Below are positions 1 through 64,000 of a DNA stretch of 64,000 nucleotides, piece by piece (the first letter of the stretch is position 1; the number at the start of each line of letters is the position of its first letter). The DNA is from Kordiimonadaceae bacterium (lineage in GTDB: Bacteria; Pseudomonadota; Alphaproteobacteria; Sphingomonadales; Kordiimonadaceae): the NCBI GenBank assembly GCA_017640725.1, contig JAEPQB010000001.1:496001-560000 (forward strand). Reading direction: 5' to 3'. The translations under genes and the position numbers were made by a program. The notes beneath the pieces are model-generated. The model was not told the origin of the DNA. It saw only the letters and a list, made by a program, of their open reading frames with translations, and searched no databases.

Positions 1-2
1 AC

Positions 3-851
3 AAAGCTGGCGAAGATCTTTGGATCCAGGCGACATACAACCCAATTCTGGATGCGGAAGGCAATCCAATCAAAGTTGTCAAGTTCGCAACTGATATCAC
101 TGATATGGTTCAGCGGCGGCACAACAGACAGAACGCCCAGAAAAAAATAGCTCGGGACCTTGGCTCTGTGTCTGAGGCTGTAGCAACCGCTAAAAACAGT
201 TCTGCAGAAGCAGCTGCTGCTTCGTCGCAGGCCTCAAATAATCTGCAGGCGGTGGCGTCAGGCGCGGAAGAGATGAATTCTGCTATCCAAGAGATTGCCA
301 CCAGCATGACCCGCTCTCGCGAAACCGCTGACGCGGCAGCTGATAAAGTTCGCATGGCCAACAAAGCCAGTGAACAGTTTCTCGAAGCGGCCCGCGCCAT
401 GGGACAAATCGTGGAACTAATTCGCGGCATTGCAGGCCAAATCAACTTGCTGTCCTTAAATGCAACGATCGAATCCGCCCGCGCTGGCGAAGCCGGAAAA
501 GGGTTTGCAGTAGTTGCAAGCGAAGTCAAAAGTCTTGCCCGCCAAGCGGCCGACGCAACAGACCGCGTTGCCGCCGAGATTGAAGGCGTGCAATCCGCTT
601 CTGAAGAAGTTGATCAGTCCCTCAATGTCATTTCTGAATCGCTCGAGTCAGTACGTGAATATGTGGTCGGCACTTCCAGCGCTGTTGAAGAACAAAGCGC
701 GGTGGCCAGAGAAATTTCAGCAAACATGCAAGAAGCCACCAGCGGTGTGGAAAATGTAACTGACCTTATGCAGAAAATCGCAGAACAAACAGCGCTTGCA
801 GATACTTCAGTTGAAAGCGTCGCGGAACAAAGCCAACGAATGGCCAACTAA
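3..851 (+). CDS. Methyl-accepting chemotaxis protein, C-terminal part (5' end outside window)
   Basis: The reading frame is open from base 3, so the gene begins before the window. The first visible 30 or so residues ([13 protein letters not shown] ... FATDIT) are the end of a PAS domain, the usual sensory module in front of this type of receptor. The rest is a long helical signalling domain with the conserved hairpin tip around 418-550 ([31 protein letters not shown] in two pieces), which contacts CheA and CheW. No membrane segment lies in the visible part, so it could be a soluble or a membrane receptor. A Met at 105 is internal and is not the start. A strong hairpin terminator follows at 900-936. 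Confidence 0.93.
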
Positions 852-899
852 TATAAGAATAATAATATATTCCAACCCACCCCAACCCTTGGAGCCCTT

Positions 900-936
900 A
901 ACGCCGCATTTTTCCTCAATGCGGCGTCTTTTATTT
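900..936 (+). terminator. Rho-independent terminator after the chemotaxis receptor
   Basis: ACGCCGCATT (901-910) pairs perfectly with AATGCGGCGT (918-927) around a 7-nt loop and is followed by CTTTTATTT. It sits 50 bases after the receptor stop codon and ends that transcript. Confidence 0.85.
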
Positions 937-973
937 AGCCTACTATAAATTTCAACCGGATAACTCGCCGTCC

Positions 974-1894
974 CTAGTCCTGAGACAAAATGAATTCGAT
1001 CATTTCATCCCTTGCCGGGCTACCTTGCTGGCTCAAAGTTCCAAGCAAGGAAGCATGCGTTTCCTCTTCATAATAGCTGAAACGGATCAAGTCCGATTTC
1101 TCGCTTTCAGCAACAGCATTGTCAAAGACCCGTGTGTACTCAATTGTTTGACCTTCGGTCAAAACAAGCATTGGAACGGAAGCCCGTTGCAAATACGTCA
1201 TGGGTGATGCGTCTGCCAGTCCGTCACGCGGCCCAAACACACCCAACACGTGACCAATAGCAACATCTTTGCCGAGGCCCTCCTCAATCGCGAGATAATA
1301 GTCATCCAGATCATATCCGCCAGCCACGGGCAAAGCCCCGCGAATGTTCGCAGGAGTTAGGCCATGTGCGGCAAGGTATTGATCATCCATAGCAAGCAAA
1401 GCCGAGAGGTGACCGCCCGCAGAAAACCCGCCGACAAATAACCGGCTCACATCAAGACCATATTGGCTGCCGTTATTGTGCAACCATGCGAATGCCCGGG
1501 CGACATCCTTTATATGCTCTGGATGCTGTACACCGGTCGACGGGAATTGCTCACCTCGCCAGTCACCGCGGCTCAACCGATAGGACATCGCAGCTACTGC
1601 CACACCTTCACGAGCGAAGGCGCGGGCCAGTTCCAGATCATCTTTGCGGTCACCAAACGCCCAGGCACCGCCATGAATCCACAACATGGTAGCGCGAATG
1701 GGTTGGCCGTCAGGAACAACCAGGTCGAGCCTGTGTTTCTGATCACTAAAACCTTCACCCTCATAATATGCCAAATCAAGGTGTTCTATGCCCTCTTGGG
1801 CGACAGTAGGCGACAAGGCGGAAAGGCCAAATAATAATAGGCTCACCCCAACGGCAACGCGCACTCGCTCAAATGTGTTTTTTGGCTTCGCCAT
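974..1894 (-). CDS. Exported alpha/beta hydrolase (esterase/lipase, carboxylesterase-like)
   Basis: The 306-residue product starts at the ATG at 1894, chosen because AGGAGA lies 7-8 nt upstream and a signal peptide follows (VRVAVGVSLLLFGLSALSPTVAQ); an upstream in-frame ATG at 1972 has no such support. HGGAW near residue 74 is the oxyanion-hole motif and GFSAGGH near 158 holds the nucleophilic Ser. A His in EETHASLL near the C-terminus would complete the triad. This is the layout of the BD-FAE/carboxylesterase group that acts on small ester substrates; the real substrate is not visible. It lies alone between a terminator and the symporter gene. Confidence 0.85.
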   Translation of the reverse strand: MAKPKNTFERVRVAVGVSLLLFGLSALSPTVAQEGIEHLDLAYYEGEGFSDQKHRLDLVVPDGQPIRATMLWIHGGAWAFGDRKDDLELARAFAREGVAVAAMSYRLSRGDWRGEQFPSTGVQHPEHIKDVARAFAWLHNNGSQYGLDVSRLFVGGFSAGGHLSALLAMDDQYLAAHGLTPANIRGALPVAGGYDLDDYYLAIEEGLGKDVAIGHVLGVFGPRDGLADASPMTYLQRASVPMLVLTEGQTIEYTRVFDNAVAESEKSDLIRFSYYEEETHASLLGTLSQQGSPARDEMIEFILSQD

Positions 1895-2191
1895 TGTTTT
1901 CTCCTGTAGTTTCATGATCCGGGCGAATGGGCCCTGCATCACCTCAGGTATCACTAAATGCTTAGGTCTCAAAGCAACAGCATGGTCTGCAGGGGGCTAA
2001 AAAAAGTTTAGTCGAACCTGCCAAGCCAATGCCATCTGGATACGGAGTGTGATGGAAGGCGCAGGTGCCGCCGATCAAACATGAAGAAAATCGAATTTAC
2101 GCTTCATGAAAACACTTAACCGGTATATCGATTTGCAGATAGTCGGCGTTCAAGTCGCACTATTGTTCCTGAGGCGGTTTGGGGAAATAAA

Positions 2192-3574
2192 TTGGAACAT
2201 ACATTCAGCGGTGTAAGTGCGTTTGCCTTATTGTGCGTTTTGATGTTGGCTGGCACGGTTTTGCGCGCCAACTTCAGCATCTTGCAACGAAACCTGGTTC
2301 CCTCTGGCATAACGGGCGGCGTACTTGGATTTGTGCTCCTTGCTGTTGCCGGTGAAGACAGCCGCTTGGCGTACGATTATACAGCTTTCACGTTTCATTT
2401 TTTCACCCTCAGCTTCATGTCTCTGTGCCTTACCGTGAATGATCATCCAGCCAAAGGTGGAACAACTGCATATGGCGGGCTTTGGCTGGCGCTCATATGG
2501 GTTGCCTGTCTTGCGATGCAGGCCATCATTGGGTTTGGCGTTGTTTACATTCTAAACATCACCGGCATTTCCACAGCTAGCGAATACCTTGGGGCATTAT
2601 CGACGCACGGCTTCACCCAGGGCCCAGGCCAAGTCCTGGCGTTCGGCGCCATCTGGCAAGACGAATTTGCCATCAGGGAAGCCGCCAAGGTTGGAATTAT
2701 TTTTGCGTCGCTTGGCTTTGTGATCGCTTTTGCCGTTGGTATTCCCGCCGCGCGGTGGGCCATCGCAAAAGGGTTGAATGCAAACAAATCAGCATCCATC
2801 ACACCAGATTTTCAAAAGGGGCTGTTCGCGCCGGACGACGGCAAACTCGAGGGCCGTCAAATTACCCACCCCAGCAACATCGACAGCCTTGCTTATCATA
2901 TCTGCCTTTTGGGGCTCGCTTATTTCATCACAGAACAATGGCTTGTAGCCGCGCAAGACGTGCTGGCAGGCAACCCCGACAACCCGAGACTGATTGACAT
3001 TTTGTTCAGCCATAACCTGTTTTTTATTCATGGTTTGGTCTGGTGCCTGATTATTCGGTACGCCTTTGTGCGATTTGGGCTGGCGCACTATTTGGACAGT
3101 GCTACTCAAAAGCGCATCACCGGGAGTGCAGTAGACTTTATGGTTGTTAGTGCTTTGCTGAGCATCAAGTTCGCCATATTGGCAGAGTTCATTGCGCCAA
3201 TTGTCTCCGTCGTTGTTGCGATCACGGTGGCAACCGCTTTGCTATGTTATTTCTTGGGCAAACAACTCAAACAATTGGGGCTAGAGCGTGCGCTGGCAAT
3301 TTTTGGATGTTGTACTGGGTCAACGGGCAGCGGCCTGCTGCTTTTGCGGCTAATCGACCCCGATTTTAGGACGCAAGTGCCTCAGGAACTGGCGTTTTTC
3401 AACGTAGCCGTCTTATTTCTGCCCATCCATATTTTGGTCTTTGTCGCGCCAACGCTGCCTGCCTTCAGTGTGAGCACTTTCCTACTGATTTATGGTGGCA
3501 CTTTTGTGCTGTGTATTGCCCTGTTGCTGGTGTTGCAAAAGAGGATGAACCGGATTTCCAGTACCAGGCCATAA
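2192..3574 (+). CDS. Sodium/glutamate symporter-like membrane protein (GltS/ESS family)
   Basis: A 460-residue polytopic membrane protein with about ten or more hydrophobic segments. The N-terminal half carries a Gly-rich re-entrant-loop type sequence (LSTHGFTQGPGQVLAFG), and the C-terminal half repeats the theme with CCTGSTGSGLLLLRL, matching the two inverted repeats of GltS-type Na+/glutamate carriers. The loop sequences differ from E. coli GltS, so the substrate may be another organic anion. The start is a TTG at 2192 preceded by GGGG; the first ATG alternatives lie inside the first membrane helix. It appears to be transcribed alone. Confidence 0.72.
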   Translation: MEHTFSGVSAFALLCVLMLAGTVLRANFSILQRNLVPSGITGGVLGFVLLAVAGEDSRLAYDYTAFTFHFFTLSFMSLCLTVNDHPAKGGTTAYGGLWLALIWVACLAMQAIIGFGVVYILNITGISTASEYLGALSTHGFTQGPGQVLAFGAIWQDEFAIREAAKVGIIFASLGFVIAFAVGIPAARWAIAKGLNANKSASITPDFQKGLFAPDDGKLEGRQITHPSNIDSLAYHICLLGLAYFITEQWLVAAQDVLAGNPDNPRLIDILFSHNLFFIHGLVWCLIIRYAFVRFGLAHYLDSATQKRITGSAVDFMVVSALLSIKFAILAEFIAPIVSVVVAITVATALLCYFLGKQLKQLGLERALAIFGCCTGSTGSGLLLLRLIDPDFRTQVPQELAFFNVAVLFLPIHILVFVAPTLPAFSVSTFLLIYGGTFVLCIALLLVLQKRMNRISSTRP

Positions 3575-3605
3575 GCAATTTGGAGGCCGGCAAAACAATT
3601 AAATT

Positions 3606-4172
3606 TTAATCATCACCCGTATCGACAATGACTTCAGGGTCAAATGTCATGACGGGTTCGTCAATTTCGTATCCCCTGCCGCGTCTATCCAGAACCAGGT
3701 GACCGGTCAGACCCCATCGCAGATATCGAGCCCCGCGCTGTCTCAAAATGTGTTTTTCCACTTTCAAAAACTCAGTTTTCTTTTTGGGGATAAAGACATT
3801 CTGGTACTGATCAGGTTTCACCTCTTCCGGCATGGAAAAATCAATGTGTGATTTTTTGTAATTGACGAACTTTTTGAAGAGCGAAGAAATCTCACCGCCT
3901 ACAAAGGGCGTACACTTTTGCCCACCAACTTGCGCTTTTGGAATTGTTGCCACTTGGAGGTGCGTATTTCCCAATTCATCCACTTCGTTGTCCAACCCCT
4001 CCACCACGAGCAAAGGGATGATTTGGTGATTTGAACGCAGTTCATAGGCCCCGAAATACTCGCCTTCATAGCAATAGCCCCGTGACAGGCTGCTTTGGAT
4101 ATGATCAGTTTGTTGGCTAACTGCCAGACGCAGTATCAGGTAAGTGTGTTGATGAATCTCTTGGGTGCTCAT
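3606..4172 (-). CDS. Uncharacterised protein co-transcribed with the Ser/Thr kinase
   Basis: 188 residues, soluble, with no signal peptide or membrane segment. I do not recognise the family. The N-terminal half looks like mixed alpha/beta, the C-terminal half is rich in Lys and Arg, and the last 25 residues are acidic (ending EVIVDTGDD). It starts 12 bases after the kinase stop, so the two are almost certainly one operon, and it may be a substrate or partner of that kinase. The location inside the R-body regulatory block suggests, but does not prove, a role there. Confidence 0.75.
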   Translation of the reverse strand: MSTQEIHQHTYLILRLAVSQQTDHIQSSLSRGYCYEGEYFGAYELRSNHQIIPLLVVEGLDNEVDELGNTHLQVATIPKAQVGGQKCTPFVGGEISSLFKKFVNYKKSHIDFSMPEEVKPDQYQNVFIPKKKTEFLKVEKHILRQRGARYLRWGLTGHLVLDRRGRGYEIDEPVMTFDPEVIVDTGDD

Positions 4173-4184
4173 AAGGCATTAATC

Positions 4185-6362
4185 TCATGTGTTGGATTTG
4201 ATGGTTAGTTTGGTTTGAAGAATATGAAATTCGGGAGACTGACGCAGGACAAACAATTCGGGCGCATTTTCAATTTCGATTGCGGGATACCCTTTGGTCA
4301 GCGCTGCTTCAACAAGGAGTAAAGCTTCTGGACGATTGCCCGAGAGTTCTTTGACGACTGCGGCCCGAAACAAAACGTCGGGGGCAGCAGATCCGTCCTT
4401 CATAACGCTGTCGATGTTGACCTCAGCTTCCGAAATGTTCCCCGTTTTCGCTTGATAAAGACTGAGTTTGCTGACGAGGGTTTTATTGTCTTTCCAGGCT
4501 GGAAATTGTTCCACAAGAAGCTGGCCTGCTCGCTGGTAAGCTTGACGTGCCTTGGCTCGCTTTCCATCAACCATAGAGTAAGCGTCAGCGAGGTTTGCCC
4601 AAATTCGGTAGTCGTTGGTGCCACCTTGAATATTCAGGGCATCCTCAAAGGCGCTTACAGCCTGTGGATATTGCTTCAGGAAGAATAAGTAGGTGCCGAG
4701 ATTACTGTATAATGTGCGGCTCGGTCGTATCATCAGGCCTTGCTGCAGCGTTGATATTGCCTCCAGGGTCTTTCCTTGAAGATGCTGCATGGCGCTGAGG
4801 TTCGAATAGGCCCGAGCATCGTCTGGCCCAATTGATATCTGGCGCGCGAACGCCTTTTCGGCTTTACCATAACGACCCGCCGCATAATAAAGTCTGGCAA
4901 GTGCCCTCGCCACTTCCTTCGTGTTTTGTAGTGTCTGAGGTAATTGCTCCAGTCGGGCCACCCCCTTGTCGGTTTCCCCAGTCCGATGCTCAACAAAAGC
5001 CAGATCAATATGCGCTTCAACATTTGCGGGGTTTAGCTCAATCGTCCGATTGAAATAGGGGCGCGCCTCTTCGTACATGCCATCCTGTTTGAGAACCCGG
5101 CCCATGGCAAGGTGCGCAATTGCCAGGTTCTTGTCGAGCGATACAGCGAGCTTTGCTGTGTCCTTGGCACGATTTAGAAGAGAAGGGTCTCTATTTTCGG
5201 CGGTATATCGCCTGAGCATCGTCAGCGCCAAACCAGCCGTCGCTGCCGCATTTTCAGGGTCGGCTAGCAGGACATGCTCGAAGGCCAACTGGGCTGCAGC
5301 TAGTTCGCCCTTTTTTCCGAACTGCCTTAGGTGCGCAAACCCCGCTTCAAGAGAGCTCATGATTTTTTGGGTTGAGTGAATTCCAATATTTTGTGAGCTG
5401 CCAGATTGCCCTACAAGCATGCCGCCCATAAGGGCAGCCGTCAGGCCAGCTTTCCAGAATGACAGTCGGGTCCATGAGGAACTCAGAGGTGCATTTTGAA
5501 GAGGCCCCCGTTGCCCCGGAGTGGCGACCGGCATCCTATTCAATTCGCTGACCACTGCAGCCATGCTAACGGGGCGCTTGTTTTTGTCGCTTGCGAGCAT
5601 CTGTTTTATCAGAGACTGCAAAGCAGCTTCTGTCGGATCATTGGCCGATGCGAAAACGGGCAAATTTCCCGACATGACGGCCCCTAAAATCGCCGCTTCA
5701 TTTGGCCCTGCGAAAGCAGGTCTGCCAAAGACAAGCTGATAATAAACGGCACCAAGTGCAAAAACATCGGTCCAAGGTCCAGGCTCTTCTCCTCTCATCA
5801 GTTCGGGCGCCATATAGGGTAGTGTGCCCATGAAGCTCGAGCCCATCTCCGCATTTTGCGAAAGAGTGCTCAGCACCGCCGCCTGACCCGTCAATTTCGC
5901 CAATCCAAAGTCGATGACCTTAGGCGTTCCGTCATGTGCAAAAACAATGTTGGACGGCTTTATGTCACCGTGGAGAATATTGTTTTCATGGGCGTATGCG
6001 ATCGCGGCCGCAATCTGCCGGAATAGGTCCGGCAGGTTTTGGCGAGCGGGAAAAGGGCCTGGTCCCGAAACCGAACCGCCACTCAAATTCTCCATGGCAA
6101 TAAATATGGAACCGTCATGCTCGAAGGTATCGAATATCGTGACGATATTTGGATGATTGAGCTTGGCCAAAATGCGGGCTTCATGAAGCCTGGACTCTTT
6201 TGACCCTGTTTCCGAAGAGTCGAATTCTTTCAACACCTTAAGAGCAACCCGTCGTTTCAGCGCTCGATCATTGGCCAGGTACACTTGGCTATAAGTGCCC
6301 CTGCCAAGAATTGAGACAATATCATATCGCCCAATAACCTGATTTGCTGGTTTGAGTTGCAT
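4185..6362 (-). CDS. Membrane-anchored Ser/Thr protein kinase with TPR repeats
   Basis: 725 residues. Residues 13-280 form a Hanks-type kinase: Gly loop ILGRGTYSQVYLA (18-30), ATP-anchoring Lys42 in VALKVLK, HGDIKPSN (131-138) with catalytic Asp133, DFG at 151-153 and GTLPYMAPE near 179-187. Gly replaces the Arg of HRD, which makes it a non-RD type that need not depend on activation-loop phosphorylation. A single membrane span follows near 308-325, and the rest is a run of TPR repeats, probably periplasmic. It is divergent from the FHA/sigma-54 activator gene with about 80 bp between them. FHA domains bind phosphothreonine, so the kinase may control that activator. Confidence 0.93.
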   Translation of the reverse strand: MQLKPANQVIGRYDIVSILGRGTYSQVYLANDRALKRRVALKVLKEFDSSETGSKESRLHEARILAKLNHPNIVTIFDTFEHDGSIFIAMENLSGGSVSGPGPFPARQNLPDLFRQIAAAIAYAHENNILHGDIKPSNIVFAHDGTPKVIDFGLAKLTGQAAVLSTLSQNAEMGSSFMGTLPYMAPELMRGEEPGPWTDVFALGAVYYQLVFGRPAFAGPNEAAILGAVMSGNLPVFASANDPTEAALQSLIKQMLASDKNKRPVSMAAVVSELNRMPVATPGQRGPLQNAPLSSSWTRLSFWKAGLTAALMGGMLVGQSGSSQNIGIHSTQKIMSSLEAGFAHLRQFGKKGELAAAQLAFEHVLLADPENAAATAGLALTMLRRYTAENRDPSLLNRAKDTAKLAVSLDKNLAIAHLAMGRVLKQDGMYEEARPYFNRTIELNPANVEAHIDLAFVEHRTGETDKGVARLEQLPQTLQNTKEVARALARLYYAAGRYGKAEKAFARQISIGPDDARAYSNLSAMQHLQGKTLEAISTLQQGLMIRPSRTLYSNLGTYLFFLKQYPQAVSAFEDALNIQGGTNDYRIWANLADAYSMVDGKRAKARQAYQRAGQLLVEQFPAWKDNKTLVSKLSLYQAKTGNISEAEVNIDSVMKDGSAAPDVLFRAAVVKELSGNRPEALLLVEAALTKGYPAIEIENAPELFVLRQSPEFHILQTKLTIKSNT

Positions 6363-6423
6363 GCCCGTCCCCGTCGGCAGCGTATGTTATGACTCATCAC
6401 TCAATGTATCGTTGCATAACTAC

Positions 6424-6437
6424 TACTTTTAAAAGTA
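6424..6437. promoter_or_regulatory. 14-bp palindrome between the divergent kinase and activator genes
   Basis: TACTTTTAAAAGTA is a perfect palindrome in the 80-bp divergent region, ending 4 bp before the TTG start of the sigma-54 activator gene. It could be an operator for either gene or a hairpin that covers the ribosome-binding region of the activator mRNA, which shows no obvious Shine-Dalgarno sequence. The function is inferred only from position. Confidence 0.35.
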
Positions 6438-6441
6438 TCTT

Positions 6442-7953
6442 TTGTCGATGGAAAATGAGTTTGATTTCAGTCAGGACACCTTGCCACCCCGTGCAAGTAG
6501 TCGAAGGCGGCCTGGTGACCTGCGAACGGAAATAGCCTTAGCCGTCCTTTGGCACCCGGATCGCACCATGATTGGTCGATCGGTCCCGTTCCCAAGCGGC
6601 ACCAGCGATTCAGTCGCGGTCAATCGCTTTTCGCCAGAATTTCGAAACCCTGACAACAAAACCTCAGCACCCTTGTCAGACTTTCACATTTCGCGAAGCC
6701 CGGTGATCATAGACAGGGTGTCCTCTTCGGAGTTTCGCGTCTCACCGGCGGATAGTCGCATGACTGTTCATCTCAATGGTGATCGAATCAAGTCCCCGGT
6801 GAGCGCTCAGCTAAGTGATCGGGAAGACATCATTTTTGTGACGCTTGCCAACTATGTGGTTCTTGGAATTTGCCGGTTGCCGGTACTGCAAGTTACTGGA
6901 AACCCAAGTTCTTTGATTGGCATTAGCCAAGAAATCAATCTATGCCGCAGCCTTATCAATCGATTTGCCGCGACCGATTTGCCTGTCATGTTAATGGGAG
7001 AGACCGGCACAGGCAAAGAGCTGGCGGCAACTGATCTACATGCAAATAGTACTCGCGCTGGTGGTCCGCTGGTGACGGTGAACATGGCAGCCATTCCTCA
7101 GGAATTGGCTGTTACTGAGCTTTTTGGCAGCAAGAAGGGAGCCTTCACAGGTAGCGCACGTGACCGGCAAGGTAGTTTTCAGCAAGCGGAAGGTGGCACC
7201 TTATTCTGCGATGAAATTGGAGATACCCCGGCGCTCGTGCAGCCAATGCTGTTACGCGCTTTAGAGTCTAAAGCGATTCAAGTCTTGGGACATGACAGCG
7301 AAACACCCGTTGATGTGCGCTTCATTGCGGCAACCGACCGACCAGTTGATGTGGAGGCAGAAGGTTTTCGTTTCAGCAAACCGCTCTATCACCGCTTGGC
7401 AGCGGCTCAGATAAAAATGCCACCTCTGCGCAACAGAAAAGTCGATATTCCGCTCTTAATTTTACATTTTCTCGACCAAAATAATATTTCAGGCCAGTTT
7501 TCCCACATGGATATTGAAACCAGCCAGATTTCCGATCTGCTGAAGTATTCCTGGCCCGGAAATGTGCGCGAACTGAAAAATGCCGTTAACGCAATTTTGC
7601 TGGGGCAAACACCCAATCTGCTCCCTGAGGCAAATCAGTCTTCGAGCATTCGCAGCACCTCCAAGGACCAATACCGCGCGCCGTCCAGTGTGGCCCACGA
7701 TGAGTTGCTGGCGGCACTTCACAATTCTGAATGGCTCATCAAGCCCGCTGCGGAATCGCTCTCAATCTCAAGAACGTCTTGTTACGAGCTCATCAAGAAT
7801 TGCCCCGCCATCCGCCCAGTCGAGCATATCCCGCGAGAAGAGCTGCGCCAGATCATGGCACAGTACCCGGGCGACCTCGCCGCCTGGGCGGCCGCCCTTC
7901 AAGTGCCGCAGGAAGCCCTGAGAAAACACGTCAGGTCGGCCGGCCTAATTTAA
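6442..7953 (+). CDS. Sigma-54-dependent transcriptional activator with FHA-like N-terminal domain
   Basis: 503 residues from the TTG at 6442 (an ATG two codons on, at 6448, is an alternative). Residues about 35-150 resemble an FHA domain (MIGRS near 43-47, SRSPVII near 84-90), a phosphothreonine reader. Residues 155-395 are the AAA+ domain: Walker A GETGTGKE (186-193), the sigma-54 contact loop as GAFTGS (233-238; the usual last residue is Ala) and Walker B LFCDEIGD (254-261). A Fis-like helix-turn-helix lies near AAESLSISRTSCYELIKN. It faces the reb operon, whose promoter at 12228-12243 is a textbook sigma-54 site, and is divergent from the kinase gene. Its likely job is to switch on the reb operon. 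Confidence 0.92.
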   Translation: MSMENEFDFSQDTLPPRASSRRRPGDLRTEIALAVLWHPDRTMIGRSVPFPSGTSDSVAVNRFSPEFRNPDNKTSAPLSDFHISRSPVIIDRVSSSEFRVSPADSRMTVHLNGDRIKSPVSAQLSDREDIIFVTLANYVVLGICRLPVLQVTGNPSSLIGISQEINLCRSLINRFAATDLPVMLMGETGTGKELAATDLHANSTRAGGPLVTVNMAAIPQELAVTELFGSKKGAFTGSARDRQGSFQQAEGGTLFCDEIGDTPALVQPMLLRALESKAIQVLGHDSETPVDVRFIAATDRPVDVEAEGFRFSKPLYHRLAAAQIKMPPLRNRKVDIPLLILHFLDQNNISGQFSHMDIETSQISDLLKYSWPGNVRELKNAVNAILLGQTPNLLPEANQSSSIRSTSKDQYRAPSSVAHDELLAALHNSEWLIKPAAESLSISRTSCYELIKNCPAIRPVEHIPREELRQIMAQYPGDLAAWAAALQVPQEALRKHVRSAGLI

Positions 7954-8012
7954 GGTGAGGCGCTGTCCGACATGTTTTCCATTTGCGGGTTTCCAAGAAT
8001 ATCCCTGGCGTT

Positions 8013-9476
8013 TCAACGCCTACGTCCAGATGAAGATGCAGCCGTATCGTCAATCACCAAATTCGCAGACTTGCCGTGAACAAGTTGTAGCGCGGCCGCC
8101 GCCAAGTCATAGCGCTGCATTGATTGTGGATTTTGGAGCCCGACGCCGAGTGTCGAATTTCCGGCATCTGACACGCTCATTGGATAAGGAGTAACGGTGC
8201 TATCTGTGGCGAGTGTCAGGCGCACATTTGATACAAGGGGTTCGCTAACCTTGATCTGCCCAACCGAAGCGATCAAAGTATCGCTTCCGCTGGTCGACGT
8301 GGACTTTTTATAAATATCGATATCACGATATTCGATCGTACTATCTACATCATAGTATTCGGTGTCAGCTATCAGGGCAGTTTGGGTCACACCTTCAAAA
8401 GTCGCATTCATACCAACAGCCTGGCCATTGATTGACTTAATGTATCCTCCGACCGTGGACTCCACATTCCCAAGACACATGTAGCAAGGCAACAAAGAGC
8501 TAAATAAGCCCAATTTGGCAGAGCCCGACGAAGGCTTAACGGCATTATCCAAAAGTAAACTCGTTGACCCTATTAGGATCGACATTGCACTTAAGGGTGT
8601 TCCGACAAGGCTTACTGAGGGGGTAATTTTGTAGGCAGACAAAAAGTCCAATACAAGAGCGAGCCGCACTTCTGCATGGGCTGCTTTATTGACGGATTTG
8701 ATATTCAGCGAGGTCGCTAACGACTTGTAACTGCTTGTCTGGCCCTGATTGTTTCTAAGATACAAACTGGCTCCAATATTATAGTCTTTCGTCTTCCCTG
8801 AAGAGATGAACCAGCGCTCTGAGATTGCCTTCAACACATCCGCGTAGAGAATATTTTTGGACAGATAAGTCCGTGTGGCCCAACAACCGTTTCCTATCTG
8901 GGTAAAAATATTGCCCGCATCAACACCCGACGAAATGAACTCGTTGTTGTATCGTGTGAGTAACGGGGTGAAATCTTTTTCAGCCATTTTCACTGCTGTG
9001 CATGTAGAGGCGTCCAACGACTCCGACCGGTCGTCAAGCAGAAAGTTTCCGCTATCCCTATTCAGCGTGATGACCTTTGACCCGGTCAGACCGGTCCCCG
9101 TTCCTGGAAACTCAAAAAGTGGAACTGTCACACCGTCTTTGCCAAGGTCATTGTTGCAGATATAAACAAACGGCAATGTCGAATATGTCAGGAGCTTGTT
9201 ATAATTTTGCCTCGTGCCGGCAGGCAGAATGAGGCCCAACACATTCACTTCGACAATATCTGAAACCCCAACTTCCCCTACTTTTTTCAAGCCCTTGAAT
9301 TTATTCTTCACGGCGACCAGCAGCACGGTCAGTTTGGTCGGAAAGATTCCATAAGTGAAATTGGCACAGGCTTTCTCATCAGCTTGCAAAATCATTAAAT
9401 CTTTAGCAGGAGGATTTCCGTCACTTTGGCTAACGACCTCTATGACAAGGCCAACATCTGTTTTCGTAAAAGACAT
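8013..9476 (-). CDS. Deaminase-fold-like protein, last gene of the reb operon
   Basis: 487 residues with no signal peptide. I do not recognise the full-length family. Near residue 267 it reads KAAHAEVRLALVLDFL, and near 325-337 FSSLLPCYMCLGNV. This HAE ... PCxxC pair, with a hydrophobic strand just before PC, matches the zinc ligands (His267, Cys331, Cys334) and proton-shuttle Glu269 of the cytidine deaminase superfamily. The 62-residue gap between the two motifs is longer than in free-nucleotide deaminases. Residues 1-250 and 340-487 are unassigned. It begins 11 bp after the upstream gene's stop, so it is part of the reb operon and could be a toxin or effector linked to the R-body. Activity and substrate are not shown. 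Confidence 0.6.
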   Translation of the reverse strand: MSFTKTDVGLVIEVVSQSDGNPPAKDLMILQADEKACANFTYGIFPTKLTVLLVAVKNKFKGLKKVGEVGVSDIVEVNVLGLILPAGTRQNYNKLLTYSTLPFVYICNNDLGKDGVTVPLFEFPGTGTGLTGSKVITLNRDSGNFLLDDRSESLDASTCTAVKMAEKDFTPLLTRYNNEFISSGVDAGNIFTQIGNGCWATRTYLSKNILYADVLKAISERWFISSGKTKDYNIGASLYLRNNQGQTSSYKSLATSLNIKSVNKAAHAEVRLALVLDFLSAYKITPSVSLVGTPLSAMSILIGSTSLLLDNAVKPSSGSAKLGLFSSLLPCYMCLGNVESTVGGYIKSINGQAVGMNATFEGVTQTALIADTEYYDVDSTIEYRDIDIYKKSTSTSGSDTLIASVGQIKVSEPLVSNVRLTLATDSTVTPYPMSVSDAGNSTLGVGLQNPQSMQRYDLAAAALQLVHGKSANLVIDDTAASSSGRRR

Positions 9477-9487
9477 GGTTCTTCTCC

Positions 9488-9787
9488 TTATTCGTCCCGA
9501 TCAACAACTGCTGCATTTAAATGGTTCAGGGCATTGATTGTCCTGAGTAGGCGGTTGGCTGATTTCAGGGATCCTGCTTTCAAAGCCTGGTTAGTGCTCT
9601 TGGCACAGTTGGCGAGCCCCTGAGTGTCTTGTGATTGAGCCCGCATGGTTTGGTTTGCAATTGCCAATGATTGCGCTGCCGCTGCTTGCTGCAGGCCCCC
9701 GGCTTGCGAAACAACGGGTGAGAAACCGACAACCACCGCATCATCTGGCAGCGGCGCGCATACTCTGACGCCCTTATCTTTAGACAT
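9488..9787 (-). CDS. Small Ala/Gln-rich protein of the R-body operon
   Basis: 99 residues from the ATG at 9787, chosen for AAGGAG about 8 nt upstream; the longer frame to 9823 overlaps a stem-loop. The middle (SLAIANQTMRAQSQDTQGLANCAK) looks like one long amphipathic helix with alternating Ala, Gln and Asn, the texture of R-body subunits, but I cannot align it to RebB with confidence. It lies between the canonical RebB-type gene and the deaminase-like gene, with short gaps on both sides. It may be a distant structural subunit or an assembly factor. Confidence 0.72.
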   Translation of the reverse strand: MSKDKGVRVCAPLPDDAVVVGFSPVVSQAGGLQQAAAAQSLAIANQTMRAQSQDTQGLANCAKSTNQALKAGSLKSANRLLRTINALNHLNAAVVDRDE

Positions 9788-9809
9788 GTCGTGGCTCCTT
9801 GCTTTGGTT

Positions 9810-9840
9810 ATGGGAAGGCGCACCTAACGCGCCTTCCCAT
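9810..9840 (-). promoter_or_regulatory. Intercistronic stem-loop after the main RebB-type gene
   Basis: ATGGGAAGGCGC (9810-9821) and GCGCCTTCCCAT (9829-9840) are perfectly complementary over 12 bp around a 7-nt loop. On the coding (minus) strand the stem is followed by AACC, not a T run, so it is not a classical terminator. Between two genes of one operon it is best read as an mRNA-stabilising or processing hairpin that keeps the upstream Reb transcript more abundant than the downstream part. Confidence 0.6.
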
Positions 9841-9847
9841 GGTAGGC

Positions 9848-10123
9848 CTAGGAATTGGCTTGCTGATTGATCATGGTCGCGATGGAAATGGCATCCGAAA
9901 CCGTATCCACGCTGTAGATCTGCATGACACCTTGCGTAGTTGCAGCCTGCGCCAGAATGTTCTGGTTGTTCTGAGCGTTCACGGCGTTTTCAATGCCAGC
10001 ACCAGTCATGTGTGCTGCGGACTGATAGAGCTGGCCCATGGCCATAGCTGGCGCTTCCGCGACAACTTTCACGTTGGCTTGAGTAACTGCATCAGTGATT
10101 TGATTGTTAACGTGGTCCACCAT
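9848..10123 (-). CDS. RebB-family R-body subunit (canonical copy)
   Basis: 91 residues from the ATG at 10123, with AAGGAG 8-9 nt upstream. The sequence DAVTQANVKVVAEAPAMAMG then LYQSAAHMTGAGIENAVNAQ and LAQAATTQGVMQIYSVDTV is the characteristic RebB ('killing trait') pattern known from the R-body proteins of Caedibacter and many free-living proteobacteria. Such small helical proteins polymerise into a coiled ribbon that can extend and burst membranes. This is the best-conserved of the Reb-like proteins here and probably the main ribbon protein. It is followed by a strong stem-loop at 9810-9840. Confidence 0.92.
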   Translation of the reverse strand: MVDHVNNQITDAVTQANVKVVAEAPAMAMGQLYQSAAHMTGAGIENAVNAQNNQNILAQAATTQGVMQIYSVDTVSDAISIATMINQQANS

Positions 10124-10167
10124 AATAAATCTCCTTTGGTTATGGACAATATTCATCAGTTGAGAGG

Positions 10168-10761
10168 CTATTTGTCGCTTCCACCATTCTCCCCTGAGGA
10201 ATTCTTCAACAACTGGTCGAGCCAGTAGCCTTTGACCCCGCGCCGCCTGCCTTTGGCGAACAACTTGCGGGCCTTTTCGAGCTCTTCGAGAATATGTTCA
10301 GAGCCTGTCATTAGTTTTTCCTGGGTTCGGATGGTCTCAAGAGCAGCTTTTTGCATATCCTCGAGAGACGGGACCGATGCACCCATCGCACTTGTTGCGG
10401 TACCTTCAACCGCTTCTTCGTCGGCACCAGTGGAGGGCGCCTCGTCTCTGATTTTCTTGAGCGCTTCCAAAAGCGGCATGATGGTGTTCATCACCTCATC
10501 AACGACTTCTTTTTTCAGCTTTTTGATTTCAACCTGGACACGTTCAGAAACCTTATCCTCCAGCCGACTGGCGGCAATTTCTTCAACATGTTCGAGGGCC
10601 TCGGCCTTGAATACTTCAAGGTTTTCCGCATCAATAAGGGTCGTAATTTCATCGACGGGCTCCTTATCGCCCGCCACTTTTGTCGAACGGGACCTGGTGG
10701 GGGCTTTTCTCGCACCAGTCGTTTTTTTAGAGGTTTTGCGATTTGTGGGAGTTTTGGCCAT
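10168..10761 (-). CDS. Uncharacterised charged helical protein of the R-body operon
   Basis: 197 residues. The first 33 are very basic and rich in Lys, Arg, Thr and Ser (MAKTPTNRKTSKKTTGARK), like a disordered nucleic-acid- or membrane-surface-binding tail. Residues 35-105 form a charged helix or coiled coil, followed by a flexible Ala/Thr/Gly stretch and a second helix. The C-terminus again carries a basic patch (FAKGRRRGVKGYW) before an acidic tail. No known domain is recognised. It lies between two Reb-type genes with short gaps. It may be a scaffold or assembly factor for the ribbon. Confidence 0.75.
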   Translation of the reverse strand: MAKTPTNRKTSKKTTGARKAPTRSRSTKVAGDKEPVDEITTLIDAENLEVFKAEALEHVEEIAASRLEDKVSERVQVEIKKLKKEVVDEVMNTIMPLLEALKKIRDEAPSTGADEEAVEGTATSAMGASVPSLEDMQKAALETIRTQEKLMTGSEHILEELEKARKLFAKGRRRGVKGYWLDQLLKNSSGENGGSDK

Positions 10762-10772
10762 GATGCTGCCCC

Positions 10773-11243
10773 CTACAGTTTCGCAAAGGCTTCAGCACAG
10801 GCCGCAATAGCCACACTGAATGTGCCTGTTGCCGCCTGAGAAGTCGCCACTTGGGTCAGGAGTTTGGCACCTTGCGGATTTTCTTCCGCCACCATCTCGA
10901 GGCCCTTGGCCGTAGCCGCCGTGTAAATCAACTCCATGCCCTGCAAATAACTGCGGGCATCCTCGCCCATCATGGAGACGGCTTGTTGGGTTGCGGCGGT
11001 CGAAAAAGGGATAACTTCCTTGTCTTTTTGTGTATCAAGGCCAGCCGAGTTCACATCCCCCAGAAAAGTGTTCACATAATTGGCGAAAGTAATGTCCGTG
11101 CCCGCGGGTTCTGGTGCCGGTGCTGGCGTTGGGGCGCCTACATACGCATCACCTGGGTCTGGTTCGGCATTTCCGGGGTTTGGCTCTTGGTCTTCGCTCT
11201 CAGGCCCAGTCTCAAAATTCTTTTTCCAGTTGAAAAAAGCCAT
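10773..11243 (-). CDS. Divergent RebB-like protein with acidic Pro-rich N-terminal extension
   Basis: 156 residues; GAGGTG lies about 10 nt before the ATG at 11243. Residues 13-48 are an acidic Pro/Gly/Ala linker (EPNPGNAEPDPGDAYVGAP). The C-terminal 85 residues line up with the RebB protein of this operon: LQGMELIYTAATAKGLEMVA against MGQLYQSAAHMTGAGIENAV, and LLTQVATSQAATGTFSVA against ILAQAATTQGVMQIYSVD, with the same spacing. It is therefore a diverged paralogue with an added N-terminus, perhaps a minor or capping subunit. RebB-type membership is my alignment by eye. Confidence 0.75.
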   Translation of the reverse strand: MAFFNWKKNFETGPESEDQEPNPGNAEPDPGDAYVGAPTPAPAPEPAGTDITFANYVNTFLGDVNSAGLDTQKDKEVIPFSTAATQQAVSMMGEDARSYLQGMELIYTAATAKGLEMVAEENPQGAKLLTQVATSQAATGTFSVAIAACAEAFAKL

Positions 11244-11254
11244 GATCCGTCACC

Positions 11255-11551
11255 TCACGAATGATGATGCGGCGCGGGCGCTGGGGCGGGCGCAGGTGCA
11301 GGCGCCCCAGTGCCACCGCCGCCCTGCCCTGCCTTGGTGATGGCGGTCACAGCGTTCGTGACAATCGGCGTGTTCAGCATGTTCAGGTTATGCTGCGTCG
11401 AGGCCGCGTTCTGCATCGTAATGGCATACGCTTGACCGACCGCTTGATAGAACATGCTCAGGGCCATCTGCGGCGAGCTTCCAATCACGGACGCTGAATT
11501 TTGGGTGTTTGCGTCAGTAACCAGAGGGTTGATATCTTGTGGTTTTGCCAT
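11255..11551 (-). CDS. RebB-family R-body subunit (second copy) with Pro-Ala tail
   Basis: 98 residues; GGAG lies about 8 nt before the ATG at 11551. Residues 10-70 follow the RebB pattern (VTDANTQNSASVIGSSPQMA, LSMFYQAVGQAYAITMQNAA, then LNMLNTPIVTNAVTAI). The C-terminus is a Gly-rich linker, six or so Pro-Ala units and a terminal HHHS. The Pro-Ala tail is absent from the 9848 copy and may be exposed on the ribbon. It is followed after 11 bp by the divergent Reb-like gene. Confidence 0.85.
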   Translation of the reverse strand: MAKPQDINPLVTDANTQNSASVIGSSPQMALSMFYQAVGQAYAITMQNAASTQHNLNMLNTPIVTNAVTAITKAGQGGGGTGAPAPAPAPAPAPHHHS

Positions 11552-11566
11552 GCCGTTCTCCAGGAC

Positions 11567-12121
11567 CTATTTGACGGGCTGTTCACAGCCACTTAGCGAG
11601 TGATTGTTTTGCCCTCTGTGGGTTACAGGTTGTTTTTTACAACCACTTGGTCCGCCCAAAAATGGGTATGTGTCCCCCACTAGTTTTTGGTCGTTCCAAA
11701 GCTTGTCGATGAAGCGCCGGTTTGCGCCAAACTCAATCTGTGCCTGCGTTTTGGACTGGGTTTGTTCCAGATATTCGATGATCGCGATTTTGCGTATGAT
11801 GCTAAAAATGCCCCAGGAGGACGGCACTTCTACATGCGGTTCAGCGCAAGCGATATCGAGGATTCGCTCATAAGTTTGGGCATCGATGGCGCAACCAATC
11901 TTTGATGCAAACCTGTCGGCGGTCTTCGGCAAGTAAATGCGTTTACCGCTCAGTTCATAACTGATGGAATAGGCATCCCGAAAAGAGACCTCAGTTGCGA
12001 TCAGGGATGTGAACGCCGGCATGTGCGGCAGAACTTTGGATGCGTTTTCTTCACTGAAACTCACGATTTCAGCGAAGGATGGGTCGGCCGGGTTGGGCAG
12101 TCCGCGAAACAGGTCTTCCAT
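11567..12121 (-). CDS. Uncharacterised protein, first gene of the reb operon, possible DNA-binding protein
   Basis: 184 residues, soluble. No family is recognised with confidence. GKRIYLPKTADRFASK (about 58-73) and the later stretch IAIIEYLEQTQSKTQAQIEF followed by GANRRFIDKLWN look like a Mor-type or other helix-turn-helix regulator, but this is weak. The last 30 residues, rich in Gly, Cys, Gln and His, look unstructured. It is the promoter-proximal gene: the sigma-54 promoter lies 107-122 bp upstream, and the next gene, a RebB copy, starts 15 bp after its stop. It might be a feedback regulator or a chaperone. Confidence 0.72.
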   Translation of the reverse strand: MEDLFRGLPNPADPSFAEIVSFSEENASKVLPHMPAFTSLIATEVSFRDAYSISYELSGKRIYLPKTADRFASKIGCAIDAQTYERILDIACAEPHVEVPSSWGIFSIIRKIAIIEYLEQTQSKTQAQIEFGANRRFIDKLWNDQKLVGDTYPFLGGPSGCKKQPVTHRGQNNHSLSGCEQPVK

Positions 12122-12227
12122 GGCAATAAGCCCCCATTGTCTGGCGTGTCCAAATCAGACACAGTTGAAAAATGGGTGATATGCCGTTCGTTAGGCCTGA
12201 GTTGCTACACCACCCAGGCCTCTTAAT

Positions 12228-12243
12228 GGCAAGTCATGTGCCA
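12228..12243 (-). promoter_or_regulatory. Sigma-54 (-24/-12) promoter of the reb operon
   Basis: On the minus strand the sequence is TGGCACATGACTTGCC. It contains TGGCAC, five bases, then TTGC, with GG and GC dinucleotides exactly 10 bp apart, which is the canonical sigma-54 arrangement. Transcription would start near 12216, about 95 bp before the first operon gene. The window encodes one sigma-54 activator (6442-7953), in the same gene block. Confidence 0.85.
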
Positions 12244-12300
12244 TTATTTTTTACTATACATTTCAATACCTTATGACTTTTTCGTGCCGATGGTGCTGCT

Positions 12301-12316
12301 GACCGACATGTCGGTC
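12301..12316. promoter_or_regulatory. 16-bp palindrome, candidate enhancer site for the sigma-54 activator
   Basis: GACCGACATGTCGGTC is a perfect palindrome that starts about 58 bp upstream of the -24 element of the reb promoter. That is the usual distance for a site bound by a Fis-type activator. A half-site-like CATGTCCTGACA follows directly. Binding by the FHA/sigma-54 protein is inferred from position. Confidence 0.55.
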
Positions 12317-12434
12317 ATGTCCTGACACGCTGCAAGAAAGAGAAGCCCGCAGTTAGGCCGAGTTAGCTGTTAACACCATCCGGTTCGCTTGCCGTCATCG
12401 CAGTAGAGGGCACAACAGCGTATATCGGCGAATT

Positions 12435-12560
12435 AATTTCAATGAGTTGCAATAAGTTCAATTAGGCGTTTTGTAGCGAATTTTGTAACGCCACGATTTT
12501 TCCCACTCGGTGCAACATGTTGCACCGGTATTGACTGCTATCGGTTAAAAGCCGACCAAG
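12435..12560. repeat. Left-end module of islet 0 (degenerate, without tRNA remnant)
   Basis: TTTCAATGAGTT is followed by a doubled TTTTGTA-type repeat (12469-12490) and, after exactly 20 bp, by GTGCAACATGTTGCAC (12510-12525; the palindrome extends to 18 bp). The order and spacing are the same as in the three left ends at 20699, 26482 and 31523. The tRNA-Ser 3'-end repeat that opens the other three cannot be found here, which fits an older, decayed border. The rest of 12317-12791 shows no convincing gene. Confidence 0.6.
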
Positions 12561-12791
12561 CATTTGGCATTGGTTAGGCTCACATTGAAATCTACTTTTA
12601 ATCCCGGAGGATGTTCTGAGTGTTCTGAAAGCCCAGGATTTTCACTGTTGCCTTGATTTGGAAAACCCATCCCGAAGCCATCTGTGAACCAAATAGTTGT
12701 ATTATCCGTAGAACAGTTGTTCCAAGAGGGTCCTTAACGCAAGAAAAGGATTCTACTATACTAAGCATGTAATGGGGTCATGGAGGTGGGG

Positions 12792-13376
12792 ATGGCACTC
12801 AAGTATGCACTGTTGGTTTCATTATCCGAAGCTTCAAAATCTGGCTACGACGTTACAAAAGACTTTGAAGAAAACTTTGGATTTTTTTGGAGGGCCAAAT
12901 CTTCTCAAGTTTACCGCGAACTGGAGAAGCTGAAAGAGTGCGGATTCGTGCATGAGGCCGAGATGAAACACTCGGATCAACTCAACCGCGCCGTCTATGT
13001 GATTACAGACGCTGGAAGAGAAGCTCTGTTTGAGTGGTCTAAGGAGCCCTCAGAAACCGGCGTGTTGACAGATGATCTCCTTATTCAACTCCATGGCATT
13101 GAATATGTTGACCTGGATAGTGTTCGGCAGAATTTGCTGCGGCGCCGCGAGATGCACCAGGACTTATTCATCCAGCTGGAAAAAAAATATAATCAGTTGA
13201 AAAATTGCCAAGGACTTGCTGCTGCAGGGAAGATGGTTGCCTTGGACACCGCCGTGAGGTTTCAACGCGAATCAATCGCAATATGCGATAATGCTCTTAA
13301 GACTTTGATACCGGAATCTGATGGCGATGCTGCCAATGTCATCCCTCTCAATAGGGACGACCCTGATACTGATTGA
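12792..13376 (+). CDS. PadR-family transcriptional regulator (first of two)
   Basis: 194 residues from the ATG at 12792, with GGAGGTGGGG directly upstream; an ATG at 12780 is possible but would place the ribosome site inside the gene. Residues 1-90 are the PadR winged helix (ALKYALLVSLSEASKSGYDV, then WRAKSSQVYRELEKLKECGF and a wing with AVYVITDAGREAL). The C-terminal half is a helical dimerisation domain with RRREMHQDLFIQLEKKYNQL. It is a paralogue of the next gene (same length, same order of motifs). Ligand unknown; it is the first gene of islet 0. Confidence 0.88.
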   Translation: MALKYALLVSLSEASKSGYDVTKDFEENFGFFWRAKSSQVYRELEKLKECGFVHEAEMKHSDQLNRAVYVITDAGREALFEWSKEPSETGVLTDDLLIQLHGIEYVDLDSVRQNLLRRREMHQDLFIQLEKKYNQLKNCQGLAAAGKMVALDTAVRFQRESIAICDNALKTLIPESDGDAANVIPLNRDDPDTD

Positions 13377-13566
13377 TTGCATGCGATCAGTTTTCCGCAC
13401 CCAATACTCACAACTCGAATTTCAATAGAGTAGCGCAGCCAGACTAGGGTGTACGCGCTTTATGTGCCTAGCCTCGCAATAGACTGAGGCTAGCGATTTT
13501 TTAACGTATTTGGCTGGTTGTGGCATAGGCAGCAAAAGCATATTTTTACACGTCTACATATACCTC

Positions 13567-13599
13567 TTGACACATATTATATTTATGGAACATATATGT
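13567..13599 (+). promoter_or_regulatory. Candidate promoter and operator before the second PadR gene
   Basis: TTGACA (13567-13572) is a perfect -35 box; 17-18 bp downstream lies the A/T-rich ACATATATGT (13590-13599), a 10-bp palindrome that overlaps the expected -10 element. PadR proteins often bind ATGT/ACAT-type palindromes, so autoregulation is plausible. The -10 match itself is poor. Confidence 0.4.
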
Positions 13600-13654
13600 G
13601 CAAAGTTTCATATTAACTAGTGGAATATCAACTGGCCGAATATGGAGAAGTGAA

Positions 13655-14242
13655 GTGGCTCTCAAATATGCAATATTGGTTGCCCTATCAGGGGGTCCAA
13701 AGTCGGGTTACGACGTCGCGAAGCAATTTGACCAAGATATGGGCTTCTTTTGGCGCGCGCAGCATTCCCAGATTTATCGGGAGCTCGGCAAGCTCAAAAA
13801 AAACGGCCTGGTTGATGCAGAGGAAGTTCAGCAATCTGGAAAGCCTAACCGCGTTGTCTTCACCATCAACGAAAAAGGCCGCGAATCCCTATACAAATGG
13901 TCAAGGGAGCCGTCCAGATCAGCCAAGTTCAAAGATACCTTCCTGGTCCAGCTGTACGCTCTGGATTCCATAGATATGGACGCCTTTCGGCAAAACCTGC
14001 AGCGGCGGCTGGAGCTGTGTCAGGATCTGCTTTTAGAATATGAAACTAAACATCGGGCGCTGGAGCACAGTGATACCCTTGCTGACCAGGGCAAACAATT
14101 GGCACTGGATGCCGGCATACGATGGTCCCGCGAATGGATTGATTGGTGCACAGTGGCTCTCCAAAAGCTGGCGCCACAGGCGGCTGCTGACCTTACCAAC
14201 ATCGTCCCGATGAAAAATGTTGGGAAAACGTCTGATAAATAA
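13655..14242 (+). CDS. PadR-family transcriptional regulator (second of two)
   Basis: 195 residues from the GTG at 13655, chosen because GGAG precedes it and because ALKYAILVALSGGPKSGYDV then aligns residue for residue with the first PadR protein. It has the same winged-helix domain (FWRAQHSQIYRELGKLKKNG) and C-terminal helical domain (FRQNLQRRLELCQDLLLEYE). The two look like a tandem duplication that has diverged. It stands about 200 bp before the isochorismatase-type gene, so it may control the redox cluster that follows. Confidence 0.87.
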   Translation: MALKYAILVALSGGPKSGYDVAKQFDQDMGFFWRAQHSQIYRELGKLKKNGLVDAEEVQQSGKPNRVVFTINEKGRESLYKWSREPSRSAKFKDTFLVQLYALDSIDMDAFRQNLQRRLELCQDLLLEYETKHRALEHSDTLADQGKQLALDAGIRWSREWIDWCTVALQKLAPQAAADLTNIVPMKNVGKTSDK

Positions 14243-14281
14243 AGAATTTTGCTGCCAATAGGGCGGCGCCACAAAATTCTT
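14242..14281. terminator. Inverted repeat after the second PadR gene
   Basis: AAGAATTTTG (14242-14251) and CAAAATTCTT (14272-14281) form a 10-bp stem around a 20-nt GC-rich loop that starts at the stop codon of the PadR gene. There is no clear T run, so it may be a weak terminator or an operator. Confidence 0.4.
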
Positions 14282-14438
14282 CACAACAAGGATCGTGATA
14301 CTGCGCGAGCTCCCTCAAGCATCTCGCGCGACAATAGGGTTTTGAGTCCAAGTCTGAGTTGGTCACCGAACAGGTAGACCAAGAAATGGCAAGTCCATTT
14401 CCGCATGTAGATCATGGAAGACAAAGAAAGGACCAGCC

Positions 14439-15269
14439 ATGAACAAACGACTGACGCACAAAACCAAGCTTTTGCTGGGCAGCGCAATATTCCCCATCAC
14501 ATTGGCCGCGGTAATTTCAGCGGCTTCATATATGCCTTCCAACGCGCAGGATGCTTCCGAAGCTGTCACCGCGCATACACCGCCGGTCAATGACGGCCTG
14601 CCGTTGCCCGGTTTCGAAGTGGAACGGGGCACCACAGCCCTTGTGATCACTGACCCTCAAAACGACTTCCTGTCGCCGAATGGTGTTACCTGGGGTGTGG
14701 TTGGCAAGAATGTGACCGACAATCGGGTGGTCGAAAACCTCGACCTTCTGATGGAAACGGCACTTGATTCCGGCATGCCGCTTTTTATCTCCCCGCACTA
14801 CTATTATCAGCACGACCATCAGTGGAAATTTGAGGGCGCACTGGAAGCTCTCATGCACGCGATCGGCATGTTTGACCGCGCTGACGCGCTAAGCCTTGAA
14901 GGCTTTGAAGGCTCAGGCGCTGACTGGCTCGATCGGTACAAGCCTTACATCAACAGAGCAGGCACTGTGGTAACCAGCCCGCACAAGGTTTACGGGCCAG
15001 AAACAAACGACCTGGTGCTGCAACTGCGCAAAGCCGGAATATCCAAAGTGGTGCTGGCAGGCATGTCGGCAAACCTGTGCACTGAATCGCACATGCGCGA
15101 ACTGATTGAGCAAGGCTTTGAAGTCATGGTGGTGACCAATGCCACCGCCGGCGCCATCACCCCGCACTACAACGGATACGAAGCCGCTCTCACTAATTTT
15201 CGCATGATCGCGAGCGACGTGAAAAACACCCAATCCACTGTCGCCGCGATCAAAGCAGCCTTTCGCTAA
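14439..15269 (+). CDS. Exported isochorismatase-family cysteine hydrolase
   Basis: 276 residues with AAGGA upstream of the ATG. Residues 10-37 form a signal peptide (LLLGSAIFPITLAAVISAAS). The triad of the family is visible: Asp72 in ITDPQNDF, Lys183 in TSPHK and Cys214 in MSANLCTESHMRELIEQGFE. Family members hydrolyse amides, such as nicotinamide or N-carbamoyl compounds, or vinyl ethers; export suggests an extracytoplasmic substrate. It is followed 12 bp later by an SDR gene with the same CAGGAGCAC ribosome site, so they form an operon. Confidence 0.88.
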   Translation: MNKRLTHKTKLLLGSAIFPITLAAVISAASYMPSNAQDASEAVTAHTPPVNDGLPLPGFEVERGTTALVITDPQNDFLSPNGVTWGVVGKNVTDNRVVENLDLLMETALDSGMPLFISPHYYYQHDHQWKFEGALEALMHAIGMFDRADALSLEGFEGSGADWLDRYKPYINRAGTVVTSPHKVYGPETNDLVLQLRKAGISKVVLAGMSANLCTESHMRELIEQGFEVMVVTNATAGAITPHYNGYEAALTNFRMIASDVKNTQSTVAAIKAAFR

Positions 15270-15281
15270 CAGGAGCACACT

Positions 15282-16067
15282 ATGAATTCCAAATCCCCCA
15301 ATCAAAACAAACTAGGTATCATCGTTGGTGGTTCCAGCGGCATGGGACTGGCGACGGCAGAGAAGCTCAGAAACCGCGGCACTGACCTGATCCTTGTGTC
15401 ACATGACGCCGAGCAGCTTGAGCAGGCGCGCAACCATCTGGAGGCATCCGGATCCGGCGAGATGCACGTAATTACGGCGGACTTGTACAAAGAGACCGAC
15501 GTGGACCGATTGATCAGTGAATTTGGATCTGTAACAAGACCGATTTCCTATCTGCTAAATGCAGCTGGTGCCTTCAAACCCATACCATTTCTCGAATACA
15601 CCAGAAGTGATTATGACAAGTTTCTGGATATCAACAAATCCACCTTCTTCGTTACACAGCCTGTTGTAAGCAACATGAAAGAGAACGGCGGTGGTTCCAT
15701 TGTCAATATTGGTGCCATGTGGGCCAAGCAAGCTATTAAGGCAACCCCGTCGACCGCCTATTCGATGGCAAAATCGGGGCTGCATTCATTAACACAGCAT
15801 CTTGCTATGGAATTCGCAGAGTTCGGCATTCGCGTGAATGCCGTTGCGCCAGCCGTGGTCGTGACGCCGATCTACGGGGCCTTTATTGACGAGGGGAAAA
15901 TTGAAGAAACCCTCACAGATGCCTTTGATGACTTTCACCCTTTAGGACGGCTCGGTCGCCCTGAAGATGTCGCCAACACCATCGACTTTCTGCTGAGCGA
16001 AGACGCGTCGTGGGTAACAGGCGCAGTTTGGGATGTTGATGGCGGCGTGATGGCTGGCCGCAATTAG
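15282..16067 (+). CDS. Short-chain dehydrogenase/reductase
   Basis: 261 residues with a Rossmann cofactor motif GGSSGMG (16-22), LNAAG (92-96) and the active-site YSMAK (Tyr160, Lys164). The segment where the catalytic Ser usually lies reads VNIGAMWAK, so Ala appears to take its place; activity may be altered or another Ser may substitute. The C-terminal [11 protein letters not shown] is typical of NAD(P)-dependent classical SDRs. It is in an operon with the isochorismatase-like gene and the CMD protein. Substrate unknown. Confidence 0.9.
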
Positions 16068-16105
16068 GAACACATTGCACAGCACAAAATCTAGGGAACA
16101 CAATC

Positions 16106-16414
16106 ATGTATGATATGAAAGACCTGCGGAAACTGCCCGCACTGGGTGCAAAAGCATCCGCAGCCTGGGACACTTTTAAAGCTTTCGACGAGGCGGCGCT
16201 TGCCGATGGGGCAATCCCCAAAAAATACAAGGAACTGATGGCAATAGCAGTCGCCCTCACGACCCAATGCCCCTATTGCCTGGAAATTCACAAAGCTGCG
16301 GCATTTGGGGCCGGTGCAACAGAGGAAGAACTTGCAGAAGCAACTTTTGTGGCTGCGGCACTCCGTTCTGGCGGTGCAATCACCCACGGCACACAACTGA
16401 TTGCCGGTGACTGA
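16106..16414 (+). CDS. Carboxymuconolactone decarboxylase-family (AhpD-like) protein
   Basis: 102 residues, the usual size of a single-domain CMD protein. QCPYCLEIH holds Cys55, Cys58 and His62, the CxxCxxxH redox centre shared with AhpD-type peroxide-defence proteins. The C-terminus (AAALRSGGAITHG) is also typical. It probably acts as a small thiol peroxidase or reductase partner. Its place between an SDR and, further on, KatG suggests detoxification of peroxides or reactive organics. Confidence 0.88.
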   Translation: MYDMKDLRKLPALGAKASAAWDTFKAFDEAALADGAIPKKYKELMAIAVALTTQCPYCLEIHKAAAFGAGATEEELAEATFVAAALRSGGAITHGTQLIAGD

Positions 16415-16587
16415 CTTAAAGGAACGACACGATGCGTGATTTTGAAGTTTCTCTAACCAGCCAGCACTGTCGCAATATCAGCAAGACTTGCCGTCTCCCC
16501 CACTATGTCTTGCGGGTTTTAAGCGATTTCAGCCCTACCTCCATCTGGCTCTGGAAACTGCAAAAATCGCTTCAATTGTCGTTCTGG

Positions 16588-16679
16588 AAAGAGGGGGCGC
16601 ACAGGCCCGTCAAAGAAAGTCGCCTTCCCCAAAAATTGCTTTCTTTCACAGCCTGTTGGTCAGGCGTCCCCTCTTTTTT
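16588..16679 (+). terminator. Long hairpin with T-run before the secreted hydrolase gene
   Basis: AAAGAGGGG (16588-16596) pairs with CCCCTCTTT (16668-16676), and inside this CAGGC pairs with GCCTG and AAAGAAAG with CTTTCTTT. Together they give a long interrupted stem that ends in TTTTTT. It could terminate the SDR-CMD transcript or be a small structured RNA. The 310-bp gap between the CMD and hydrolase genes holds this structure and an 87-codon frame (16432-16695) that runs straight through it and is not considered a gene. Confidence 0.6.
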
Positions 16680-16724
16680 ATCACCTAATGGTTGAACAAA
16701 CAGGTTCTTATACAGGAGCAGAAA

Positions 16725-17672
16725 ATGCTTAGAGTCGTCCTACTATTTCTAACCGCCACACTGCTTTCAATTTCGCAAGTCCATGCTTCACCGTCAAAAT
16801 CTGTCAGTTATGGATATGAAACTGTTGATGGCGTGAAGGTGTTCTTCAGACAAGCGGGAGACCCGACAAAACCAACCTTGGTGCTGCTGCACGGATTCCC
16901 AAGCTCTTCACACCAATACAGGGAGTTGATCAGGCTTTTGAGTGATGAATATTATCTCATTGCACCAGATTACCCCGGTTTTGGCGCGAGTGATTTTCCT
17001 GGACCGAACGAGTATGAGTACACGTTTGACAATATCGCGCTAACGGTGAACAAATTCCTCGAACAGCGTGAAATTTCAAAATATTCACTGCTCGTCCATG
17101 ATTACGGCGCACCGGTTGGTTTTCGGATTGCCACTGCGAACCCGGAGCGCGTTCAGTCAATCATCGTTCAAAACGGCAATGCCTATGAAGAAGGCCTGAA
17201 CAAAGACACTTGGGCCCCGATCATGAAGCTCTGGGAAATTGGGCGCGGTGATGCGGAGCATGAAGCACAAATTGCGGCAGCAATATTCAGCCGGGAAGGA
17301 CTGCGCTGGCAATACACACACGGTACCCGCAACCCGGAACAAATTTTGCCCGACAACTGGATTCTGGACCACGAGCGCTTGTCGCGTCCTGGTCAGCACG
17401 AAGTGCAGATCAGCTTATTTTATGATTATCGCACCAACGTCGCCAAATACCCGGAGTGGCAGGCTTACATGCGAAGGCACCAACCGCCAGTGCTGGTTGT
17501 TTGGGCAGAAAACGATGCGTTTTTCCCTACGCCCGGTGGCGAAGCCTTCATGCGAGATGTGAAAGATGTTGATTTCAACCTGTTGAACTCAGGGCATTTT
17601 GCGCTTGAGGAAGATGCACCGCTGGTAGCCGAAAAGATTCGGTCATTCCTGCGAAAGCGCGACATCGAATAG
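16725..17672 (+). CDS. Exported alpha/beta hydrolase of the haloalkane dehalogenase/epoxide hydrolase type
   Basis: 315 residues from the ATG at 16725, with AGGAG upstream; the longer frame from 16692 lacks a ribosome site. Residues 1-21 are a signal peptide (VVLLFLTATLLSISQVHA). HGFPSSSHQYR near 56-66 is the oxyanion region. Asp126 in VHDYGAPVG replaces Ser as nucleophile, as in epoxide hydrolases and haloalkane dehalogenases. WAENDAFFP and the final GHFALEED carry the remaining triad residues. It differs clearly from the cytoplasmic dehalogenase at 37305. Confidence 0.86.
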   Translation: MLRVVLLFLTATLLSISQVHASPSKSVSYGYETVDGVKVFFRQAGDPTKPTLVLLHGFPSSSHQYRELIRLLSDEYYLIAPDYPGFGASDFPGPNEYEYTFDNIALTVNKFLEQREISKYSLLVHDYGAPVGFRIATANPERVQSIIVQNGNAYEEGLNKDTWAPIMKLWEIGRGDAEHEAQIAAAIFSREGLRWQYTHGTRNPEQILPDNWILDHERLSRPGQHEVQISLFYDYRTNVAKYPEWQAYMRRHQPPVLVVWAENDAFFPTPGGEAFMRDVKDVDFNLLNSGHFALEEDAPLVAEKIRSFLRKRDIE

Positions 17673-17745
17673 TCAAGAAAACTACCAATCAACCTGGGAA
17701 CAACCCTTAAGTCGGCCTTTCCCAAGGACTGCAATCACTGAGTAA

Positions 17746-20007
<2,262 letters not shown>

Positions 20008-20021
20008 GCCGCAAAGACATG

Positions 20022-20056
20022 GCGATGCTCGTTCCTTGTTCGAATTCGGGCATCGC
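20022..20056 (+). terminator. Hairpin after katG
   Basis: GCGATGC (20022-20028) and GCATCGC (20050-20056) form a 7-bp stem with further CG pairs inside; it lies just after the katG stop codon. There is no T run, so termination is only probable. Confidence 0.4.
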
Positions 20057-20384
20057 AAACCGTTCAATACGATCTGAAGTGATCGTGCGCCCTAAGTTAC
20101 GCATTCTCGAAGTTGAGCGTTTCCAAATGGAACCTGCACCTTCGACGGTGGCCGTGGTTTTGGCAGCTTCAAGAGGAGACGTATCTTGGGCAATTTGAAG
20201 CGGTACATGGCGGTTTTGGGTGCAATATTAGGTGCAGCCGCGGCTGATGATGTTATTGGCCTTGAACCCTCAAAACCACATCTCTCATTGTCTTCAAACA
20301 GTGTTCAACCTTGGAAGAGCAAATCCCTTCAGTTTCTTTCTCCGGATGCCAAACCCAAACAATCTATTCAGTCAGAACTATTAA

Positions 20385-20620
20385 GTTTTTCCCGATTGTC
20401 TGCTTTCAGCCAGAAGCTGACAGTTAAATGTGATATTAGCGGTAATACGAGCGATTAGCGGAGTAATTTGAGATTAGAAATCTGTCGCCATTTGCAAACT
20501 ACACTGCATGCCAAAGAAAAACTGATTGCAGCATCATTTGTAGCAGCGCGATCACTCGGTTCGACGGACACCGTTCACGATAACTTAAGTCATTGATATA
20601 TAAAAAATTTTCAAGGTAAG
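20385..20620. repeat. Right-end module of islet 0
   Basis: Starts near CTGCTTTCAGCCAGAAGC and runs to the tRNA-derived repeat. Its last 110 bp, from AACTGATTGCA onward, match 26290-26403 closely and 31340-31444 and 36980-37075 more loosely. No gene is evident in 20060-20960: a 90-codon frame at 20186 runs into this module and is not supported. Confidence 0.65.
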
Positions 20621-20637
20621 TGGCGGAGACGAAGGGA
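20621..20637. repeat. att-like copy of the tRNA-Ser 3' end (islet 0/1 border)
   Basis: TGGCGGAGACGAAGGGA is identical to the terminal 17 nt (with CCA) of the tRNA-Ser gene at 37076-37165, in the same orientation. Just beyond it CCGCCAC mirrors GTGGCGG, giving the inverted arms expected of a tyrosine-recombinase core site. Confidence 0.75.
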
Positions 20638-20790
20638 AACCCCGCCACGAAAATATTTTTCAATATTTTCAATGAGTTAAAATATGTGCAATTTCTGAAT
20701 TTGTAACAAGTTTTGTAACACAAAATTCATCTTCAACCATTGCAACATGTTGCACTAGGGTTTCAGCAATCGGCCAGAAATAGACCGAGT
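20638..20790. repeat. Left-end module of islet 1
   Basis: Contains CACGAAAATATTTTTCAAT, TTTCAATGAGTT, a doubled (T)TTGTAACA repeat (20699-20720) and, 20 bp later, TGCAACATGTTGCA (20741-20754). The same elements in the same spacing occur at 26482-26538 and 31523-31579. A minus-strand 74-codon frame here (20499-20723) is a by-product of the repeat. Confidence 0.7.
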
Positions 20791-20962
20791 ACACGAATTA
20801 GATCGCCAAACAAAGCCGTGTGATTTCCGGAAATGTCGCCGCACTGAAGCAAGAAGTTCAATTGCTCGCGCCTCGCTTATGCCTTTTTGTTGGTTGTAGA
20901 TTGCCCCATTCTCTTATTATTGTTTCACAAGTTGAACCATCTCTCGGTTGGGAAACTTGACC

Positions 20963-22768
20963 ATGAGCATCCTTTTCAGAGCCATGCTTGCCAATTTCAT
21001 TCTCGTGGGGGCATTTCTATTGGCCGTCGGCCCATCGTTCGGACAGATGGGCCCTTCAGAAGTAACAGAAGTCGAAACACTCACATTGAAAGGCGAATGG
21101 ACTCATGGCTTTCCAAGCGGTGCGGAAGCACAGCAATGGGTTCGAGATCATGATGAAGTCTACGCAAGGACTGATGCGTCCGCAGCAGCCCTTAAACGAA
21201 ATGCAATTCTGGTATCGTGGAAAATCACAGAAACAGAAGTCAAAGGGTATGAGCACCCATGGGGTAACAGTTACCGAGCACGCGCGGTTGTAGAGGTTGT
21301 AATCGGGCCACGAGAGATTCCCAAAAGTGAAAATGACGGGTTTGAGGGGGAAATCGATCGAATTTTTGAAGACGCAATTCGCGCAATAAACGCAGACCTG
21401 TTTAGCAAGATAAATGATATTGGTGTGCAAACCGATGCTTTAATGTCATTTATCCTGCGGTTGAAAAGCGTGGGGGCGGCAAGTGGTTTTTGGTCCGGCG
21501 CTAAATCCGTAGATCGCTATCTGCGCCGACTAACTGCTATGCAAGACCGAATTAAAACCTTGAAGGACGGCCTTTCGGGAATTCACATACATTCAGACTC
21601 TTATCTGCAGGAAGCGGTTTTCCAAATTTACTACGAGTTCGCCGATCTGCGCATTCACCCTTCTCCTGCCATTTTGGGCGTACCAGAACCTATGCGCCTC
21701 GAGTATTGGGGTGTTTTGGATGGCTTGAAGAGGTCTGCATCTGCGGCTAGGGAATGGATGCAGCCCTGGGGACCTTATCGTAGCAAGATGACCCAGGCTT
21801 GGACGAATGCGCTACTTCGTGGCGGAATACCCAATACGAGCCGACATAGGCCTAGTAAGCCGGATACACTTGACCAGTTGACCAGCCAGATTAATGGGTT
21901 CTTGAAAGATGATCTGGAGGCAAGTAACTCGCGCCAAACAGCAGGTAATTATGCTGAATCGATGAGCATTTCAACATCTGAAAGAATTAGACGACTGAGA
22001 GAGCGGCGCAACATCGCATCACAAATCGCTGCAATTAATAGTGCGCCTGCAACAGCCCCCAACACTGCAAGAGACAGCAACACCAAAGCGAACAAGCCTA
22101 GCCAGATTACCGCCTTTAGCAAAATAAGCCCTTATTCAGGCGCATCTAATGACGCATTTTTAGTGTCCCCAATATCAAGAGCAAAATCCAAACGCACTTA
22201 TGAAACATCAATAGTGGAAGATCGATCAAAAGCTAGAACAGACGCCGAGCGTATTTTGAGGGATGCGACTGAAAGTCGGAAGCAGTTAGTGCGAAACAGT
22301 TTTCCAAGCGCGAGGCGATATGTTGTCGTTGTCGACGAGCTTGAACAAACCGGTACTAAGCCGAACCCGTACTACAAGACCTATTGGGAAAGACGAAGGC
22401 AAGGCGGTGGCGGCGGCATATTATTAGGTGCACCGCCTGAGAACTGTTTGATACAAACCAAAACGACAATTGTTTCAAGCCATAACGTCCCAATACCCGA
22501 CAGCTTTTTAGAGCGCACCAAAAGCTGGCTGAAAACAATTGAGCCAGGCAAGGATTACTATCTCATTCCTGAAGTTGACGCGAGAAACCTGCCCTACCGA
22601 GTTAATGAAACAAAGAGGTCCTGCGATGCAGGTGGTTGGGTTTCAGACATCAATTTCGCAACTAGTTATCGTCACAACGCAGTAGCACTTGAGAGTGTTC
22701 TCTCCGGCACGGAGGCAGAGCGACTACTTTATTTAAATGAGGAGGAGCTATCATGGCTGCAGGACTGA
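20963..22768 (+). CDS. Exported protein of unknown function, partner of the beta-helix protein
   Basis: About 601 residues from the ATG at 20963 (a TTG five codons upstream is possible). Residues 1-26 form a signal peptide (LANFILVGAFLLAVGPSFG). I do not recognise any domain. Residues 150-330 look helical, then comes a low-complexity stretch rich in Ser, Asn, Thr and Ala (about 325-410), then a mixed C-terminal part with a Gly-rich loop (RRQGGGGGILLG) and Cys residues that could form disulphides. It overlaps the next gene by 16 bp, a sign of coupled translation, so the two probably act together outside the cytoplasm. Confidence 0.82.
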   Translation: MSILFRAMLANFILVGAFLLAVGPSFGQMGPSEVTEVETLTLKGEWTHGFPSGAEAQQWVRDHDEVYARTDASAAALKRNAILVSWKITETEVKGYEHPWGNSYRARAVVEVVIGPREIPKSENDGFEGEIDRIFEDAIRAINADLFSKINDIGVQTDALMSFILRLKSVGAASGFWSGAKSVDRYLRRLTAMQDRIKTLKDGLSGIHIHSDSYLQEAVFQIYYEFADLRIHPSPAILGVPEPMRLEYWGVLDGLKRSASAAREWMQPWGPYRSKMTQAWTNALLRGGIPNTSRHRPSKPDTLDQLTSQINGFLKDDLEASNSRQTAGNYAESMSISTSERIRRLRERRNIASQIAAINSAPATAPNTARDSNTKANKPSQITAFSKISPYSGASNDAFLVSPISRAKSKRTYETSIVEDRSKARTDAERILRDATESRKQLVRNSFPSARRYVVVVDELEQTGTKPNPYYKTYWERRRQGGGGGILLGAPPENCLIQTKTTIVSSHNVPIPDSFLERTKSWLKTIEPGKDYYLIPEVDARNLPYRVNETKRSCDAGGWVSDINFATSYRHNAVALESVLSGTEAERLLYLNEEELSWLQD

Positions 22769-25700
22769 GATTAGTCGGTTTTTTCCTCATTTGTTTGACT
22801 TCGTCTGTACCAGCAATTGCACGGCCTTTTGAAGACACAGTTCCCGGCCTTTACACAGCAGACCTAGGAGCCGAGGGCGACCTGAGACTAATTCTATACC
22901 CAGTAAATCCCGGTGAATACAAAGGAGAAATGTTTCTCCTTGGAAAGTCTTACGATGTCGTAGCCATCCTCGACGGAAACTATGTCTTCGGAGCCTACGT
23001 GTATGAAGGCTTGGACGCCTATTTCAGTTTTCCGGTTTCTTCCGCCACCACTATTAACCTGCAGTTGGGAATTGATGTTCTCGAGTTGTCCAAACAGGAC
23101 CTCCCGAGACTAACGGGCGGGTTCGAAGGAAACTTTGGCTCATTCTTTATCGAGAAAACACATAAGGGATTTGAAGTCGTCTTAACTCGCCAAGGCCGCA
23201 ACGAGGATTTCGCAGTTGAACAGTCTGGCCTGAAGCTCATATCAGAAAACGCTGAATTTAAACTGAGCTATGAGCTAGCAGAAAACACCTATGTTATCGA
23301 AACTGGCAATGTATTCGATACAGCTAAACCGCTTTCTTATGCTGAAAGTCTCGCCCTCAGCCCTTCTGTAGACAAGTGTGATAACCTTGCTGGATCAGGT
23401 CTTCATCCGGACCTCAAAACCACAAAGCAATTAGATATACGGCCTATCCAGAAAATTGTTTATTTCAACTATACCTCCCACTTTAATCTGTATGTAGAAA
23501 TGGAGCCCAACGACGCCGACCAGGCAATCTCTGCGTGCCGGATCGCTGTATTGAACTATCCTGCCACCCCAAGGCTTCGTGGTAATCTCGCACATGCACT
23601 GTATACCCAAGCCCTTTCAGACAATTCCAGATATGAAAGAGCCTTTGCAGTCGCACAGAAAGCGAGTGAAAATGACGTTTTTGCTCTTCACCTTGAAGCA
23701 TTGATGTACATGCATGGACACGGCACGAAACGCAGCGAATCAATAGGCTTCGAGAAGTTTCAGAAAGCCGCCGCAACCGGTTTTGCTCCTTCAGTTTTTC
23801 TTTTGGCAGAGGCATACAGCAGAGGAGTTGGGGTCGGACTTGACAAGGAATACGCGGTAAAATTGGCAGAACAGGCGGTGCTTTTAGGCGAGCGCAACGC
23901 CAACAAGCTTCTTGGCTATTTATTGTATCAGCATACACAGACCCCTGAGGGATATCGCAGAGCCAGAGTAGCCCTTGATGTTGCCTCAAAAATGGGAGAC
24001 CCAGTCTCAACCTCTATACTGGCTCAGATGTGGGCAAAAGGTTTGGGCGGACCAGCCGACTGGACTGAAGCTTCACACGTGTTCGACAGAAACAAGATTG
24101 CACCCAGTTTTTTGGCGATTAAAGAACGAATTCATCTGAGTTATGTGAAGACAGTAAAAACCTTGCCTGCGGTTGAGCGCTTTCTATTGGACTGGCCTCA
24201 GACAGAGTACACCGAAGGCATAAAAAGCTTAGCTTGGCTAGTGGCGTCCGAAGATGATACTGACAATAGCTACAACGAATACTTGCGAATTTTTCCAGAG
24301 GACTCAACTCGTGTTGCCGCAGCCAAAGATCAACGAGACTTCACAGCTGCAATGAACGCGAACAGCGTTAAAGCTCTTTTCGACTATCGATCCAAATCTC
24401 GACATACAGAACATAAGAAACTGGCTGCTGATCGTGCATTCGATATCGCAGTTGCTGCGTTCAAGGCTGACAAATTAGATAATCCGAGGTGGCGGCAGAT
24501 ACCTGCTGCAATAGAACTTGTTCAGTATTTTCCCGAGATGGCGCCAAAACTCGAGCAACATATAAAGTCTGAGCAAATAAAAAACCTCGATGATGATTTA
24601 GAGAGATTTCAAGCCTATCTGCGCTCATGGCCCGTTGATGCCGATTTCGTCAAAGTGGTCCGAATGTATGCGGAAAATATCGTTAAATACAGTCTCGATA
24701 ATTATGTTCATCCTGATCATTCAGATTTTGCAAGTCAGATGGCTGTAGTGGCAAAGAATACGGCATTTTTCGATGAAGTTTCTGATGCAGTTGCACTGAT
24801 TAATGCCGCAGCCGAGGGCGGCAAGGGGTCGGCTAACGGACAAGCTCAGTTCACCATCGCTGTAAGGTATGGTTTGAAGCGGCAAAAAGGCCATTTCCGG
24901 TCCATACATATGCGTCAAGCAGAGGACTACATTACACGAGGGACAAGCGACGAACAGGCTCTGGAATTATTCCTTCGTGCGTACCCAGAGTCCAAAGAGC
25001 GATTTTTTGCTGATGCTCGCTTGCGAGGTCTAAAGGAACCCAACTTGTTTGCAGAAGCCAATAAATCTGAAGACAAGTTTAGGGAATATCTAAAAGCATA
25101 TCCAGAGAACACTGAAAAGATTGACGGGCTCTCAAGCTATTACCGCTACAGAATACAAATTAACCGGCGGCTGGGTGAGCTTGCTTATCCCGTCTATCCA
25201 GATCAGCAACCTGGTGATCGCGGTATGAGAGAGATATTGCAGCAAGCCAAAAGACGTATGGGTCGCAACGCTCCCGACCCTTTCATGCTGGCGCGTGAAT
25301 ATTTAGACAGGCTTTTGGCAATACAGCTCAAAAAAACATGGACTGTCTCTGCGACAGGAGATGGCGACTTTCGAACCATCACTGAGGCTGGTGAAGTTGC
25401 CCCTGCCGGATCAGAAATAGTCGTTATGCCCGGCACATATACTTCCGAAAAACTGAACTTTCATTACAACCTTAAGAGCGCAAAAGGCCCGCGTCGAACG
25501 ATTATTGAAGGCAAAGGCCAATTTGGGTTGCAGATTGACACCGACAGGACGGGTTCATCAGGAGTGGGGTCCATCGAAGGGTTTACTTTCAGAGGCCAAG
25601 ATACCGCTTTATCTTTACATAAGTCTTCGGTCTGGCACATCACAAACAACAAATTCAACATGTCGGACAGTGGTGCGGTCATCATAAATGGTGGAGATAC

Positions 25701-26124
25701 TCTATTTGCAGATAATGATGTTGAGTTGGAGTTTTCTGGGACCAAAGGTGGCTTTTCAAGCACTGCAATTCGGATACTTTTGGGGCAAGTCAAAATCAAA
25801 TCGAATAGTTTTAGAAGAAAAACCGGTGACGGCAAAATTGCTCCATATCCTCTGATATTCAACCAAGCCGCTATGGTTACGCTCGAAGACAATGAGGCCA
25901 AGCTTGAAGAAATCGACACTTGTTATTTTGCGCAGTCAGAAGTGGCAGTTTCATACTTGAGAAATAATAAGATGCGCAACTGTCGTATCCTAGCCATCGG
26001 TTCAGGTGCCATAGAAAACAACAGGTGGTCCGGTAAGAACGGAGAAATAGAAACAAATGGTAGCGCAATAACTTGCCGCAACAACCAGTTAGGTAGAAAA
26101 ACCTTACGCTGTGCAACCGAATAG
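22753..26124 (+). CDS. Large exported protein with Sel1-like repeats and C-terminal right-handed beta-helix
   Basis: 1123 residues; AGGAGGAG precedes the ATG. Residues 1-23 are a signal peptide. About 310-430 contain Sel1/TPR-like repeats (ALMYMHGHGTKRSESIGFEK, then LLAEAYSRGVGVGLDKEYAV). A long helical middle has motifs such as FLLDWPQTEY, YLRIFPEDS, YLRSWPVDA, FLRAYPESK and YLKAYPENT, which look like a separate degenerate repeat of about 50-100 residues. From about 870 to the end lies a pectate-lyase-like beta-helix (FRTITEAGEVAPAGSEIVVM, then NNKFNMSDSGAVIINGG). It may bind polysaccharides or surface structures. No catalytic residues can be assigned. Confidence 0.88.
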   Translation: MAAGLRLVGFFLICLTSSVPAIARPFEDTVPGLYTADLGAEGDLRLILYPVNPGEYKGEMFLLGKSYDVVAILDGNYVFGAYVYEGLDAYFSFPVSSATTINLQLGIDVLELSKQDLPRLTGGFEGNFGSFFIEKTHKGFEVVLTRQGRNEDFAVEQSGLKLISENAEFKLSYELAENTYVIETGNVFDTAKPLSYAESLALSPSVDKCDNLAGSGLHPDLKTTKQLDIRPIQKIVYFNYTSHFNLYVEMEPNDADQAISACRIAVLNYPATPRLRGNLAHALYTQALSDNSRYERAFAVAQKASENDVFALHLEALMYMHGHGTKRSESIGFEKFQKAAATGFAPSVFLLAEAYSRGVGVGLDKEYAVKLAEQAVLLGERNANKLLGYLLYQHTQTPEGYRRARVALDVASKMGDPVSTSILAQMWAKGLGGPADWTEASHVFDRNKIAPSFLAIKERIHLSYVKTVKTLPAVERFLLDWPQTEYTEGIKSLAWLVASEDDTDNSYNEYLRIFPEDSTRVAAAKDQRDFTAAMNANSVKALFDYRSKSRHTEHKKLAADRAFDIAVAAFKADKLDNPRWRQIPAAIELVQYFPEMAPKLEQHIKSEQIKNLDDDLERFQAYLRSWPVDADFVKVVRMYAENIVKYSLDNYVHPDHSDFASQMAVVAKNTAFFDEVSDAVALINAAAEGGKGSANGQAQFTIAVRYGLKRQKGHFRSIHMRQAEDYITRGTSDEQALELFLRAYPESKERFFADARLRGLKEPNLFAEANKSEDKFREYLKAYPENTEKIDGLSSYYRYRIQINRRLGELAYPVYPDQQPGDRGMREILQQAKRRMGRNAPDPFMLAREYLDRLLAIQLKKTWTVSATGDGDFRTITEAGEVAPAGSEIVVMPGTYTSEKLNFHYNLKSAKGPRRTIIEGKGQFGLQIDTDRTGSSGVGSIEGFTFRGQDTALSLHKSSVWHITNNKFNMSDSGAVIINGGDTLFADNDVELEFSGTKGGFSSTAIRILLGQVKIKSNSFRRKTGDGKIAPYPLIFNQAAMVTLEDNEAKLEEIDTCYFAQSEVAVSYLRNNKMRNCRILAIGSGAIENNRWSGKNGEIETNGSAITCRNNQLGRKTLRCATE

Positions 26125-26169
26125 ATAGCACACTGTCCAGTTTACATAGCTGGGCTATTGGGTTTTAAG

Positions 26170-26403
26170 CACTCTGATCATACGCTTTCGATTAATAGCG
26201 GACGGGCAATCGTGATTTTAACGGCAATACGAGCGTCGAGACAGTGTAATTTGAAGCTAGAAACCTGTCGCCCTTTCCAAACTACACCAGTTGCCACAGA
26301 AAAACTGATTGCATTATCACTTGTTGCAGCGCGATCACTCGGTTCGATGGATACCGCTCACAATAACTTAAGTCATTGATATATAAAGAATTTTCAAGGT
26401 GAA
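26170..26403. repeat. Right-end module of islet 1
   Basis: Homologous to 20385-20620. The 110 bp before the att copy, from AACTGATTGCA through TTAAGTCATTGATATATAAA, differ at only a few positions from the islet 0 end. No gene is visible in 26125-26602. Confidence 0.68.
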
Positions 26404-26420
26404 TGGCGGAGACGAAGGGA
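26404..26420. repeat. att-like copy of the tRNA-Ser 3' end (islet 1/2 border)
   Basis: TGGCGGAGACGAAGGGA, identical to the 3' end of the tRNA-Ser gene at 37076-37165 and in the same orientation as the other copies. Confidence 0.75.
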
Positions 26421-26570
26421 AACGCCGACACGAAAATATTTTCCAACTTTTTCAATGCGTTAACAGGTGCACAATTTCGCATTTTGTAACAAATTTTGTA
26501 ACATCAGGATTACCGCCAGTCAGTGCAACATGTTGCACTTGTATTGCAGAAAACTGGCGATACCCAGGTT
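26421..26570. repeat. Left-end module of islet 2
   Basis: TTTTGTAACA repeated twice with AA between (26482-26503), then 20 bp, then GTGCAACATGTTGCAC (26523-26538). Same layout as the other left ends. It lies just after the stop codon of the convergent SUMF1-type gene and is not a promoter for it. Confidence 0.7.
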
Positions 26571-26602
26571 TGGTAATTGAACAAACAAAGGGTTGGTGCT
26601 TT

Positions 26603-28471
26603 CTAATCGCGTGCCAATCGGAAACCCATATAGTTCTCCTTCAAATTCAACGGTTCGTCTTCTAGGAAAGCAGAATTATATCCAGAGGAACTACTATTAG
26701 ACCAGCGTCCGGGACCGTTATCGTACGTGCTGGCAGCCGTTATAATGCCTGCGCACTCATTATCGATAACTTGTTGGGCATTGATACGCTCGTAAAGAAT
26801 TATGTCGCTACCAGATTCTCGAAAAACAACACCATTTATCGGCCTACTCAAATCTTTTAAACAACCTGCCGTTAGTTCACCGACGTTCCCTAACAAATCA
26901 TAGACACCATTGGAGTCCGGAGAGAAGGAAGCGACAGGTGCTGTATTAGCGTAACTATCTAATTGAACATTCTCAAAATCGCCGCTTTGCCGATTTAGGA
27001 CTCTTTTTGTGCCAAAATTTGCAAACTTTGCGCGATCTTCTGGTTCACGCAACAATCGGTTGAAGCCAGTTTCATAGGCGCGGAACCACTCGAACATACT
27101 CGGAAGCCTGTATGTTTCGCCGGTTTCCTTATTTAGCCATTCTATAAACTTGTTGGCATCAGCGATACTGATGTTAACAACGGGACGATTTCCACGACCC
27201 CAACCTTCATCAGATGGAAGTGCGACGTCATTTTCGTTGGCGTACAAATCAAATAATTCGAATGTGACTTCTGTTGTAGCTAACTCAAAACCCTTTACGT
27301 ATAGGCAGCCGTCCGCATGAATGCCAAAGTTGTCGGAACCATAGGACGTCCAGGGTTTATGCAAATCATCAAACGTTTGTCGTTCAATACAGCCGCCCGA
27401 AATTCTGGCCATACGAATGTCTGGCAGTGGGACGCAAGTCGTATCTACTTGATATCCGCTCTGCCAATTTTCAAAATTGTCTGCCCCGGCAGAAACACAT
27501 TTTGATAAAGCTGAGTTGGCGGCGGTTGGTGCACTTGGCGTCGCCGCAGCATAGTTATTGCGTAGCATGTTCTGAATGTTTTCTTCCAGTTCCGCAGTTG
27601 CGTAGGTGAGGTCTTCGCCCTCCAAAAATTCTGCGGCCTTATCTTTTAGGTCCCGATATTCTGCCACCTGTTGGTCGCGCAGCCAGCCTTCCAGCGGGCG
27701 CGTATTCATGCGGATTGACACAACATACGGCCGGTTGTGGTCCCATGCATGCACACCGCCAAGGCTGGCGAGCGAGCTATACATAATGGGCCAATCACTT
27801 GCCTGCCGGTCTTTTTCGCTGTCGAGCGCGGCTTTCAGATACTCTTTTGCCTTCTCGGCATCGACAAGATCGTCTGACAACATCTCCTTGGTCAGATTGA
27901 AGCCACCCGCATATAAACCCGGGTTGTTTTCTACGGACGCCACATCAGTGAAACCGCTGCCATAGTCATACAATGTTTCTTCCCAGCTTGTTGACCCTGG
28001 GACCGCAAAACTAGGCTTGCCACTTCCGGGTTTGGTCATGGCGCCCAAATCACAAACGAAATGGGCAATATCCAATTCACTCTCGCCGTATTTCCAGAGG
28101 GCAAAAGCAACCTTCACATCCCTCAAGACAACCTTTTCCAACACATCGTCCGGAATGTTGGAAAGGTTAATGTTCGCAGGCAAGTTGGTGCGCGAGACAC
28201 TGTCAATTTCCCAGATGCCAGAGCACACATTAAGTGGCTCGCCCATGATGGAAGAAAACTTGGCCTTGGCATCCAATTTGATGACCACAGTCCATGTTTG
28301 CGGGTCACCGTTTATGTCGGTGACCTCAGACGAAACGGCAAGGCCCTCAAAAAATGATTCGCGGTAAATTTCAGATGCTTGAAGAGGTTGGCCAATCGCT
28401 AACAACAGGATGGCCGCTGAAAAGACACTGACACCAAATGTGGATATTTTGTTGGATAGAAATGTCATCAT
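26603..28471 (-). CDS. Exported protein with C-terminal SUMF1/formylglycine-generating-enzyme-like domain
   Basis: 622 residues with a signal peptide (residues 10-32, VSVFSAAILLLAIGQPLQA). The N-terminal 300 residues are unassigned. From about 355 on there is a SUMF1-type fold: FELATTEVTFELFDLY, RPVVNISIADANKFIEWLN, YRLPSMFEWFRAYETG, YDLLGNVGELTAGC and the closing GFRLARD. The paired catalytic Cys of true formylglycine-generating enzymes are not evident, so a binding role is more likely than an enzymatic one. Its ATG overlaps the stop of the gene before it by 4 bp (ATGA), so the two are translationally coupled in a three-gene operon. Confidence 0.85.
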   Translation of the reverse strand: MMTFLSNKISTFGVSVFSAAILLLAIGQPLQASEIYRESFFEGLAVSSEVTDINGDPQTWTVVIKLDAKAKFSSIMGEPLNVCSGIWEIDSVSRTNLPANINLSNIPDDVLEKVVLRDVKVAFALWKYGESELDIAHFVCDLGAMTKPGSGKPSFAVPGSTSWEETLYDYGSGFTDVASVENNPGLYAGGFNLTKEMLSDDLVDAEKAKEYLKAALDSEKDRQASDWPIMYSSLASLGGVHAWDHNRPYVVSIRMNTRPLEGWLRDQQVAEYRDLKDKAAEFLEGEDLTYATAELEENIQNMLRNNYAAATPSAPTAANSALSKCVSAGADNFENWQSGYQVDTTCVPLPDIRMARISGGCIERQTFDDLHKPWTSYGSDNFGIHADGCLYVKGFELATTEVTFELFDLYANENDVALPSDEGWGRGNRPVVNISIADANKFIEWLNKETGETYRLPSMFEWFRAYETGFNRLLREPEDRAKFANFGTKRVLNRQSGDFENVQLDSYANTAPVASFSPDSNGVYDLLGNVGELTAGCLKDLSRPINGVVFRESGSDIILYERINAQQVIDNECAGIITAASTYDNGPGRWSNSSSSGYNSAFLEDEPLNLKENYMGFRLARD

Positions 28472-30141
28472 TTCACTGTCCTGAAATGCAGTAGCCGCTT
28501 GGAATTCCCGTATTTTACGTGGGCAAGCAAACTACCGTTGGAAAGAAGCTTCGCGTCTGTAAGACGACCTTCAGGCAATGCAGCCCAATAATCCTGCTGC
28601 CAAATGATTTCGTTTGTGTTCGGGTTGTATCGGGCAACATTCGCCCGAAACTGCTCGTAATCACCGCCCCCATCAACAAACAGCATAGAAGCGTCGGGCA
28701 ACACGAAAACATGTTTTAAGCCGAATCTATCGGGAATTTTGGCTTCCCTGGTTAGCTTTCCGTCTAAGCCATAGTGTAAAATCCAATTTCCGCCATCATT
28801 TGAATAAGATCTTTTCAGAAACATAACTTCATTGCCGTCTGCAGATTTTAGCAACGGGAAGTTGTCCCAAGAACCCACGTCATCAATTCCGCTGGACCAG
28901 ACTGTTTTGCCTTTTGGATCAACTCTGCTGATCACACCCATATCGCGTGCCCCACGCACCGTGTATTTTGCAAAAACTATGACATCATCTTCGCCAACAG
29001 CGATCAGTTTTTTTCCTTCATAACCTGTTTCTTTGTTTTTAGCCTTCTTCACCTTCTGCCAGGCAACTTTTCCGTTTTTGTTCATTTTTGTAATGACATA
29101 TTTTCTTTGCTTGCCCGACCTTTGATAGCCAACAAAAACCATGTTGCCTTTGTTGGTGATTGCCATGTCATGAAATTGGATGTTCTTGCTTGGCATTTCG
29201 AAGGTGCCGATCAACGTGCCGTCTTCAGACAGCTTATAAACGATGTTACCGTGGCGGTTTTTTTTCCAGGGCCCTCTATGGTAAGCAAGCACATAACTGT
29301 TCCCTGCCTTGTCTTGCTCTAGCGCGCGCACCTGAAAACGGGGCCGCGAAATTTTCACTTTTGGGTGGCGAAACTTGGTAGAGTAAACGTCTGCAACATT
29401 GAACCTGCCATCCTTTGCGCCATACTGCAGCCTACCGTTTTCAAAGGCGTATGAGAATTTTGATAGCGTTACATCCCTTCGCGTTTTGGCGTAGCTTAGA
29501 AAGTATGTTGGTGCCGCGTACAGATGATCCCTATACTCCGCCACTCCGATTGGCTGAGTAACGTCAACTGTATCGAGATACGGCACATCCAACGAGCCAA
29601 CCGAAGAGTCGGTTAAGGCTTCCAGAAACACACTAGCCTGCTTCGCCTGTCTTGTTCCTTCAAACTGCTCAATGAAGGCTCTGTACCCCTCAACGGAATT
29701 TTCCCGGTTAACATCCGGCCAGTAATAGTGCACTGCCGACAATCTGGCTGACTGAAGCCACTGCCCGTTAGGGTATTGGCTGAAATAAATATCCCAGCCG
29801 TATTTGGTTCCAACTTCTCTTGCCCTATCCAGGGCTTCATATTCTAGTTCGTAATTCACCTTATAGGCACACTGGTCATACGTAATGGTGCATTGCTTGG
29901 CTGGCTCAAGCACAAGGGGGTTTTCTTTGATTGACTTGATGCAGTTCAGCTTTTCTTCGGGGCTGCCACCCGCCATACATTGCCGAAAAAGGGTTTTGCG
30001 TTGCGGTGCGACATTTGCGTTTTCACATGTGGTTTGGGCTACTTTACAACTGTTGATGCTGTCTTGGGCTTTGACTGCAAAATTGCTCTCTATCGAAACC
30101 AACCCGCTGAAAACCAGTAGCGAAAATAGACCCGGTCTCAT
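28468..30141 (-). CDS. Exported beta-propeller-like protein
   Basis: 557 residues with a signal peptide (residues 1-25). An N-terminal helical region carries several Cys (SCKVAQTTC, QCTITYDQCAY). From about 200 on there are repeated strand patterns such as GNSYVLAYHRGP, GNMVFVGYQRSG, DDVIVFAKY and NEVMFLKRSYS, each followed by a KxDxxGKxxW-like turn, as in beta-propellers of the PQQ/kelch type. No enzyme motif is seen. It shares an operon with the SUMF1-type protein and the small Cys-rich protein upstream. Confidence 0.78.
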   Translation of the reverse strand: MRPGLFSLLVFSGLVSIESNFAVKAQDSINSCKVAQTTCENANVAPQRKTLFRQCMAGGSPEEKLNCIKSIKENPLVLEPAKQCTITYDQCAYKVNYELEYEALDRAREVGTKYGWDIYFSQYPNGQWLQSARLSAVHYYWPDVNRENSVEGYRAFIEQFEGTRQAKQASVFLEALTDSSVGSLDVPYLDTVDVTQPIGVAEYRDHLYAAPTYFLSYAKTRRDVTLSKFSYAFENGRLQYGAKDGRFNVADVYSTKFRHPKVKISRPRFQVRALEQDKAGNSYVLAYHRGPWKKNRHGNIVYKLSEDGTLIGTFEMPSKNIQFHDMAITNKGNMVFVGYQRSGKQRKYVITKMNKNGKVAWQKVKKAKNKETGYEGKKLIAVGEDDVIVFAKYTVRGARDMGVISRVDPKGKTVWSSGIDDVGSWDNFPLLKSADGNEVMFLKRSYSNDGGNWILHYGLDGKLTREAKIPDRFGLKHVFVLPDASMLFVDGGGDYEQFRANVARYNPNTNEIIWQQDYWAALPEGRLTDAKLLSNGSLLAHVKYGNSKRLLHFRTVK

Positions 30142-30179
30142 ACTACCCCCTAGTTGTTGTTCTGTTTTGCCACCAGACC

Positions 30180-31070
30180 CTAACCCCTTACGCCAGTACC
30201 GGCGTTTCTGAGTTCCTCAATAATCGGGCGGGCGCGCCGCTCGCAGGCGGCTTTGTCTTTATCTGTTGCGCATTCGTTCATGAGCGCCTCAATGAACTGG
30301 TTGATCATGGTATCAACTGCATTGCTTTTGGGATTGGGGTTTTCGCCAACACCCGCGCAGACATGTTTGGAGAATTTTTCTCGGTCAAAGGATTTGATTT
30401 GTTTTATGCCGCCGCCTTCGCCCGGCACCTCCACCCTCTCGATTTTTGTATAATCGCTGAATTTGCCGGTTATCGTCATCAGGCCGCTGCCGCGACGCAC
30501 ATAAAACTGGTTGCCCTTCACACCCATTTGCGCCGTGATCGCATTTGACCCGCAGCTGAAGGCCTGCAGGCTTTTTGAAATACTGGAAGGCGCCCTGGCT
30601 TCGTTATTTGGGGCAACAGATTCATCTTTTGGGGCAACAGACGTGCAGCCATAGCCGCCACCCGGCAGTTGCATCCCATCTTCGGTTTTGAAAACAGCAG
30701 CCCTTTTGCCACTGCCAAAGCAAGCCCCATAGCTGATGGAGCCCGCCTCTGGTACATAAGCGCTGAAGGTATCACCGGCGCGGATAACGCGCGCCTTGTC
30801 ATAGAATGTTTTACTGCGGTCTTCGCGGCAGCGGCCCAGCCATTCAGGCTCTGCATTCGGGAAGCACCAAAAAACATAGACAGGATCGGTACAGCTGTTG
30901 GTGAATTCAACCGTATCGCGGGTGTACTTCTTTTTGGCCTTCACCTCTTTTTTGGTGATACACGCCATGGCGGCATTATCGTCAAAGCCCTGCGCATGGC
31001 TTGGTGCTGCGCTGATGCCCGACAGGCAAAGCGACACCGCAACCAACAGTTTTCCTTGAACTTTTATCAT
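30180..31070 (-). CDS. Exported Cys-rich protein of unknown function
   Basis: 296 residues from the ATG at 31070, chosen because a signal peptide (LLVAVSLCLSGISAAPSHA) starts there and GTGGGGG lies upstream; the frame is open to 31133. About a dozen Cys are spread over the mature part, suggesting disulphides in the periplasm or outside. A Ser/Pro/Ala/Asn linker with SVAPKDESVAPNNEARAP sits near the middle. No known domain is recognised. It is the first gene of the three-gene operon of islet 2. Confidence 0.78.
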   Translation of the reverse strand: MIKVQGKLLVAVSLCLSGISAAPSHAQGFDDNAAMACITKKEVKAKKKYTRDTVEFTNSCTDPVYVFWCFPNAEPEWLGRCREDRSKTFYDKARVIRAGDTFSAYVPEAGSISYGACFGSGKRAAVFKTEDGMQLPGGGYGCTSVAPKDESVAPNNEARAPSSISKSLQAFSCGSNAITAQMGVKGNQFYVRRGSGLMTITGKFSDYTKIERVEVPGEGGGIKQIKSFDREKFSKHVCAGVGENPNPKSNAVDTMINQFIEALMNECATDKDKAACERRARPIIEELRNAGTGVRG

Positions 31071-31214
31071 TGGCACCCCCACCCGAAAAAAGATCTGTAT
31101 GGGAACCCTACATATAAACCAATGATTTACCAACTTAATGATGCTTCGTGGGCGTAAACTTGCTCAATAGACTTCATTCGAATTGAGCAGCTGCCGTAAG
31201 CAGTGACGAAACAT

Positions 31215-31444
31215 CCGCTTTGGGTCGTTTTCGGCCAAAAGCGGGTATGTGATTGCGATTTTCAAAAACAGGCGCAGGATCTAAGCAGATTGTCGGAATG
31301 AAAAACGTATCGTCGAGGGCAAACAGCTGCACCACCTAAATAGAACTGTTTGCAACAACAGTTGTAGCTACGCGATCAATCAGCTCGGAGGCTGCCTCTC
31401 GGCACCCATTAAGCTATTGATAAACAACGGTTTTTCAAGGTAAA
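31215..31444. repeat. Right-end module of islet 2
   Basis: Begins with CGTTTTCGGCCAAAAGCGGG and continues with TATGTGATT; it matches 36858-37075 over most of its length, with substitutions. The stretch 31134-31684 contains only this module, the att copy and the next left end. Confidence 0.65.
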
Positions 31445-31461
31445 TGGCGGAGACGAAGGGA
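31445..31461. repeat. att-like copy of the tRNA-Ser 3' end (islet 2/3 border)
   Basis: TGGCGGAGACGAAGGGA followed by AACGCCGCCAC; the GGCGG/CCGCC arms are inverted repeats around the tRNA-derived core. Confidence 0.75.
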
Positions 31462-31615
31462 AACGCCGCCACGAAAATATTATTCAATCTTTTCAATGCC
31501 TTAAACGGTATCTGCTTTCGTGTTTTGTAACAAATTTTGTAACACCATGATCATTTCCAGCCAGTGCAACATGTTGCACTTGTATTGTCGGCAATCGGCC
31601 AAAAGCGAAAGCAGC
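31462..31615. repeat. Left-end module of islet 3
   Basis: TTTTGTAACA twice with AA between (31523-31544), 20 bp, then GTGCAACATGTTGCAC (31564-31579), then TTGTATTG and CAATCGGCCAAAAGCG. Same order and spacing as the three other left ends. Confidence 0.7.
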
Positions 31616-31684
31616 TCTTCGATAACGTTCTTCATATTCATTCGAGGAACTCACGGCTACCTGTGGGGATATTGATTGTAATGC

Positions 31685-32470
31685 CTAGTGATGAATTTGG
31701 CGGTCCGCAATGAAACTGCTTACGTCATCAAGATATGAAGCGCCGACGGGCAGTGTTTTGCCATCCACTAGTTCCACTTCCGCTTTTGATTGCCGTTTTC
31801 GGCGCAACGCCCGTATTGCTGCCTTGCGAACAATATGCGACCTGTGAATTCGGATGAAGTCTTCTTTTCCGAGCTTTCTCTCGATCGCTGTCACAGTCAA
31901 GCGCAGGTGTAACACTTTTTCTGTCGTTGTGACTTCAACATAATCTCGGTCGGCACTGACATGTTGAATTTCGTTTCTAAACACCCGGACTTCTTCCGCG
32001 CCCCGCCGGAACCAGATGTCTTGATTTGAGTTGAAACCAGAATTATTGCTCTGAAGATGCCGCAAAGTCTGCTGTAGGCGGACAACTCGTTCGTCTACTG
32101 TTCGCAATCGAATTCGCTCACCAACTCTAGATAGGGCGTCTCGCAATCTCGCTTCCGTAAACGGCTTCAGCAGGTAGTCGGAAGCGCCGTGCTCATACGC
32201 TTTCACGGCGTAACTATTGAACGCAGTGATAAATATTATCTCGGGCAGATTTGACTGCTGCAATACTCGCGTGACGACTTCAAAACCATCGCCCTCAGGC
32301 ATTTCAATGTCCAGCAACACCACAGCCGGGTCGAATTTCTCTATGGCTTCTAACGCTTCGACACCACTGGATGCCTCTGCAACCAATTTAACATCATCGA
32401 TTTTTGCCAGCGAAGCTTTAAGTCTCTGCCGGGCTAACCGCTCATCATCGACCACGACAACTCTAAGCAA
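31685..32470 (-). CDS. LytTR-family response regulator
   Basis: 261 residues. Residues 1-120 are a receiver domain: VVVDDERLARQRL with the acidic pair, VVLLDIEMPEGDGFE with the phosphorylated Asp, and a Lys in YLLKPF. Residues 150-255 are the LytTR DNA-binding domain (EIQHVSADRDYVEV, FIRIHRSHIVRKAAI). The gene overlaps the sensor kinase gene by 8 bp and follows it in one operon. Its probable target is the autotransporter gene of the same islet, whose upstream region holds direct repeats 21 bp apart. Confidence 0.94.
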   Translation of the reverse strand: MLRVVVVDDERLARQRLKASLAKIDDVKLVAEASSGVEALEAIEKFDPAVVLLDIEMPEGDGFEVVTRVLQQSNLPEIIFITAFNSYAVKAYEHGASDYLLKPFTEARLRDALSRVGERIRLRTVDERVVRLQQTLRHLQSNNSGFNSNQDIWFRRGAEEVRVFRNEIQHVSADRDYVEVTTTEKVLHLRLTVTAIERKLGKEDFIRIHRSHIVRKAAIRALRRKRQSKAEVELVDGKTLPVGASYLDDVSSFIADRQIHH

Positions 32471-33536
32471 CTTTACTCTTTCTGTCCGCTATGTAGCTAT
32501 TTGGAATCTTGGCACTGACCCTCAGCCCTTTTGGCCGGCACGCCTTGATTTCCATTTTGGCGTGTGAACCGTAAATCAAATTTAGTCTGGAGCTCAAGTT
32601 ACGGTGGCCTGTACCGGCGCTCGGCTCACTTTCGCCCGAAACACCCGGTCCGTCGTCCTCAACTGTCACACGCAAACCAGAGTCACTCACGATGCAGTTA
32701 ACACTCACATTGACCGGCCTGTTCACTTTAGAGACAGCGTGCTTGATCACATTCTCTAGAAGTGGCTGGAGAAGAAACGGCGGCACCAACCAGTTTCGAG
32801 CTGCTTCATCAATGTGGGTTACAACATTCAGCCGGTCTTCGTAGCGCACCTTTTCAATCTGTAGGTATTTGTTTGCGATGGCCAATTCCTCCTCAAGGGG
32901 AATTAAATCAATCACGTCGGACTCCAGAGAAAACCTCAGAAACTCGCTTAAAAGCAAGATCGTTTTTTCTGCATTTTTTTTGTCGTCTTCTGTGACCAGC
33001 GCCGAAATTGAATTCAGTGTATTGAATAGAAAGTGCGGATTTAGCTGGTGACGCAACACCGCAAGCTGAGCATCCCGGGCCGCATTGCTTTTTTCAAGGA
33101 ACAGTCTTTGCTGCTCGCTCAACTGCTGACCAAAATGGATTGCGATAAATCCAATAAACGCAGAGCTTACGATGGGACTGGAATAGAGCACAGCAGTGTT
33201 GAACAACCAGTAGAATGGAACGCTCGGCCTGCTTGGAAATGCGGGAAAAACACTATAGGTCGATGCTGCAATCAAGGCGTGCAGCAGAAGTGTCAGAACC
33301 GCCAGGGCAAAAACAGCAGTCCACCGCATAGGCTTTTTGGACTGCAAAAAAACAAACATGAATACGCCTGCACCAACGCTAAAAACCGCCGAAACAGAGT
33401 GAATGACAAAGCGTTGCATCAGATCAGGCGGCAGTCCGCGATCCAGCACAGACAATCCCGTATAAAGAAAAAGGAACCCAAGCCAAACAGATCCGCTGAC
33501 TAGCAGAAGGGGTTTTCGAAGACTTTTGTCCACCAT
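32463..33536 (-). CDS. LytS/YehU-type sensor histidine kinase
   Basis: 357 residues. The N-terminal 150 hold about four or five membrane helices with no large external domain. The kinase core has LRHQLNPHFLFNTLNSISAL, with the phospho-acceptor His, and LQPLLENVIKHAV and EDDGPGV in the ATPase lobe, the signature of the His_kinase family paired with LytTR regulators. It overlaps the response regulator gene. The signal sensed is not visible; the membrane domain alone must detect it. Confidence 0.93.
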   Translation of the reverse strand: MVDKSLRKPLLLVSGSVWLGFLFLYTGLSVLDRGLPPDLMQRFVIHSVSAVFSVGAGVFMFVFLQSKKPMRWTAVFALAVLTLLLHALIAASTYSVFPAFPSRPSVPFYWLFNTAVLYSSPIVSSAFIGFIAIHFGQQLSEQQRLFLEKSNAARDAQLAVLRHQLNPHFLFNTLNSISALVTEDDKKNAEKTILLLSEFLRFSLESDVIDLIPLEEELAIANKYLQIEKVRYEDRLNVVTHIDEAARNWLVPPFLLQPLLENVIKHAVSKVNRPVNVSVNCIVSDSGLRVTVEDDGPGVSGESEPSAGTGHRNLSSRLNLIYGSHAKMEIKACRPKGLRVSAKIPNSYIADRKSKVA

Positions 33537-33550
33537 GAAGGAATTACTCT

Positions 33551-33610
33551 ATGTTCTTCGGCGTCATTGGTTTTGGCTTGCTGGCTTTGGCTGCCCTCGC
33601 GAGCAAATAG
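33551..33610 (+). CDS. Possible 19-residue hydrophobic peptide
   Basis: ATG at 33551 after AAGGAATTACTCT opens a frame for MFFGVIGFGLLALAALASK. It is strongly hydrophobic with a single C-terminal Lys, like a membrane-inserted micropeptide or a leader. It lies divergent from the sensor kinase gene (start at 33536) and ahead of the autotransporter gene. There is no comparison to support it, so it is a candidate only. Confidence 0.25.
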   Translation: MFFGVIGFGLLALAALASK

Positions 33611-33826
33611 TATCACGCAGGCGTGCCCTCATGCAGCGACATTATCACATTTAGTTACTGAGAAAAGATGGTGCGCCGCCTGAATTCATTGATTTCATCG
33701 CAGCAAAAGAGGGTTTTAACGCAAATCATACTGTTCTCGCGCCACAACCGCCGGATCAGTCGGTCGGGCACACAAAATTATGCATCCTGTTGCAGGGAAT
33801 CAAAGTCCTCTAGACATAGTCAGTGT

Positions 33827-33911
33827 TTGATTGGTCGACAATGGTCATGGTTTCGTCGCAAGTGCAAAGCATTAATCTGGTTTGATCGCACAAGACCATA
33901 GGTTGGTCGCA
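33827..33911 (+). promoter_or_regulatory. Four direct repeats, candidate LytTR binding sites before the autotransporter gene
   Basis: Copies end in TCG at 33835, 33856, 33886 and 33907: TTGATTGGTCGACA, ATGGTTTCGTCGCA, CTGGTTTGATCGCA and ATAGGTTGGTCGCA. The spacings are 21, 30 and 21 bp, that is whole helical turns. LytTR proteins bind direct repeats about 21 bp apart. The remaining bases of 33611-34019 hold no convincing gene; a 77-codon frame at 33668 runs through the repeats. Confidence 0.6.
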
Positions 33912-34019
33912 GGGGTTCTGGTTCTTCGTTGTTTCAAAGGGTGTTTTTGGATTTACGGGGACGGTGGGCCACCAGCTGATCCAATCGCCCCTAAGTATTG
34001 AATTGACGCGGGGGACCCT

Positions 34020-36755
34020 ATGAAAAAGAACCATTTATTGTCGTCAGCAGCAGTTGCTGCGCTGATGATTTTTCCAACTATCGCAAAAGCGCAAGAGGCG
34101 CTGCCTACAGCGCCCGAGGCACCTGTGCCGTTGACGCCAACTACAGACGGCAGCTGCATTCAGGAAAGCACCTTTGTTTGCGGGCCAGGTTTGATCAGCA
34201 CAGGTTTTGGTACTGCGGTCGCCGACAGTGAAATCCTGGTGCAAAATGGCGCGCTGCTTGAAGCGGCTGCTGGTCCTTCGATTTTCTTCCCGACCTTTGA
34301 AGTAGGAGCAATTCTTGAGGGGTTTTCAAGCGACATAACAGTCGAGCAGGGCGGACAGGTGTTTGCACCCACGGACTTCAGTTTTGCACTGGTGTCTCTC
34401 GAGTCAGAAAACAACATCAATATTGCAGGTGATTTGATATCCACTGGTCAGGTGGGCGGTGCCCTATTGTTGACCTTCGGCATCAACAACAATGTGGTGG
34501 TTGAGGAGACTGGTGTCGTCTTCTCATCGGGTGATGCAAGTCCTGCCATTGGTGCCTTTGGAAGCGGTCACAACATTTTGGTTGCTGGACGCGTACAAAG
34601 CCAAGGGGTTGAATCGACGGGGATCCTTGTTGGCGGTGGTACAGACATATCAGTATCCATCGGCGGATCCGGACAGGTGTTCTCGGAAGGTAATTTCGCC
34701 CCAGCAGTTTCAACACTTCTGAACCCATTTCAAAGCGACATTGAAATCACCAACAGTGGCCTTATTCAAAGTTTTGGGGATGTCGCCCCTGCCATAGTTT
34801 TGGCGACACCCGGCGCTAACGCCACCAATAGCGGAACTATCGCTACAAACGGTGATGGATCACCCGGAATTCTACTTGTTCAAAGTGGTCATTCTGTAAA
34901 CAACTTCGGGACTATTGTGACAACAGGATCTAACGCCGACGCAACGATTGAAGTGCTGGTGGGGCTGGCGTCTGTTGGCACGGGTACGACACCAATCAAC
35001 GTTCAACCAGCTGGCATCATTATTGGTAATGGCGGCAATACCGTCACCAACAGCGGCACGATCCAGTCGGCTACCGGACCGGGTATGCTTGTTGCGCCTG
35101 AGCTGGCAGCAATCACGAATGACACTTTCTTTGGAGCTGGAGACATTTTGCTACCAACGACAATTAACAATTCTGGATCGATCATTGGTAATTCAGTGTC
35201 TATTGACGCTAGTGCCGCACCCGGTGCCGTTATCATAAACCACTCAGGAGGTCTGCTGAGCGGTGACGTTTTTACAGGTGACGGTGACGACACGCTGAAC
35301 ATTACGGGGGGCGCGTTAAATGGCAACATCAACCTCGGAGCCGGTTTGAATGAGGTCAATATTGCTTCAGACTCCGGATTTCTGGTGGACGCGGCCCGCA
35401 GCATCGTAGGCAACACGAATTTATCACAGTCATTGGTTTTTGGCACTTCCGGGGTGCTCGGCATCACGGGTGACGTAACCATCGCGCCAGACACCAGCAT
35501 CTCGCTGTCGTTTGACGATGTGACAGCCCTAAGTTTTAGTGAAGAAATTCAACTTGTTTCATCGAGCGGAACGCTCAGCGACGGCGGCGCAATTGCAGCG
35601 GACGACAGTTTTCTCGTCAATTTCACTTTGACATCAACTGACTCAGGCTTGGCAATTACACCAACTGTTGCGAACCTCAGTGCAGTTTCGGTAGACGCCA
35701 ATGTGAATGCGTTTGGGAATGCGATCGCATCTGCCTTGAATGGCAGCGCAAATTCAGAAGCTTTTGCGGTTCATGCCAATGCACTTAACGAACTGACAAA
35801 CACCTCGCAGTTTGAAGATGCTGCAACCACCCTGTTGCCAAGTGTCAGTGCAGGCGTCACCAGAGAAATCTACGAGACACAAAATGAGGTGCTTTCCCTC
35901 ATTGAAGACCACCTGGCAATTGATCAAAACGGCAATTCAGGCCTGTGGGGTCAGGTTTTCGTGCGCAGTGCAAGCCTGGCACGCGATAATACCATAACTC
36001 TGGGCGGTTATGACGCGACGAGCTATGGCTTCGTGCTGGGGCTGGACAAACAGATCGGCAGCACATCCAGAGCTGGTCTCGCAGTTTCCTACTCGGACAT
36101 GGATTTAGACGAAATAAGCGATGCTCAGGGCTCCACTGATGTTCAAAGCTATTCGGTAAACGCATATTATGCTGTTGATAACGATGACTTATATTTTAGC
36201 GGCGCGCTTGCTTATGCGTTCAATGAAGCCGAAGCACTACGGGTAGGTCTGTTGGCAGACGATGTGACTGCTGACTATAATGTGGACCAATTCTCTGCCC
36301 GATTGAATGCCGGTTTACCCCGAACATTAGCGAGTGGGTTGGAAGTAACGCCGTTTGCAAGCCTCCAGTATGCAACCCAAAGCGTTGAAGACTTCCGGGA
36401 AACCGGCGGTTTGGCCTTTTCTGTCAACAATGAAGGCGTCGATTATTTTGAAGCGGGTGTGGGTGTCAAACTGGCTCACGAATATGACAGTGGAAGCGGT
36501 TTTGTCCGACCCGAAGTATCAGTTGGGTATTTTTACGACTTCATTGGCGACCCTCGTCGGCTTTCGGGGAGTTTCGCGGGCAGCAACCAGTTGAACCTAC
36601 TTGGCGCTGACCCCAGTCAAACCAGTTTTGAAATTGACGCGAACCTCAATTTCTATGGCGAAGGGAACGTGACATTTGCTGTCGGGTATGACGGTGAATT
36701 CCGGTCCGGCTACAACAGTCATAGTGGCACTGCCCGTCTACGAGTGAGGTTTTAA
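34020..36755 (+). CDS. Autotransporter (type V secreted adhesin-like protein)
   Basis: 911 residues with a signal peptide (residues 1-25, ending IAKAQ). The passenger (about 26-640) is rich in Gly, Ser, Thr and Asn with repeated short units such as ITNSGLIQSFGDVAPAI, ATNSGTIATNGDGSPGI and VTNSGTIQSATGPGM, the pattern of a beta-helix. From about 643 (SGLWGQVFVRSASLARD) to the C-terminal RLRVRF lies the 12-strand autotransporter barrel. The terminal aromatic residue fits recognition by the Bam complex. It is the cargo gene of islet 3, probably controlled by the neighbouring LytS/LytTR pair. Confidence 0.93.
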   Translation: MKKNHLLSSAAVAALMIFPTIAKAQEALPTAPEAPVPLTPTTDGSCIQESTFVCGPGLISTGFGTAVADSEILVQNGALLEAAAGPSIFFPTFEVGAILEGFSSDITVEQGGQVFAPTDFSFALVSLESENNINIAGDLISTGQVGGALLLTFGINNNVVVEETGVVFSSGDASPAIGAFGSGHNILVAGRVQSQGVESTGILVGGGTDISVSIGGSGQVFSEGNFAPAVSTLLNPFQSDIEITNSGLIQSFGDVAPAIVLATPGANATNSGTIATNGDGSPGILLVQSGHSVNNFGTIVTTGSNADATIEVLVGLASVGTGTTPINVQPAGIIIGNGGNTVTNSGTIQSATGPGMLVAPELAAITNDTFFGAGDILLPTTINNSGSIIGNSVSIDASAAPGAVIINHSGGLLSGDVFTGDGDDTLNITGGALNGNINLGAGLNEVNIASDSGFLVDAARSIVGNTNLSQSLVFGTSGVLGITGDVTIAPDTSISLSFDDVTALSFSEEIQLVSSSGTLSDGGAIAADDSFLVNFTLTSTDSGLAITPTVANLSAVSVDANVNAFGNAIASALNGSANSEAFAVHANALNELTNTSQFEDAATTLLPSVSAGVTREIYETQNEVLSLIEDHLAIDQNGNSGLWGQVFVRSASLARDNTITLGGYDATSYGFVLGLDKQIGSTSRAGLAVSYSDMDLDEISDAQGSTDVQSYSVNAYYAVDNDDLYFSGALAYAFNEAEALRVGLLADDVTADYNVDQFSARLNAGLPRTLASGLEVTPFASLQYATQSVEDFRETGGLAFSVNNEGVDYFEAGVGVKLAHEYDSGSGFVRPEVSVGYFYDFIGDPRRLSGSFAGSNQLNLLGADPSQTSFEIDANLNFYGEGNVTFAVGYDGEFRSGYNSHSGTARLRVRF

Positions 36756-36783
36756 ACTAGCCGAAACTCCGGCAAACATTCGG

Positions 36784-36805
36784 TCGGCGGCTTTCGAGCC
36801 GCCGA
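36784..36805 (+). terminator. Hairpin terminator after the autotransporter gene
   Basis: TCGGCGGCT (36784-36792), loop TTCG, AGCCGCCGA (36797-36805): a 9-bp GC-rich stem with a stable UUCG loop, 28 bp after the stop codon. There is no T run behind it. Confidence 0.6.
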
Positions 36806-36857
36806 GTTAATAGTACACCCTCAAGGGTGACGCAGCGTGTTTGGACTAGTTTAGCCA

Positions 36858-37075
36858 GACTGCTTTTGGCCAAAAGCGGACATGTGATTAGAATCTTGTG
36901 AACAGTCGCAGAATCTAACCAAAGCGTCGGAAGAAAGAACCTTTGATGAGGGCAATTAACTACATCACCTAAACATAACTGATTGCAACATCATTTGTAA
37001 CTGGGCGATTGATCAGCTCAGTGGCCACCGCTTGGGCGAAGATAAGTCATTGAAATATATACATTTTTAGGCAAA
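36858..37075. repeat. Right-end module of islet 3, next to the intact tRNA-Ser
   Basis: Contains the perfect 16-bp palindrome GCTTTTGGCCAAAAGC (36862-36877) followed by GGACATGTGATT, and ends at the tRNA 3' terminus. It is homologous to the other three right ends. No gene is seen between the autotransporter and the tRNA. Confidence 0.65.
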
Positions 37076-37165
37076 TGGCGGAGACGAAGGGATTCGAACC
37101 CTCGATACCGTTGCCAGTATACTCCCTTAGCAGGGGAGCGCTTTCGACCACTCAGCCACGTCTCC
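37076..37165 (-). tRNA. tRNA-Ser (anticodon GCU)
   Basis: On the minus strand the gene begins GGAGACGTGGCTGAGTGG and ends TTCGAATCC, CTTCGTCTCC, G, CCA, so the acceptor stem is GGAGACG/CGTCTCC and CCA is encoded. The anticodon stem CTCCC/GGGAG surrounds the loop CTGCTAA with anticodon GCT, and the long variable arm is that of a class II tRNA. Its 3' 17 nt recur at 20621, 26404 and 31445, marking it as the insertion point of the islets. Confidence 0.95.
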
Positions 37166-37304
37166 GCCGCCGTGAATAGCGAAGCACCCCACCCGAGTCA
37201 ACGCCACTTTCACTTCAAAACATAAAAAAATCTCGCTTGCCGCTTTTCGCGGCCTAATTCACATTGTGTACAGCACCGGAGAAAACTGATCAGAGGAGAG
37301 AAGG

Positions 37305-38204
37305 ATGGACGTTGTCCGCACCCCAGACGAGCGTTTTGAAAACCTGCCAAACTGGCCCTTCGCAGCAAACTATGTCGAGGGCCTGGACGGCTACGATGGC
37401 ATTCGTGTCGCCTATGTGGATGAAGGCCCCAAGGATGCTGATCGGGTTTTCCTCTGCCTGCACGGTGAGCCAAGCTGGTCTTATCTCTATCGGCGCATGA
37501 TCCCGCATTTTGTTGCCACAGGTGCCCGCGTCATTGCACCCGACCTCATCGGCTTCGGCCGCTCTGACAAACCGGTTAAGGACAATGATTACACATTCCA
37601 TTTTCACCGCAATATGTTGCTTCGGTTCATTGAAACACTGGACTTGAGGAACATCACACTCGTTTGCCAGGACTGGGGCGGGCTGTTGGGGCTGACGCTC
37701 CCTGTTGACATGAAAGACCGTTTCAAGCGGCTGATTGTCATGAACACCGCGATTGCGACCGGCATGGGAGCCAGCAAAGGCTTTGTTGCGTGGCGCGACT
37801 ATGTCGCCAACACACCCAATCTTCCCATTGGTCGCATCATTGCCCGCGGCACCCCGCACCTGAGCGAAGAAGAGATCGCTGCCTATGATGCACCTTTCCC
37901 TGACGACGAATATAAAGCCGGTGCGCGGCGTTTCCCGGCTCTGGTCATGACTGACCCTGGTATGGAGGGCATCGAAACTTCCAAGCGCGCGGCCGCTTTC
38001 TGGTCAAATGACTGGGAGGGCGAGAGCTTTATGGCGATCGGCATGCAAGACCCGGTTCTGGGTCCACCTGCCATGCAAATGCTGCGCGGCCTTATCAAAG
38101 GATGCCCTGAACCGCTCGAAATTGCCGATGGTGGTCATTTTGTGCAAGAATGGGGCGATGAGATTGCGATTGCCGCCCTGAAACATTTTGGCGACATTGA
38201 TTAA
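37305..38204 (+). CDS. dhmA: Haloalkane dehalogenase
   Basis: 299 residues, close to the usual 300 of the family; GGAG precedes the ATG. HGEPSWSY (53-60) is the oxyanion and halide region, Asp123 in VCQDWGGLLGL is the nucleophile with Trp124 as a halide ligand, and DGGHFVQEWG near the C-terminus holds the base His. There is no signal peptide, so it acts in the cytoplasm, cleaving carbon-halogen bonds of small alkyl halides. HGEPSW together with QDWGG is typical of the HLD-I subfamily. The specific symbol is given by similarity and the exact substrate is unknown. Confidence 0.9.
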   Translation: MDVVRTPDERFENLPNWPFAANYVEGLDGYDGIRVAYVDEGPKDADRVFLCLHGEPSWSYLYRRMIPHFVATGARVIAPDLIGFGRSDKPVKDNDYTFHFHRNMLLRFIETLDLRNITLVCQDWGGLLGLTLPVDMKDRFKRLIVMNTAIATGMGASKGFVAWRDYVANTPNLPIGRIIARGTPHLSEEEIAAYDAPFPDDEYKAGARRFPALVMTDPGMEGIETSKRAAAFWSNDWEGESFMAIGMQDPVLGPPAMQMLRGLIKGCPEPLEIADGGHFVQEWGDEIAIAALKHFGDID

Positions 38205-38231
38205 TCACGCTTTTTGCCTTGGGGAGGGTTT

Positions 38232-39563
38232 ATGCTGAAAGCAACGCTAAAACGGGCACTCGTGCTGGGTGCCCTGTCAATTTCTACGTCTTATGCAGTT
38301 TCTGCGGACGACCTGACAGACGCGATCAATGCCGACTACGGCTATCTTGATAGCCTGTTCAAACATTTTCATGCCAACCCGGAACTCTCCTTCATGGAGA
38401 CAAAAACTTCTGAGAGGTTGACCGCAGAGCTTGAAGCACTTGGCTATACGGTTACGCCAGGCGTTGGCGGCACGGGCGTGGTTGCCATTCTGGAAAATGG
38501 CGACGGACCGCGCGTTCTGGTGCGCGCGGACATGGATGGTTTGCCGGTTAAAGAAGATACGAACCTTAGCTATCAGTCCGAAGCGATCCAAGCTGACCGC
38601 GCCGGCATAGAACGCCCCGTGATGCATGCTTGTGGTCACGATATGCATGTGACCTCCTTGATAGGCACAGCACGGCGCCTGGCTGCGATGCGCGACCAGT
38701 GGAGCGGAACATTGATGCTGATTGGCCAACCCGCTGAAGAGATCATCAGCGGCGCCCGGGCCATGATAGAAGACAACTTGTATGAACGCTTTGGCCGGCC
38801 TGACTATGCACTCGCATTGCATGTGGCGGCGCGCGCGCCCGCAGGCAAAGTGATTTACGGCTCCGGCCTCACGTACTCAAGCTCAGACAGTGTGGACATT
38901 CGCGTGTATGGCACTGGCACCCATGGGGCTTCGCCGCATTTGGGGAATGACCCCGTAGTTCTGGCGTCCCAGATCGTTACAGCACTGCAGACACTGGTTT
39001 CGCGGGAAATCTCACCGCTGGAGCCAGGCGTTGTTACGGTGGGCTCCTTCCATGCCGGGTCAAAGCATAATATTATCTCTGACCATGCTGACCTGCAGCT
39101 TACCGTTCGCGCCAACAGCACCGAAACACGAGACAAATTGTTAGCGGGCATTAAGCGCATCGCAGAGAATATGGGAAGGGTGGCAGGCCTGCCCGAAGAC
39201 AAATTGCCAAAAGTTGTGCTGTCGGTCGAAACGACGCCCGTCACATACAATGATGAAGCTTTGACAGCTCGCCTTGACCCGGTATTCAGGAGCAATTTTG
39301 GCGAAGACGGCATCCTGCCCGCAATTCAAACCGGCATGGGGGCAGAAGACTTCCCCTATTTCACCAATGTCAAACCGAATGTTCCAGGGTTTTACTTCGC
39401 GATTGGCGGTACGCCTCAAGCTGACCTGGATGCGGAAGCTGCGGGTGGCCCGCGGGTTGCCGGGCACCATTCACCGTTTTTCAAAATCGCGCCCGAGCCC
39501 TCCATTAAGGCAGGAGTACGGGCCATGACGTTGGCGGTTCTTGAGTTGATGCCGACAAATTAG
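38232..39563 (+). CDS. Exported M20-family amidohydrolase
   Basis: 443 residues from the ATG at 38232 behind GGGGAGGG; the frame is open to 38214. A signal peptide covers about residues 1-24 (VLGALSISTSYAVSA). HACGHDMHVTSLIGTARRLA and PAEEIISGARAMI hold the metal ligands and the catalytic Glu of the M20D group, which includes hippurate and IAA-amino-acid hydrolases. The dimerisation domain (GTHGASPHLGNDPVVLASQ) and the final His ligand (GHHSPFFKI) are intact. It follows the dehalogenase gene by 27 bp and may share its transcript. Confidence 0.92.
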   Translation: MLKATLKRALVLGALSISTSYAVSADDLTDAINADYGYLDSLFKHFHANPELSFMETKTSERLTAELEALGYTVTPGVGGTGVVAILENGDGPRVLVRADMDGLPVKEDTNLSYQSEAIQADRAGIERPVMHACGHDMHVTSLIGTARRLAAMRDQWSGTLMLIGQPAEEIISGARAMIEDNLYERFGRPDYALALHVAARAPAGKVIYGSGLTYSSSDSVDIRVYGTGTHGASPHLGNDPVVLASQIVTALQTLVSREISPLEPGVVTVGSFHAGSKHNIISDHADLQLTVRANSTETRDKLLAGIKRIAENMGRVAGLPEDKLPKVVLSVETTPVTYNDEALTARLDPVFRSNFGEDGILPAIQTGMGAEDFPYFTNVKPNVPGFYFAIGGTPQADLDAEAAGGPRVAGHHSPFFKIAPEPSIKAGVRAMTLAVLELMPTN

Positions 39564-39629
39564 ACCGGATTCGCCACGCTTGCCCAAAAATGATATTGTT
39601 TTCCTGGGTGATTAATGGGGAGTGATATC

Positions 39630-40028
39630 ATGCGGTCAAAAGTGATTGGGGCATATGCTGCCCTCGTATTTTTGTTATTCGGCGAACAGGCTGCGCTGGC
39701 ACAAGCCAAGGAGTGCGGCGAAGCAACGATTAGAGGTACTTGGGAACGAATTACTGGCAACCTGAGCCAACCAACTTATTGGTCATTCAGAGTAACCGAC
39801 CGTAAGCGCAGTAGAGGTTTTCAGGAAGGAAGCATTTCATGTCGTGGAGACTGTGACCGCGCGGCTGGTCAACCTCTTGCCTTCAGAGCCCACGACTTCG
39901 AATTTACTCTTACTTTCGCCCAAGCGACCAGTCGCTACGAGTGTGAAATTGTCAATAACGACACTATGATTATTAGCAGAAACTATGTGGGCGACCATGT
40001 TATGACGTTTCGCCGAGCCCGTCGGTGA
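39630..40028 (+). CDS. Small exported protein of unknown function
   Basis: 132 residues from the ATG at 39630, with GGGGAG upstream; an ATG at 39615 is an alternative. A signal peptide ends near EQAALAQA. The mature part has five or so Cys ([20 protein letters not shown]) and many strands, suggesting a small disulphide-bonded beta protein. I do not recognise it. It stands 13 bp before the VOC-family gene. Confidence 0.68.
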
Positions 40029-40041
40029 TCTGGAGACCTTT

Positions 40042-40467
40042 ATGAGTTCTGTTCCACCACCGTTCCATCTCGCTGTACCGGTTGATGATTTGTCGGCTGC
40101 ACGGCAGTTTTATGGTGGCATTTTGGGGTGCCCTGAAGGGCGCTCATCAGAGAAATGGATCGACTTCAATCTGTTTGGTCACCAATTTGTCGTGCATCTG
40201 GGCACTCCGGTTGGCCAACCCGACAAAAACGCTGTGGACGGTGACGCCGTCCCCAGCTTCCATTTTGGTTGCGTGCTGGAATGGGAAGAATGGCATGTGT
40301 TTGCCGGCCGATTAACCGCTCAAAATGTGGACTTCATTATCAAACCAAAAATTCGGTTTGAAGGCGAAGTGGGCGAGCAAGCCACAATGTTTTTCAAGGA
40401 CCCAGCGGGGAATGCGCTGGAGTTTAAGGCGTTCAAAGACGCCAGCCAGCTGTTTGCCAAAGACTAG
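40042..40467 (+). CDS. VOC-family (glyoxalase/dioxygenase-fold) protein
   Basis: 141 residues, the size of a single VOC domain with two beta-alpha-beta-beta-beta units. [22 protein letters not shown] opens the first unit; [14 protein letters not shown] and [16 protein letters not shown] supply the His and Glu positions that bind a metal. Proteins of this pattern are often annotated as glyoxalase-like; the substrate cannot be told. AGACCTTT lies before the ATG, a weak ribosome site. Confidence 0.88.
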
Positions 40468-40483
40468 ATTTCAGCCCTGCTTT

Positions 40484-41056
40484 TCAGTTTTTCCAGAAGA
40501 ACCGAAGCACAATGCTTTCCCCGAGGAAGTAAATCGGGATCAGCATGATCAGCCATCGCAAGCTGTCTCGGATTTCGATCGGCGCAACAGCGACGCCGAT
40601 GAGCAGCAAAATATGGAACAAATACGCCCTCTTCCTTTTCAGTGACCCACGCCGGCGCTGATCAATCGGGTTGTAGCCGTCATGCAGTTTGGTCGCACCT
40701 GCCACTAGTGCTTCACCCACTTTTGCCCGCACCTGCCAATAAAGTCCAAAGCTCACCAGCAGTGACGTAAGGAAGATGAGAAACTCCATGACCATCGGGT
40801 AATAGCGTACGGTGGGGAAAACCCGATATGCGAGCGGTTCTGCATACTCAAAATAAACGAAGCAAACACCGTATCCGCCACCAAAGCCGCCAATAATTGC
40901 GGTCAATAACAGAAGCCAGGAATAGAGTTTGTACTTGCCAGCCGTGGCACTATTCACGCTGTAGCCCTTGGCCCACCAGCCAACACGAATGAAATGGCCG
41001 CCACCCCGGGTAATGGGTGTGCCTTTCATAACTGGTATTTCGTCTTCGTCGTCCAT
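40484..41056 (-). CDS. Uncharacterised inner-membrane protein
   Basis: 190 residues with about four hydrophobic segments (LLLLTAIIGGFGGGYGVCFVY, MEFLIFLTSLLVSFGLYW, FHILLLIGVAVAPI, LIMLIPIYFLGESIVL). The N-terminus is acidic (MDDEDEIPVMKG) and the loop between helices 2 and 3 is basic (DQRRRGSLKRKR). No family is recognised. It ends 17 bp from the convergent VOC gene and is divergent from the chorismate mutase gene. Confidence 0.72.
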   Translation of the reverse strand: MDDEDEIPVMKGTPITRGGGHFIRVGWWAKGYSVNSATAGKYKLYSWLLLLTAIIGGFGGGYGVCFVYFEYAEPLAYRVFPTVRYYPMVMEFLIFLTSLLVSFGLYWQVRAKVGEALVAGATKLHDGYNPIDQRRRGSLKRKRAYLFHILLLIGVAVAPIEIRDSLRWLIMLIPIYFLGESIVLRFFWKN

Positions 41057-41098
41057 ATGCTCTCACGCAAACTACAAGTGATTCTTTATAGACTGTCT

Positions 41099-41665
41099 AT
41101 GCCAAATCCAATTACCAAATTCTTGCTGATATTCATTTTATTGGCGGTTTTTTCGCCTCGTGGTGCCATCTTGGCCAACGATCAAGCAAAGGTCGCGCAG
41201 CTCCGCGGCATTTTGGAGGAACGACTGGCTCTCATGCCGTTGGTCGCCCGCTACAAGTGGCACCACTCAATCCCCGTCGAAGATCTGGAGCGCGAAGCAC
41301 GAATTCAGTCTTCAACTGTAGATCAGGCGAAACAGTTGGGCATCAAGGAAAACAGGGCGTCTCAACTGGTCGCGGCGCAAATGACGGCAGCCAAAATGAT
41401 ACAAAACCGGTTGCTGGCAACCTGGCAACAAAGTGAATATAATCAGGCCACATTGCCGCCCCTTCAAGACCTGTCCAAAGACATTAGACCAGTCATCTCA
41501 CGCCTGACCGCGGACCTGCTCACAGTATCAAAAGCCGTGGAAGGCGTTCTCAATCAGTGCGAGGCTCACTTGAACTTGCAAACAAACCGGATGACGTCGG
41601 TCACTGACAAAGAATGGAAGGTTGCTGTCGCGGGTCTGAAACCCAACGGGCTGGTTTGTGAATAA
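41099..41665 (+). CDS. Periplasmic chorismate mutase (AroQ-gamma type)
   Basis: 188 residues from the ATG at 41099, where a signal peptide begins (KFLLIFILLAVFSPRGAILA); further in-frame starts exist at 41057 and 40994 and no strong ribosome site decides. The mature part follows the exported AroQ fold: LRGILEERLALMPLVARYKW with the active-site Arg and Lys, then EDLEREARIQSSTVDQAKQLG and MTAAKMIQNRL. This class turns chorismate into prephenate in the periplasm; its biological purpose is uncertain. Confidence 0.72.
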   Translation: MPNPITKFLLIFILLAVFSPRGAILANDQAKVAQLRGILEERLALMPLVARYKWHHSIPVEDLEREARIQSSTVDQAKQLGIKENRASQLVAAQMTAAKMIQNRLLATWQQSEYNQATLPPLQDLSKDIRPVISRLTADLLTVSKAVEGVLNQCEAHLNLQTNRMTSVTDKEWKVAVAGLKPNGLVCE

Positions 41666-41730
41666 CAGCATTGACCCCTGCGGCATAATCGGACTTGGCG
41701 ACATTCCCGCCCTGCCCTATAACCCGCTTT

Positions 41731-43239
41731 ATGGCTTATGATTCATTAAGAGAATTTCTGGACCGGCTGGAGGCAGAGGGGCGCTTGGTGCGCGTAACCG
41801 AACCTGTTTCCACCGAGCTTGAAATGACAGAAATCCAGACCCGTGTTTTGGGTGCTGGCGGCCCAGCGATTTTGTTTGAGAATGTCATTAACGAACGCGG
41901 CGAAAAATCCGACATGCCGGTGCTTGTTAATCTGTTCGGTACAGTTGAGCGAGTGGCGTGGGGCATGGACCGCGAACCGCATGAACTGCAGGAAGTCGGG
42001 GAAACGCTCGCTTTCCTTCGTCAACCAGAACCACCACGCGGCGTGAAAGATGCCATTGGCCTGTTGCCGCTTGCGAAACAAGTGCTGTCGATGCGCCCTA
42101 AAAAGGTTCGCTCCGGCCCGGTGCAGGACGTAGTGTTAACCGGCGATGACATTGACCTCTTCAAGCTACCAATCCAAACCTGTTGGCCAGGGGAGCCGGC
42201 ACCACTGATTACATGGCCACTGATTGTCACCAAAGGCCCGTCTGACAAAGCAGAAGACAATTATAATCTGGGCATCTACAGGATGCAGCGGCTTGGCAAA
42301 GACAAAACCCTGATGCGCTGGCTGAAGCACAGGGGCGGTGCGCAGCAGTACCAGCGCTGGAAAGATAAGAAGCGCGAGCCTGTGCCTGCCGCAGCCGTTA
42401 TTGGCGCTGATCCGGGCACCATCCTCGCGGCCGTAACGCCCGTTCCCGACACCCTGAGCGAATATCAGTTTGCGGGGCTTTTGCGTGGTAAAAAAGTGCC
42501 CTTAGTGGACTGTAAGACGGTGCCGCTCCAGGTGCCTGCCACCGCTGAAATGGTGATCGAAGGTTATGTCAGCCTGGATGAGTACGGCGATGAAGGGCCG
42601 TACGGCGATCATACGGGTTATTATAATTCGGTCGAGCCATTCCCGGTCTTTAACGTTACCGCCATCACCATGCGCAAAGACCCGATCTATTTGTCTACCT
42701 ATACTGGCCGCCCCCCGGACGAGCCCAGCGTGCTCGGTGAAGCCCTGAACGAAGTGTTTATTCCGCTTCTGCAACAGCAGTTCCCGGAAATTATTGACTT
42801 CTGGCTGCCTCCTGAAGGCTGCAGTTACCGTATTGCTGTTGTGTCGATTAAGAAAGCCTATGCCGGTCACGCCAAGCGCGTGATGATGGGTGTCTGGTCT
42901 TTCTTGCGCCAGTTTGTTTACACCAAGTTTGTCATCGTTGTTGATGACGATATCGATGCACGCGACTGGAAAGATGTAATGTGGGCTATGAGTACGCGGA
43001 TGGACCCGGTGCGCGACATCGTTACGGTGGAGAACACACCGATCGACTATTTGGACTTCGCCAGCCCGGAAAGTGGCCTTGGCGGCAAACTGGGGTTAGA
43101 TGCCACCAACAAGGTAGGCAACGAAACCCACCGCGAATGGGGCAAGGAAATCCGCATGGATGACGCCGTAATTGAGAAAGTCGACGCCATGTGGGATGCG
43201 CTTGGTATCAAGGGCGATTTCCCCAAGATTTGGAAATAA
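41731..43239 (+). CDS. ubiD: UbiD-family decarboxylase (3-octaprenyl-4-hydroxybenzoate carboxy-lyase)
   Basis: 502 residues from the ATG at 41731, where [20 protein letters not shown], the normal N-terminus of UbiD, begins. The prenylated-FMN and metal site is recognisable in [10 protein letters not shown] and in the region [20 protein letters not shown], with the active-site Glu and Asp. It decarboxylates the prenylated ring in ubiquinone synthesis. The UbiX partner that makes the cofactor is not in the window. It is followed after 5 bp by a metallo-beta-lactamase gene. Confidence 0.95.
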
Positions 43240-43244
43240 TAAGA

Positions 43245-44060
43245 ATGAAACTATTCGGTTTTGCAGCCGTCCTGCTGGTGGCTGCTACCAATGCGAATGC
43301 AACAGACTCTGTCCAGCTTTACACACTTGATTGCGGGACAATCGAAGTTTCTGATATGGTCAGCTTTGACAAGCAGCGCCGCTTCGCAGGGCAAAGTATA
43401 ACGCTTAAGGTGCCCTGCTACTTAATTCGTCACCCAGATGGTGACCTGCTTTGGGATGCGGGGCTCGATGAAGCACTGGCAGCCAATCCAGAAGGTATCG
43501 GCACCACCTTTCACTCTACGATGAGCCAAACCTTAACCAGCCAACTAGCAGAGCTGGGCATGTCACCTGCTGACATTGAATATCTGTCGCTCTCGCATTG
43601 GCATCCGGATCATGCCGGCAACGCCAATTTGTTTGGCCACTCAACCTGGATCGCCAACCGCGCAGAACGCGACTTCATGTTTTCGGATGCCATGAAAGAG
43701 GCCCAAACAGGATACTCAGCGCTCAAGACCGCAAAAACGATCTTGTTTGACGAGACATATGATGTTTTCGGAGATGGCAGTGCGGTCGTTTATGGCACGC
43801 CGGGCCATACGCCTGGTCATTCTGTGCTGCTCCTTACTCTCAACTCGGCGGGTGCGTTGCTGTTTTCTGGAGACCTCTATATTCATGAAGAAAGCCGCAC
43901 CCTGAGAGCGATTCCTTTGTTCAATACGGATATCGGACAAACACTGCAGTCCATGGATCGTTTTGAAGCTCTTGCGGAGCAGCACCAGGCTCGTGTCGTT
44001 ATCGAACATGACAAAAACCACTTCGAAGCCATGCCCAAGTTTCCAAAATATTTGGACTAA
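43245..44060 (+). CDS. Exported metallo-beta-lactamase-fold hydrolase (N-acyl homoserine lactonase-like)
   Basis: 271 residues from the ATG at 43245, where a signal peptide (FGFAAVLLVAATNANA) starts. SHWHPDHAGN is the zinc motif HxHxDH; GTPGHTPGHSVLL and FSGDLYIHEE give the third His and the bridging Asp, and a final His lies in VIEHDKNH. The order resembles AiiA-type quorum-quenching lactonases, but export and the lack of other signs leave the substrate open. It begins 5 bp after ubiD. Confidence 0.86.
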   Translation: MKLFGFAAVLLVAATNANATDSVQLYTLDCGTIEVSDMVSFDKQRRFAGQSITLKVPCYLIRHPDGDLLWDAGLDEALAANPEGIGTTFHSTMSQTLTSQLAELGMSPADIEYLSLSHWHPDHAGNANLFGHSTWIANRAERDFMFSDAMKEAQTGYSALKTAKTILFDETYDVFGDGSAVVYGTPGHTPGHSVLLLTLNSAGALLFSGDLYIHEESRTLRAIPLFNTDIGQTLQSMDRFEALAEQHQARVVIEHDKNHFEAMPKFPKYLD

Positions 44061-44163
44061 CTGTGGGCTTCAGGCAGCCCCGCCCATGGTTTGAACCACT
44101 CTGGACCGGAATTCCAAGACACGCAAACACCAGACAATTTGCTTGTTTTTGCTCGGCATAATC

Positions 44164-44191
44164 TTGACAAAGATGTCACAGAAAATACCTT
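44164..44191 (+). promoter_or_regulatory. Candidate sigma-70-type promoter of the TIR-TPR gene
   Basis: TTGACA (44164-44169) followed after 16 bp by TACCTT (44186-44191), 38 bp before the GTG start. The -35 box is perfect and the -10 box is weak. Confidence 0.3.
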
Positions 44192-44229
44192 GGGCGCTGG
44201 GATAAACCCTGCACACTTGGGGCAGTTGA

Positions 44230-46356
44230 GTGAGCACATTCAAATATAAGGCATTCATTTCATACAGCCACGCCGACTCAGAGTGGGCCGAATGGCTATT
44301 GAATGGGCTTGAAAGATACAAAGTTCCCCGCAAGCTTGTTGGTAAAAAAACCGACAAGGGTCTGGTTCCGGCAAAGCTATCGCCCATCTTTCGTGACCGG
44401 GACGAACTTCCAGCTGCAGGCAAGATGACCGAACGCCTGTTTGAGGCTTTGGCCCAGTCAGAATTTTTGCTGGTTATTTGCTCTCCCCGGTCGGCGCAAT
44501 CGAAGCTCGTCAACAAGGAAATCGCCGAATTCAAACGGTTACACGGCGACGATCATATTCTGTGTATGATCGTCGATGGCACGCCGTTTTCTAGGGACTC
44601 GTCACTCGAATGCTTCCCAGAAGCCCTGCTCCACCATTTTCACACAGACGGCATGAAAGCCGGTCTGAGTGCGGAAGGACTGGCTGCGGATGTTCGCCCA
44701 GAGGGCGATGGGCGACAGATGGGTCTCAACAAGATAATTGCCGGCCTTTTGGGCGTGGGCCTGAACGACATAGTCCAGCGCGAAAGTCAAAGAAGAAACA
44801 GAAAGCTATTCGCGGGTGGGGTGGCAGCAGCAGTCAGCGTCGCTGTTATGGGTGCTCTCACCTATAATGCCATGTCTGCTCAGCAGGAGGCTGAGCGCCT
44901 GGCGCAAATTGCTGGTGCCAAATCTGAAGAATCGCAGCGCAGGCTTGAAGACAACGAAAACCTCTCCTTGTTTGTGATGACCGCGGTATTTGAAGAAGTG
45001 TTGCGCCACGGTAGCCTTGAATCCGTTGAAAGGGTGACCCGCCAGCTTTTGCAATATTACGAGGATGCAGGCCCGGACACCATGTCAGAGGGCCATCTTT
45101 TTGGCTTTACGGCAGCCTTGATGCGCCTTGGCCAATTGTATGATCACCGCGGTGAAAGCGACAAGGCGCAAGAAGTATTCGAATCCACCCTATTGGTCTC
45201 AAGAGAGTTCCTCGCCGAAAATCCCACCAGTTCCAAGGCTTTGCACAGGCTTCAGAACAACCTGTTTTTTGTTGGATATTTGGCTGACCGCCAAGGCCGG
45301 CTTGAGGTGGCCGAAGCCGCGTTCAGGGAGCGGCTGGAACTAGTGATGCGCGGTCAGGACTGGCCACGCCCCTTTATCAAAGCCAGCTGGAAACTAGCTT
45401 GGCAGGAAGACCCGCGCGATTTCTGGCGCGAGAAACGCTCTGATGCGCAGACCTATCTTGCTCGGTTTTTGGTGCGCTTTCACGGCAAAACCGATGAAGC
45501 GATTGCGCTTGCGCATGAAAGCATGGTCACCCGGGAAGAACTGCTAAGCGAGCAGGAAGGCAATACGGAAGGACTTCTGTCGCTGGGTTCCAGCTACCTA
45601 TATTTAGGGGACGCCTATCAGCACGCAGGCCAGTTGGATAAAGCGCTAACCATCTTCAAAAAAAGGGAAGACCTTTTTGCAGGCCTTCTGAAAGAGCAAC
45701 CGGACAATTTTCAGGCGCGACGCAGGCTCATTGGTTCAAGGGAAAAAATCGCCGGCATTATGGCTCTCAACCAAGACTTTGAGGCGGCAGCAGCGATTTT
45801 TGAAAAAACATCTGCCGGCTATCGCGCTTTGACGGCAAAAGACCCGGACAGCACGTTGTGGCTAACGGAATCTGCGCGCAGCCATATGCAGCTTGCCAAG
45901 GCACTGGAAAAAACAGGGGACTTGGATGGTGCAAGAGCAGCGGCTGAGACCGGGCTCGTAAAAATCACCGAAAGCATAAGGCGAGACAGCACGCGCCCCG
46001 CGCACCAGCTGATCAAATCGCAACTTGAGCTCCTTGAAACCAAACTGCTTCGGCGCACTGACAGTGCACAAACAGCCCAAAGCCGACTGCAAGCGCTTGA
46101 TGAAGCTTTGTCTGCCAAACCTGAGAAATTCTTCACCGCCGTTGGCGCCAGAGAGCATCAGGCAGATGTCGCTTTCGAATATGGCAATCTGCTGGCCCAG
46201 CAAGGTGACATGGAAGCCGCTATCCAGTGTTGGCTGGGCGCTGTCGCAGCCATTCAAGAATTACCCGGAACCATCAGCCCCTTGGCCCAGCGCCTTTTGG
46301 CGCAGGCGAACAGGGCTCTTGCACAGAACTCACAGGCCACAGCCGAAGCGCGATAA
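44230..46356 (+). CDS. TIR-domain membrane protein with TPR repeats
   Basis: 708 residues from the GTG at 44230, with GGGGCAG upstream. Residues 5-145 are a TIR domain: AFISYSHADSEWAEWL, LSPIFRDRDELP and SPRSAQSKLVNKEIAEF, in which Glu97 sits at the position of the NADase catalytic Glu. A membrane span lies near 196-214 (AGGVAAAVSVAVMGALTYN), and the rest is helical with TPR-type repeats such as GSSYLYLGDAYQHAGQLDKA. Cytoplasmic TIR plus external TPR suggests a sensor; a defence role is possible, but no partner effector or defence gene lies next to it. Confidence 0.9.
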   Translation: MSTFKYKAFISYSHADSEWAEWLLNGLERYKVPRKLVGKKTDKGLVPAKLSPIFRDRDELPAAGKMTERLFEALAQSEFLLVICSPRSAQSKLVNKEIAEFKRLHGDDHILCMIVDGTPFSRDSSLECFPEALLHHFHTDGMKAGLSAEGLAADVRPEGDGRQMGLNKIIAGLLGVGLNDIVQRESQRRNRKLFAGGVAAAVSVAVMGALTYNAMSAQQEAERLAQIAGAKSEESQRRLEDNENLSLFVMTAVFEEVLRHGSLESVERVTRQLLQYYEDAGPDTMSEGHLFGFTAALMRLGQLYDHRGESDKAQEVFESTLLVSREFLAENPTSSKALHRLQNNLFFVGYLADRQGRLEVAEAAFRERLELVMRGQDWPRPFIKASWKLAWQEDPRDFWREKRSDAQTYLARFLVRFHGKTDEAIALAHESMVTREELLSEQEGNTEGLLSLGSSYLYLGDAYQHAGQLDKALTIFKKREDLFAGLLKEQPDNFQARRRLIGSREKIAGIMALNQDFEAAAAIFEKTSAGYRALTAKDPDSTLWLTESARSHMQLAKALEKTGDLDGARAAAETGLVKITESIRRDSTRPAHQLIKSQLELLETKLLRRTDSAQTAQSRLQALDEALSAKPEKFFTAVGAREHQADVAFEYGNLLAQQGDMEAAIQCWLGAVAAIQELPGTISPLAQRLLAQANRALAQNSQATAEAR

Positions 46357-46461
46357 CATAATTGCGAATTGCTTTATTGCCCTTTTTCACGATGATTTGG
46401 CGTTAAGGGCACCCTGGCTTTTGCGAGGGTTAAGCAGGCAATTTTCGACAGGGGTTGGCCA

Positions 46462-47487
46462 ATGACATCAACACACAGTTTTTCACGGCGCGGCTTAATG
46501 ACAGGGTTGGCGGCTACAGGTGCTGCAGTGAGCCTGGCAGCGTTCAGCACCGCAAGTCGCGCGCGCAGTTTCCCAGCATTCGGCAAAGTGGTTGATGAGC
46601 AACCTTTTGCGCGCCTCGAAGAAATCGGCGAAGGGATTTGGGGTGTTGTGTCAACGCCTTTGAATGCCGATGGCAGCTTCAACCCGGCTGCGATTGCGAC
46701 ACTGTGCAATGGCGGCATTATTGCTGGCGAAGATAAAGTGGTCGCCATTGATGGCTCTTTTCAACCCGCGGGCGCCGCATGGCTCGCGGAACTGGCGCTA
46801 AAGTTAACAGGCAAGGCAGTAACAGACGTTATCGTTACTCATTTTCATGCCGACCACACCGGCGGTCTTGCAGGCTACCAGCAAGGCGCGGCAGGCCCCA
46901 ACATCATTGCCACAGCCACCACCAATCAGCTGATTGTTGAGCGATACACCGGCGCGCGCCAAACCCCGGAAGGCGCGAGCTTCGCTCAGCCCGCAATTCG
47001 TCCTGTTTTGCCGACCCGCATCATGACAAATGAAACGGAGACAGTGACGATGGACCTTGGTGGGCGCACCATTACGCTCCATCCCCTTAAGGGCCACACA
47101 CCTTCTGATGTGGCCATCGAGATCAGCGATGCGCCAGTGATTTTTGCGGGTGACCTCGTGTGGGCCGGTTTGTTCCACAATTATGTCGACGCTATCCCAA
47201 GCCATCTGAGCACTTCAGTGCGGCAATTGCTGGCCGACCCACAAAATACCATCGTGACTGGGCACGGTGCCATCGCACGTGCCGCAGACTTGGGCAACTA
47301 CATCAATTTGCTGGACCTTGTTGAAGAAAAAGCGCGCGCGTCTTTCGAGGCGGGTAAAACGGCGGCTGAAGGGTCAGCTGACTTTTTGGTGCCACAGTCG
47401 TTGGGCACTTGGCAGCTTTTCAATCCCCGCTACTATGAAACCGCCTTTGAAGCCTGGCGCCGGGAACTGGCAGGCGAAACCAGTTAG
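46462..47487 (+). CDS. Tat-exported metallo-beta-lactamase-fold hydrolase
   Basis: 341 residues. The N-terminus SRRGLMTGLAATGAAVSLAAF is a twin-arginine signal, so the protein is folded before export. THFHADHTGG is the zinc motif, and LKGHTPSDVAI and FAGDLVWAGLFHNY give the other ligands. The pattern is like quinoprotein-relay or SoxH-type MBL proteins. It is separate from the lactonase-like protein at 43245 and shares little beyond the fold. Confidence 0.88.
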   Translation: MTSTHSFSRRGLMTGLAATGAAVSLAAFSTASRARSFPAFGKVVDEQPFARLEEIGEGIWGVVSTPLNADGSFNPAAIATLCNGGIIAGEDKVVAIDGSFQPAGAAWLAELALKLTGKAVTDVIVTHFHADHTGGLAGYQQGAAGPNIIATATTNQLIVERYTGARQTPEGASFAQPAIRPVLPTRIMTNETETVTMDLGGRTITLHPLKGHTPSDVAIEISDAPVIFAGDLVWAGLFHNYVDAIPSHLSTSVRQLLADPQNTIVTGHGAIARAADLGNYINLLDLVEEKARASFEAGKTAAEGSADFLVPQSLGTWQLFNPRYYETAFEAWRRELAGETS

Positions 47488-47610
47488 TTTTCCCTGCGAC
47501 CTTTTGCAGCTGTAATAGGGCTTTTTGAGGCAGCTCAAAACCGATAGAGTGCGTCTATCTTTTGCTTGCTGATGTATGCTTGCGCGCCCTTATTGGTAAA
47601 CTAGTCCTCT

Positions 47611-47979
47611 ATGTCCAACGCTCACAAACCATGGCTGATTGCCTTGTTGCTTGTTGCCTTCTCTGCAAAGGCTTTTGTGCCAGTTGGCATGATGTTGGAC
47701 GTGCAGTCCTTCATGAAGGGCAGCAATTTGGTCACCATTTGTGCGTCAGCCGGCGAGCTTCCATGGCAACTTGTTCACTTTGACCATGACGACGGCATGA
47801 TGGACCAGATGCCAGAAGAGCGCTGTCCTTATGCTGCGCTGGATACACCAACAAGTATAGGTGAGGTGTTGGCGCCCAATGCGGCAACACTCGGACACAC
47901 CTATTATTCCCCGGTCACGACAGACCTCATCAAAATCCTGATTGAACGCCCCGCCGCGCGGGCGCCGCCATTGGCTTGA
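47611..47979 (+). CDS. DUF2946-like small membrane or exported protein
   Basis: 122 residues. A hydrophobic N-terminus (WLIALLLVAFSAKAFVPVGMM) is followed by ICASAG, then HFDHDDGMMDQMPEERCPYA, a stretch rich in His, Asp, Met and Cys that could bind metal, and a closing RAPPLA. This is the pattern of DUF2946 proteins found beside copper-related genes. It is 42 bp before a His/Met-rich outer-membrane protein and is probably in its operon. Confidence 0.78.
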   Translation: MSNAHKPWLIALLLVAFSAKAFVPVGMMLDVQSFMKGSNLVTICASAGELPWQLVHFDHDDGMMDQMPEERCPYAALDTPTSIGEVLAPNAATLGHTYYSPVTTDLIKILIERPAARAPPLA

Positions 47980-48021
47980 GCCCTCATCAACTCAAAGCAT
48001 ATTTAAATCAGGATTTTTCTC

Positions 48022-49104
48022 ATGAACCGCATTTCATTTGCGGCGGCACTGACGTGCCTGCCCACAGTTTTTTTGCATCCAGCAAGCGCACATGACGTGC
48101 ACACCGATCCACGCGCCTACGACCATGCACCTATTGGCGTGATGGGCGACCACCTCCATAAAAGAGGCGAGTTTATGCTGTCTGCGCGCTTTATGCGCAT
48201 GGACATGGGCGGTAACCGCATTGGCACTAACTCCGTCACGCCAGAACAAATCGCCACCACTGTGCCCAATCAGTTTTTTGGCCAGCCAATGCAACCGCCA
48301 ACACTGCGTGTGGTGCCAACAACCATGACCATGGACATGTATATGCTTGGCGCCATGTATGCCCCGAGTGATAGCGTGACCCTGATGGCGATGACCATGT
48401 ACGGCACGCGGGAGATGGACCACATCACTTTCCAGGGCGGTATGGGCACGACACGCCTCGGGGAGTTCACCACCAACACCTCTGCGTTTGGTGACACAAA
48501 AGTGGCGGCGCTGGTGCGCCTGTTCGACAATGTCACGCACAAAGTACATTTGAATGCTGGGGTTTCTGTCCCTACTGGCAAAATTTCGGAGCGTGACCAG
48601 ATTTTGACCCCGATGGACGGCACACCCACCGTGCGCCTGCCCTACCCTATGCAAATTGGTTCCGGCACCTGGGACCTAGCGCCTGGCATTACCTATGTCG
48701 GTCATGAAGGCAGCTGGAACTGGGGTGCACAGGCCAGTGCACTTATCCGTCTTGGCGATAATGGCGCCAACTACAGCCTTGGGGATCGCTGGGAAGCCAC
48801 CAGCTGGCTTTCGTATGGGTTCTCGGACGCGTTTTCCATCTCGGCGCGCCTGAAAGGCAGCACACAGGGGCGCATTGACGGACAAGACCCTCAAATCGTC
48901 GCACCTGTGCAAACGGCTCAAACTGAGTTTCACGGCGGGGAGCGCATTGATGCTCTGTTTGGTGCCAACTTTCTGGTAACCGGCGGCGCGCTTGAAGGCC
49001 ACCGATTGGGCATTGAGTTCGGTGTCCCTGTGGTGCAAGACCTGAATGGCCCGCAAATGGAGACGGATTATACGCTAACAGTTGGTTGGCAGTTGGCGTT
49101 TTAA
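48022..49104 (+). CDS. Met-rich outer-membrane beta-barrel protein, probably copper-related
   Basis: 360 residues with a signal peptide ending in HPASA. The mature N-terminus is rich in His (HDVHTDPRAYDHAPIGVMGD). Met is frequent in RFMRMDMGGNR, TTMTMDMYMLGAMY and LMAMTMYGTREMDH, as in copper-handling proteins. The rest alternates polar and hydrophobic residues in strands and ends in WQLAF, the C-terminal Phe of an outer-membrane barrel. Together with the DUF2946-like gene it suggests metal handling at the envelope. Confidence 0.8.
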   Translation: MNRISFAAALTCLPTVFLHPASAHDVHTDPRAYDHAPIGVMGDHLHKRGEFMLSARFMRMDMGGNRIGTNSVTPEQIATTVPNQFFGQPMQPPTLRVVPTTMTMDMYMLGAMYAPSDSVTLMAMTMYGTREMDHITFQGGMGTTRLGEFTTNTSAFGDTKVAALVRLFDNVTHKVHLNAGVSVPTGKISERDQILTPMDGTPTVRLPYPMQIGSGTWDLAPGITYVGHEGSWNWGAQASALIRLGDNGANYSLGDRWEATSWLSYGFSDAFSISARLKGSTQGRIDGQDPQIVAPVQTAQTEFHGGERIDALFGANFLVTGGALEGHRLGIEFGVPVVQDLNGPQMETDYTLTVGWQLAF

Positions 49105-49246
49105 TCAAGACGGCGTGGCTAAGGGCACTCTTTCGCCGCGCCGCTTCAGGCAGAAAAACTCTCGCCTGGTGTATCTGTAATTGAAGGGCCGAAGAACTGT
49201 GGCTATGGTGCGCAGCAATTCTTTTTTGTACGCAGGCACAGCCAAC

Positions 49247-50584
49247 ATGACCGATACCCTTTCCCTTCTTGATGACCTTGTTCAATCAGCCCGAAAAGCA
49301 GGGGCAGATGCCGCGGATGCAGTGGCGGTGGATGCACGCAGTCGCGGCATCAGTTGGCGCGACGGCAAGATGGAGGATGTGGAAGGATCTGAAGCAGAAG
49401 ACATTGGACTGCGTGCCCTGATTGGCAAAAAACAGGCCATGGTGTCGACCTCTGACAGACGACCCGCAAATCTGGTTGAACTGGTATCCCGAACAGTTTC
49501 AATGGCCAAAGCGGTGCCCGAAGACGAATTTTGTGGGTTGGCGCCGGAAGACCGCTTGCATCAAGGCGAATTCGCAGACCTCGAACTCTTCGACGATACC
49601 GACGTCTCAGCAGACACACTGCGCGAGATGGCGCGAGATGCAGAGGATGCCGCGCGCGCCGTTGAGGGCGTCACCAATTCAGATGGTGCCGGGGCTGGAG
49701 CGTCGAGTTGGGCGATTAGCTTGGTGACCAGCCACGGTTTCTCCGGGCACTATAAAGGCAGCAGCTTTTCTGCATCTGTTTCAGCGGTCGCCGGTGAAGG
49801 CACTGGCATGGAACGTGACTATGAGTTCACCAGTGCGCGGCACTTCAATGACCTGACGAGCGCCGCTGAAGTTGGGCGCGTTGCCGGCGAACGCGCGGTT
49901 AAGCGTCTGAACCCTTCTAAAATCGATAGCGGTGAATTGACGGTGGTGTTCGACCCGCGCGTTTCGAAAAGCCTGCTTGGGCACTTTTCCGGGGCTATTT
50001 CCGGCACCAGCGTTGCCCGAGGCACCAGCTTCCTGAAGGGCCAGATGGGGGAAAGCGTTTTTGGACCCGATGTTCAACTGATTGATGACCCGCTCATGGT
50101 CAGAGGAATGTCATCAAAGCTCTTTGACGGCGAAGGTGTCCGAGTTGGAAAATGCGCTTTGGTTGAAAATGGTGTTTTGAAAAGCTGGATGTTGAACTCC
50201 GCCACCGCGCGCCAGTTGGGGCTTGAAGTGACAGGTCATGCTTCGCGTGGAACATCTTCCGCGCCTGGTATCACCACCAGCAATTTCTATATGGCGCCTG
50301 GTAAACTGAGCCCCAAAGAATTGATGGCAGATATCGCAGACGGCTTTTATGTCACTGAACTCATTGGCATGGGCGTCAACGCGGTGACAGGCGACTATAG
50401 CCGCGGCGCCGCGGGCTTCAGAATTCGGAAGGGAGAGCTGGCGGAAAGCGTGAGCGAAATCACCATTGCCAGCAATCTTAAGGATATGTTCAGGGCTCTT
50501 GTGCCAGCATCTGACCTTGAATTTAGATATGGCACGAACGCACCAACCGTGCGCATCGACGGCATGATGATTGCCGGTGCATAG
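49247..50584 (+). CDS. pmbA: Metalloprotease-related protein PmbA/TldE
   Basis: 445 residues from the ATG at 49247, close to the 450 of E. coli PmbA; in-frame starts upstream at 49181 lack support. ISWRDGKMEDVEGSEAEDIG and RGTSSAPGITTSNFYMAPG are typical of the TldD/PmbA family. The HExxxH zinc motif belongs to the TldD partner and is not expected here. It supports proteolytic maturation or degradation of peptides in the cytoplasm. The next gene begins 17 bp later. Confidence 0.92.
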   Translation: MTDTLSLLDDLVQSARKAGADAADAVAVDARSRGISWRDGKMEDVEGSEAEDIGLRALIGKKQAMVSTSDRRPANLVELVSRTVSMAKAVPEDEFCGLAPEDRLHQGEFADLELFDDTDVSADTLREMARDAEDAARAVEGVTNSDGAGAGASSWAISLVTSHGFSGHYKGSSFSASVSAVAGEGTGMERDYEFTSARHFNDLTSAAEVGRVAGERAVKRLNPSKIDSGELTVVFDPRVSKSLLGHFSGAISGTSVARGTSFLKGQMGESVFGPDVQLIDDPLMVRGMSSKLFDGEGVRVGKCALVENGVLKSWMLNSATARQLGLEVTGHASRGTSSAPGITTSNFYMAPGKLSPKELMADIADGFYVTELIGMGVNAVTGDYSRGAAGFRIRKGELAESVSEITIASNLKDMFRALVPASDLEFRYGTNAPTVRIDGMMIAGA

Positions 50585-50601
50585 CCGAGCGGAAGGAAAG
50601 C

Positions 50602-51477
50602 ATGGCGGGTTCAGACCCAACAGCAGCGCTTTTTGACGAGGACAGTTGCCCCTGGACCAGGGACGACGATGCCAAACTTGTCGAACAGGTAACCCGCGAA
50701 GCGGGCCGCATCGCGCTCTCTTACTTTGCGCGGGACATCCAGACCTGGGACAAGTCACCGAACAATCCAGTTTCGGAAGCCGACATCGCCGTTGATGAGT
50801 TTCTGCGCACCACTTTGTTGCAAAACAGAACAGGATATGGCTGGTTATCAGAAGAAACAGAAGACCAGCCTGAGCGGCTTCGATGTGGACGCCTTTGGAT
50901 TGTTGATCCGATTGATGGCACCCGTGCCTTTCTGGCGGGCGGCGACGACTGGGGCATTTCCGTTGCACTCGTGCAGGACCAGAAGCCAATCCTCGCCGCG
51001 TTTTATGCCCCGGTAAAAGACGCATTCTATTTCGCGCGTGTTGGTGAAGGCGCAACAAAAAATGGTGAGCCCATCCGTGCTTCCAATTGCGATGACCTGG
51101 CACGAGCGAAAATGATGGGCGACCCGGCAGCTTTCAAGCCAAACAAATACTGGCCGGTCGATTGGCCGGAAAGCATGCATTCAGTGCAGGCAAACTCCAT
51201 TGCCCTTCGGATTTGTCAGATCGCGGACGGGCAATTCGATTGCTGCGTTACCTTACGCCCCAAAAGCGACTGGGATGTGGCTGCCGCCGACCTGATTCTC
51301 TCAGAAGCGGGTGGTGTGCTGACAACCGGCGACGGCATTCACCTCCGATTCAATCGAAAAAAACCACTTCACAAGCATATTGTTGCTGGAACCGCGCCAA
51401 TAATTCCCGCATTGATGGCACGCGTAACACCTGCGCTAGAATCTTGGCGTGCACGCCAAAAAGCGCAGAAAGCCTGA
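50602..51477 (+). CDS. Inositol-monophosphatase-family phosphatase (CysQ-like)
   Basis: 291 residues; GGAAGG precedes the ATG. The Li+-sensitive phosphatase motifs are complete: EETED (about 90-94), WIVDPIDGTRAF (about 99-110) and SDWDVAAADLILSEAGG near 223-239. The family covers inositol-1-phosphatase and 3'(2'),5'-bisphosphate nucleotidase. Its position behind pmbA, a common pairing in alphaproteobacteria, does not settle which. Confidence 0.9.
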   Translation: MAGSDPTAALFDEDSCPWTRDDDAKLVEQVTREAGRIALSYFARDIQTWDKSPNNPVSEADIAVDEFLRTTLLQNRTGYGWLSEETEDQPERLRCGRLWIVDPIDGTRAFLAGGDDWGISVALVQDQKPILAAFYAPVKDAFYFARVGEGATKNGEPIRASNCDDLARAKMMGDPAAFKPNKYWPVDWPESMHSVQANSIALRICQIADGQFDCCVTLRPKSDWDVAAADLILSEAGGVLTTGDGIHLRFNRKKPLHKHIVAGTAPIIPALMARVTPALESWRARQKAQKA

Positions 51478-51538
51478 GTTTCGTTAACTGATTTTTTGCG
51501 ATTTCAAAGCTACTGTTAGCATTGGTGCGAAGTATTGG

Positions 51539-53737
51539 GTGCGGAACAGACTAATGGGTTTGCTTGGTCAAATTCGAACAATTGTGGTGGCGGTATGGAC
51601 CGCGGCAGTTTTTGTCATGGCGCAAGGCGTGGTGCACGCTGACCACAGTGATGTCATTCACGCAGAGGTGTTGCTGCAGGATATTCTTGATGCGCGCGCC
51701 TCAGACAGCTACTTGCGCATTCAAGAACTAGAGCAATTGATTGACCAGTCTCCTTCGCTGGCAGCTAAGTGTGAAGCTCTTAAAGAGGTTCTCTTTTTAG
51801 CAATGGATGCCGGTAACGTCGAAATTCTCGAAAAATATGGGACTTTGGGGCGTGAACTTGCACAAGAAGCAAGTGACCAGGAACTGCAGATATACAGTGA
51901 TTTGGCCTTCGCCGCGATTGAGCAGGTCAATGGAAACCTGACAACCGCTCAGCAGAAAGTTGATGAGATCCGGGTTTTTGCAGAGGAACTGGGTGACGAA
52001 AACGGCCTGTTCATAGTTGAAACGCTGGATGCTGTGGTAAAAATCGAATCTGGCAATATGCTAAGCGGATTGGCAAAGCTGACCACCAGCATGTTGACGC
52101 TACCCGACACGCAACGCGGCAACTGGATGCGCATGCAGGCCTATCTCACGCTCGGGTTCACCTATACCGCCATAGCCGATGTTGACCATATCATTGAATA
52201 TTATGGCCAAGCGCTAAACCTGTCTCAAAGCGAGGGTATCGCTCTGGACCGTGAGTCGATGTTGTACAATACGGCACAAGCACTGCAGGCCAGTCGTCAT
52301 TATGATATTGCGGAGCGGTATTTTGCCGCCCTTGAGGAGCTGGGTCTTCAAAACGGTCGCGTGGGCGCCAGCTATTATGGCCAAGAAGGCTTGGCATGGC
52401 TGAGCTACGAGCGGCGCGACTTCAATGCTGCGCTGCACTATCTGCAAAAAGCCCTGGCCAACCCTTCAAACGATGCGGTTTCGAAAGCGCACCTGTTGGA
52501 TTTAGCTGCAATAAGCCACGCCCAGCTTGGTAACGCAGAAATGGCGCGCGATTTTTTGCAGCAATCACAAGACCTGCTGAGCACCACCGAGTTTTACGAC
52601 GACCCCAGCAGCCTCGCGAATCTTACCCAAGCTTATATTCTGCAAGCCGAAGGAAACTTGAAAGAAGCGTTTGCACTGCTCAATTCCGTGCGCCGCAACC
52701 AGCTGGACGAGCAATTCGAGCAGTTTACTGGATCGATCGCTTATTTGAACGAAAGTCTGGACTCAATGCTTGAGCGGCAACGGACAGAACTTGAACTAAT
52801 CGATGCTCGCTCGACGAATACAAATTTGATCCTGATTTTCTCGGCACTGTTTATCGCTATGCTTGTTGGCGCGCTGGTAATGCAGCGCAAGCACAACAAG
52901 GCCTTGATCCATTCGCGGCTGCACGCAGAACATGCAAACCAGGCGAAATCAGAGTTCCTGGCCAATATGAGTCACGAATTGCGTACACCGCTGAACGCGA
53001 TTTTGGGTTTCTCAGAGATCATGACGCAAAAGATTTTTGGAGACCTGGGCGCGCGGCAATATGACGATTACGCGAGCCACATAAATCAAAGCGGCAAACA
53101 TCTCCTCGATATTATTAATGATATTCTGGATCTGTCGAAGGTGGAGTCCGGTCAGGTACAACTCAACGAAGAATTTCTCGATCTCACCTTACTCATTGAG
53201 GATACAAGCGCTCTCATCCACAACAGAGCTCGCAACAACGGTATCAGCATTGAGGTGAATGTTTCAGCGAACGCGCGCTATGTGTATGCAGACCGCCGCC
53301 TTGCGAAGCAAATTCTTCTAAACCTGCTCAGTAACGCTGTGAAATTCACCGAGCGAGACGGTTGCATATCCATTGATACAGAACTGGCGCCATCAGGCGG
53401 GCTTATGCTGGTTGTTTCTGACGACGGTATCGGCATGAGCGACCGCGAGCTTTCCCTTGCCTTAACACCCTTTGGGCAGGCAGGCACCACATTGACCCGC
53501 AGTCACGAAGGCACAGGGCTGGGGCTGCCGCTGGCAAACACCTTGATGGAATTGCATGGCGGCGCTTTGCTGGTGTCCTCCCAAAAAGGGGTTGGCACCG
53601 AGGTCAAAATGCTCTTCCCTGCTGACAGGCTAATGTCGCCAGATGCTGGTAATTTCTTAAGCAAATCACGTGAAATGGCTGAAAAAAAATCAGCCCGGCT
53701 AGAAATACATTCTGGCGCCGACAATGACGCGGCCTGA
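51539..53737 (+). CDS. Sensor histidine kinase with periplasmic TPR domain
   Basis: 732 residues from the GTG at 51539, with an ATG five codons on. A signal or membrane segment near 8-32 is followed by a large helical region (about 35-420) with TPR-like repeats, a membrane span near 428-448 (LILIFSALFIAMLVGALVM), the phospho-acceptor box SEFLANMSHELRTPLNAILG and an ATPase domain with EGTGLGLPLANTLMELHGG. There is no receiver domain. The last 39 bases overlap the end of the convergent porin gene. Confidence 0.93.
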   Translation: MRNRLMGLLGQIRTIVVAVWTAAVFVMAQGVVHADHSDVIHAEVLLQDILDARASDSYLRIQELEQLIDQSPSLAAKCEALKEVLFLAMDAGNVEILEKYGTLGRELAQEASDQELQIYSDLAFAAIEQVNGNLTTAQQKVDEIRVFAEELGDENGLFIVETLDAVVKIESGNMLSGLAKLTTSMLTLPDTQRGNWMRMQAYLTLGFTYTAIADVDHIIEYYGQALNLSQSEGIALDRESMLYNTAQALQASRHYDIAERYFAALEELGLQNGRVGASYYGQEGLAWLSYERRDFNAALHYLQKALANPSNDAVSKAHLLDLAAISHAQLGNAEMARDFLQQSQDLLSTTEFYDDPSSLANLTQAYILQAEGNLKEAFALLNSVRRNQLDEQFEQFTGSIAYLNESLDSMLERQRTELELIDARSTNTNLILIFSALFIAMLVGALVMQRKHNKALIHSRLHAEHANQAKSEFLANMSHELRTPLNAILGFSEIMTQKIFGDLGARQYDDYASHINQSGKHLLDIINDILDLSKVESGQVQLNEEFLDLTLLIEDTSALIHNRARNNGISIEVNVSANARYVYADRRLAKQILLNLLSNAVKFTERDGCISIDTELAPSGGLMLVVSDDGIGMSDRELSLALTPFGQAGTTLTRSHEGTGLGLPLANTLMELHGGALLVSSQKGVGTEVKMLFPADRLMSPDAGNFLSKSREMAEKKSARLEIHSGADNDAA

Positions 53738-54382
53738 ACCGATACGCCCATCAAATGATGATTTGTCGTAAGTGACACTGAGCTCTGCGTCCCCAACGAA
53801 CGCTGACAATCCAACCGACCAATCCCACAGGTTTTCAATATCGCTTCTGAAATCGCGCCCAACATGGCCGATTATTGTCAAAGAAGGCATGTTAGGAACC
53901 GGAATTTCCAGGTCAGCGAAACTGTAAAAGCTCTGGTTATTGGGGTTTACCCATCGGCCGCCCGGCGCATAGGCTACGCCAGCACGCGTAAACGCGAGAC
54001 CGAAATCCCTTGAAATGGACGCTTTGAATTCCGGGTAATACTGGCTGCTGTCGCCATGGATGCTATCGACCTCGACAGAAAAATCATAGACGTATCCACC
54101 AGTATCGAGGCTATAGCCCGCAAACAGTTCAAGCCGCGCATCACCGCCATTGGCAGTGTCAACAGTTCCTGCATCCACACCAGCGTAAAATCCATTGTCG
54201 AAGAACGCGCCGACAGACACAACGGCAGCGAAATCTCTATCGGAAAGAGAGAGTCCGCGGTCTCGGTAATCCGTTGTTACGCCGACATATCCATCCAGAG
54301 ATAATGACCATTCATCCTGAGCCATAGCAGGACTTGCAAACAGGCCAACTGTCAGAGCAGTTGCGATTAGGTTTTTGTTCAA
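53699..54382 (-). CDS. TorF-family putative porin
   Basis: 227 residues with a signal peptide (ALTVGLFASPAMAQD). Strand patterns LDGYVGVTTDYRDRGLSLSD, AAVVSVGAFFDNGFYAGVDA and LELFAGYSL match the Gcw_chp/TorF group, whose members have about a dozen strands, and the C-terminus VIVGARMYF ends in Phe as outer-membrane barrels do. The start ATG overlaps the stop of the M23 peptidase gene (ATGA), so the two are translationally coupled. Confidence 0.9.
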   Translation of the reverse strand: MNKNLIATALTVGLFASPAMAQDEWSLSLDGYVGVTTDYRDRGLSLSDRDFAAVVSVGAFFDNGFYAGVDAGTVDTANGGDARLELFAGYSLDTGGYVYDFSVEVDSIHGDSSQYYPEFKASISRDFGLAFTRAGVAYAPGGRWVNPNNQSFYSFADLEIPVPNMPSLTIIGHVGRDFRSDIENLWDWSVGLSAFVGDAELSVTYDKSSFDGRIGSGRVIVGARMYF

Positions 54383-55188
54383 TGTTCACCCTCTTCGAGC
54401 AATAACAATGGGTCTAGACGAACGGATTTCCAATTCACCCGCCAATCGACATGAGGACCGCTCGCGCGGCCGGTTGCGCCAATTGTCCCTATTGGTTCAC
54501 CTTTTTGGACCCGTTGCCCCTCTTCCACAGTAACGGTATCCAGATGGAACAAAGTTGATGTTACACCCAATCCGTGATCAACAATGATTATGCCGCCTTC
54601 AAGCAAGAAATCAGGCGCAGACAACCGCACGACGCCGCCAGCAGGTGCGTAAACTGGCGTGCCCGTCACGGCGGCGATATCCAAACCGTAATGCGGGCTT
54701 CGGGGCTCACCATTCAATATACGCTGACTGCCATAAAAGCCTGAAAACCGCCCTTCCGCTGGTTTAAGAAAACCGTCAATCCATAGTGTCTCCGGCATTT
54801 GCACAGAGCGGGCCGAGCGCACCCGACCGGTTTCCACCTTCCTCCGATCACGCCATTCAGGTGGCGGTGTTACTGTTTTGGGGGGCAAGCCATTAACCCG
54901 TTCGATGTCAAACTCCCGGTCTGCAATCTGGAGACTGACTTCCTCCCCAGAACCATCAGCGTACTCAAAGCGAAGGGTCATAGTTGCGGCTGCGTCACGT
55001 CCAAAACCAAATACAAACACACCGCTCTGATGGACCGCTACGGGCTGGTCATCCAGCCATATTTTTGTATCGGCCGAAACGGTGCCCCACATCATTCCTC
55101 CTTGAGTGGCATCGCCGTTCAGAACAGGTGCAGCACTCAAAGAGGATGAGAAGAAAAGAAAACCAAAAAGGATCCATAATTTGTTCAT
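54379..55188 (-). CDS. Exported M23-family metallopeptidase
   Basis: 269 residues with a signal peptide (LFGFLFFSSSLSAAP). The C-terminal peptidase domain has HYGLDIAA with the first zinc ligands, GIIIVDHGLGVTSTLFHLD and GPHVDWRVNW with the HxD motif. The family cuts peptidoglycan cross-links, and active-site residues appear intact. An N-terminal beta-rich domain (about 20-120) has no clear match. It is upstream of and coupled to the TorF-type porin. Confidence 0.92.
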   Translation of the reverse strand: MNKLWILFGFLFFSSSLSAAPVLNGDATQGGMMWGTVSADTKIWLDDQPVAVHQSGVFVFGFGRDAAATMTLRFEYADGSGEEVSLQIADREFDIERVNGLPPKTVTPPPEWRDRRKVETGRVRSARSVQMPETLWIDGFLKPAEGRFSGFYGSQRILNGEPRSPHYGLDIAAVTGTPVYAPAGGVVRLSAPDFLLEGGIIIVDHGLGVTSTLFHLDTVTVEEGQRVQKGEPIGTIGATGRASGPHVDWRVNWKSVRLDPLLLLEEGEH

Positions 55189-55238
55189 GACATGTTTTTC
55201 TTCCAGAACTGGGGCGAAAAGAGGGCTTAACTCGAAAA

Positions 55239-56678
55239 CTAAAACAAGTCGCCCTGTCGGCCGTCCTCTTTCTGCTTGGATTTCTTTTGCTTTGCTGGGG
55301 TTGTCTTTCTGGGCGAGCTATCCGAGCGACTTGTGACAGTAGCGCTTGATTGACCGTCAGCAAAATGCAGCTCAACCACATCACCGTTCGATAGTCCACC
55401 AGAACTGCTGACAATATGACCAGAGCTATCTTTTACGACCGAGAAACCCCGATCCAGAACCCGCTCGTAAGACAGACTGCCCAGCATGCGGGCAACGGAA
55501 ACGAGTTTGTCTTCCTGACGCTGCAGCGATCGTTTCGCAGCCGGCAGCAGTCTCGTGCCTTTGGCCATCAGTTCCCGCCCCCTGAATTCAACCATCTGCA
55601 GCAGCCTGCCGGCGGTCAACCCTCCGGCCACCCGATTTAATTGGCTTTCTTTAGTGCTAGCCACGAGCGACAAAGCACGCGGCAATCGATCGCAAAGATC
55701 ATCTAATTTCTGTTCGGAAATCGCCAACAAGTCAGAAGGTTTTGGCAAGGCTCGCGACAGCGCCCTCACCTGATCTTTGCGTGACTGCACCAAATTCTGT
55801 CTTTGTTGGGCCAAGCGGCGCCCAAGGTCCGTCACTGTGGCCATCAGCTCTTCGCGAACGGGCACCGTCATTTCGGCGGCCCCCGTCGGCGTGGGAGCCC
55901 TTAGGTCAGAGGCGTGGTCTATAAGAGTAGTATCCGTTTCGTGACCTACCGCAGAAATCAGGGGGATTTCGCTGGCAGCCGCAGCGCGAACAACCTCTTC
56001 TTCATTAAAAGCCCATAAGTCTTCTATTGACCCACCGCCACGGGCCACAATCAGCACTTCAGGACGCGGTACGGCCCCCGACCCATCAAGGGCATTAAAA
56101 CCCTTGATCGCTTCTGCAATCTGGCCCGCGGCGCCCTCGCCCTGAACAATCACCGGCCAAACGATCACTCGCCGCGGAAAACGATCTGCCAGCCGATGTA
56201 AAATGTCCCTTATAACCGCCCCTGTTGGTGAGGTAACCACACCAATTGTTTGTGGCAGATACGGCACCTTTTTTTTGTGGGAAGGATCGAACAAGCCCTC
56301 TGCTGCAAGTTTCTTTTTCCGCTCCTCCAGAAGCGCCATCAAGGCGCCCGCGCCTGCTGGCTCCATATGATCGACCACCATCTGGTATTTGGAGCGCGCG
56401 GCATAGGTGGTCAGCTTGCCGGAACAAATAACCTCAAGGCCGTCTTCCGGGCGAAAAGCAAATTTCTGCGCCTGACCCCGCCAACTGACACCATCCAGAA
56501 CCGACTTGTCATCTTTCAGGGCAAAATAAAGATGCCCGGACGCTGCAAACTTTACCCCAGAGAGTTCTGCGCGCACGCGTACATACCCAAACTGGTCCTC
56601 TACTGACCGCTTGAGCGCTGAAGAAAGCTCGGAAACACTGAATTCTTGAACGTTACTGGCCGGCCAGGCGTCGGACAT
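55239..56678 (-). CDS. xseA: Exodeoxyribonuclease VII large subunit
   Basis: 479 residues from the ATG at 56678, where the normal N-terminus with the OB-fold domain (EFSVSELSSALKRSVEDQFG) begins; the open frame extends to 56846 but overlaps the purD side. GVVTSPTGAVIRDILHRLAD and VARGGGSIEDLWAFNEEEVV are XseA signatures. A long coiled-coil middle (about 260-400) binds the small subunit, whose xseB gene is not in the window. The C-terminus is Lys/Ser-rich and ends DGRQGDLF. Confidence 0.95.
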   Translation of the reverse strand: MSDAWPASNVQEFSVSELSSALKRSVEDQFGYVRVRAELSGVKFAASGHLYFALKDDKSVLDGVSWRGQAQKFAFRPEDGLEVICSGKLTTYAARSKYQMVVDHMEPAGAGALMALLEERKKKLAAEGLFDPSHKKKVPYLPQTIGVVTSPTGAVIRDILHRLADRFPRRVIVWPVIVQGEGAAGQIAEAIKGFNALDGSGAVPRPEVLIVARGGGSIEDLWAFNEEEVVRAAAASEIPLISAVGHETDTTLIDHASDLRAPTPTGAAEMTVPVREELMATVTDLGRRLAQQRQNLVQSRKDQVRALSRALPKPSDLLAISEQKLDDLCDRLPRALSLVASTKESQLNRVAGGLTAGRLLQMVEFRGRELMAKGTRLLPAAKRSLQRQEDKLVSVARMLGSLSYERVLDRGFSVVKDSSGHIVSSSGGLSNGDVVELHFADGQSSATVTSRSDSSPRKTTPAKQKKSKQKEDGRQGDLF

Positions 56679-56797
56679 GAGAAACAAACAATCTAAGGGC
56701 AAACTTGGCAACAGACCTGCACTTCGGTCTTGAGTGGTTTTGAACCTATGATACAAGGAGCGAGCTTTCAAGATATCAGCGGGCCTAGGGGGACTGT

Positions 56798-58072
56798 ATG
56801 AACATTTTGCTGATCGGGTCAGGGGGCCGCGAACATGCTCTTGCATGGAAAATTGCGCAAAGCCCGCTCCTGAAAACTTTGTACTGCGCGCCGGGCAACG
56901 GCGGCATGCAGGATATGTCGACCTGTGTGGACTTGAATGTCTCTGACCATGAGGCCGTCATCAACTTCTGCACAGAATTTGATATCGGACTTGTTGTGGT
57001 GGGGCCTGAAGCGCCGCTTGTGGATGGCATTTCGGACGCGCTTTCAGAAGCCAACATTCCCGTCTTTGGCCCGCGCAAAATTGCTGCTCAGCTCGAAGGC
57101 TCGAAAGGCTTCACCAAGGATATTTGCGCCAAATACAACATTCCCACCGCTGCATACGGCCGGTTCGACACCGCCGAAAGCGCGAAAACTTATGTAGCCC
57201 AACAGGGTGCGCCGATAGTGGTGAAGGCTGATGGACTGGCTGCGGGTAAAGGCGTTGTCATTGCCCAGACAGTTGTTGAGGCAGAAACCGCGATCGACAG
57301 CATGTTTGATGGTGCGTTTGGCGACGCAGGGGTAGAAGTTGTTATTGAAGAATTTATGCAGGGCGAAGAAGCCAGCTTTTTTGCGCTCTGTGACGGCCAT
57401 AACATATTACCCCTGGCAACAGCGCAAGATCATAAAGCCGTCGGCGACGGGGACACAGGCCCCAACACCGGCGGCATGGGCGCCTACTCTCCAGCGCCCG
57501 TCATGACGCAAGAGATGGAAGAACGTGTTGTTCGTGAAATCATCGAACCCACCGTCAAGGCTATGCAGGACCTGGACTGCCCTTATCAGGGTGTGTTTTT
57601 TGCCGGGCTTATGATCACCGACTCCGGCCCCAAACTCATCGAATACAATTGCCGTTTCGGCGATCCGGAGTGTCAGGTTTTGATGATGCGCCTTTCAAGC
57701 GATATTGTTCCGCTCTTGATGGCGTGTGCCGAAGGTAATCTATCCGAGCAATCGGCAATTTGGAGCCACGAAGTTGCCTTGACCGTGGTTTTGGCGGCGA
57801 AAGGCTATCCTGGTTCCTATTCTAAAGGCAGCTTCATTGGAGGACTGGACAAAGTCTCAAAAGCACCAAAATCAATGGTCTTTCATGCCGGGACAAAACG
57901 CGAAAACGGCGATACCGTTGCTGTCGGTGGACGCGTCTTGAATGTCACCGCACTTGGCGCCAACACAACTGAAGCGCAAATGAGGGCTTACGAATCTGTT
58001 AGTGAAATAGACTGGCCGGAAGGGTTTTGCCGGTCCGACATTGGATGGCGTGCAGTAGCGCGGGAAAAGTAG
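56798..58072 (+). CDS. purD: Phosphoribosylamine-glycine ligase
   Basis: 424 residues, the standard length. [20 protein letters not shown] is the hallmark N-terminus; the ATP-grasp core shows [17 protein letters not shown] and [20 protein letters not shown] followed by GDPECQ. It makes glycinamide ribonucleotide in purine synthesis. It is divergent from xseA across about 120 bp and stands alone. Confidence 0.98.
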
Positions 58073-58078
58073 AAAAAA

Positions 58079-59632
58079 TTAGGACGCAATCGCGGCAGAA
58101 GCGCTTGTTGATGTTTTCTCCTGGACAACCTCTGCAGGGAAAAACACACGGACCAATGTGCCTTGGTTCGGTTCACTCTCGATCGTCATCCTCGCGCCCA
58201 GCTTTTCAGAAAAAGCGACCACAAGAGGCAAGCCAAGGCCAGACCCTTCGTGAATTCTGCTTAGGCTCGAATCAACCTGCCCAAAAGGTCGCATGGCGAT
58301 GGTAATCTCGTCAGGTGTCATGCCAATGCCAGTGTCAGAAACCGCAATGCAGGCACCGCCATCGCGCGTGCGCCTGAAACTGATATCAACCAACCCGCCG
58401 CGCTCGGTGAATTTCACCGCATTTGACAAGAGGTTTAGTCCAATTTGCTTCAGTAGCCGTTCGTCTGCTTCCAGCAGCAGATTGTCCTGAAATTCGTGCG
58501 TCAGCCTTACACCGCTCTCACTCGCTCGGTGATGAATGAGGCGCAAACACATATCGAGACACGGCAGGGGATCAAGAACGCTGATATGTGCCTCGAGCCG
58601 GCCGGCTTCTACTTTCGACAAGTCCAGAATATCGTTGATGATCGCCAGCAAATGCGTACCACTCTTGTGGATATCATTGGCATAGTCGGTGTGCTTGCTG
58701 GAAAGATCCAGCCCCCCAACACCGTCACGAATAACTTCAGAAAACCCCAGAATGGCGTTTAGCGGTGTGCGTAGCTCGTGGCTCATGTTTGCCAAAAACT
58801 CAGATTTTGTCCGGTTCGATAGTTCTGCAGCATCCCGGGTCCGCTGCAATTCCTGAGCATGCGAAATCTCTTCGGTAACATCGCGGCCCGTCATCAAAAG
58901 AAGCGGCGTGCCGGTGCCGTCAATGCGCCGCGCAAACAATCTGAAATGCCTGATTGCACCGCCTCTGGTTCTAAGCGCTGCGGGAATATCTGTAATGGAA
59001 GCCGTAGTTTTTAGCTCATGCACGAAGCGTTCGAAAAACGTTGGGTCGGACCACATTTCAAGTTTTCCGACTTCTGTCTCGAGCACTGAGTCTTTTCGGT
59101 AACCAAAAACGTTCAGAAACGCCGGATTAACATCCATGATTTTCAGGTCGTCCAGCCCAAACAGAAGCATGAAGTCAGGCGTGACATTGAAGATGTTTTT
59201 AAAGAGGTCGGAACTGAGTTTGTGGTGATTGCGGCTTTCAATCTCATCGGAGATGTCCCGCAAAAACGCGACTACCGCTTTTTCACCGCCCCAGTCTACG
59301 ACCGCAGCCCGGCACGAAACCCAGAGCAGGCTGCCATCCAGCCTGAGCAGTCGAAACTCGTATTCGCTTTCTGCGTCGCCGCCGGCAACCCTGTTCTGGA
59401 ACGAGCTTTCTACTTTTGCGCGGTCTTCGGGGTGAATCCAGTCATCTAATGACCGAGCGATATTGTCTTCGTCATCAAAGCTGGCGCCCAGAATTTCGAA
59501 CATCGCGCGATTTGCGAAAACAACGTTTGGCCCCTGACGCACCAACACGCCCTCTGCCATGCTGTCGAGCAACATAGCCTGAGATGCCTGATCGGCTTTA
59601 GCATGATTAAGATAGGGGTTTGCAGACGCCAT
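58079..59632 (-). CDS. PAS-domain sensor histidine kinase (cytoplasmic)
   Basis: 517 residues with no membrane segment. Two PAS domains lie at about 20-130 (AEGVLVRQGPNVVFANRAMF) and 145-265 (FNVTPDFMLLFGLDDLKIMD). The phospho-acceptor box KSEFLANMSHELRTPLNAIL lies near 282-301, and the ATPase lobe has GSGLGLPLVVAFSEKLGARM. There is no receiver domain, so it must pass phosphate to a separate regulator. The 266 bp up to the efflux genes (59633-59898) are AT-rich and hold no gene. Confidence 0.94.
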   Translation of the reverse strand: MASANPYLNHAKADQASQAMLLDSMAEGVLVRQGPNVVFANRAMFEILGASFDDEDNIARSLDDWIHPEDRAKVESSFQNRVAGGDAESEYEFRLLRLDGSLLWVSCRAAVVDWGGEKAVVAFLRDISDEIESRNHHKLSSDLFKNIFNVTPDFMLLFGLDDLKIMDVNPAFLNVFGYRKDSVLETEVGKLEMWSDPTFFERFVHELKTTASITDIPAALRTRGGAIRHFRLFARRIDGTGTPLLLMTGRDVTEEISHAQELQRTRDAAELSNRTKSEFLANMSHELRTPLNAILGFSEVIRDGVGGLDLSSKHTDYANDIHKSGTHLLAIINDILDLSKVEAGRLEAHISVLDPLPCLDMCLRLIHHRASESGVRLTHEFQDNLLLEADERLLKQIGLNLLSNAVKFTERGGLVDISFRRTRDGGACIAVSDTGIGMTPDEITIAMRPFGQVDSSLSRIHEGSGLGLPLVVAFSEKLGARMTIESEPNQGTLVRVFFPAEVVQEKTSTSASAAIAS

Positions 59633-59898
59633 AACTGTTTTTCGGACCCTAGAATACTCGCGACGAAGCGGATTCTATTGCCATTTTCTTCACAAAATAT
59701 GAATGCGTCTCAAATTTTATTAACAAATTCGAAGAAATGGCTGGAATCGCTGTAAACTAAAGTGATTACAACACGTAATGAGATTGCCACTTAAAATTTT
59801 CGAAGTGACTCTTATATAATTTTATTATATACGTTGAACGATAAGCAGAAGTGGCGAAAAGCCGCTCAATAACAACGACAAAACATTGCGAGGATAAA

Positions 59899-61092
59899 GT
59901 GAGGAAAATACTCAAGTTTGCTACACCAGTGCTGGTGATAGCGGCTGGGCTAGGCTCCGTTCAGGTGCTGTCATCAGCCAAAGAAGCCCCGGAAAAGAAA
60001 GTTGAAGAAGCACGCCTTGTGTCCCTGTATGTGGACGAAGTTCGTTCTGAACGTGTGACAGTCACCGTTCGTACGCAGGGCGAAGTTCGGGCAAAAACAG
60101 ATATTGGCTTGGTTCCACAAGTGAATGGCCGGATCGTTGAAGTGGCGGAAGCTTTCAACGAAGGTGGCTATTTTGAACCCGGTCAAACCCTTCTGAAAAT
60201 TGAAGATGCCGACTATAAGCTTGCTGTAACCAGCGCTGAAGCGCGGGTAGCGCAAGCAGCTGTTCGGGTCGAGCAAGAACTTGCAGACGCACGCATCAAA
60301 AAGAAACAATGGGACGAATGGGTCGTGGACGGCGAACCAACGCCGCTCGCGCTCAACCAGCCGCAGGTAGCAGAAGCACAGGCAGCGCTGCGCGCAGCTG
60401 AAGCTGACCTGCGTACCGCGCACCTGAACCTGGAGCGCACCGAGATCAAGGTACCCTTCAAAGGTCGCGTAACAGAACGCACCGTTGGCGTTGGCGAATT
60501 TGTGTCCGTTGGTACTCGCCTGGGCCGCGTATTCGCAACCGACACCGTAGAGGTTCGCCTTCCCCTGACCGACGCCCAGCTTGCTGAACTTGCTTTGCCA
60601 ATCGGTTATACAGCTGACCAAGGTAATGTGCCTTCAGTTGATCTGGTGGCCACTGTGGGTGGCAAGCGTCACTCATGGGCAGGCAAAATTACCCGTGTAA
60701 ATGCCGCAGTCGACAACCAAACACGGCTTGTATACGCGGTTGCGGAAGTAGATGACCCTTATGGCTTGGCAGCAGACGATGGCATGCCGCTCGCAGTGGG
60801 TCTTTTTGTTGCGGCGGAAATCCAGGGCGTCATCCCGCATGACGCGATGGTAATGCCACGCACAGCGCTTCGCAAGCAGGATGAGGTTTACGTTATCAGT
60901 GATGATAACAAACTTGAAATCCGCAAAGTGAATGTGCTGTCAACGACGCTTGATCAGGTGATTGTGCTTGCGGGTGTTGAAAGCGGTGAACAAGTGGTTA
61001 CAGCGCCGGTACGCGCAGCTTACAACGGCATGCCAGCGCAGCCGATTGTTCGCACCGCCGGTCAACAAACCACCGCTACCTCTTCGCGCTGA
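59899..61092 (+). CDS. RND efflux periplasmic adaptor subunit
   Basis: 397 residues from the GTG at 59899, favoured by GAGG 5 bp upstream; a GTG at 59851 in the same frame is possible. An N-terminal anchor (ILKFATPVLVIAAGLGSVQV) is followed by the lipoyl halves VRTQGEVRAKTDIGLVPQVN and LNLERTEIKVPFKGRVTERT around a helical hairpin rich in Ala and Gln, then the beta-barrel and membrane-proximal domains. It bridges the permease, encoded next, to an outer-membrane channel. Confidence 0.93.
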   Translation: MRKILKFATPVLVIAAGLGSVQVLSSAKEAPEKKVEEARLVSLYVDEVRSERVTVTVRTQGEVRAKTDIGLVPQVNGRIVEVAEAFNEGGYFEPGQTLLKIEDADYKLAVTSAEARVAQAAVRVEQELADARIKKKQWDEWVVDGEPTPLALNQPQVAEAQAALRAAEADLRTAHLNLERTEIKVPFKGRVTERTVGVGEFVSVGTRLGRVFATDTVEVRLPLTDAQLAELALPIGYTADQGNVPSVDLVATVGGKRHSWAGKITRVNAAVDNQTRLVYAVAEVDDPYGLAADDGMPLAVGLFVAAEIQGVIPHDAMVMPRTALRKQDEVYVISDDNKLEIRKVNVLSTTLDQVIVLAGVESGEQVVTAPVRAAYNGMPAQPIVRTAGQQTTATSSR

Positions 61093-61104
61093 TAGGGGGA
61101 TATC

Positions 61105-64000
61105 ATGAATGGTTTGATTGAATGGTGGGCACGCAATACCGTCGCCGCCAACTTGCTGATGGTGGGTATCATCCTCAGCGGTGTACTTGGCTTCTTCAAG
61201 ATGGAGCGCGAGATTGACCCAACAGTGCGGTTCAATGGGTTGCAGGTCACTGTGGCTTGGCCCGGGGCTGGACCAAAGGAAATTGAAGAGCAAATTATCT
61301 CTCGCATTGAAGAGAGCTTCTCTGATCTTGATAACATTGACTTCATCCGCTCCATTTCTCGCGAAGGCAGTGGCAATGTCTGGATGAAAGCTCTGGATAC
61401 CGTGGACTTCACTCAGTTCATGAATGATGCGAATGAGCGCATCGACGGCATCAACAGCTTTCCCCGCGACATGGAACCACCGACCGTTACCCAGTGGGTA
61501 AACCGTGACGAATTCATGCGTATTGCGGTCCATGGTGACGTTGGCGAGCGTGAACTGAAGCGCCTTGCTGAAACCATGCGCCGCGAAGTGGCTGCGCTCC
61601 CTGCCATTTCACTCGTGGAGCTGTTTGGCACTCGCTTGGAAGAAGTATCAATTGAAGTATCAGAAGAAAGCCTTCGTCGGTACAATATCAGCTTTGCCCA
61701 GGTCGCAACAGCAATCCGCAATAGCAGCTTGAACCTGTCATCCGGTTCAGTTCGAACTGATGCTGGATCACTGCAGCTGGCTGTACGCAATCGCGCAGAC
61801 ACGGAAGCTGAGTTTTCCGACATCATCGTTCGCCAAACTGCTGATGGCGGCACTATTCGTGTCGGTGATGTTGCCAATGTGGTCGACGGTTTTGAAGACA
61901 ATGAAATTCTCGCAACTCTGAACGGAGAGCCAGCTGTCCTCATTCAGGTTATGTCGGGCGAAACCATGGACATCGTGACGGCTTCAAACGGTGTTTCAGA
62001 GTGGATCGAAAAACGCCGCGAGACTTTGCCAACCGGAGTTTCGTTGACACTTTGGACAGACCAGGCAGAAGACTTCAAAGGCCGTATGAGTACCATTATG
62101 GGTGCCGCCGGTCAGGGCCTCATTTTGGTGATGGTTGTACTTATGCTGACACTGCGCCCGGTTGTTGCCTTCTGGGTGTCTGTTGGTATTGCTACCGCTT
62201 ATGCCGGGGCCTTTGTTCTGCTACCGACCGTAGACGTTTCGCTTAATATGATCTCCACATTCGCATTTTTGCTTGTTCTGGGGATTGTAGTAGATGACGC
62301 AATCGTAGTCGGCGAAAGCATCCATACGGAAAGCCAGAAAACAGGTGGTGGTATTACAGCGTCGGTCTTCGGCACTCAGTTAGTTGCCAAGCCTGTCATT
62401 TTCGGCGTTTTGACGACCATTATTGCGTTTTTGCCCTGGATTTTCATCTCAGGTGCCACCAGTGAATTCACCAGGCATATTACCTGGGTTGTCATTCTGG
62501 CATTGGTATTCTCGCTGGTAGAAGCTTTGCTTATTTTGCCAGCGCACTTGTCCAAACTTAAGCCCCGGGAACATCTGGGTCGGTTCGGGCAGATGCAAAA
62601 GCGAATTGCCACTGGCATCACGACCTTTGCGGATCGATATTATCGGCCGGCAAGCAAATGGTCGGTCAACCATGGCTGGCTCGTAACCTCAATCTTTGTT
62701 GCGGTTTATCTTTTGGTTGTCAGCGGAATTTTGGGCAATGGGTTTGTGAAAACTGCATTCCAGCCAGAATTCGAGTCTGAAGAAATCAACATTGACGTTT
62801 CTCTCCCTGATGGCACACCGTATAGCCGTGCCGAGGAAGTGTTGGCGCAAATGCAAGAAGCCCAGGCGCGTCTGGTTGCTGAAGTGGAAGAAGAAACGGG
62901 CGGCGAACTGCAGCTGATTGAAAATTGGTATACGCGGTCTCGCAGAGACAGTGTAATCGCCATCGTTAAATTGGCACCACCTGAAGTTCGGGCACTGCCA
63001 GCAAAAGAAGCAGCGCTTCGTTTGCGCGAGTTGATTGGCGATATTCCTGATGCCGAGGAAGTGACGGTTCGCTACACGCTCAATGACAACGACCCTGGTA
63101 TGCAGTTTTCGATCAGTCACCCGGACCTAGACTTGCTTCAAGAGGCTTCCGAAGACTTTATGGCACAACTGCGCACTTACGACGCTCTGTATGATGTTCG
63201 CGATAACATCACGGGTGCCACTGAAGAAATTCAGATGTCGTTGAAGCCGGGTGCTGAGAAACTTGATCTCACGATCGCAGAGGTTTCACGGCAAGTACGT
63301 CAGGCATACTTTGGCGAGGAAGTACAGCGGTTGCCACGCGAAGGCCAGGACGTAAAAGTCATGGTAAAATATCCAGTTGAAGCCCGCCGGAACATTGAAA
63401 GCCTGAAGCACTTCCGTGTGCGCACAAATGATGGCCGTGAAGTGCCGTTGGAATCAGTCGCAAACTTGACTTATGCGCCTGGTATCGACCGCATACTTCA
63501 TTGGGATCGTCGGCGTGCCACTATCATCAGTGCAGACCTGAAGGATGACGTTCGCGACCAGATAATGGAAGATCTGGACGAGAATTTCTTCCCAGCGTGG
63601 GAACAGCGGTTCCCCGGCGTTCAGCGTGGCGCCATTGGTCAAGCGGAAGGCGAAAGACGCTTCCTGCAAGAAGTTCTCTTTTTGTATCTGACGGCTTTCT
63701 TCGCCATGTACATGCTGCTTGCTATTGCGTTCCGTAGCTATTTCCAACCAATCCTGATTATGGTGGCAATACCATTTGCGTTTGTTGGCGCCGTCATTGG
63801 GCACTTTGCTACGGACTTGACACTCGCAATATTCAGCAACTTTGGTGTGGCTGCAGCCGCGGGCGTTGTGGTGAACGACAACCTTGTGCTTGTCGATTAC
63901 ACCAACCGACTGCGCGAACGTGGTGTCGAACATATTCAGGCGATTGTAGATGCGGGCGTGGCTCGTTTCCGTCCGATCTTCCTGACCACGCTCACCACCT
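61105..64000 (+). CDS. RND-family efflux permease, truncated by window end
   Basis: About 965 codons are visible from the ATG at 61105 (GGGGGATATC upstream) with no stop before the end; complete members have about 1030-1050 residues. The first helix (AANLLMVGIILSGVLGFFKM), the porter domain and the TM4 segment LLVLGIVVDDAIVVGESIHT, with the proton-relay Asp pair, are clear, as is AAAAGVVVNDNLVLVDYTNR in the second half. It begins 12 bp after the adaptor gene; together they form a tripartite pump whose substrates are not known. Confidence 0.95.
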   Translation, partial: MNGLIEWWARNTVAANLLMVGIILSGVLGFFKMEREIDPTVRFNGLQVTVAWPGAGPKEIEEQIISRIEESFSDLDNIDFIRSISREGSGNVWMKALDTVDFTQFMNDANERIDGINSFPRDMEPPTVTQWVNRDEFMRIAVHGDVGERELKRLAETMRREVAALPAISLVELFGTRLEEVSIEVSEESLRRYNISFAQVATAIRNSSLNLSSGSVRTDAGSLQLAVRNRADTEAEFSDIIVRQTADGGTIRVGDVANVVDGFEDNEILATLNGEPAVLIQVMSGETMDIVTASNGVSEWIEKRRETLPTGVSLTLWTDQAEDFKGRMSTIMGAAGQGLILVMVVLMLTLRPVVAFWVSVGIATAYAGAFVLLPTVDVSLNMISTFAFLLVLGIVVDDAIVVGESIHTESQKTGGGITASVFGTQLVAKPVIFGVLTTIIAFLPWIFISGATSEFTRHITWVVILALVFSLVEALLILPAHLSKLKPREHLGRFGQMQKRIATGITTFADRYYRPASKWSVNHGWLVTSIFVAVYLLVVSGILGNGFVKTAFQPEFESEEINIDVSLPDGTPYSRAEEVLAQMQEAQARLVAEVEEETGGELQLIENWYTRSRRDSVIAIVKLAPPEVRALPAKEAALRLRELIGDIPDAEEVTVRYTLNDNDPGMQFSISHPDLDLLQEASEDFMAQLRTYDALYDVRDNITGATEEIQMSLKPGAEKLDLTIAEVSRQVRQAYFGEEVQRLPREGQDVKVMVKYPVEARRNIESLKHFRVRTNDGREVPLESVANLTYAPGIDRILHWDRRRATIISADLKDDVRDQIMEDLDENFFPAWEQRFPGVQRGAIGQAEGERRFLQEVLFLYLTAFFAMYMLLAIAFRSYFQPILIMVAIPFAFVGAVIGHFATDLTLAIFSNFGVAAAAGVVVNDNLVLVDYTNRLRERGVEHIQAIVDAGVARFRPIFLTTLTT

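Follow-up and report, generated by a model that had tools for sequence, protein, structure and literature searches.

Tandem islands without an integrase are, in general terms, already published, as the passages concerned of three sources indicate (PMC3146451, PMC5704250, PMC10872708). The ssrA islands of Dehalococcoides lie in tandem behind an RNA gene with 20-bp copies of its 3' end between them, and 15 of these islands are described as having no integration module (PMC3146451). Cis-mobilizable elements (CIMEs) related to ICESt1 hold no integration or transfer genes, keep both attL and attR and occur in tandem at one site (PMC5704250). At the additive island fGI-2 of Methylopumilus, situated at a tRNA-Lys gene, the last 20 nt of the tRNA gene recur and gene content is variable, and tycheposons are described in the same source as tRNA-linked cargo elements of aquatic bacteria that hold a tyrosine recombinase inside the element (PMC10872708). 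The tandems of the Islander database are successive islands bounded by tRNA gene fragments (PMC4383910).

The locus analysed here lies within a window of 64,000 nucleotides, the whole stretch of Kordiimonadaceae DNA that was examined, and consists of four units behind a tRNA-Ser(GCU) gene (Table 1). It resembles the Dehalococcoides islands in the tandem stacking of module-less members at the end of an RNA gene and differs from them in that, as described, those islands have a serine recombinase module and a tmRNA target, and 16 others carry the module (PMC3146451). Like CIMEs, the units are tandem, integrase-free and keep their att ends; however, CIMEs are presented as ICEs or IMEs that have decayed and lie in tandem with an element possessing an integrase (PMC5704250), whereas the members of the array hold no tyrosine integrase and no recognised decayed mobility gene. 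Repeated tRNA ends and variable cargo in environmental bacteria are shared with fGI-2, for which arm sites or a cognate-integrase test are not described in the passages concerned; with tycheposons the units share the tRNA-linked cargo but, giving no PF00589 match, not the internal tyrosine recombinase (PMC10872708). Fragments of the tRNA bound successive units here as in the Islander tandems, and an array of this type would not be listed as a tandem by Islander because that database, by its description, needs an integrase and a fragment for each island (PMC4383910). Wholly integrase-free arrays with conserved arms are a variant of known tandem islands; less usual are the lack of a tyrosine integrase both here and in the array of the congener G015, within the sequence read, and the persistence of arm-like sites at the ends of units whose interiors differ. 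No exact precedent was found in the open-access literature, which counts as weak evidence. Judged from the sequence, the array is probably a series of non-autonomous cargo islets with attP-type ends, which a tyrosine integrase would have stacked here in trans.

Table 1. Features of the array, listed from the tRNA gene outwards; arm modules and the integration target are putative assignments.
Feature	Coordinates	Strand	Basis
tRNA-Ser(GCU), putative integration target (attB)	37076..37165	-	ARAGORN, complete tRNA gene
Core copy within tRNA 3' end, TGGCGGAGACGAAGGGA	37076..37092	+	exact match
Unit 1 (5.6 kb)	31445..37075	.	repeat spacing, Pfam
Proximal arm module, unit 1 (type B): TTGCAACATCATTTGTAAC and TAAGTCATTGA	36864..37075	+	alignment, repeat
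Autotransporter, 911 aa (unit 1)	34020..36755	+	Pfam PF03797
Sensor histidine kinase (unit 1)	32463..33536	-	Pfam PF06580
LytTR response regulator (unit 1)	31685..32470	-	Pfam PF00072, PF04397
Distal arm module, unit 1: TTTCAATG box, TGTAACAAATTTTGTAAC, GTGCAACATGTTGCAC	31462..31579	+	alignment, pattern
Core copy separating units 1 and 2	31445..31461	+	exact match
Unit 2 (5.0 kb), three minus-strand genes	26404..31444	.	repeat spacing, Pfam
Proximal arm module, unit 2 (type B), box = TAAGCTATTGA	31229..31444	+	alignment, repeat
317-aa protein, no Pfam match (unit 2)	30180..31133	-	Pfam scan
557-aa protein, no Pfam match (unit 2)	28468..30141	-	Pfam scan
622-aa protein, FGE-sulfatase domain (unit 2)	26603..28471	-	Pfam PF03781
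Distal arm module, unit 2	26421..26538	+	alignment, pattern
Core copy separating units 2 and 3	26404..26420	+	exact match
Unit 3 (5.8 kb), two plus-strand genes	20621..26403	.	repeat spacing, Pfam
Proximal arm module, unit 3 (type A)	26246..26403	+	alignment
1123-aa protein, Sel1-like and beta-helix-like stretches, both below the Pfam cut-off (unit 3)	22753..26124	+	
606-aa protein, no Pfam match (unit 3)	20948..22768	+	Pfam scan
Distal arm module, unit 3; palindrome TGCAACATGTTGCA, flanking base on one side differs	20638..20755	+	alignment, pattern
Core copy separating units 3 and 4	20621..20637	+	exact match
Unit 4 (8.2 kb), outer core copy absent	12437..20620	.	repeats, Pfam
Proximal arm module, unit 4 (type A)	20463..20620	+	alignment
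Catalase-peroxidase, KatG type (unit 4)	17749..20007	+	TIGR00198, 1167.6 bits
Alpha/beta hydrolase (unit 4)	16692..17672	+	Pfam PF00561
Short-chain dehydrogenase, SDR (unit 4)	15282..16067	+	Pfam PF13561
Isochorismatase-domain hydrolase (unit 4)	14439..15269	+	Pfam PF00857
Second PadR-family regulator (unit 4)	13598..14242	+	Pfam PF03551
PadR-family regulator (unit 4)	12780..13376	+	Pfam PF03551
Distal arm module, unit 4, outer edge of array; first repeat TGTAGC	12437..12533	+	alignment

The 17-nt 3' end of the tRNA gene, TGGCGGAGACGAAGGGA, recurs exactly and in direct orientation at 20621, 26404 and 31445, as the first-pass annotation had noticed, and besides the tRNA itself (37076) these are its only occurrences in the whole 4.04-Mb genome when up to one mismatch is allowed. 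By chance 0.17 matches were expected (up to three mismatches, shuffled window), and none of 100 shuffles reached four. The start-to-start spacings of 5783, 5041 and 5631 nt bear out the head-to-tail units of about 5.8, 5.0 and 5.6 kb given in that annotation, and, as in elements of tyrosine integrases, the core equals the tRNA 3' end and the tRNA is restored. The fourth, 8-kb unit placed beyond them was recovered as 8.2 kb closed by distal arms; however, no core copy precedes 12437, although the distal module is present. The conserved left and right ends ascribed to every unit therefore hold for the modules, but the outer end of unit 4 has no core.

Read away from the tRNA, every unit opens with a proximal module and closes with a distal module. 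Six ends of each kind were aligned, four from the array and two from G015. A TAAGTCATTGA box lies near the core in five of the six proximal ends, including those of G015, and unit 2 has TAAGCTATTGA; further in, a TTGCA-N7-TTGT pair is found in all four proximal ends of the array and is not clear in the two of G015. The proximal modules of the array fall into type A (units 3 and 4) and type B (units 1 and 2). In the distal alignment (118 columns, 51 of them site columns), the TTTCAATG box is exact in the four ends of the array and does not appear in the aligned columns of the two G015 ends. Two TGTAAC repeats 12 nt apart are present in five of six ends, the exception being the TGTAGC of unit 4, and the palindrome TGCAACATGTTGCA in all six, extended to GTGCAACATGTTGCAC in five. 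Identity over all pairs is 97.9% in the palindrome and 82.7% in the repeat block, against 49.6% in the columns between the sites; the 45 columns further out reach 38.3%. The site columns contain 36 of the 41 invariant columns (hypergeometric 3e-13), a figure that is partly circular because the site borders were picked from the same alignment; the repeat symmetry and the palindromic symmetry of the distal sites are free of that circularity. Candidate arm-type repeats, recognised at the sequence level, lie on both sides of the core, and both ends of units 1 to 3 combine a core copy with arms, corresponding to the retained attL and attR of CIMEs.

Whole junctions are also similar, with 82% identity over 342 nt between 20430-20769 and 26212-26552 and 77-78% for the third junction. 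Growth of the array or exchange of its cargo by homologous recombination between these similar 100-300-bp ends, which would then dispense with a site-specific recombinase, might explain why proximal types A and B occur in neighbouring pairs and would draw on the 83% identity of the 300-nt stretches round 20621 and 26404. However, the identities of the ends range from 67 to 83%, which is low for efficient homologous exchange, and the core stays exact between variable neighbours and follows the local tRNA in G015, making this explanation improbable.

The interiors of the four units are unrelated to one another, and their G+C content is 0.466-0.504 compared with 0.51 and 0.532 in the flanks, the difference being slight for unit 4. 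The content of each unit had been described as a cargo operon only, which does not apply to units 1 and 4, with more than one operon each; the autotransporter gene of unit 1 runs opposite to the two-component pair, and unit 4 also holds small frames besides its named genes. The two PadR regulators of unit 4 (12780-14242) are adjacent and 47-51% identical over the compared stretches. A homologue of the 606-aa protein of unit 3 was absent from the 245 other genomes searched, a PDB sequence search with two cargo proteins gave no match, and PADLOC returned one weak match among 10 proteins, namely the response regulator of unit 1. Some cargo proteins, the 557-aa protein included, have N-terminal stretches resembling signal peptides (by eye).

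Sixteen open reading frames of the array were scanned with Pfam, and none matched integrase, relaxase or transposase families, nor was any remnant of an integrase or transfer gene recognised among them. The frame at 20186-20458 gave no Pfam match, that at 16106-16414 was covered by PHROGs, and no excisionase was recognised by eye among the small intergenic frames of the array. A six-frame search of the whole window for the tyrosine integrase domain (PF00589) returned zero matches. On these searches the array holds no integrase, relaxase or transposase, as had been claimed, and no integration or transfer genes, as in CIMEs; the units do not encode their own integrase, as a tyrosine-integrase element does, and the integrase-bearing neighbour that CIMEs have at the same site is absent from the window. 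The accompanying claim that there is no phage gene has to be qualified, as three of the 10 proteins given to PHROGs, all from units 2 and 3, match phage-protein families. These matches, to a beta-propeller repeat and virion structural families (the 557-aa protein, weakly), a 'kinase' family (the 622-aa protein) and a family of unknown function (the 1123-aa protein), we read as shared domains rather than phage genes.

These searches bear on the scenario published for cis-mobilizable elements (PMC5704250), by which the units would have arrived as full elements and later lost, by deletion, an integrase next to one end. Integrases do adjoin tRNA-Ser(GCU) elsewhere in the genus, in G018 and G008, but such decay would have had to remove the gene from all four units and from the G015 stretches on contigs C13 and C140, none of which has a PF00589 match, and to spare no remnant of an integrase or transfer gene recognisable in the Pfam scans. 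Moreover, the nearest stop codon in unit 2 lies about 200 nt from the core, and the intervening DNA, about half identical, is less conserved than the arm-like sites. Decay is therefore rather unlikely.

Comparison genomes were taken one per species. Among 59 genomes, five matched a junction query, namely the genome itself, G015, and three over the tRNA end only. In G015 the same distal arms occur on C13 and C140, behind its own tRNA-Ser(GCU) and with different cargo, and the core follows the tRNA variant of that genome (C13:48684, within the tRNA; C13:64997; C140:8393, with one change). The two cores on C13 set the first unit at about 16.3 kb, and its genes look like a polysaccharide-degradation cluster, the names being judged from translations. 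The number of units in G015 is at least two, C13 and C140 both ending beyond these unit boundaries. None of the five PF00589 matches of G015 is on C13 or C140; all are on other contigs.

The sequence downstream of tRNA-Ser(GCU) was read in 13 congeners over a maximum of about 20 kb, or less where a contig stopped earlier (G016, about 11 kb; G014, 5 kb), with G002, G003, G006, G008 and G009 outside this reading. A further core copy (up to two substitutions) was found in G015 only and in none of the 12 others, and in G004, G010, G011 and G014 a terminator-like sequence stands straight after the tRNA (by eye). When the window ORFs were compared with the fetched tRNA loci using tblastn, the cargo ORFs had no close match except to themselves, the best others being the SDR and the hydrolase at 28-33%.

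The TGTAAC repeat pair TGTAACNNNTTNTGTAAC was searched for in the 19 genomes of the genus and occurs in the arrays of the genome itself and of G015, plus two other places. These two, one inside an open frame on C8 of the same genome and one in G005, were dropped as chance matches; a reversed control pattern also gave one match, in the same genome. The repeats could in principle have a regulatory or structural role at the tRNA locus and have been inherited vertically, without recording any insertion, and the palindrome alone could serve as an operator; but with the pair confined in the genus to two arrays and these two places, and the cargo ORFs without close matches at the fetched tRNA loci, this is very improbable and largely refuted by the genus comparison.

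Two other congeners carry features of their own at this tRNA. In G007 (L101, 19560-19620) TGTGGTACA-type repeats lie just downstream of tRNA-Ser(GCU), with PF00589 absent within 150 kb, and are perhaps another integrase-less remnant. In G018 (L103, 18281-19309) an integrase lies just downstream of the same tRNA, and the genes near it look by eye like a restriction-modification system.

Wider databases were scanned with the arm pattern. In 289 genomes of the class, a sample that did not include G015, only the genome itself was returned, and 84,980 species genomes gave four stretches, two of them on C140 and C13 of G015. The other two, from Dehalococcoidia UBA1162 and Desulfobulbaceae UBA2273, were set aside as unrelated, since the stretch examined showed neither a tRNA nor a comparable layout. 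Viral contigs gave zero matches to the arm pattern and eight to a looser one. Two of the eight (L185 and L188) have many TGTAAC repeats, which were taken by judgement as replication-type repeats, with no integrase recognised by eye among their ORFs of at least 90 aa; in the other six the layout was absent (by eye). The TTGCAACATCATTTGTAAC sequence was found in three viral contigs in a context that is not similar, and blastn of one junction against plasmids and phages gave no match.

The cognate integrase was sought among the 96 PF00589 matches in the 19 genomes of the genus. Thirty-five were put aside as XerC/XerD-like by score, a matter of judgement, leaving 61, and the surroundings of 45 of these were read, the other 16 being mostly frames of about 200 aa and the weak matches close to them. 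In the sequence read round the 45, no two TGYAAC lie within 12 nt of one another. The genome itself has five PF00589 matches, two of which were judged from score and size to be XerC/XerD. Of the other three, the integrase adjoining tRNA-Arg has GTGTGACC repeats, a second adjoins tRNA-Val, and the third (L113; C7, 6535-7848) is a candidate that nothing pairs with the array. This last has no adjoining tRNA, the nearest being a tRNA-Met about 6 kb away, and its attachment site was not found; like the one at tRNA-Arg it carries the arm-binding domain PF12167, and it shares 61.6% identity over 380 aa with an integrase of G010 beside a tRNA-Ala that is followed by GGACCA-type repeats. The search for the end modules in this and related genomes, proposed in the first-pass annotation, yielded the distal modules of G015 and no full-size integrase-bearing element with these arms.

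The layout itself is found elsewhere. Integrase-bearing elements at tRNA-Arg (L111, L126, L135) have the tRNA end, TCAATGACTTA and then arm-like repeats, although the arm sequences differ. A tRNA-Ser-type end followed by TCAATGACTTA occurs in three of 396 genomes of the order (three sites in the genome itself, two in G015 and one in G025) and in 22 viral contigs, at least four of which (L165, L168, L182, L184) were judged to hold tRNA ends; ARAGORN, run on three of those four, found a whole tRNA only in L182. TCAATGACTTA stands shortly after the tRNA 3' ends at these integrase elements and in these viral contigs, and it may be a general box of this kind of integrase. Since the layout recurs at integrase-bearing elements, the design is that of a known integrase kind.

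Similar end signals together with no recombinase gene of their own suggest that an enzyme with its gene at some other place inserted the units singly, one after another. Each unit would be a non-autonomous integrative element in which two recombination modules, of roughly 100-220 bp each, flank a short cargo block, and both modules together would form an attP of the usual tyrosine-integrase design. Its core would be the 17 nt identical to the tRNA-Ser(GCU) 3' end, with a TCAATGAnTTA-like box on either side, and its outer arm-like sites, built on TGYAAC, would include a palindrome of 14-16 bp and a pair of direct repeats 12 nt apart. A tyrosine integrase supplied in trans would recombine the circular form with the tRNA 3' end, and the inserted element would restore the tRNA while adding one more core copy, which would keep the same place open to a further element; repeated insertion would give the head-to-tail array. 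Site-specific stacking at the tRNA is well supported because the cores are exact, the arm-like sites conserved, the cargo unseen at the loci of relatives and the arrangement paralleled in G015. That an enzyme from elsewhere moved the units is the best inference; of the earlier proposal of non-autonomous islets, the serial stacking stands, while for the mover no integrase with matching arms was found in the searches above, and neither an excised circle nor an empty site was seen. Beyond the stacking, we infer the kind of integrase, its action in trans, the circular intermediate, the order in which the units arrived and their transfer between cells. A broader idea, offered tentatively, is that there may be a standing class of integrase-free cassettes whose sole mobility determinant is the pair of attP arms, with the tRNA 3' end serving in the manner of an integron platform at which each species of the clade might collect its own set of cargo modules, for different traits, stacked by an integrase encoded outside every cassette.

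Should the ends function in trans, they would show how cargo spreads on hardly any mobility DNA of its own, and the concrete question becomes which integrase recognises the palindrome and the TGTAAC/TGCAAC arms. Finders that require an integrase for each island, for example Islander as described, would miss such arrays (PMC4383910), and the arms provide a search key for further integrase-free islets.

On the tRNA side of the locus, gene content is conserved among the congeners compared. On the other side, similarity to G005 ends at 12344, just outside unit 4; the left-flank genes are on contigs other than that of the tRNA in G005 and G018, and in G013 a left-flank gene, matched by a 44-aa piece, lies about 70 kb from the tRNA. 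The left flank (6442-12121) has a minus-strand cluster in which a RebB-like ('killing trait') gene (11255-11551) neighbours a sigma-54 activator, and this cluster is likewise present in G005 and G018, on contigs that differ from the tRNA contig.
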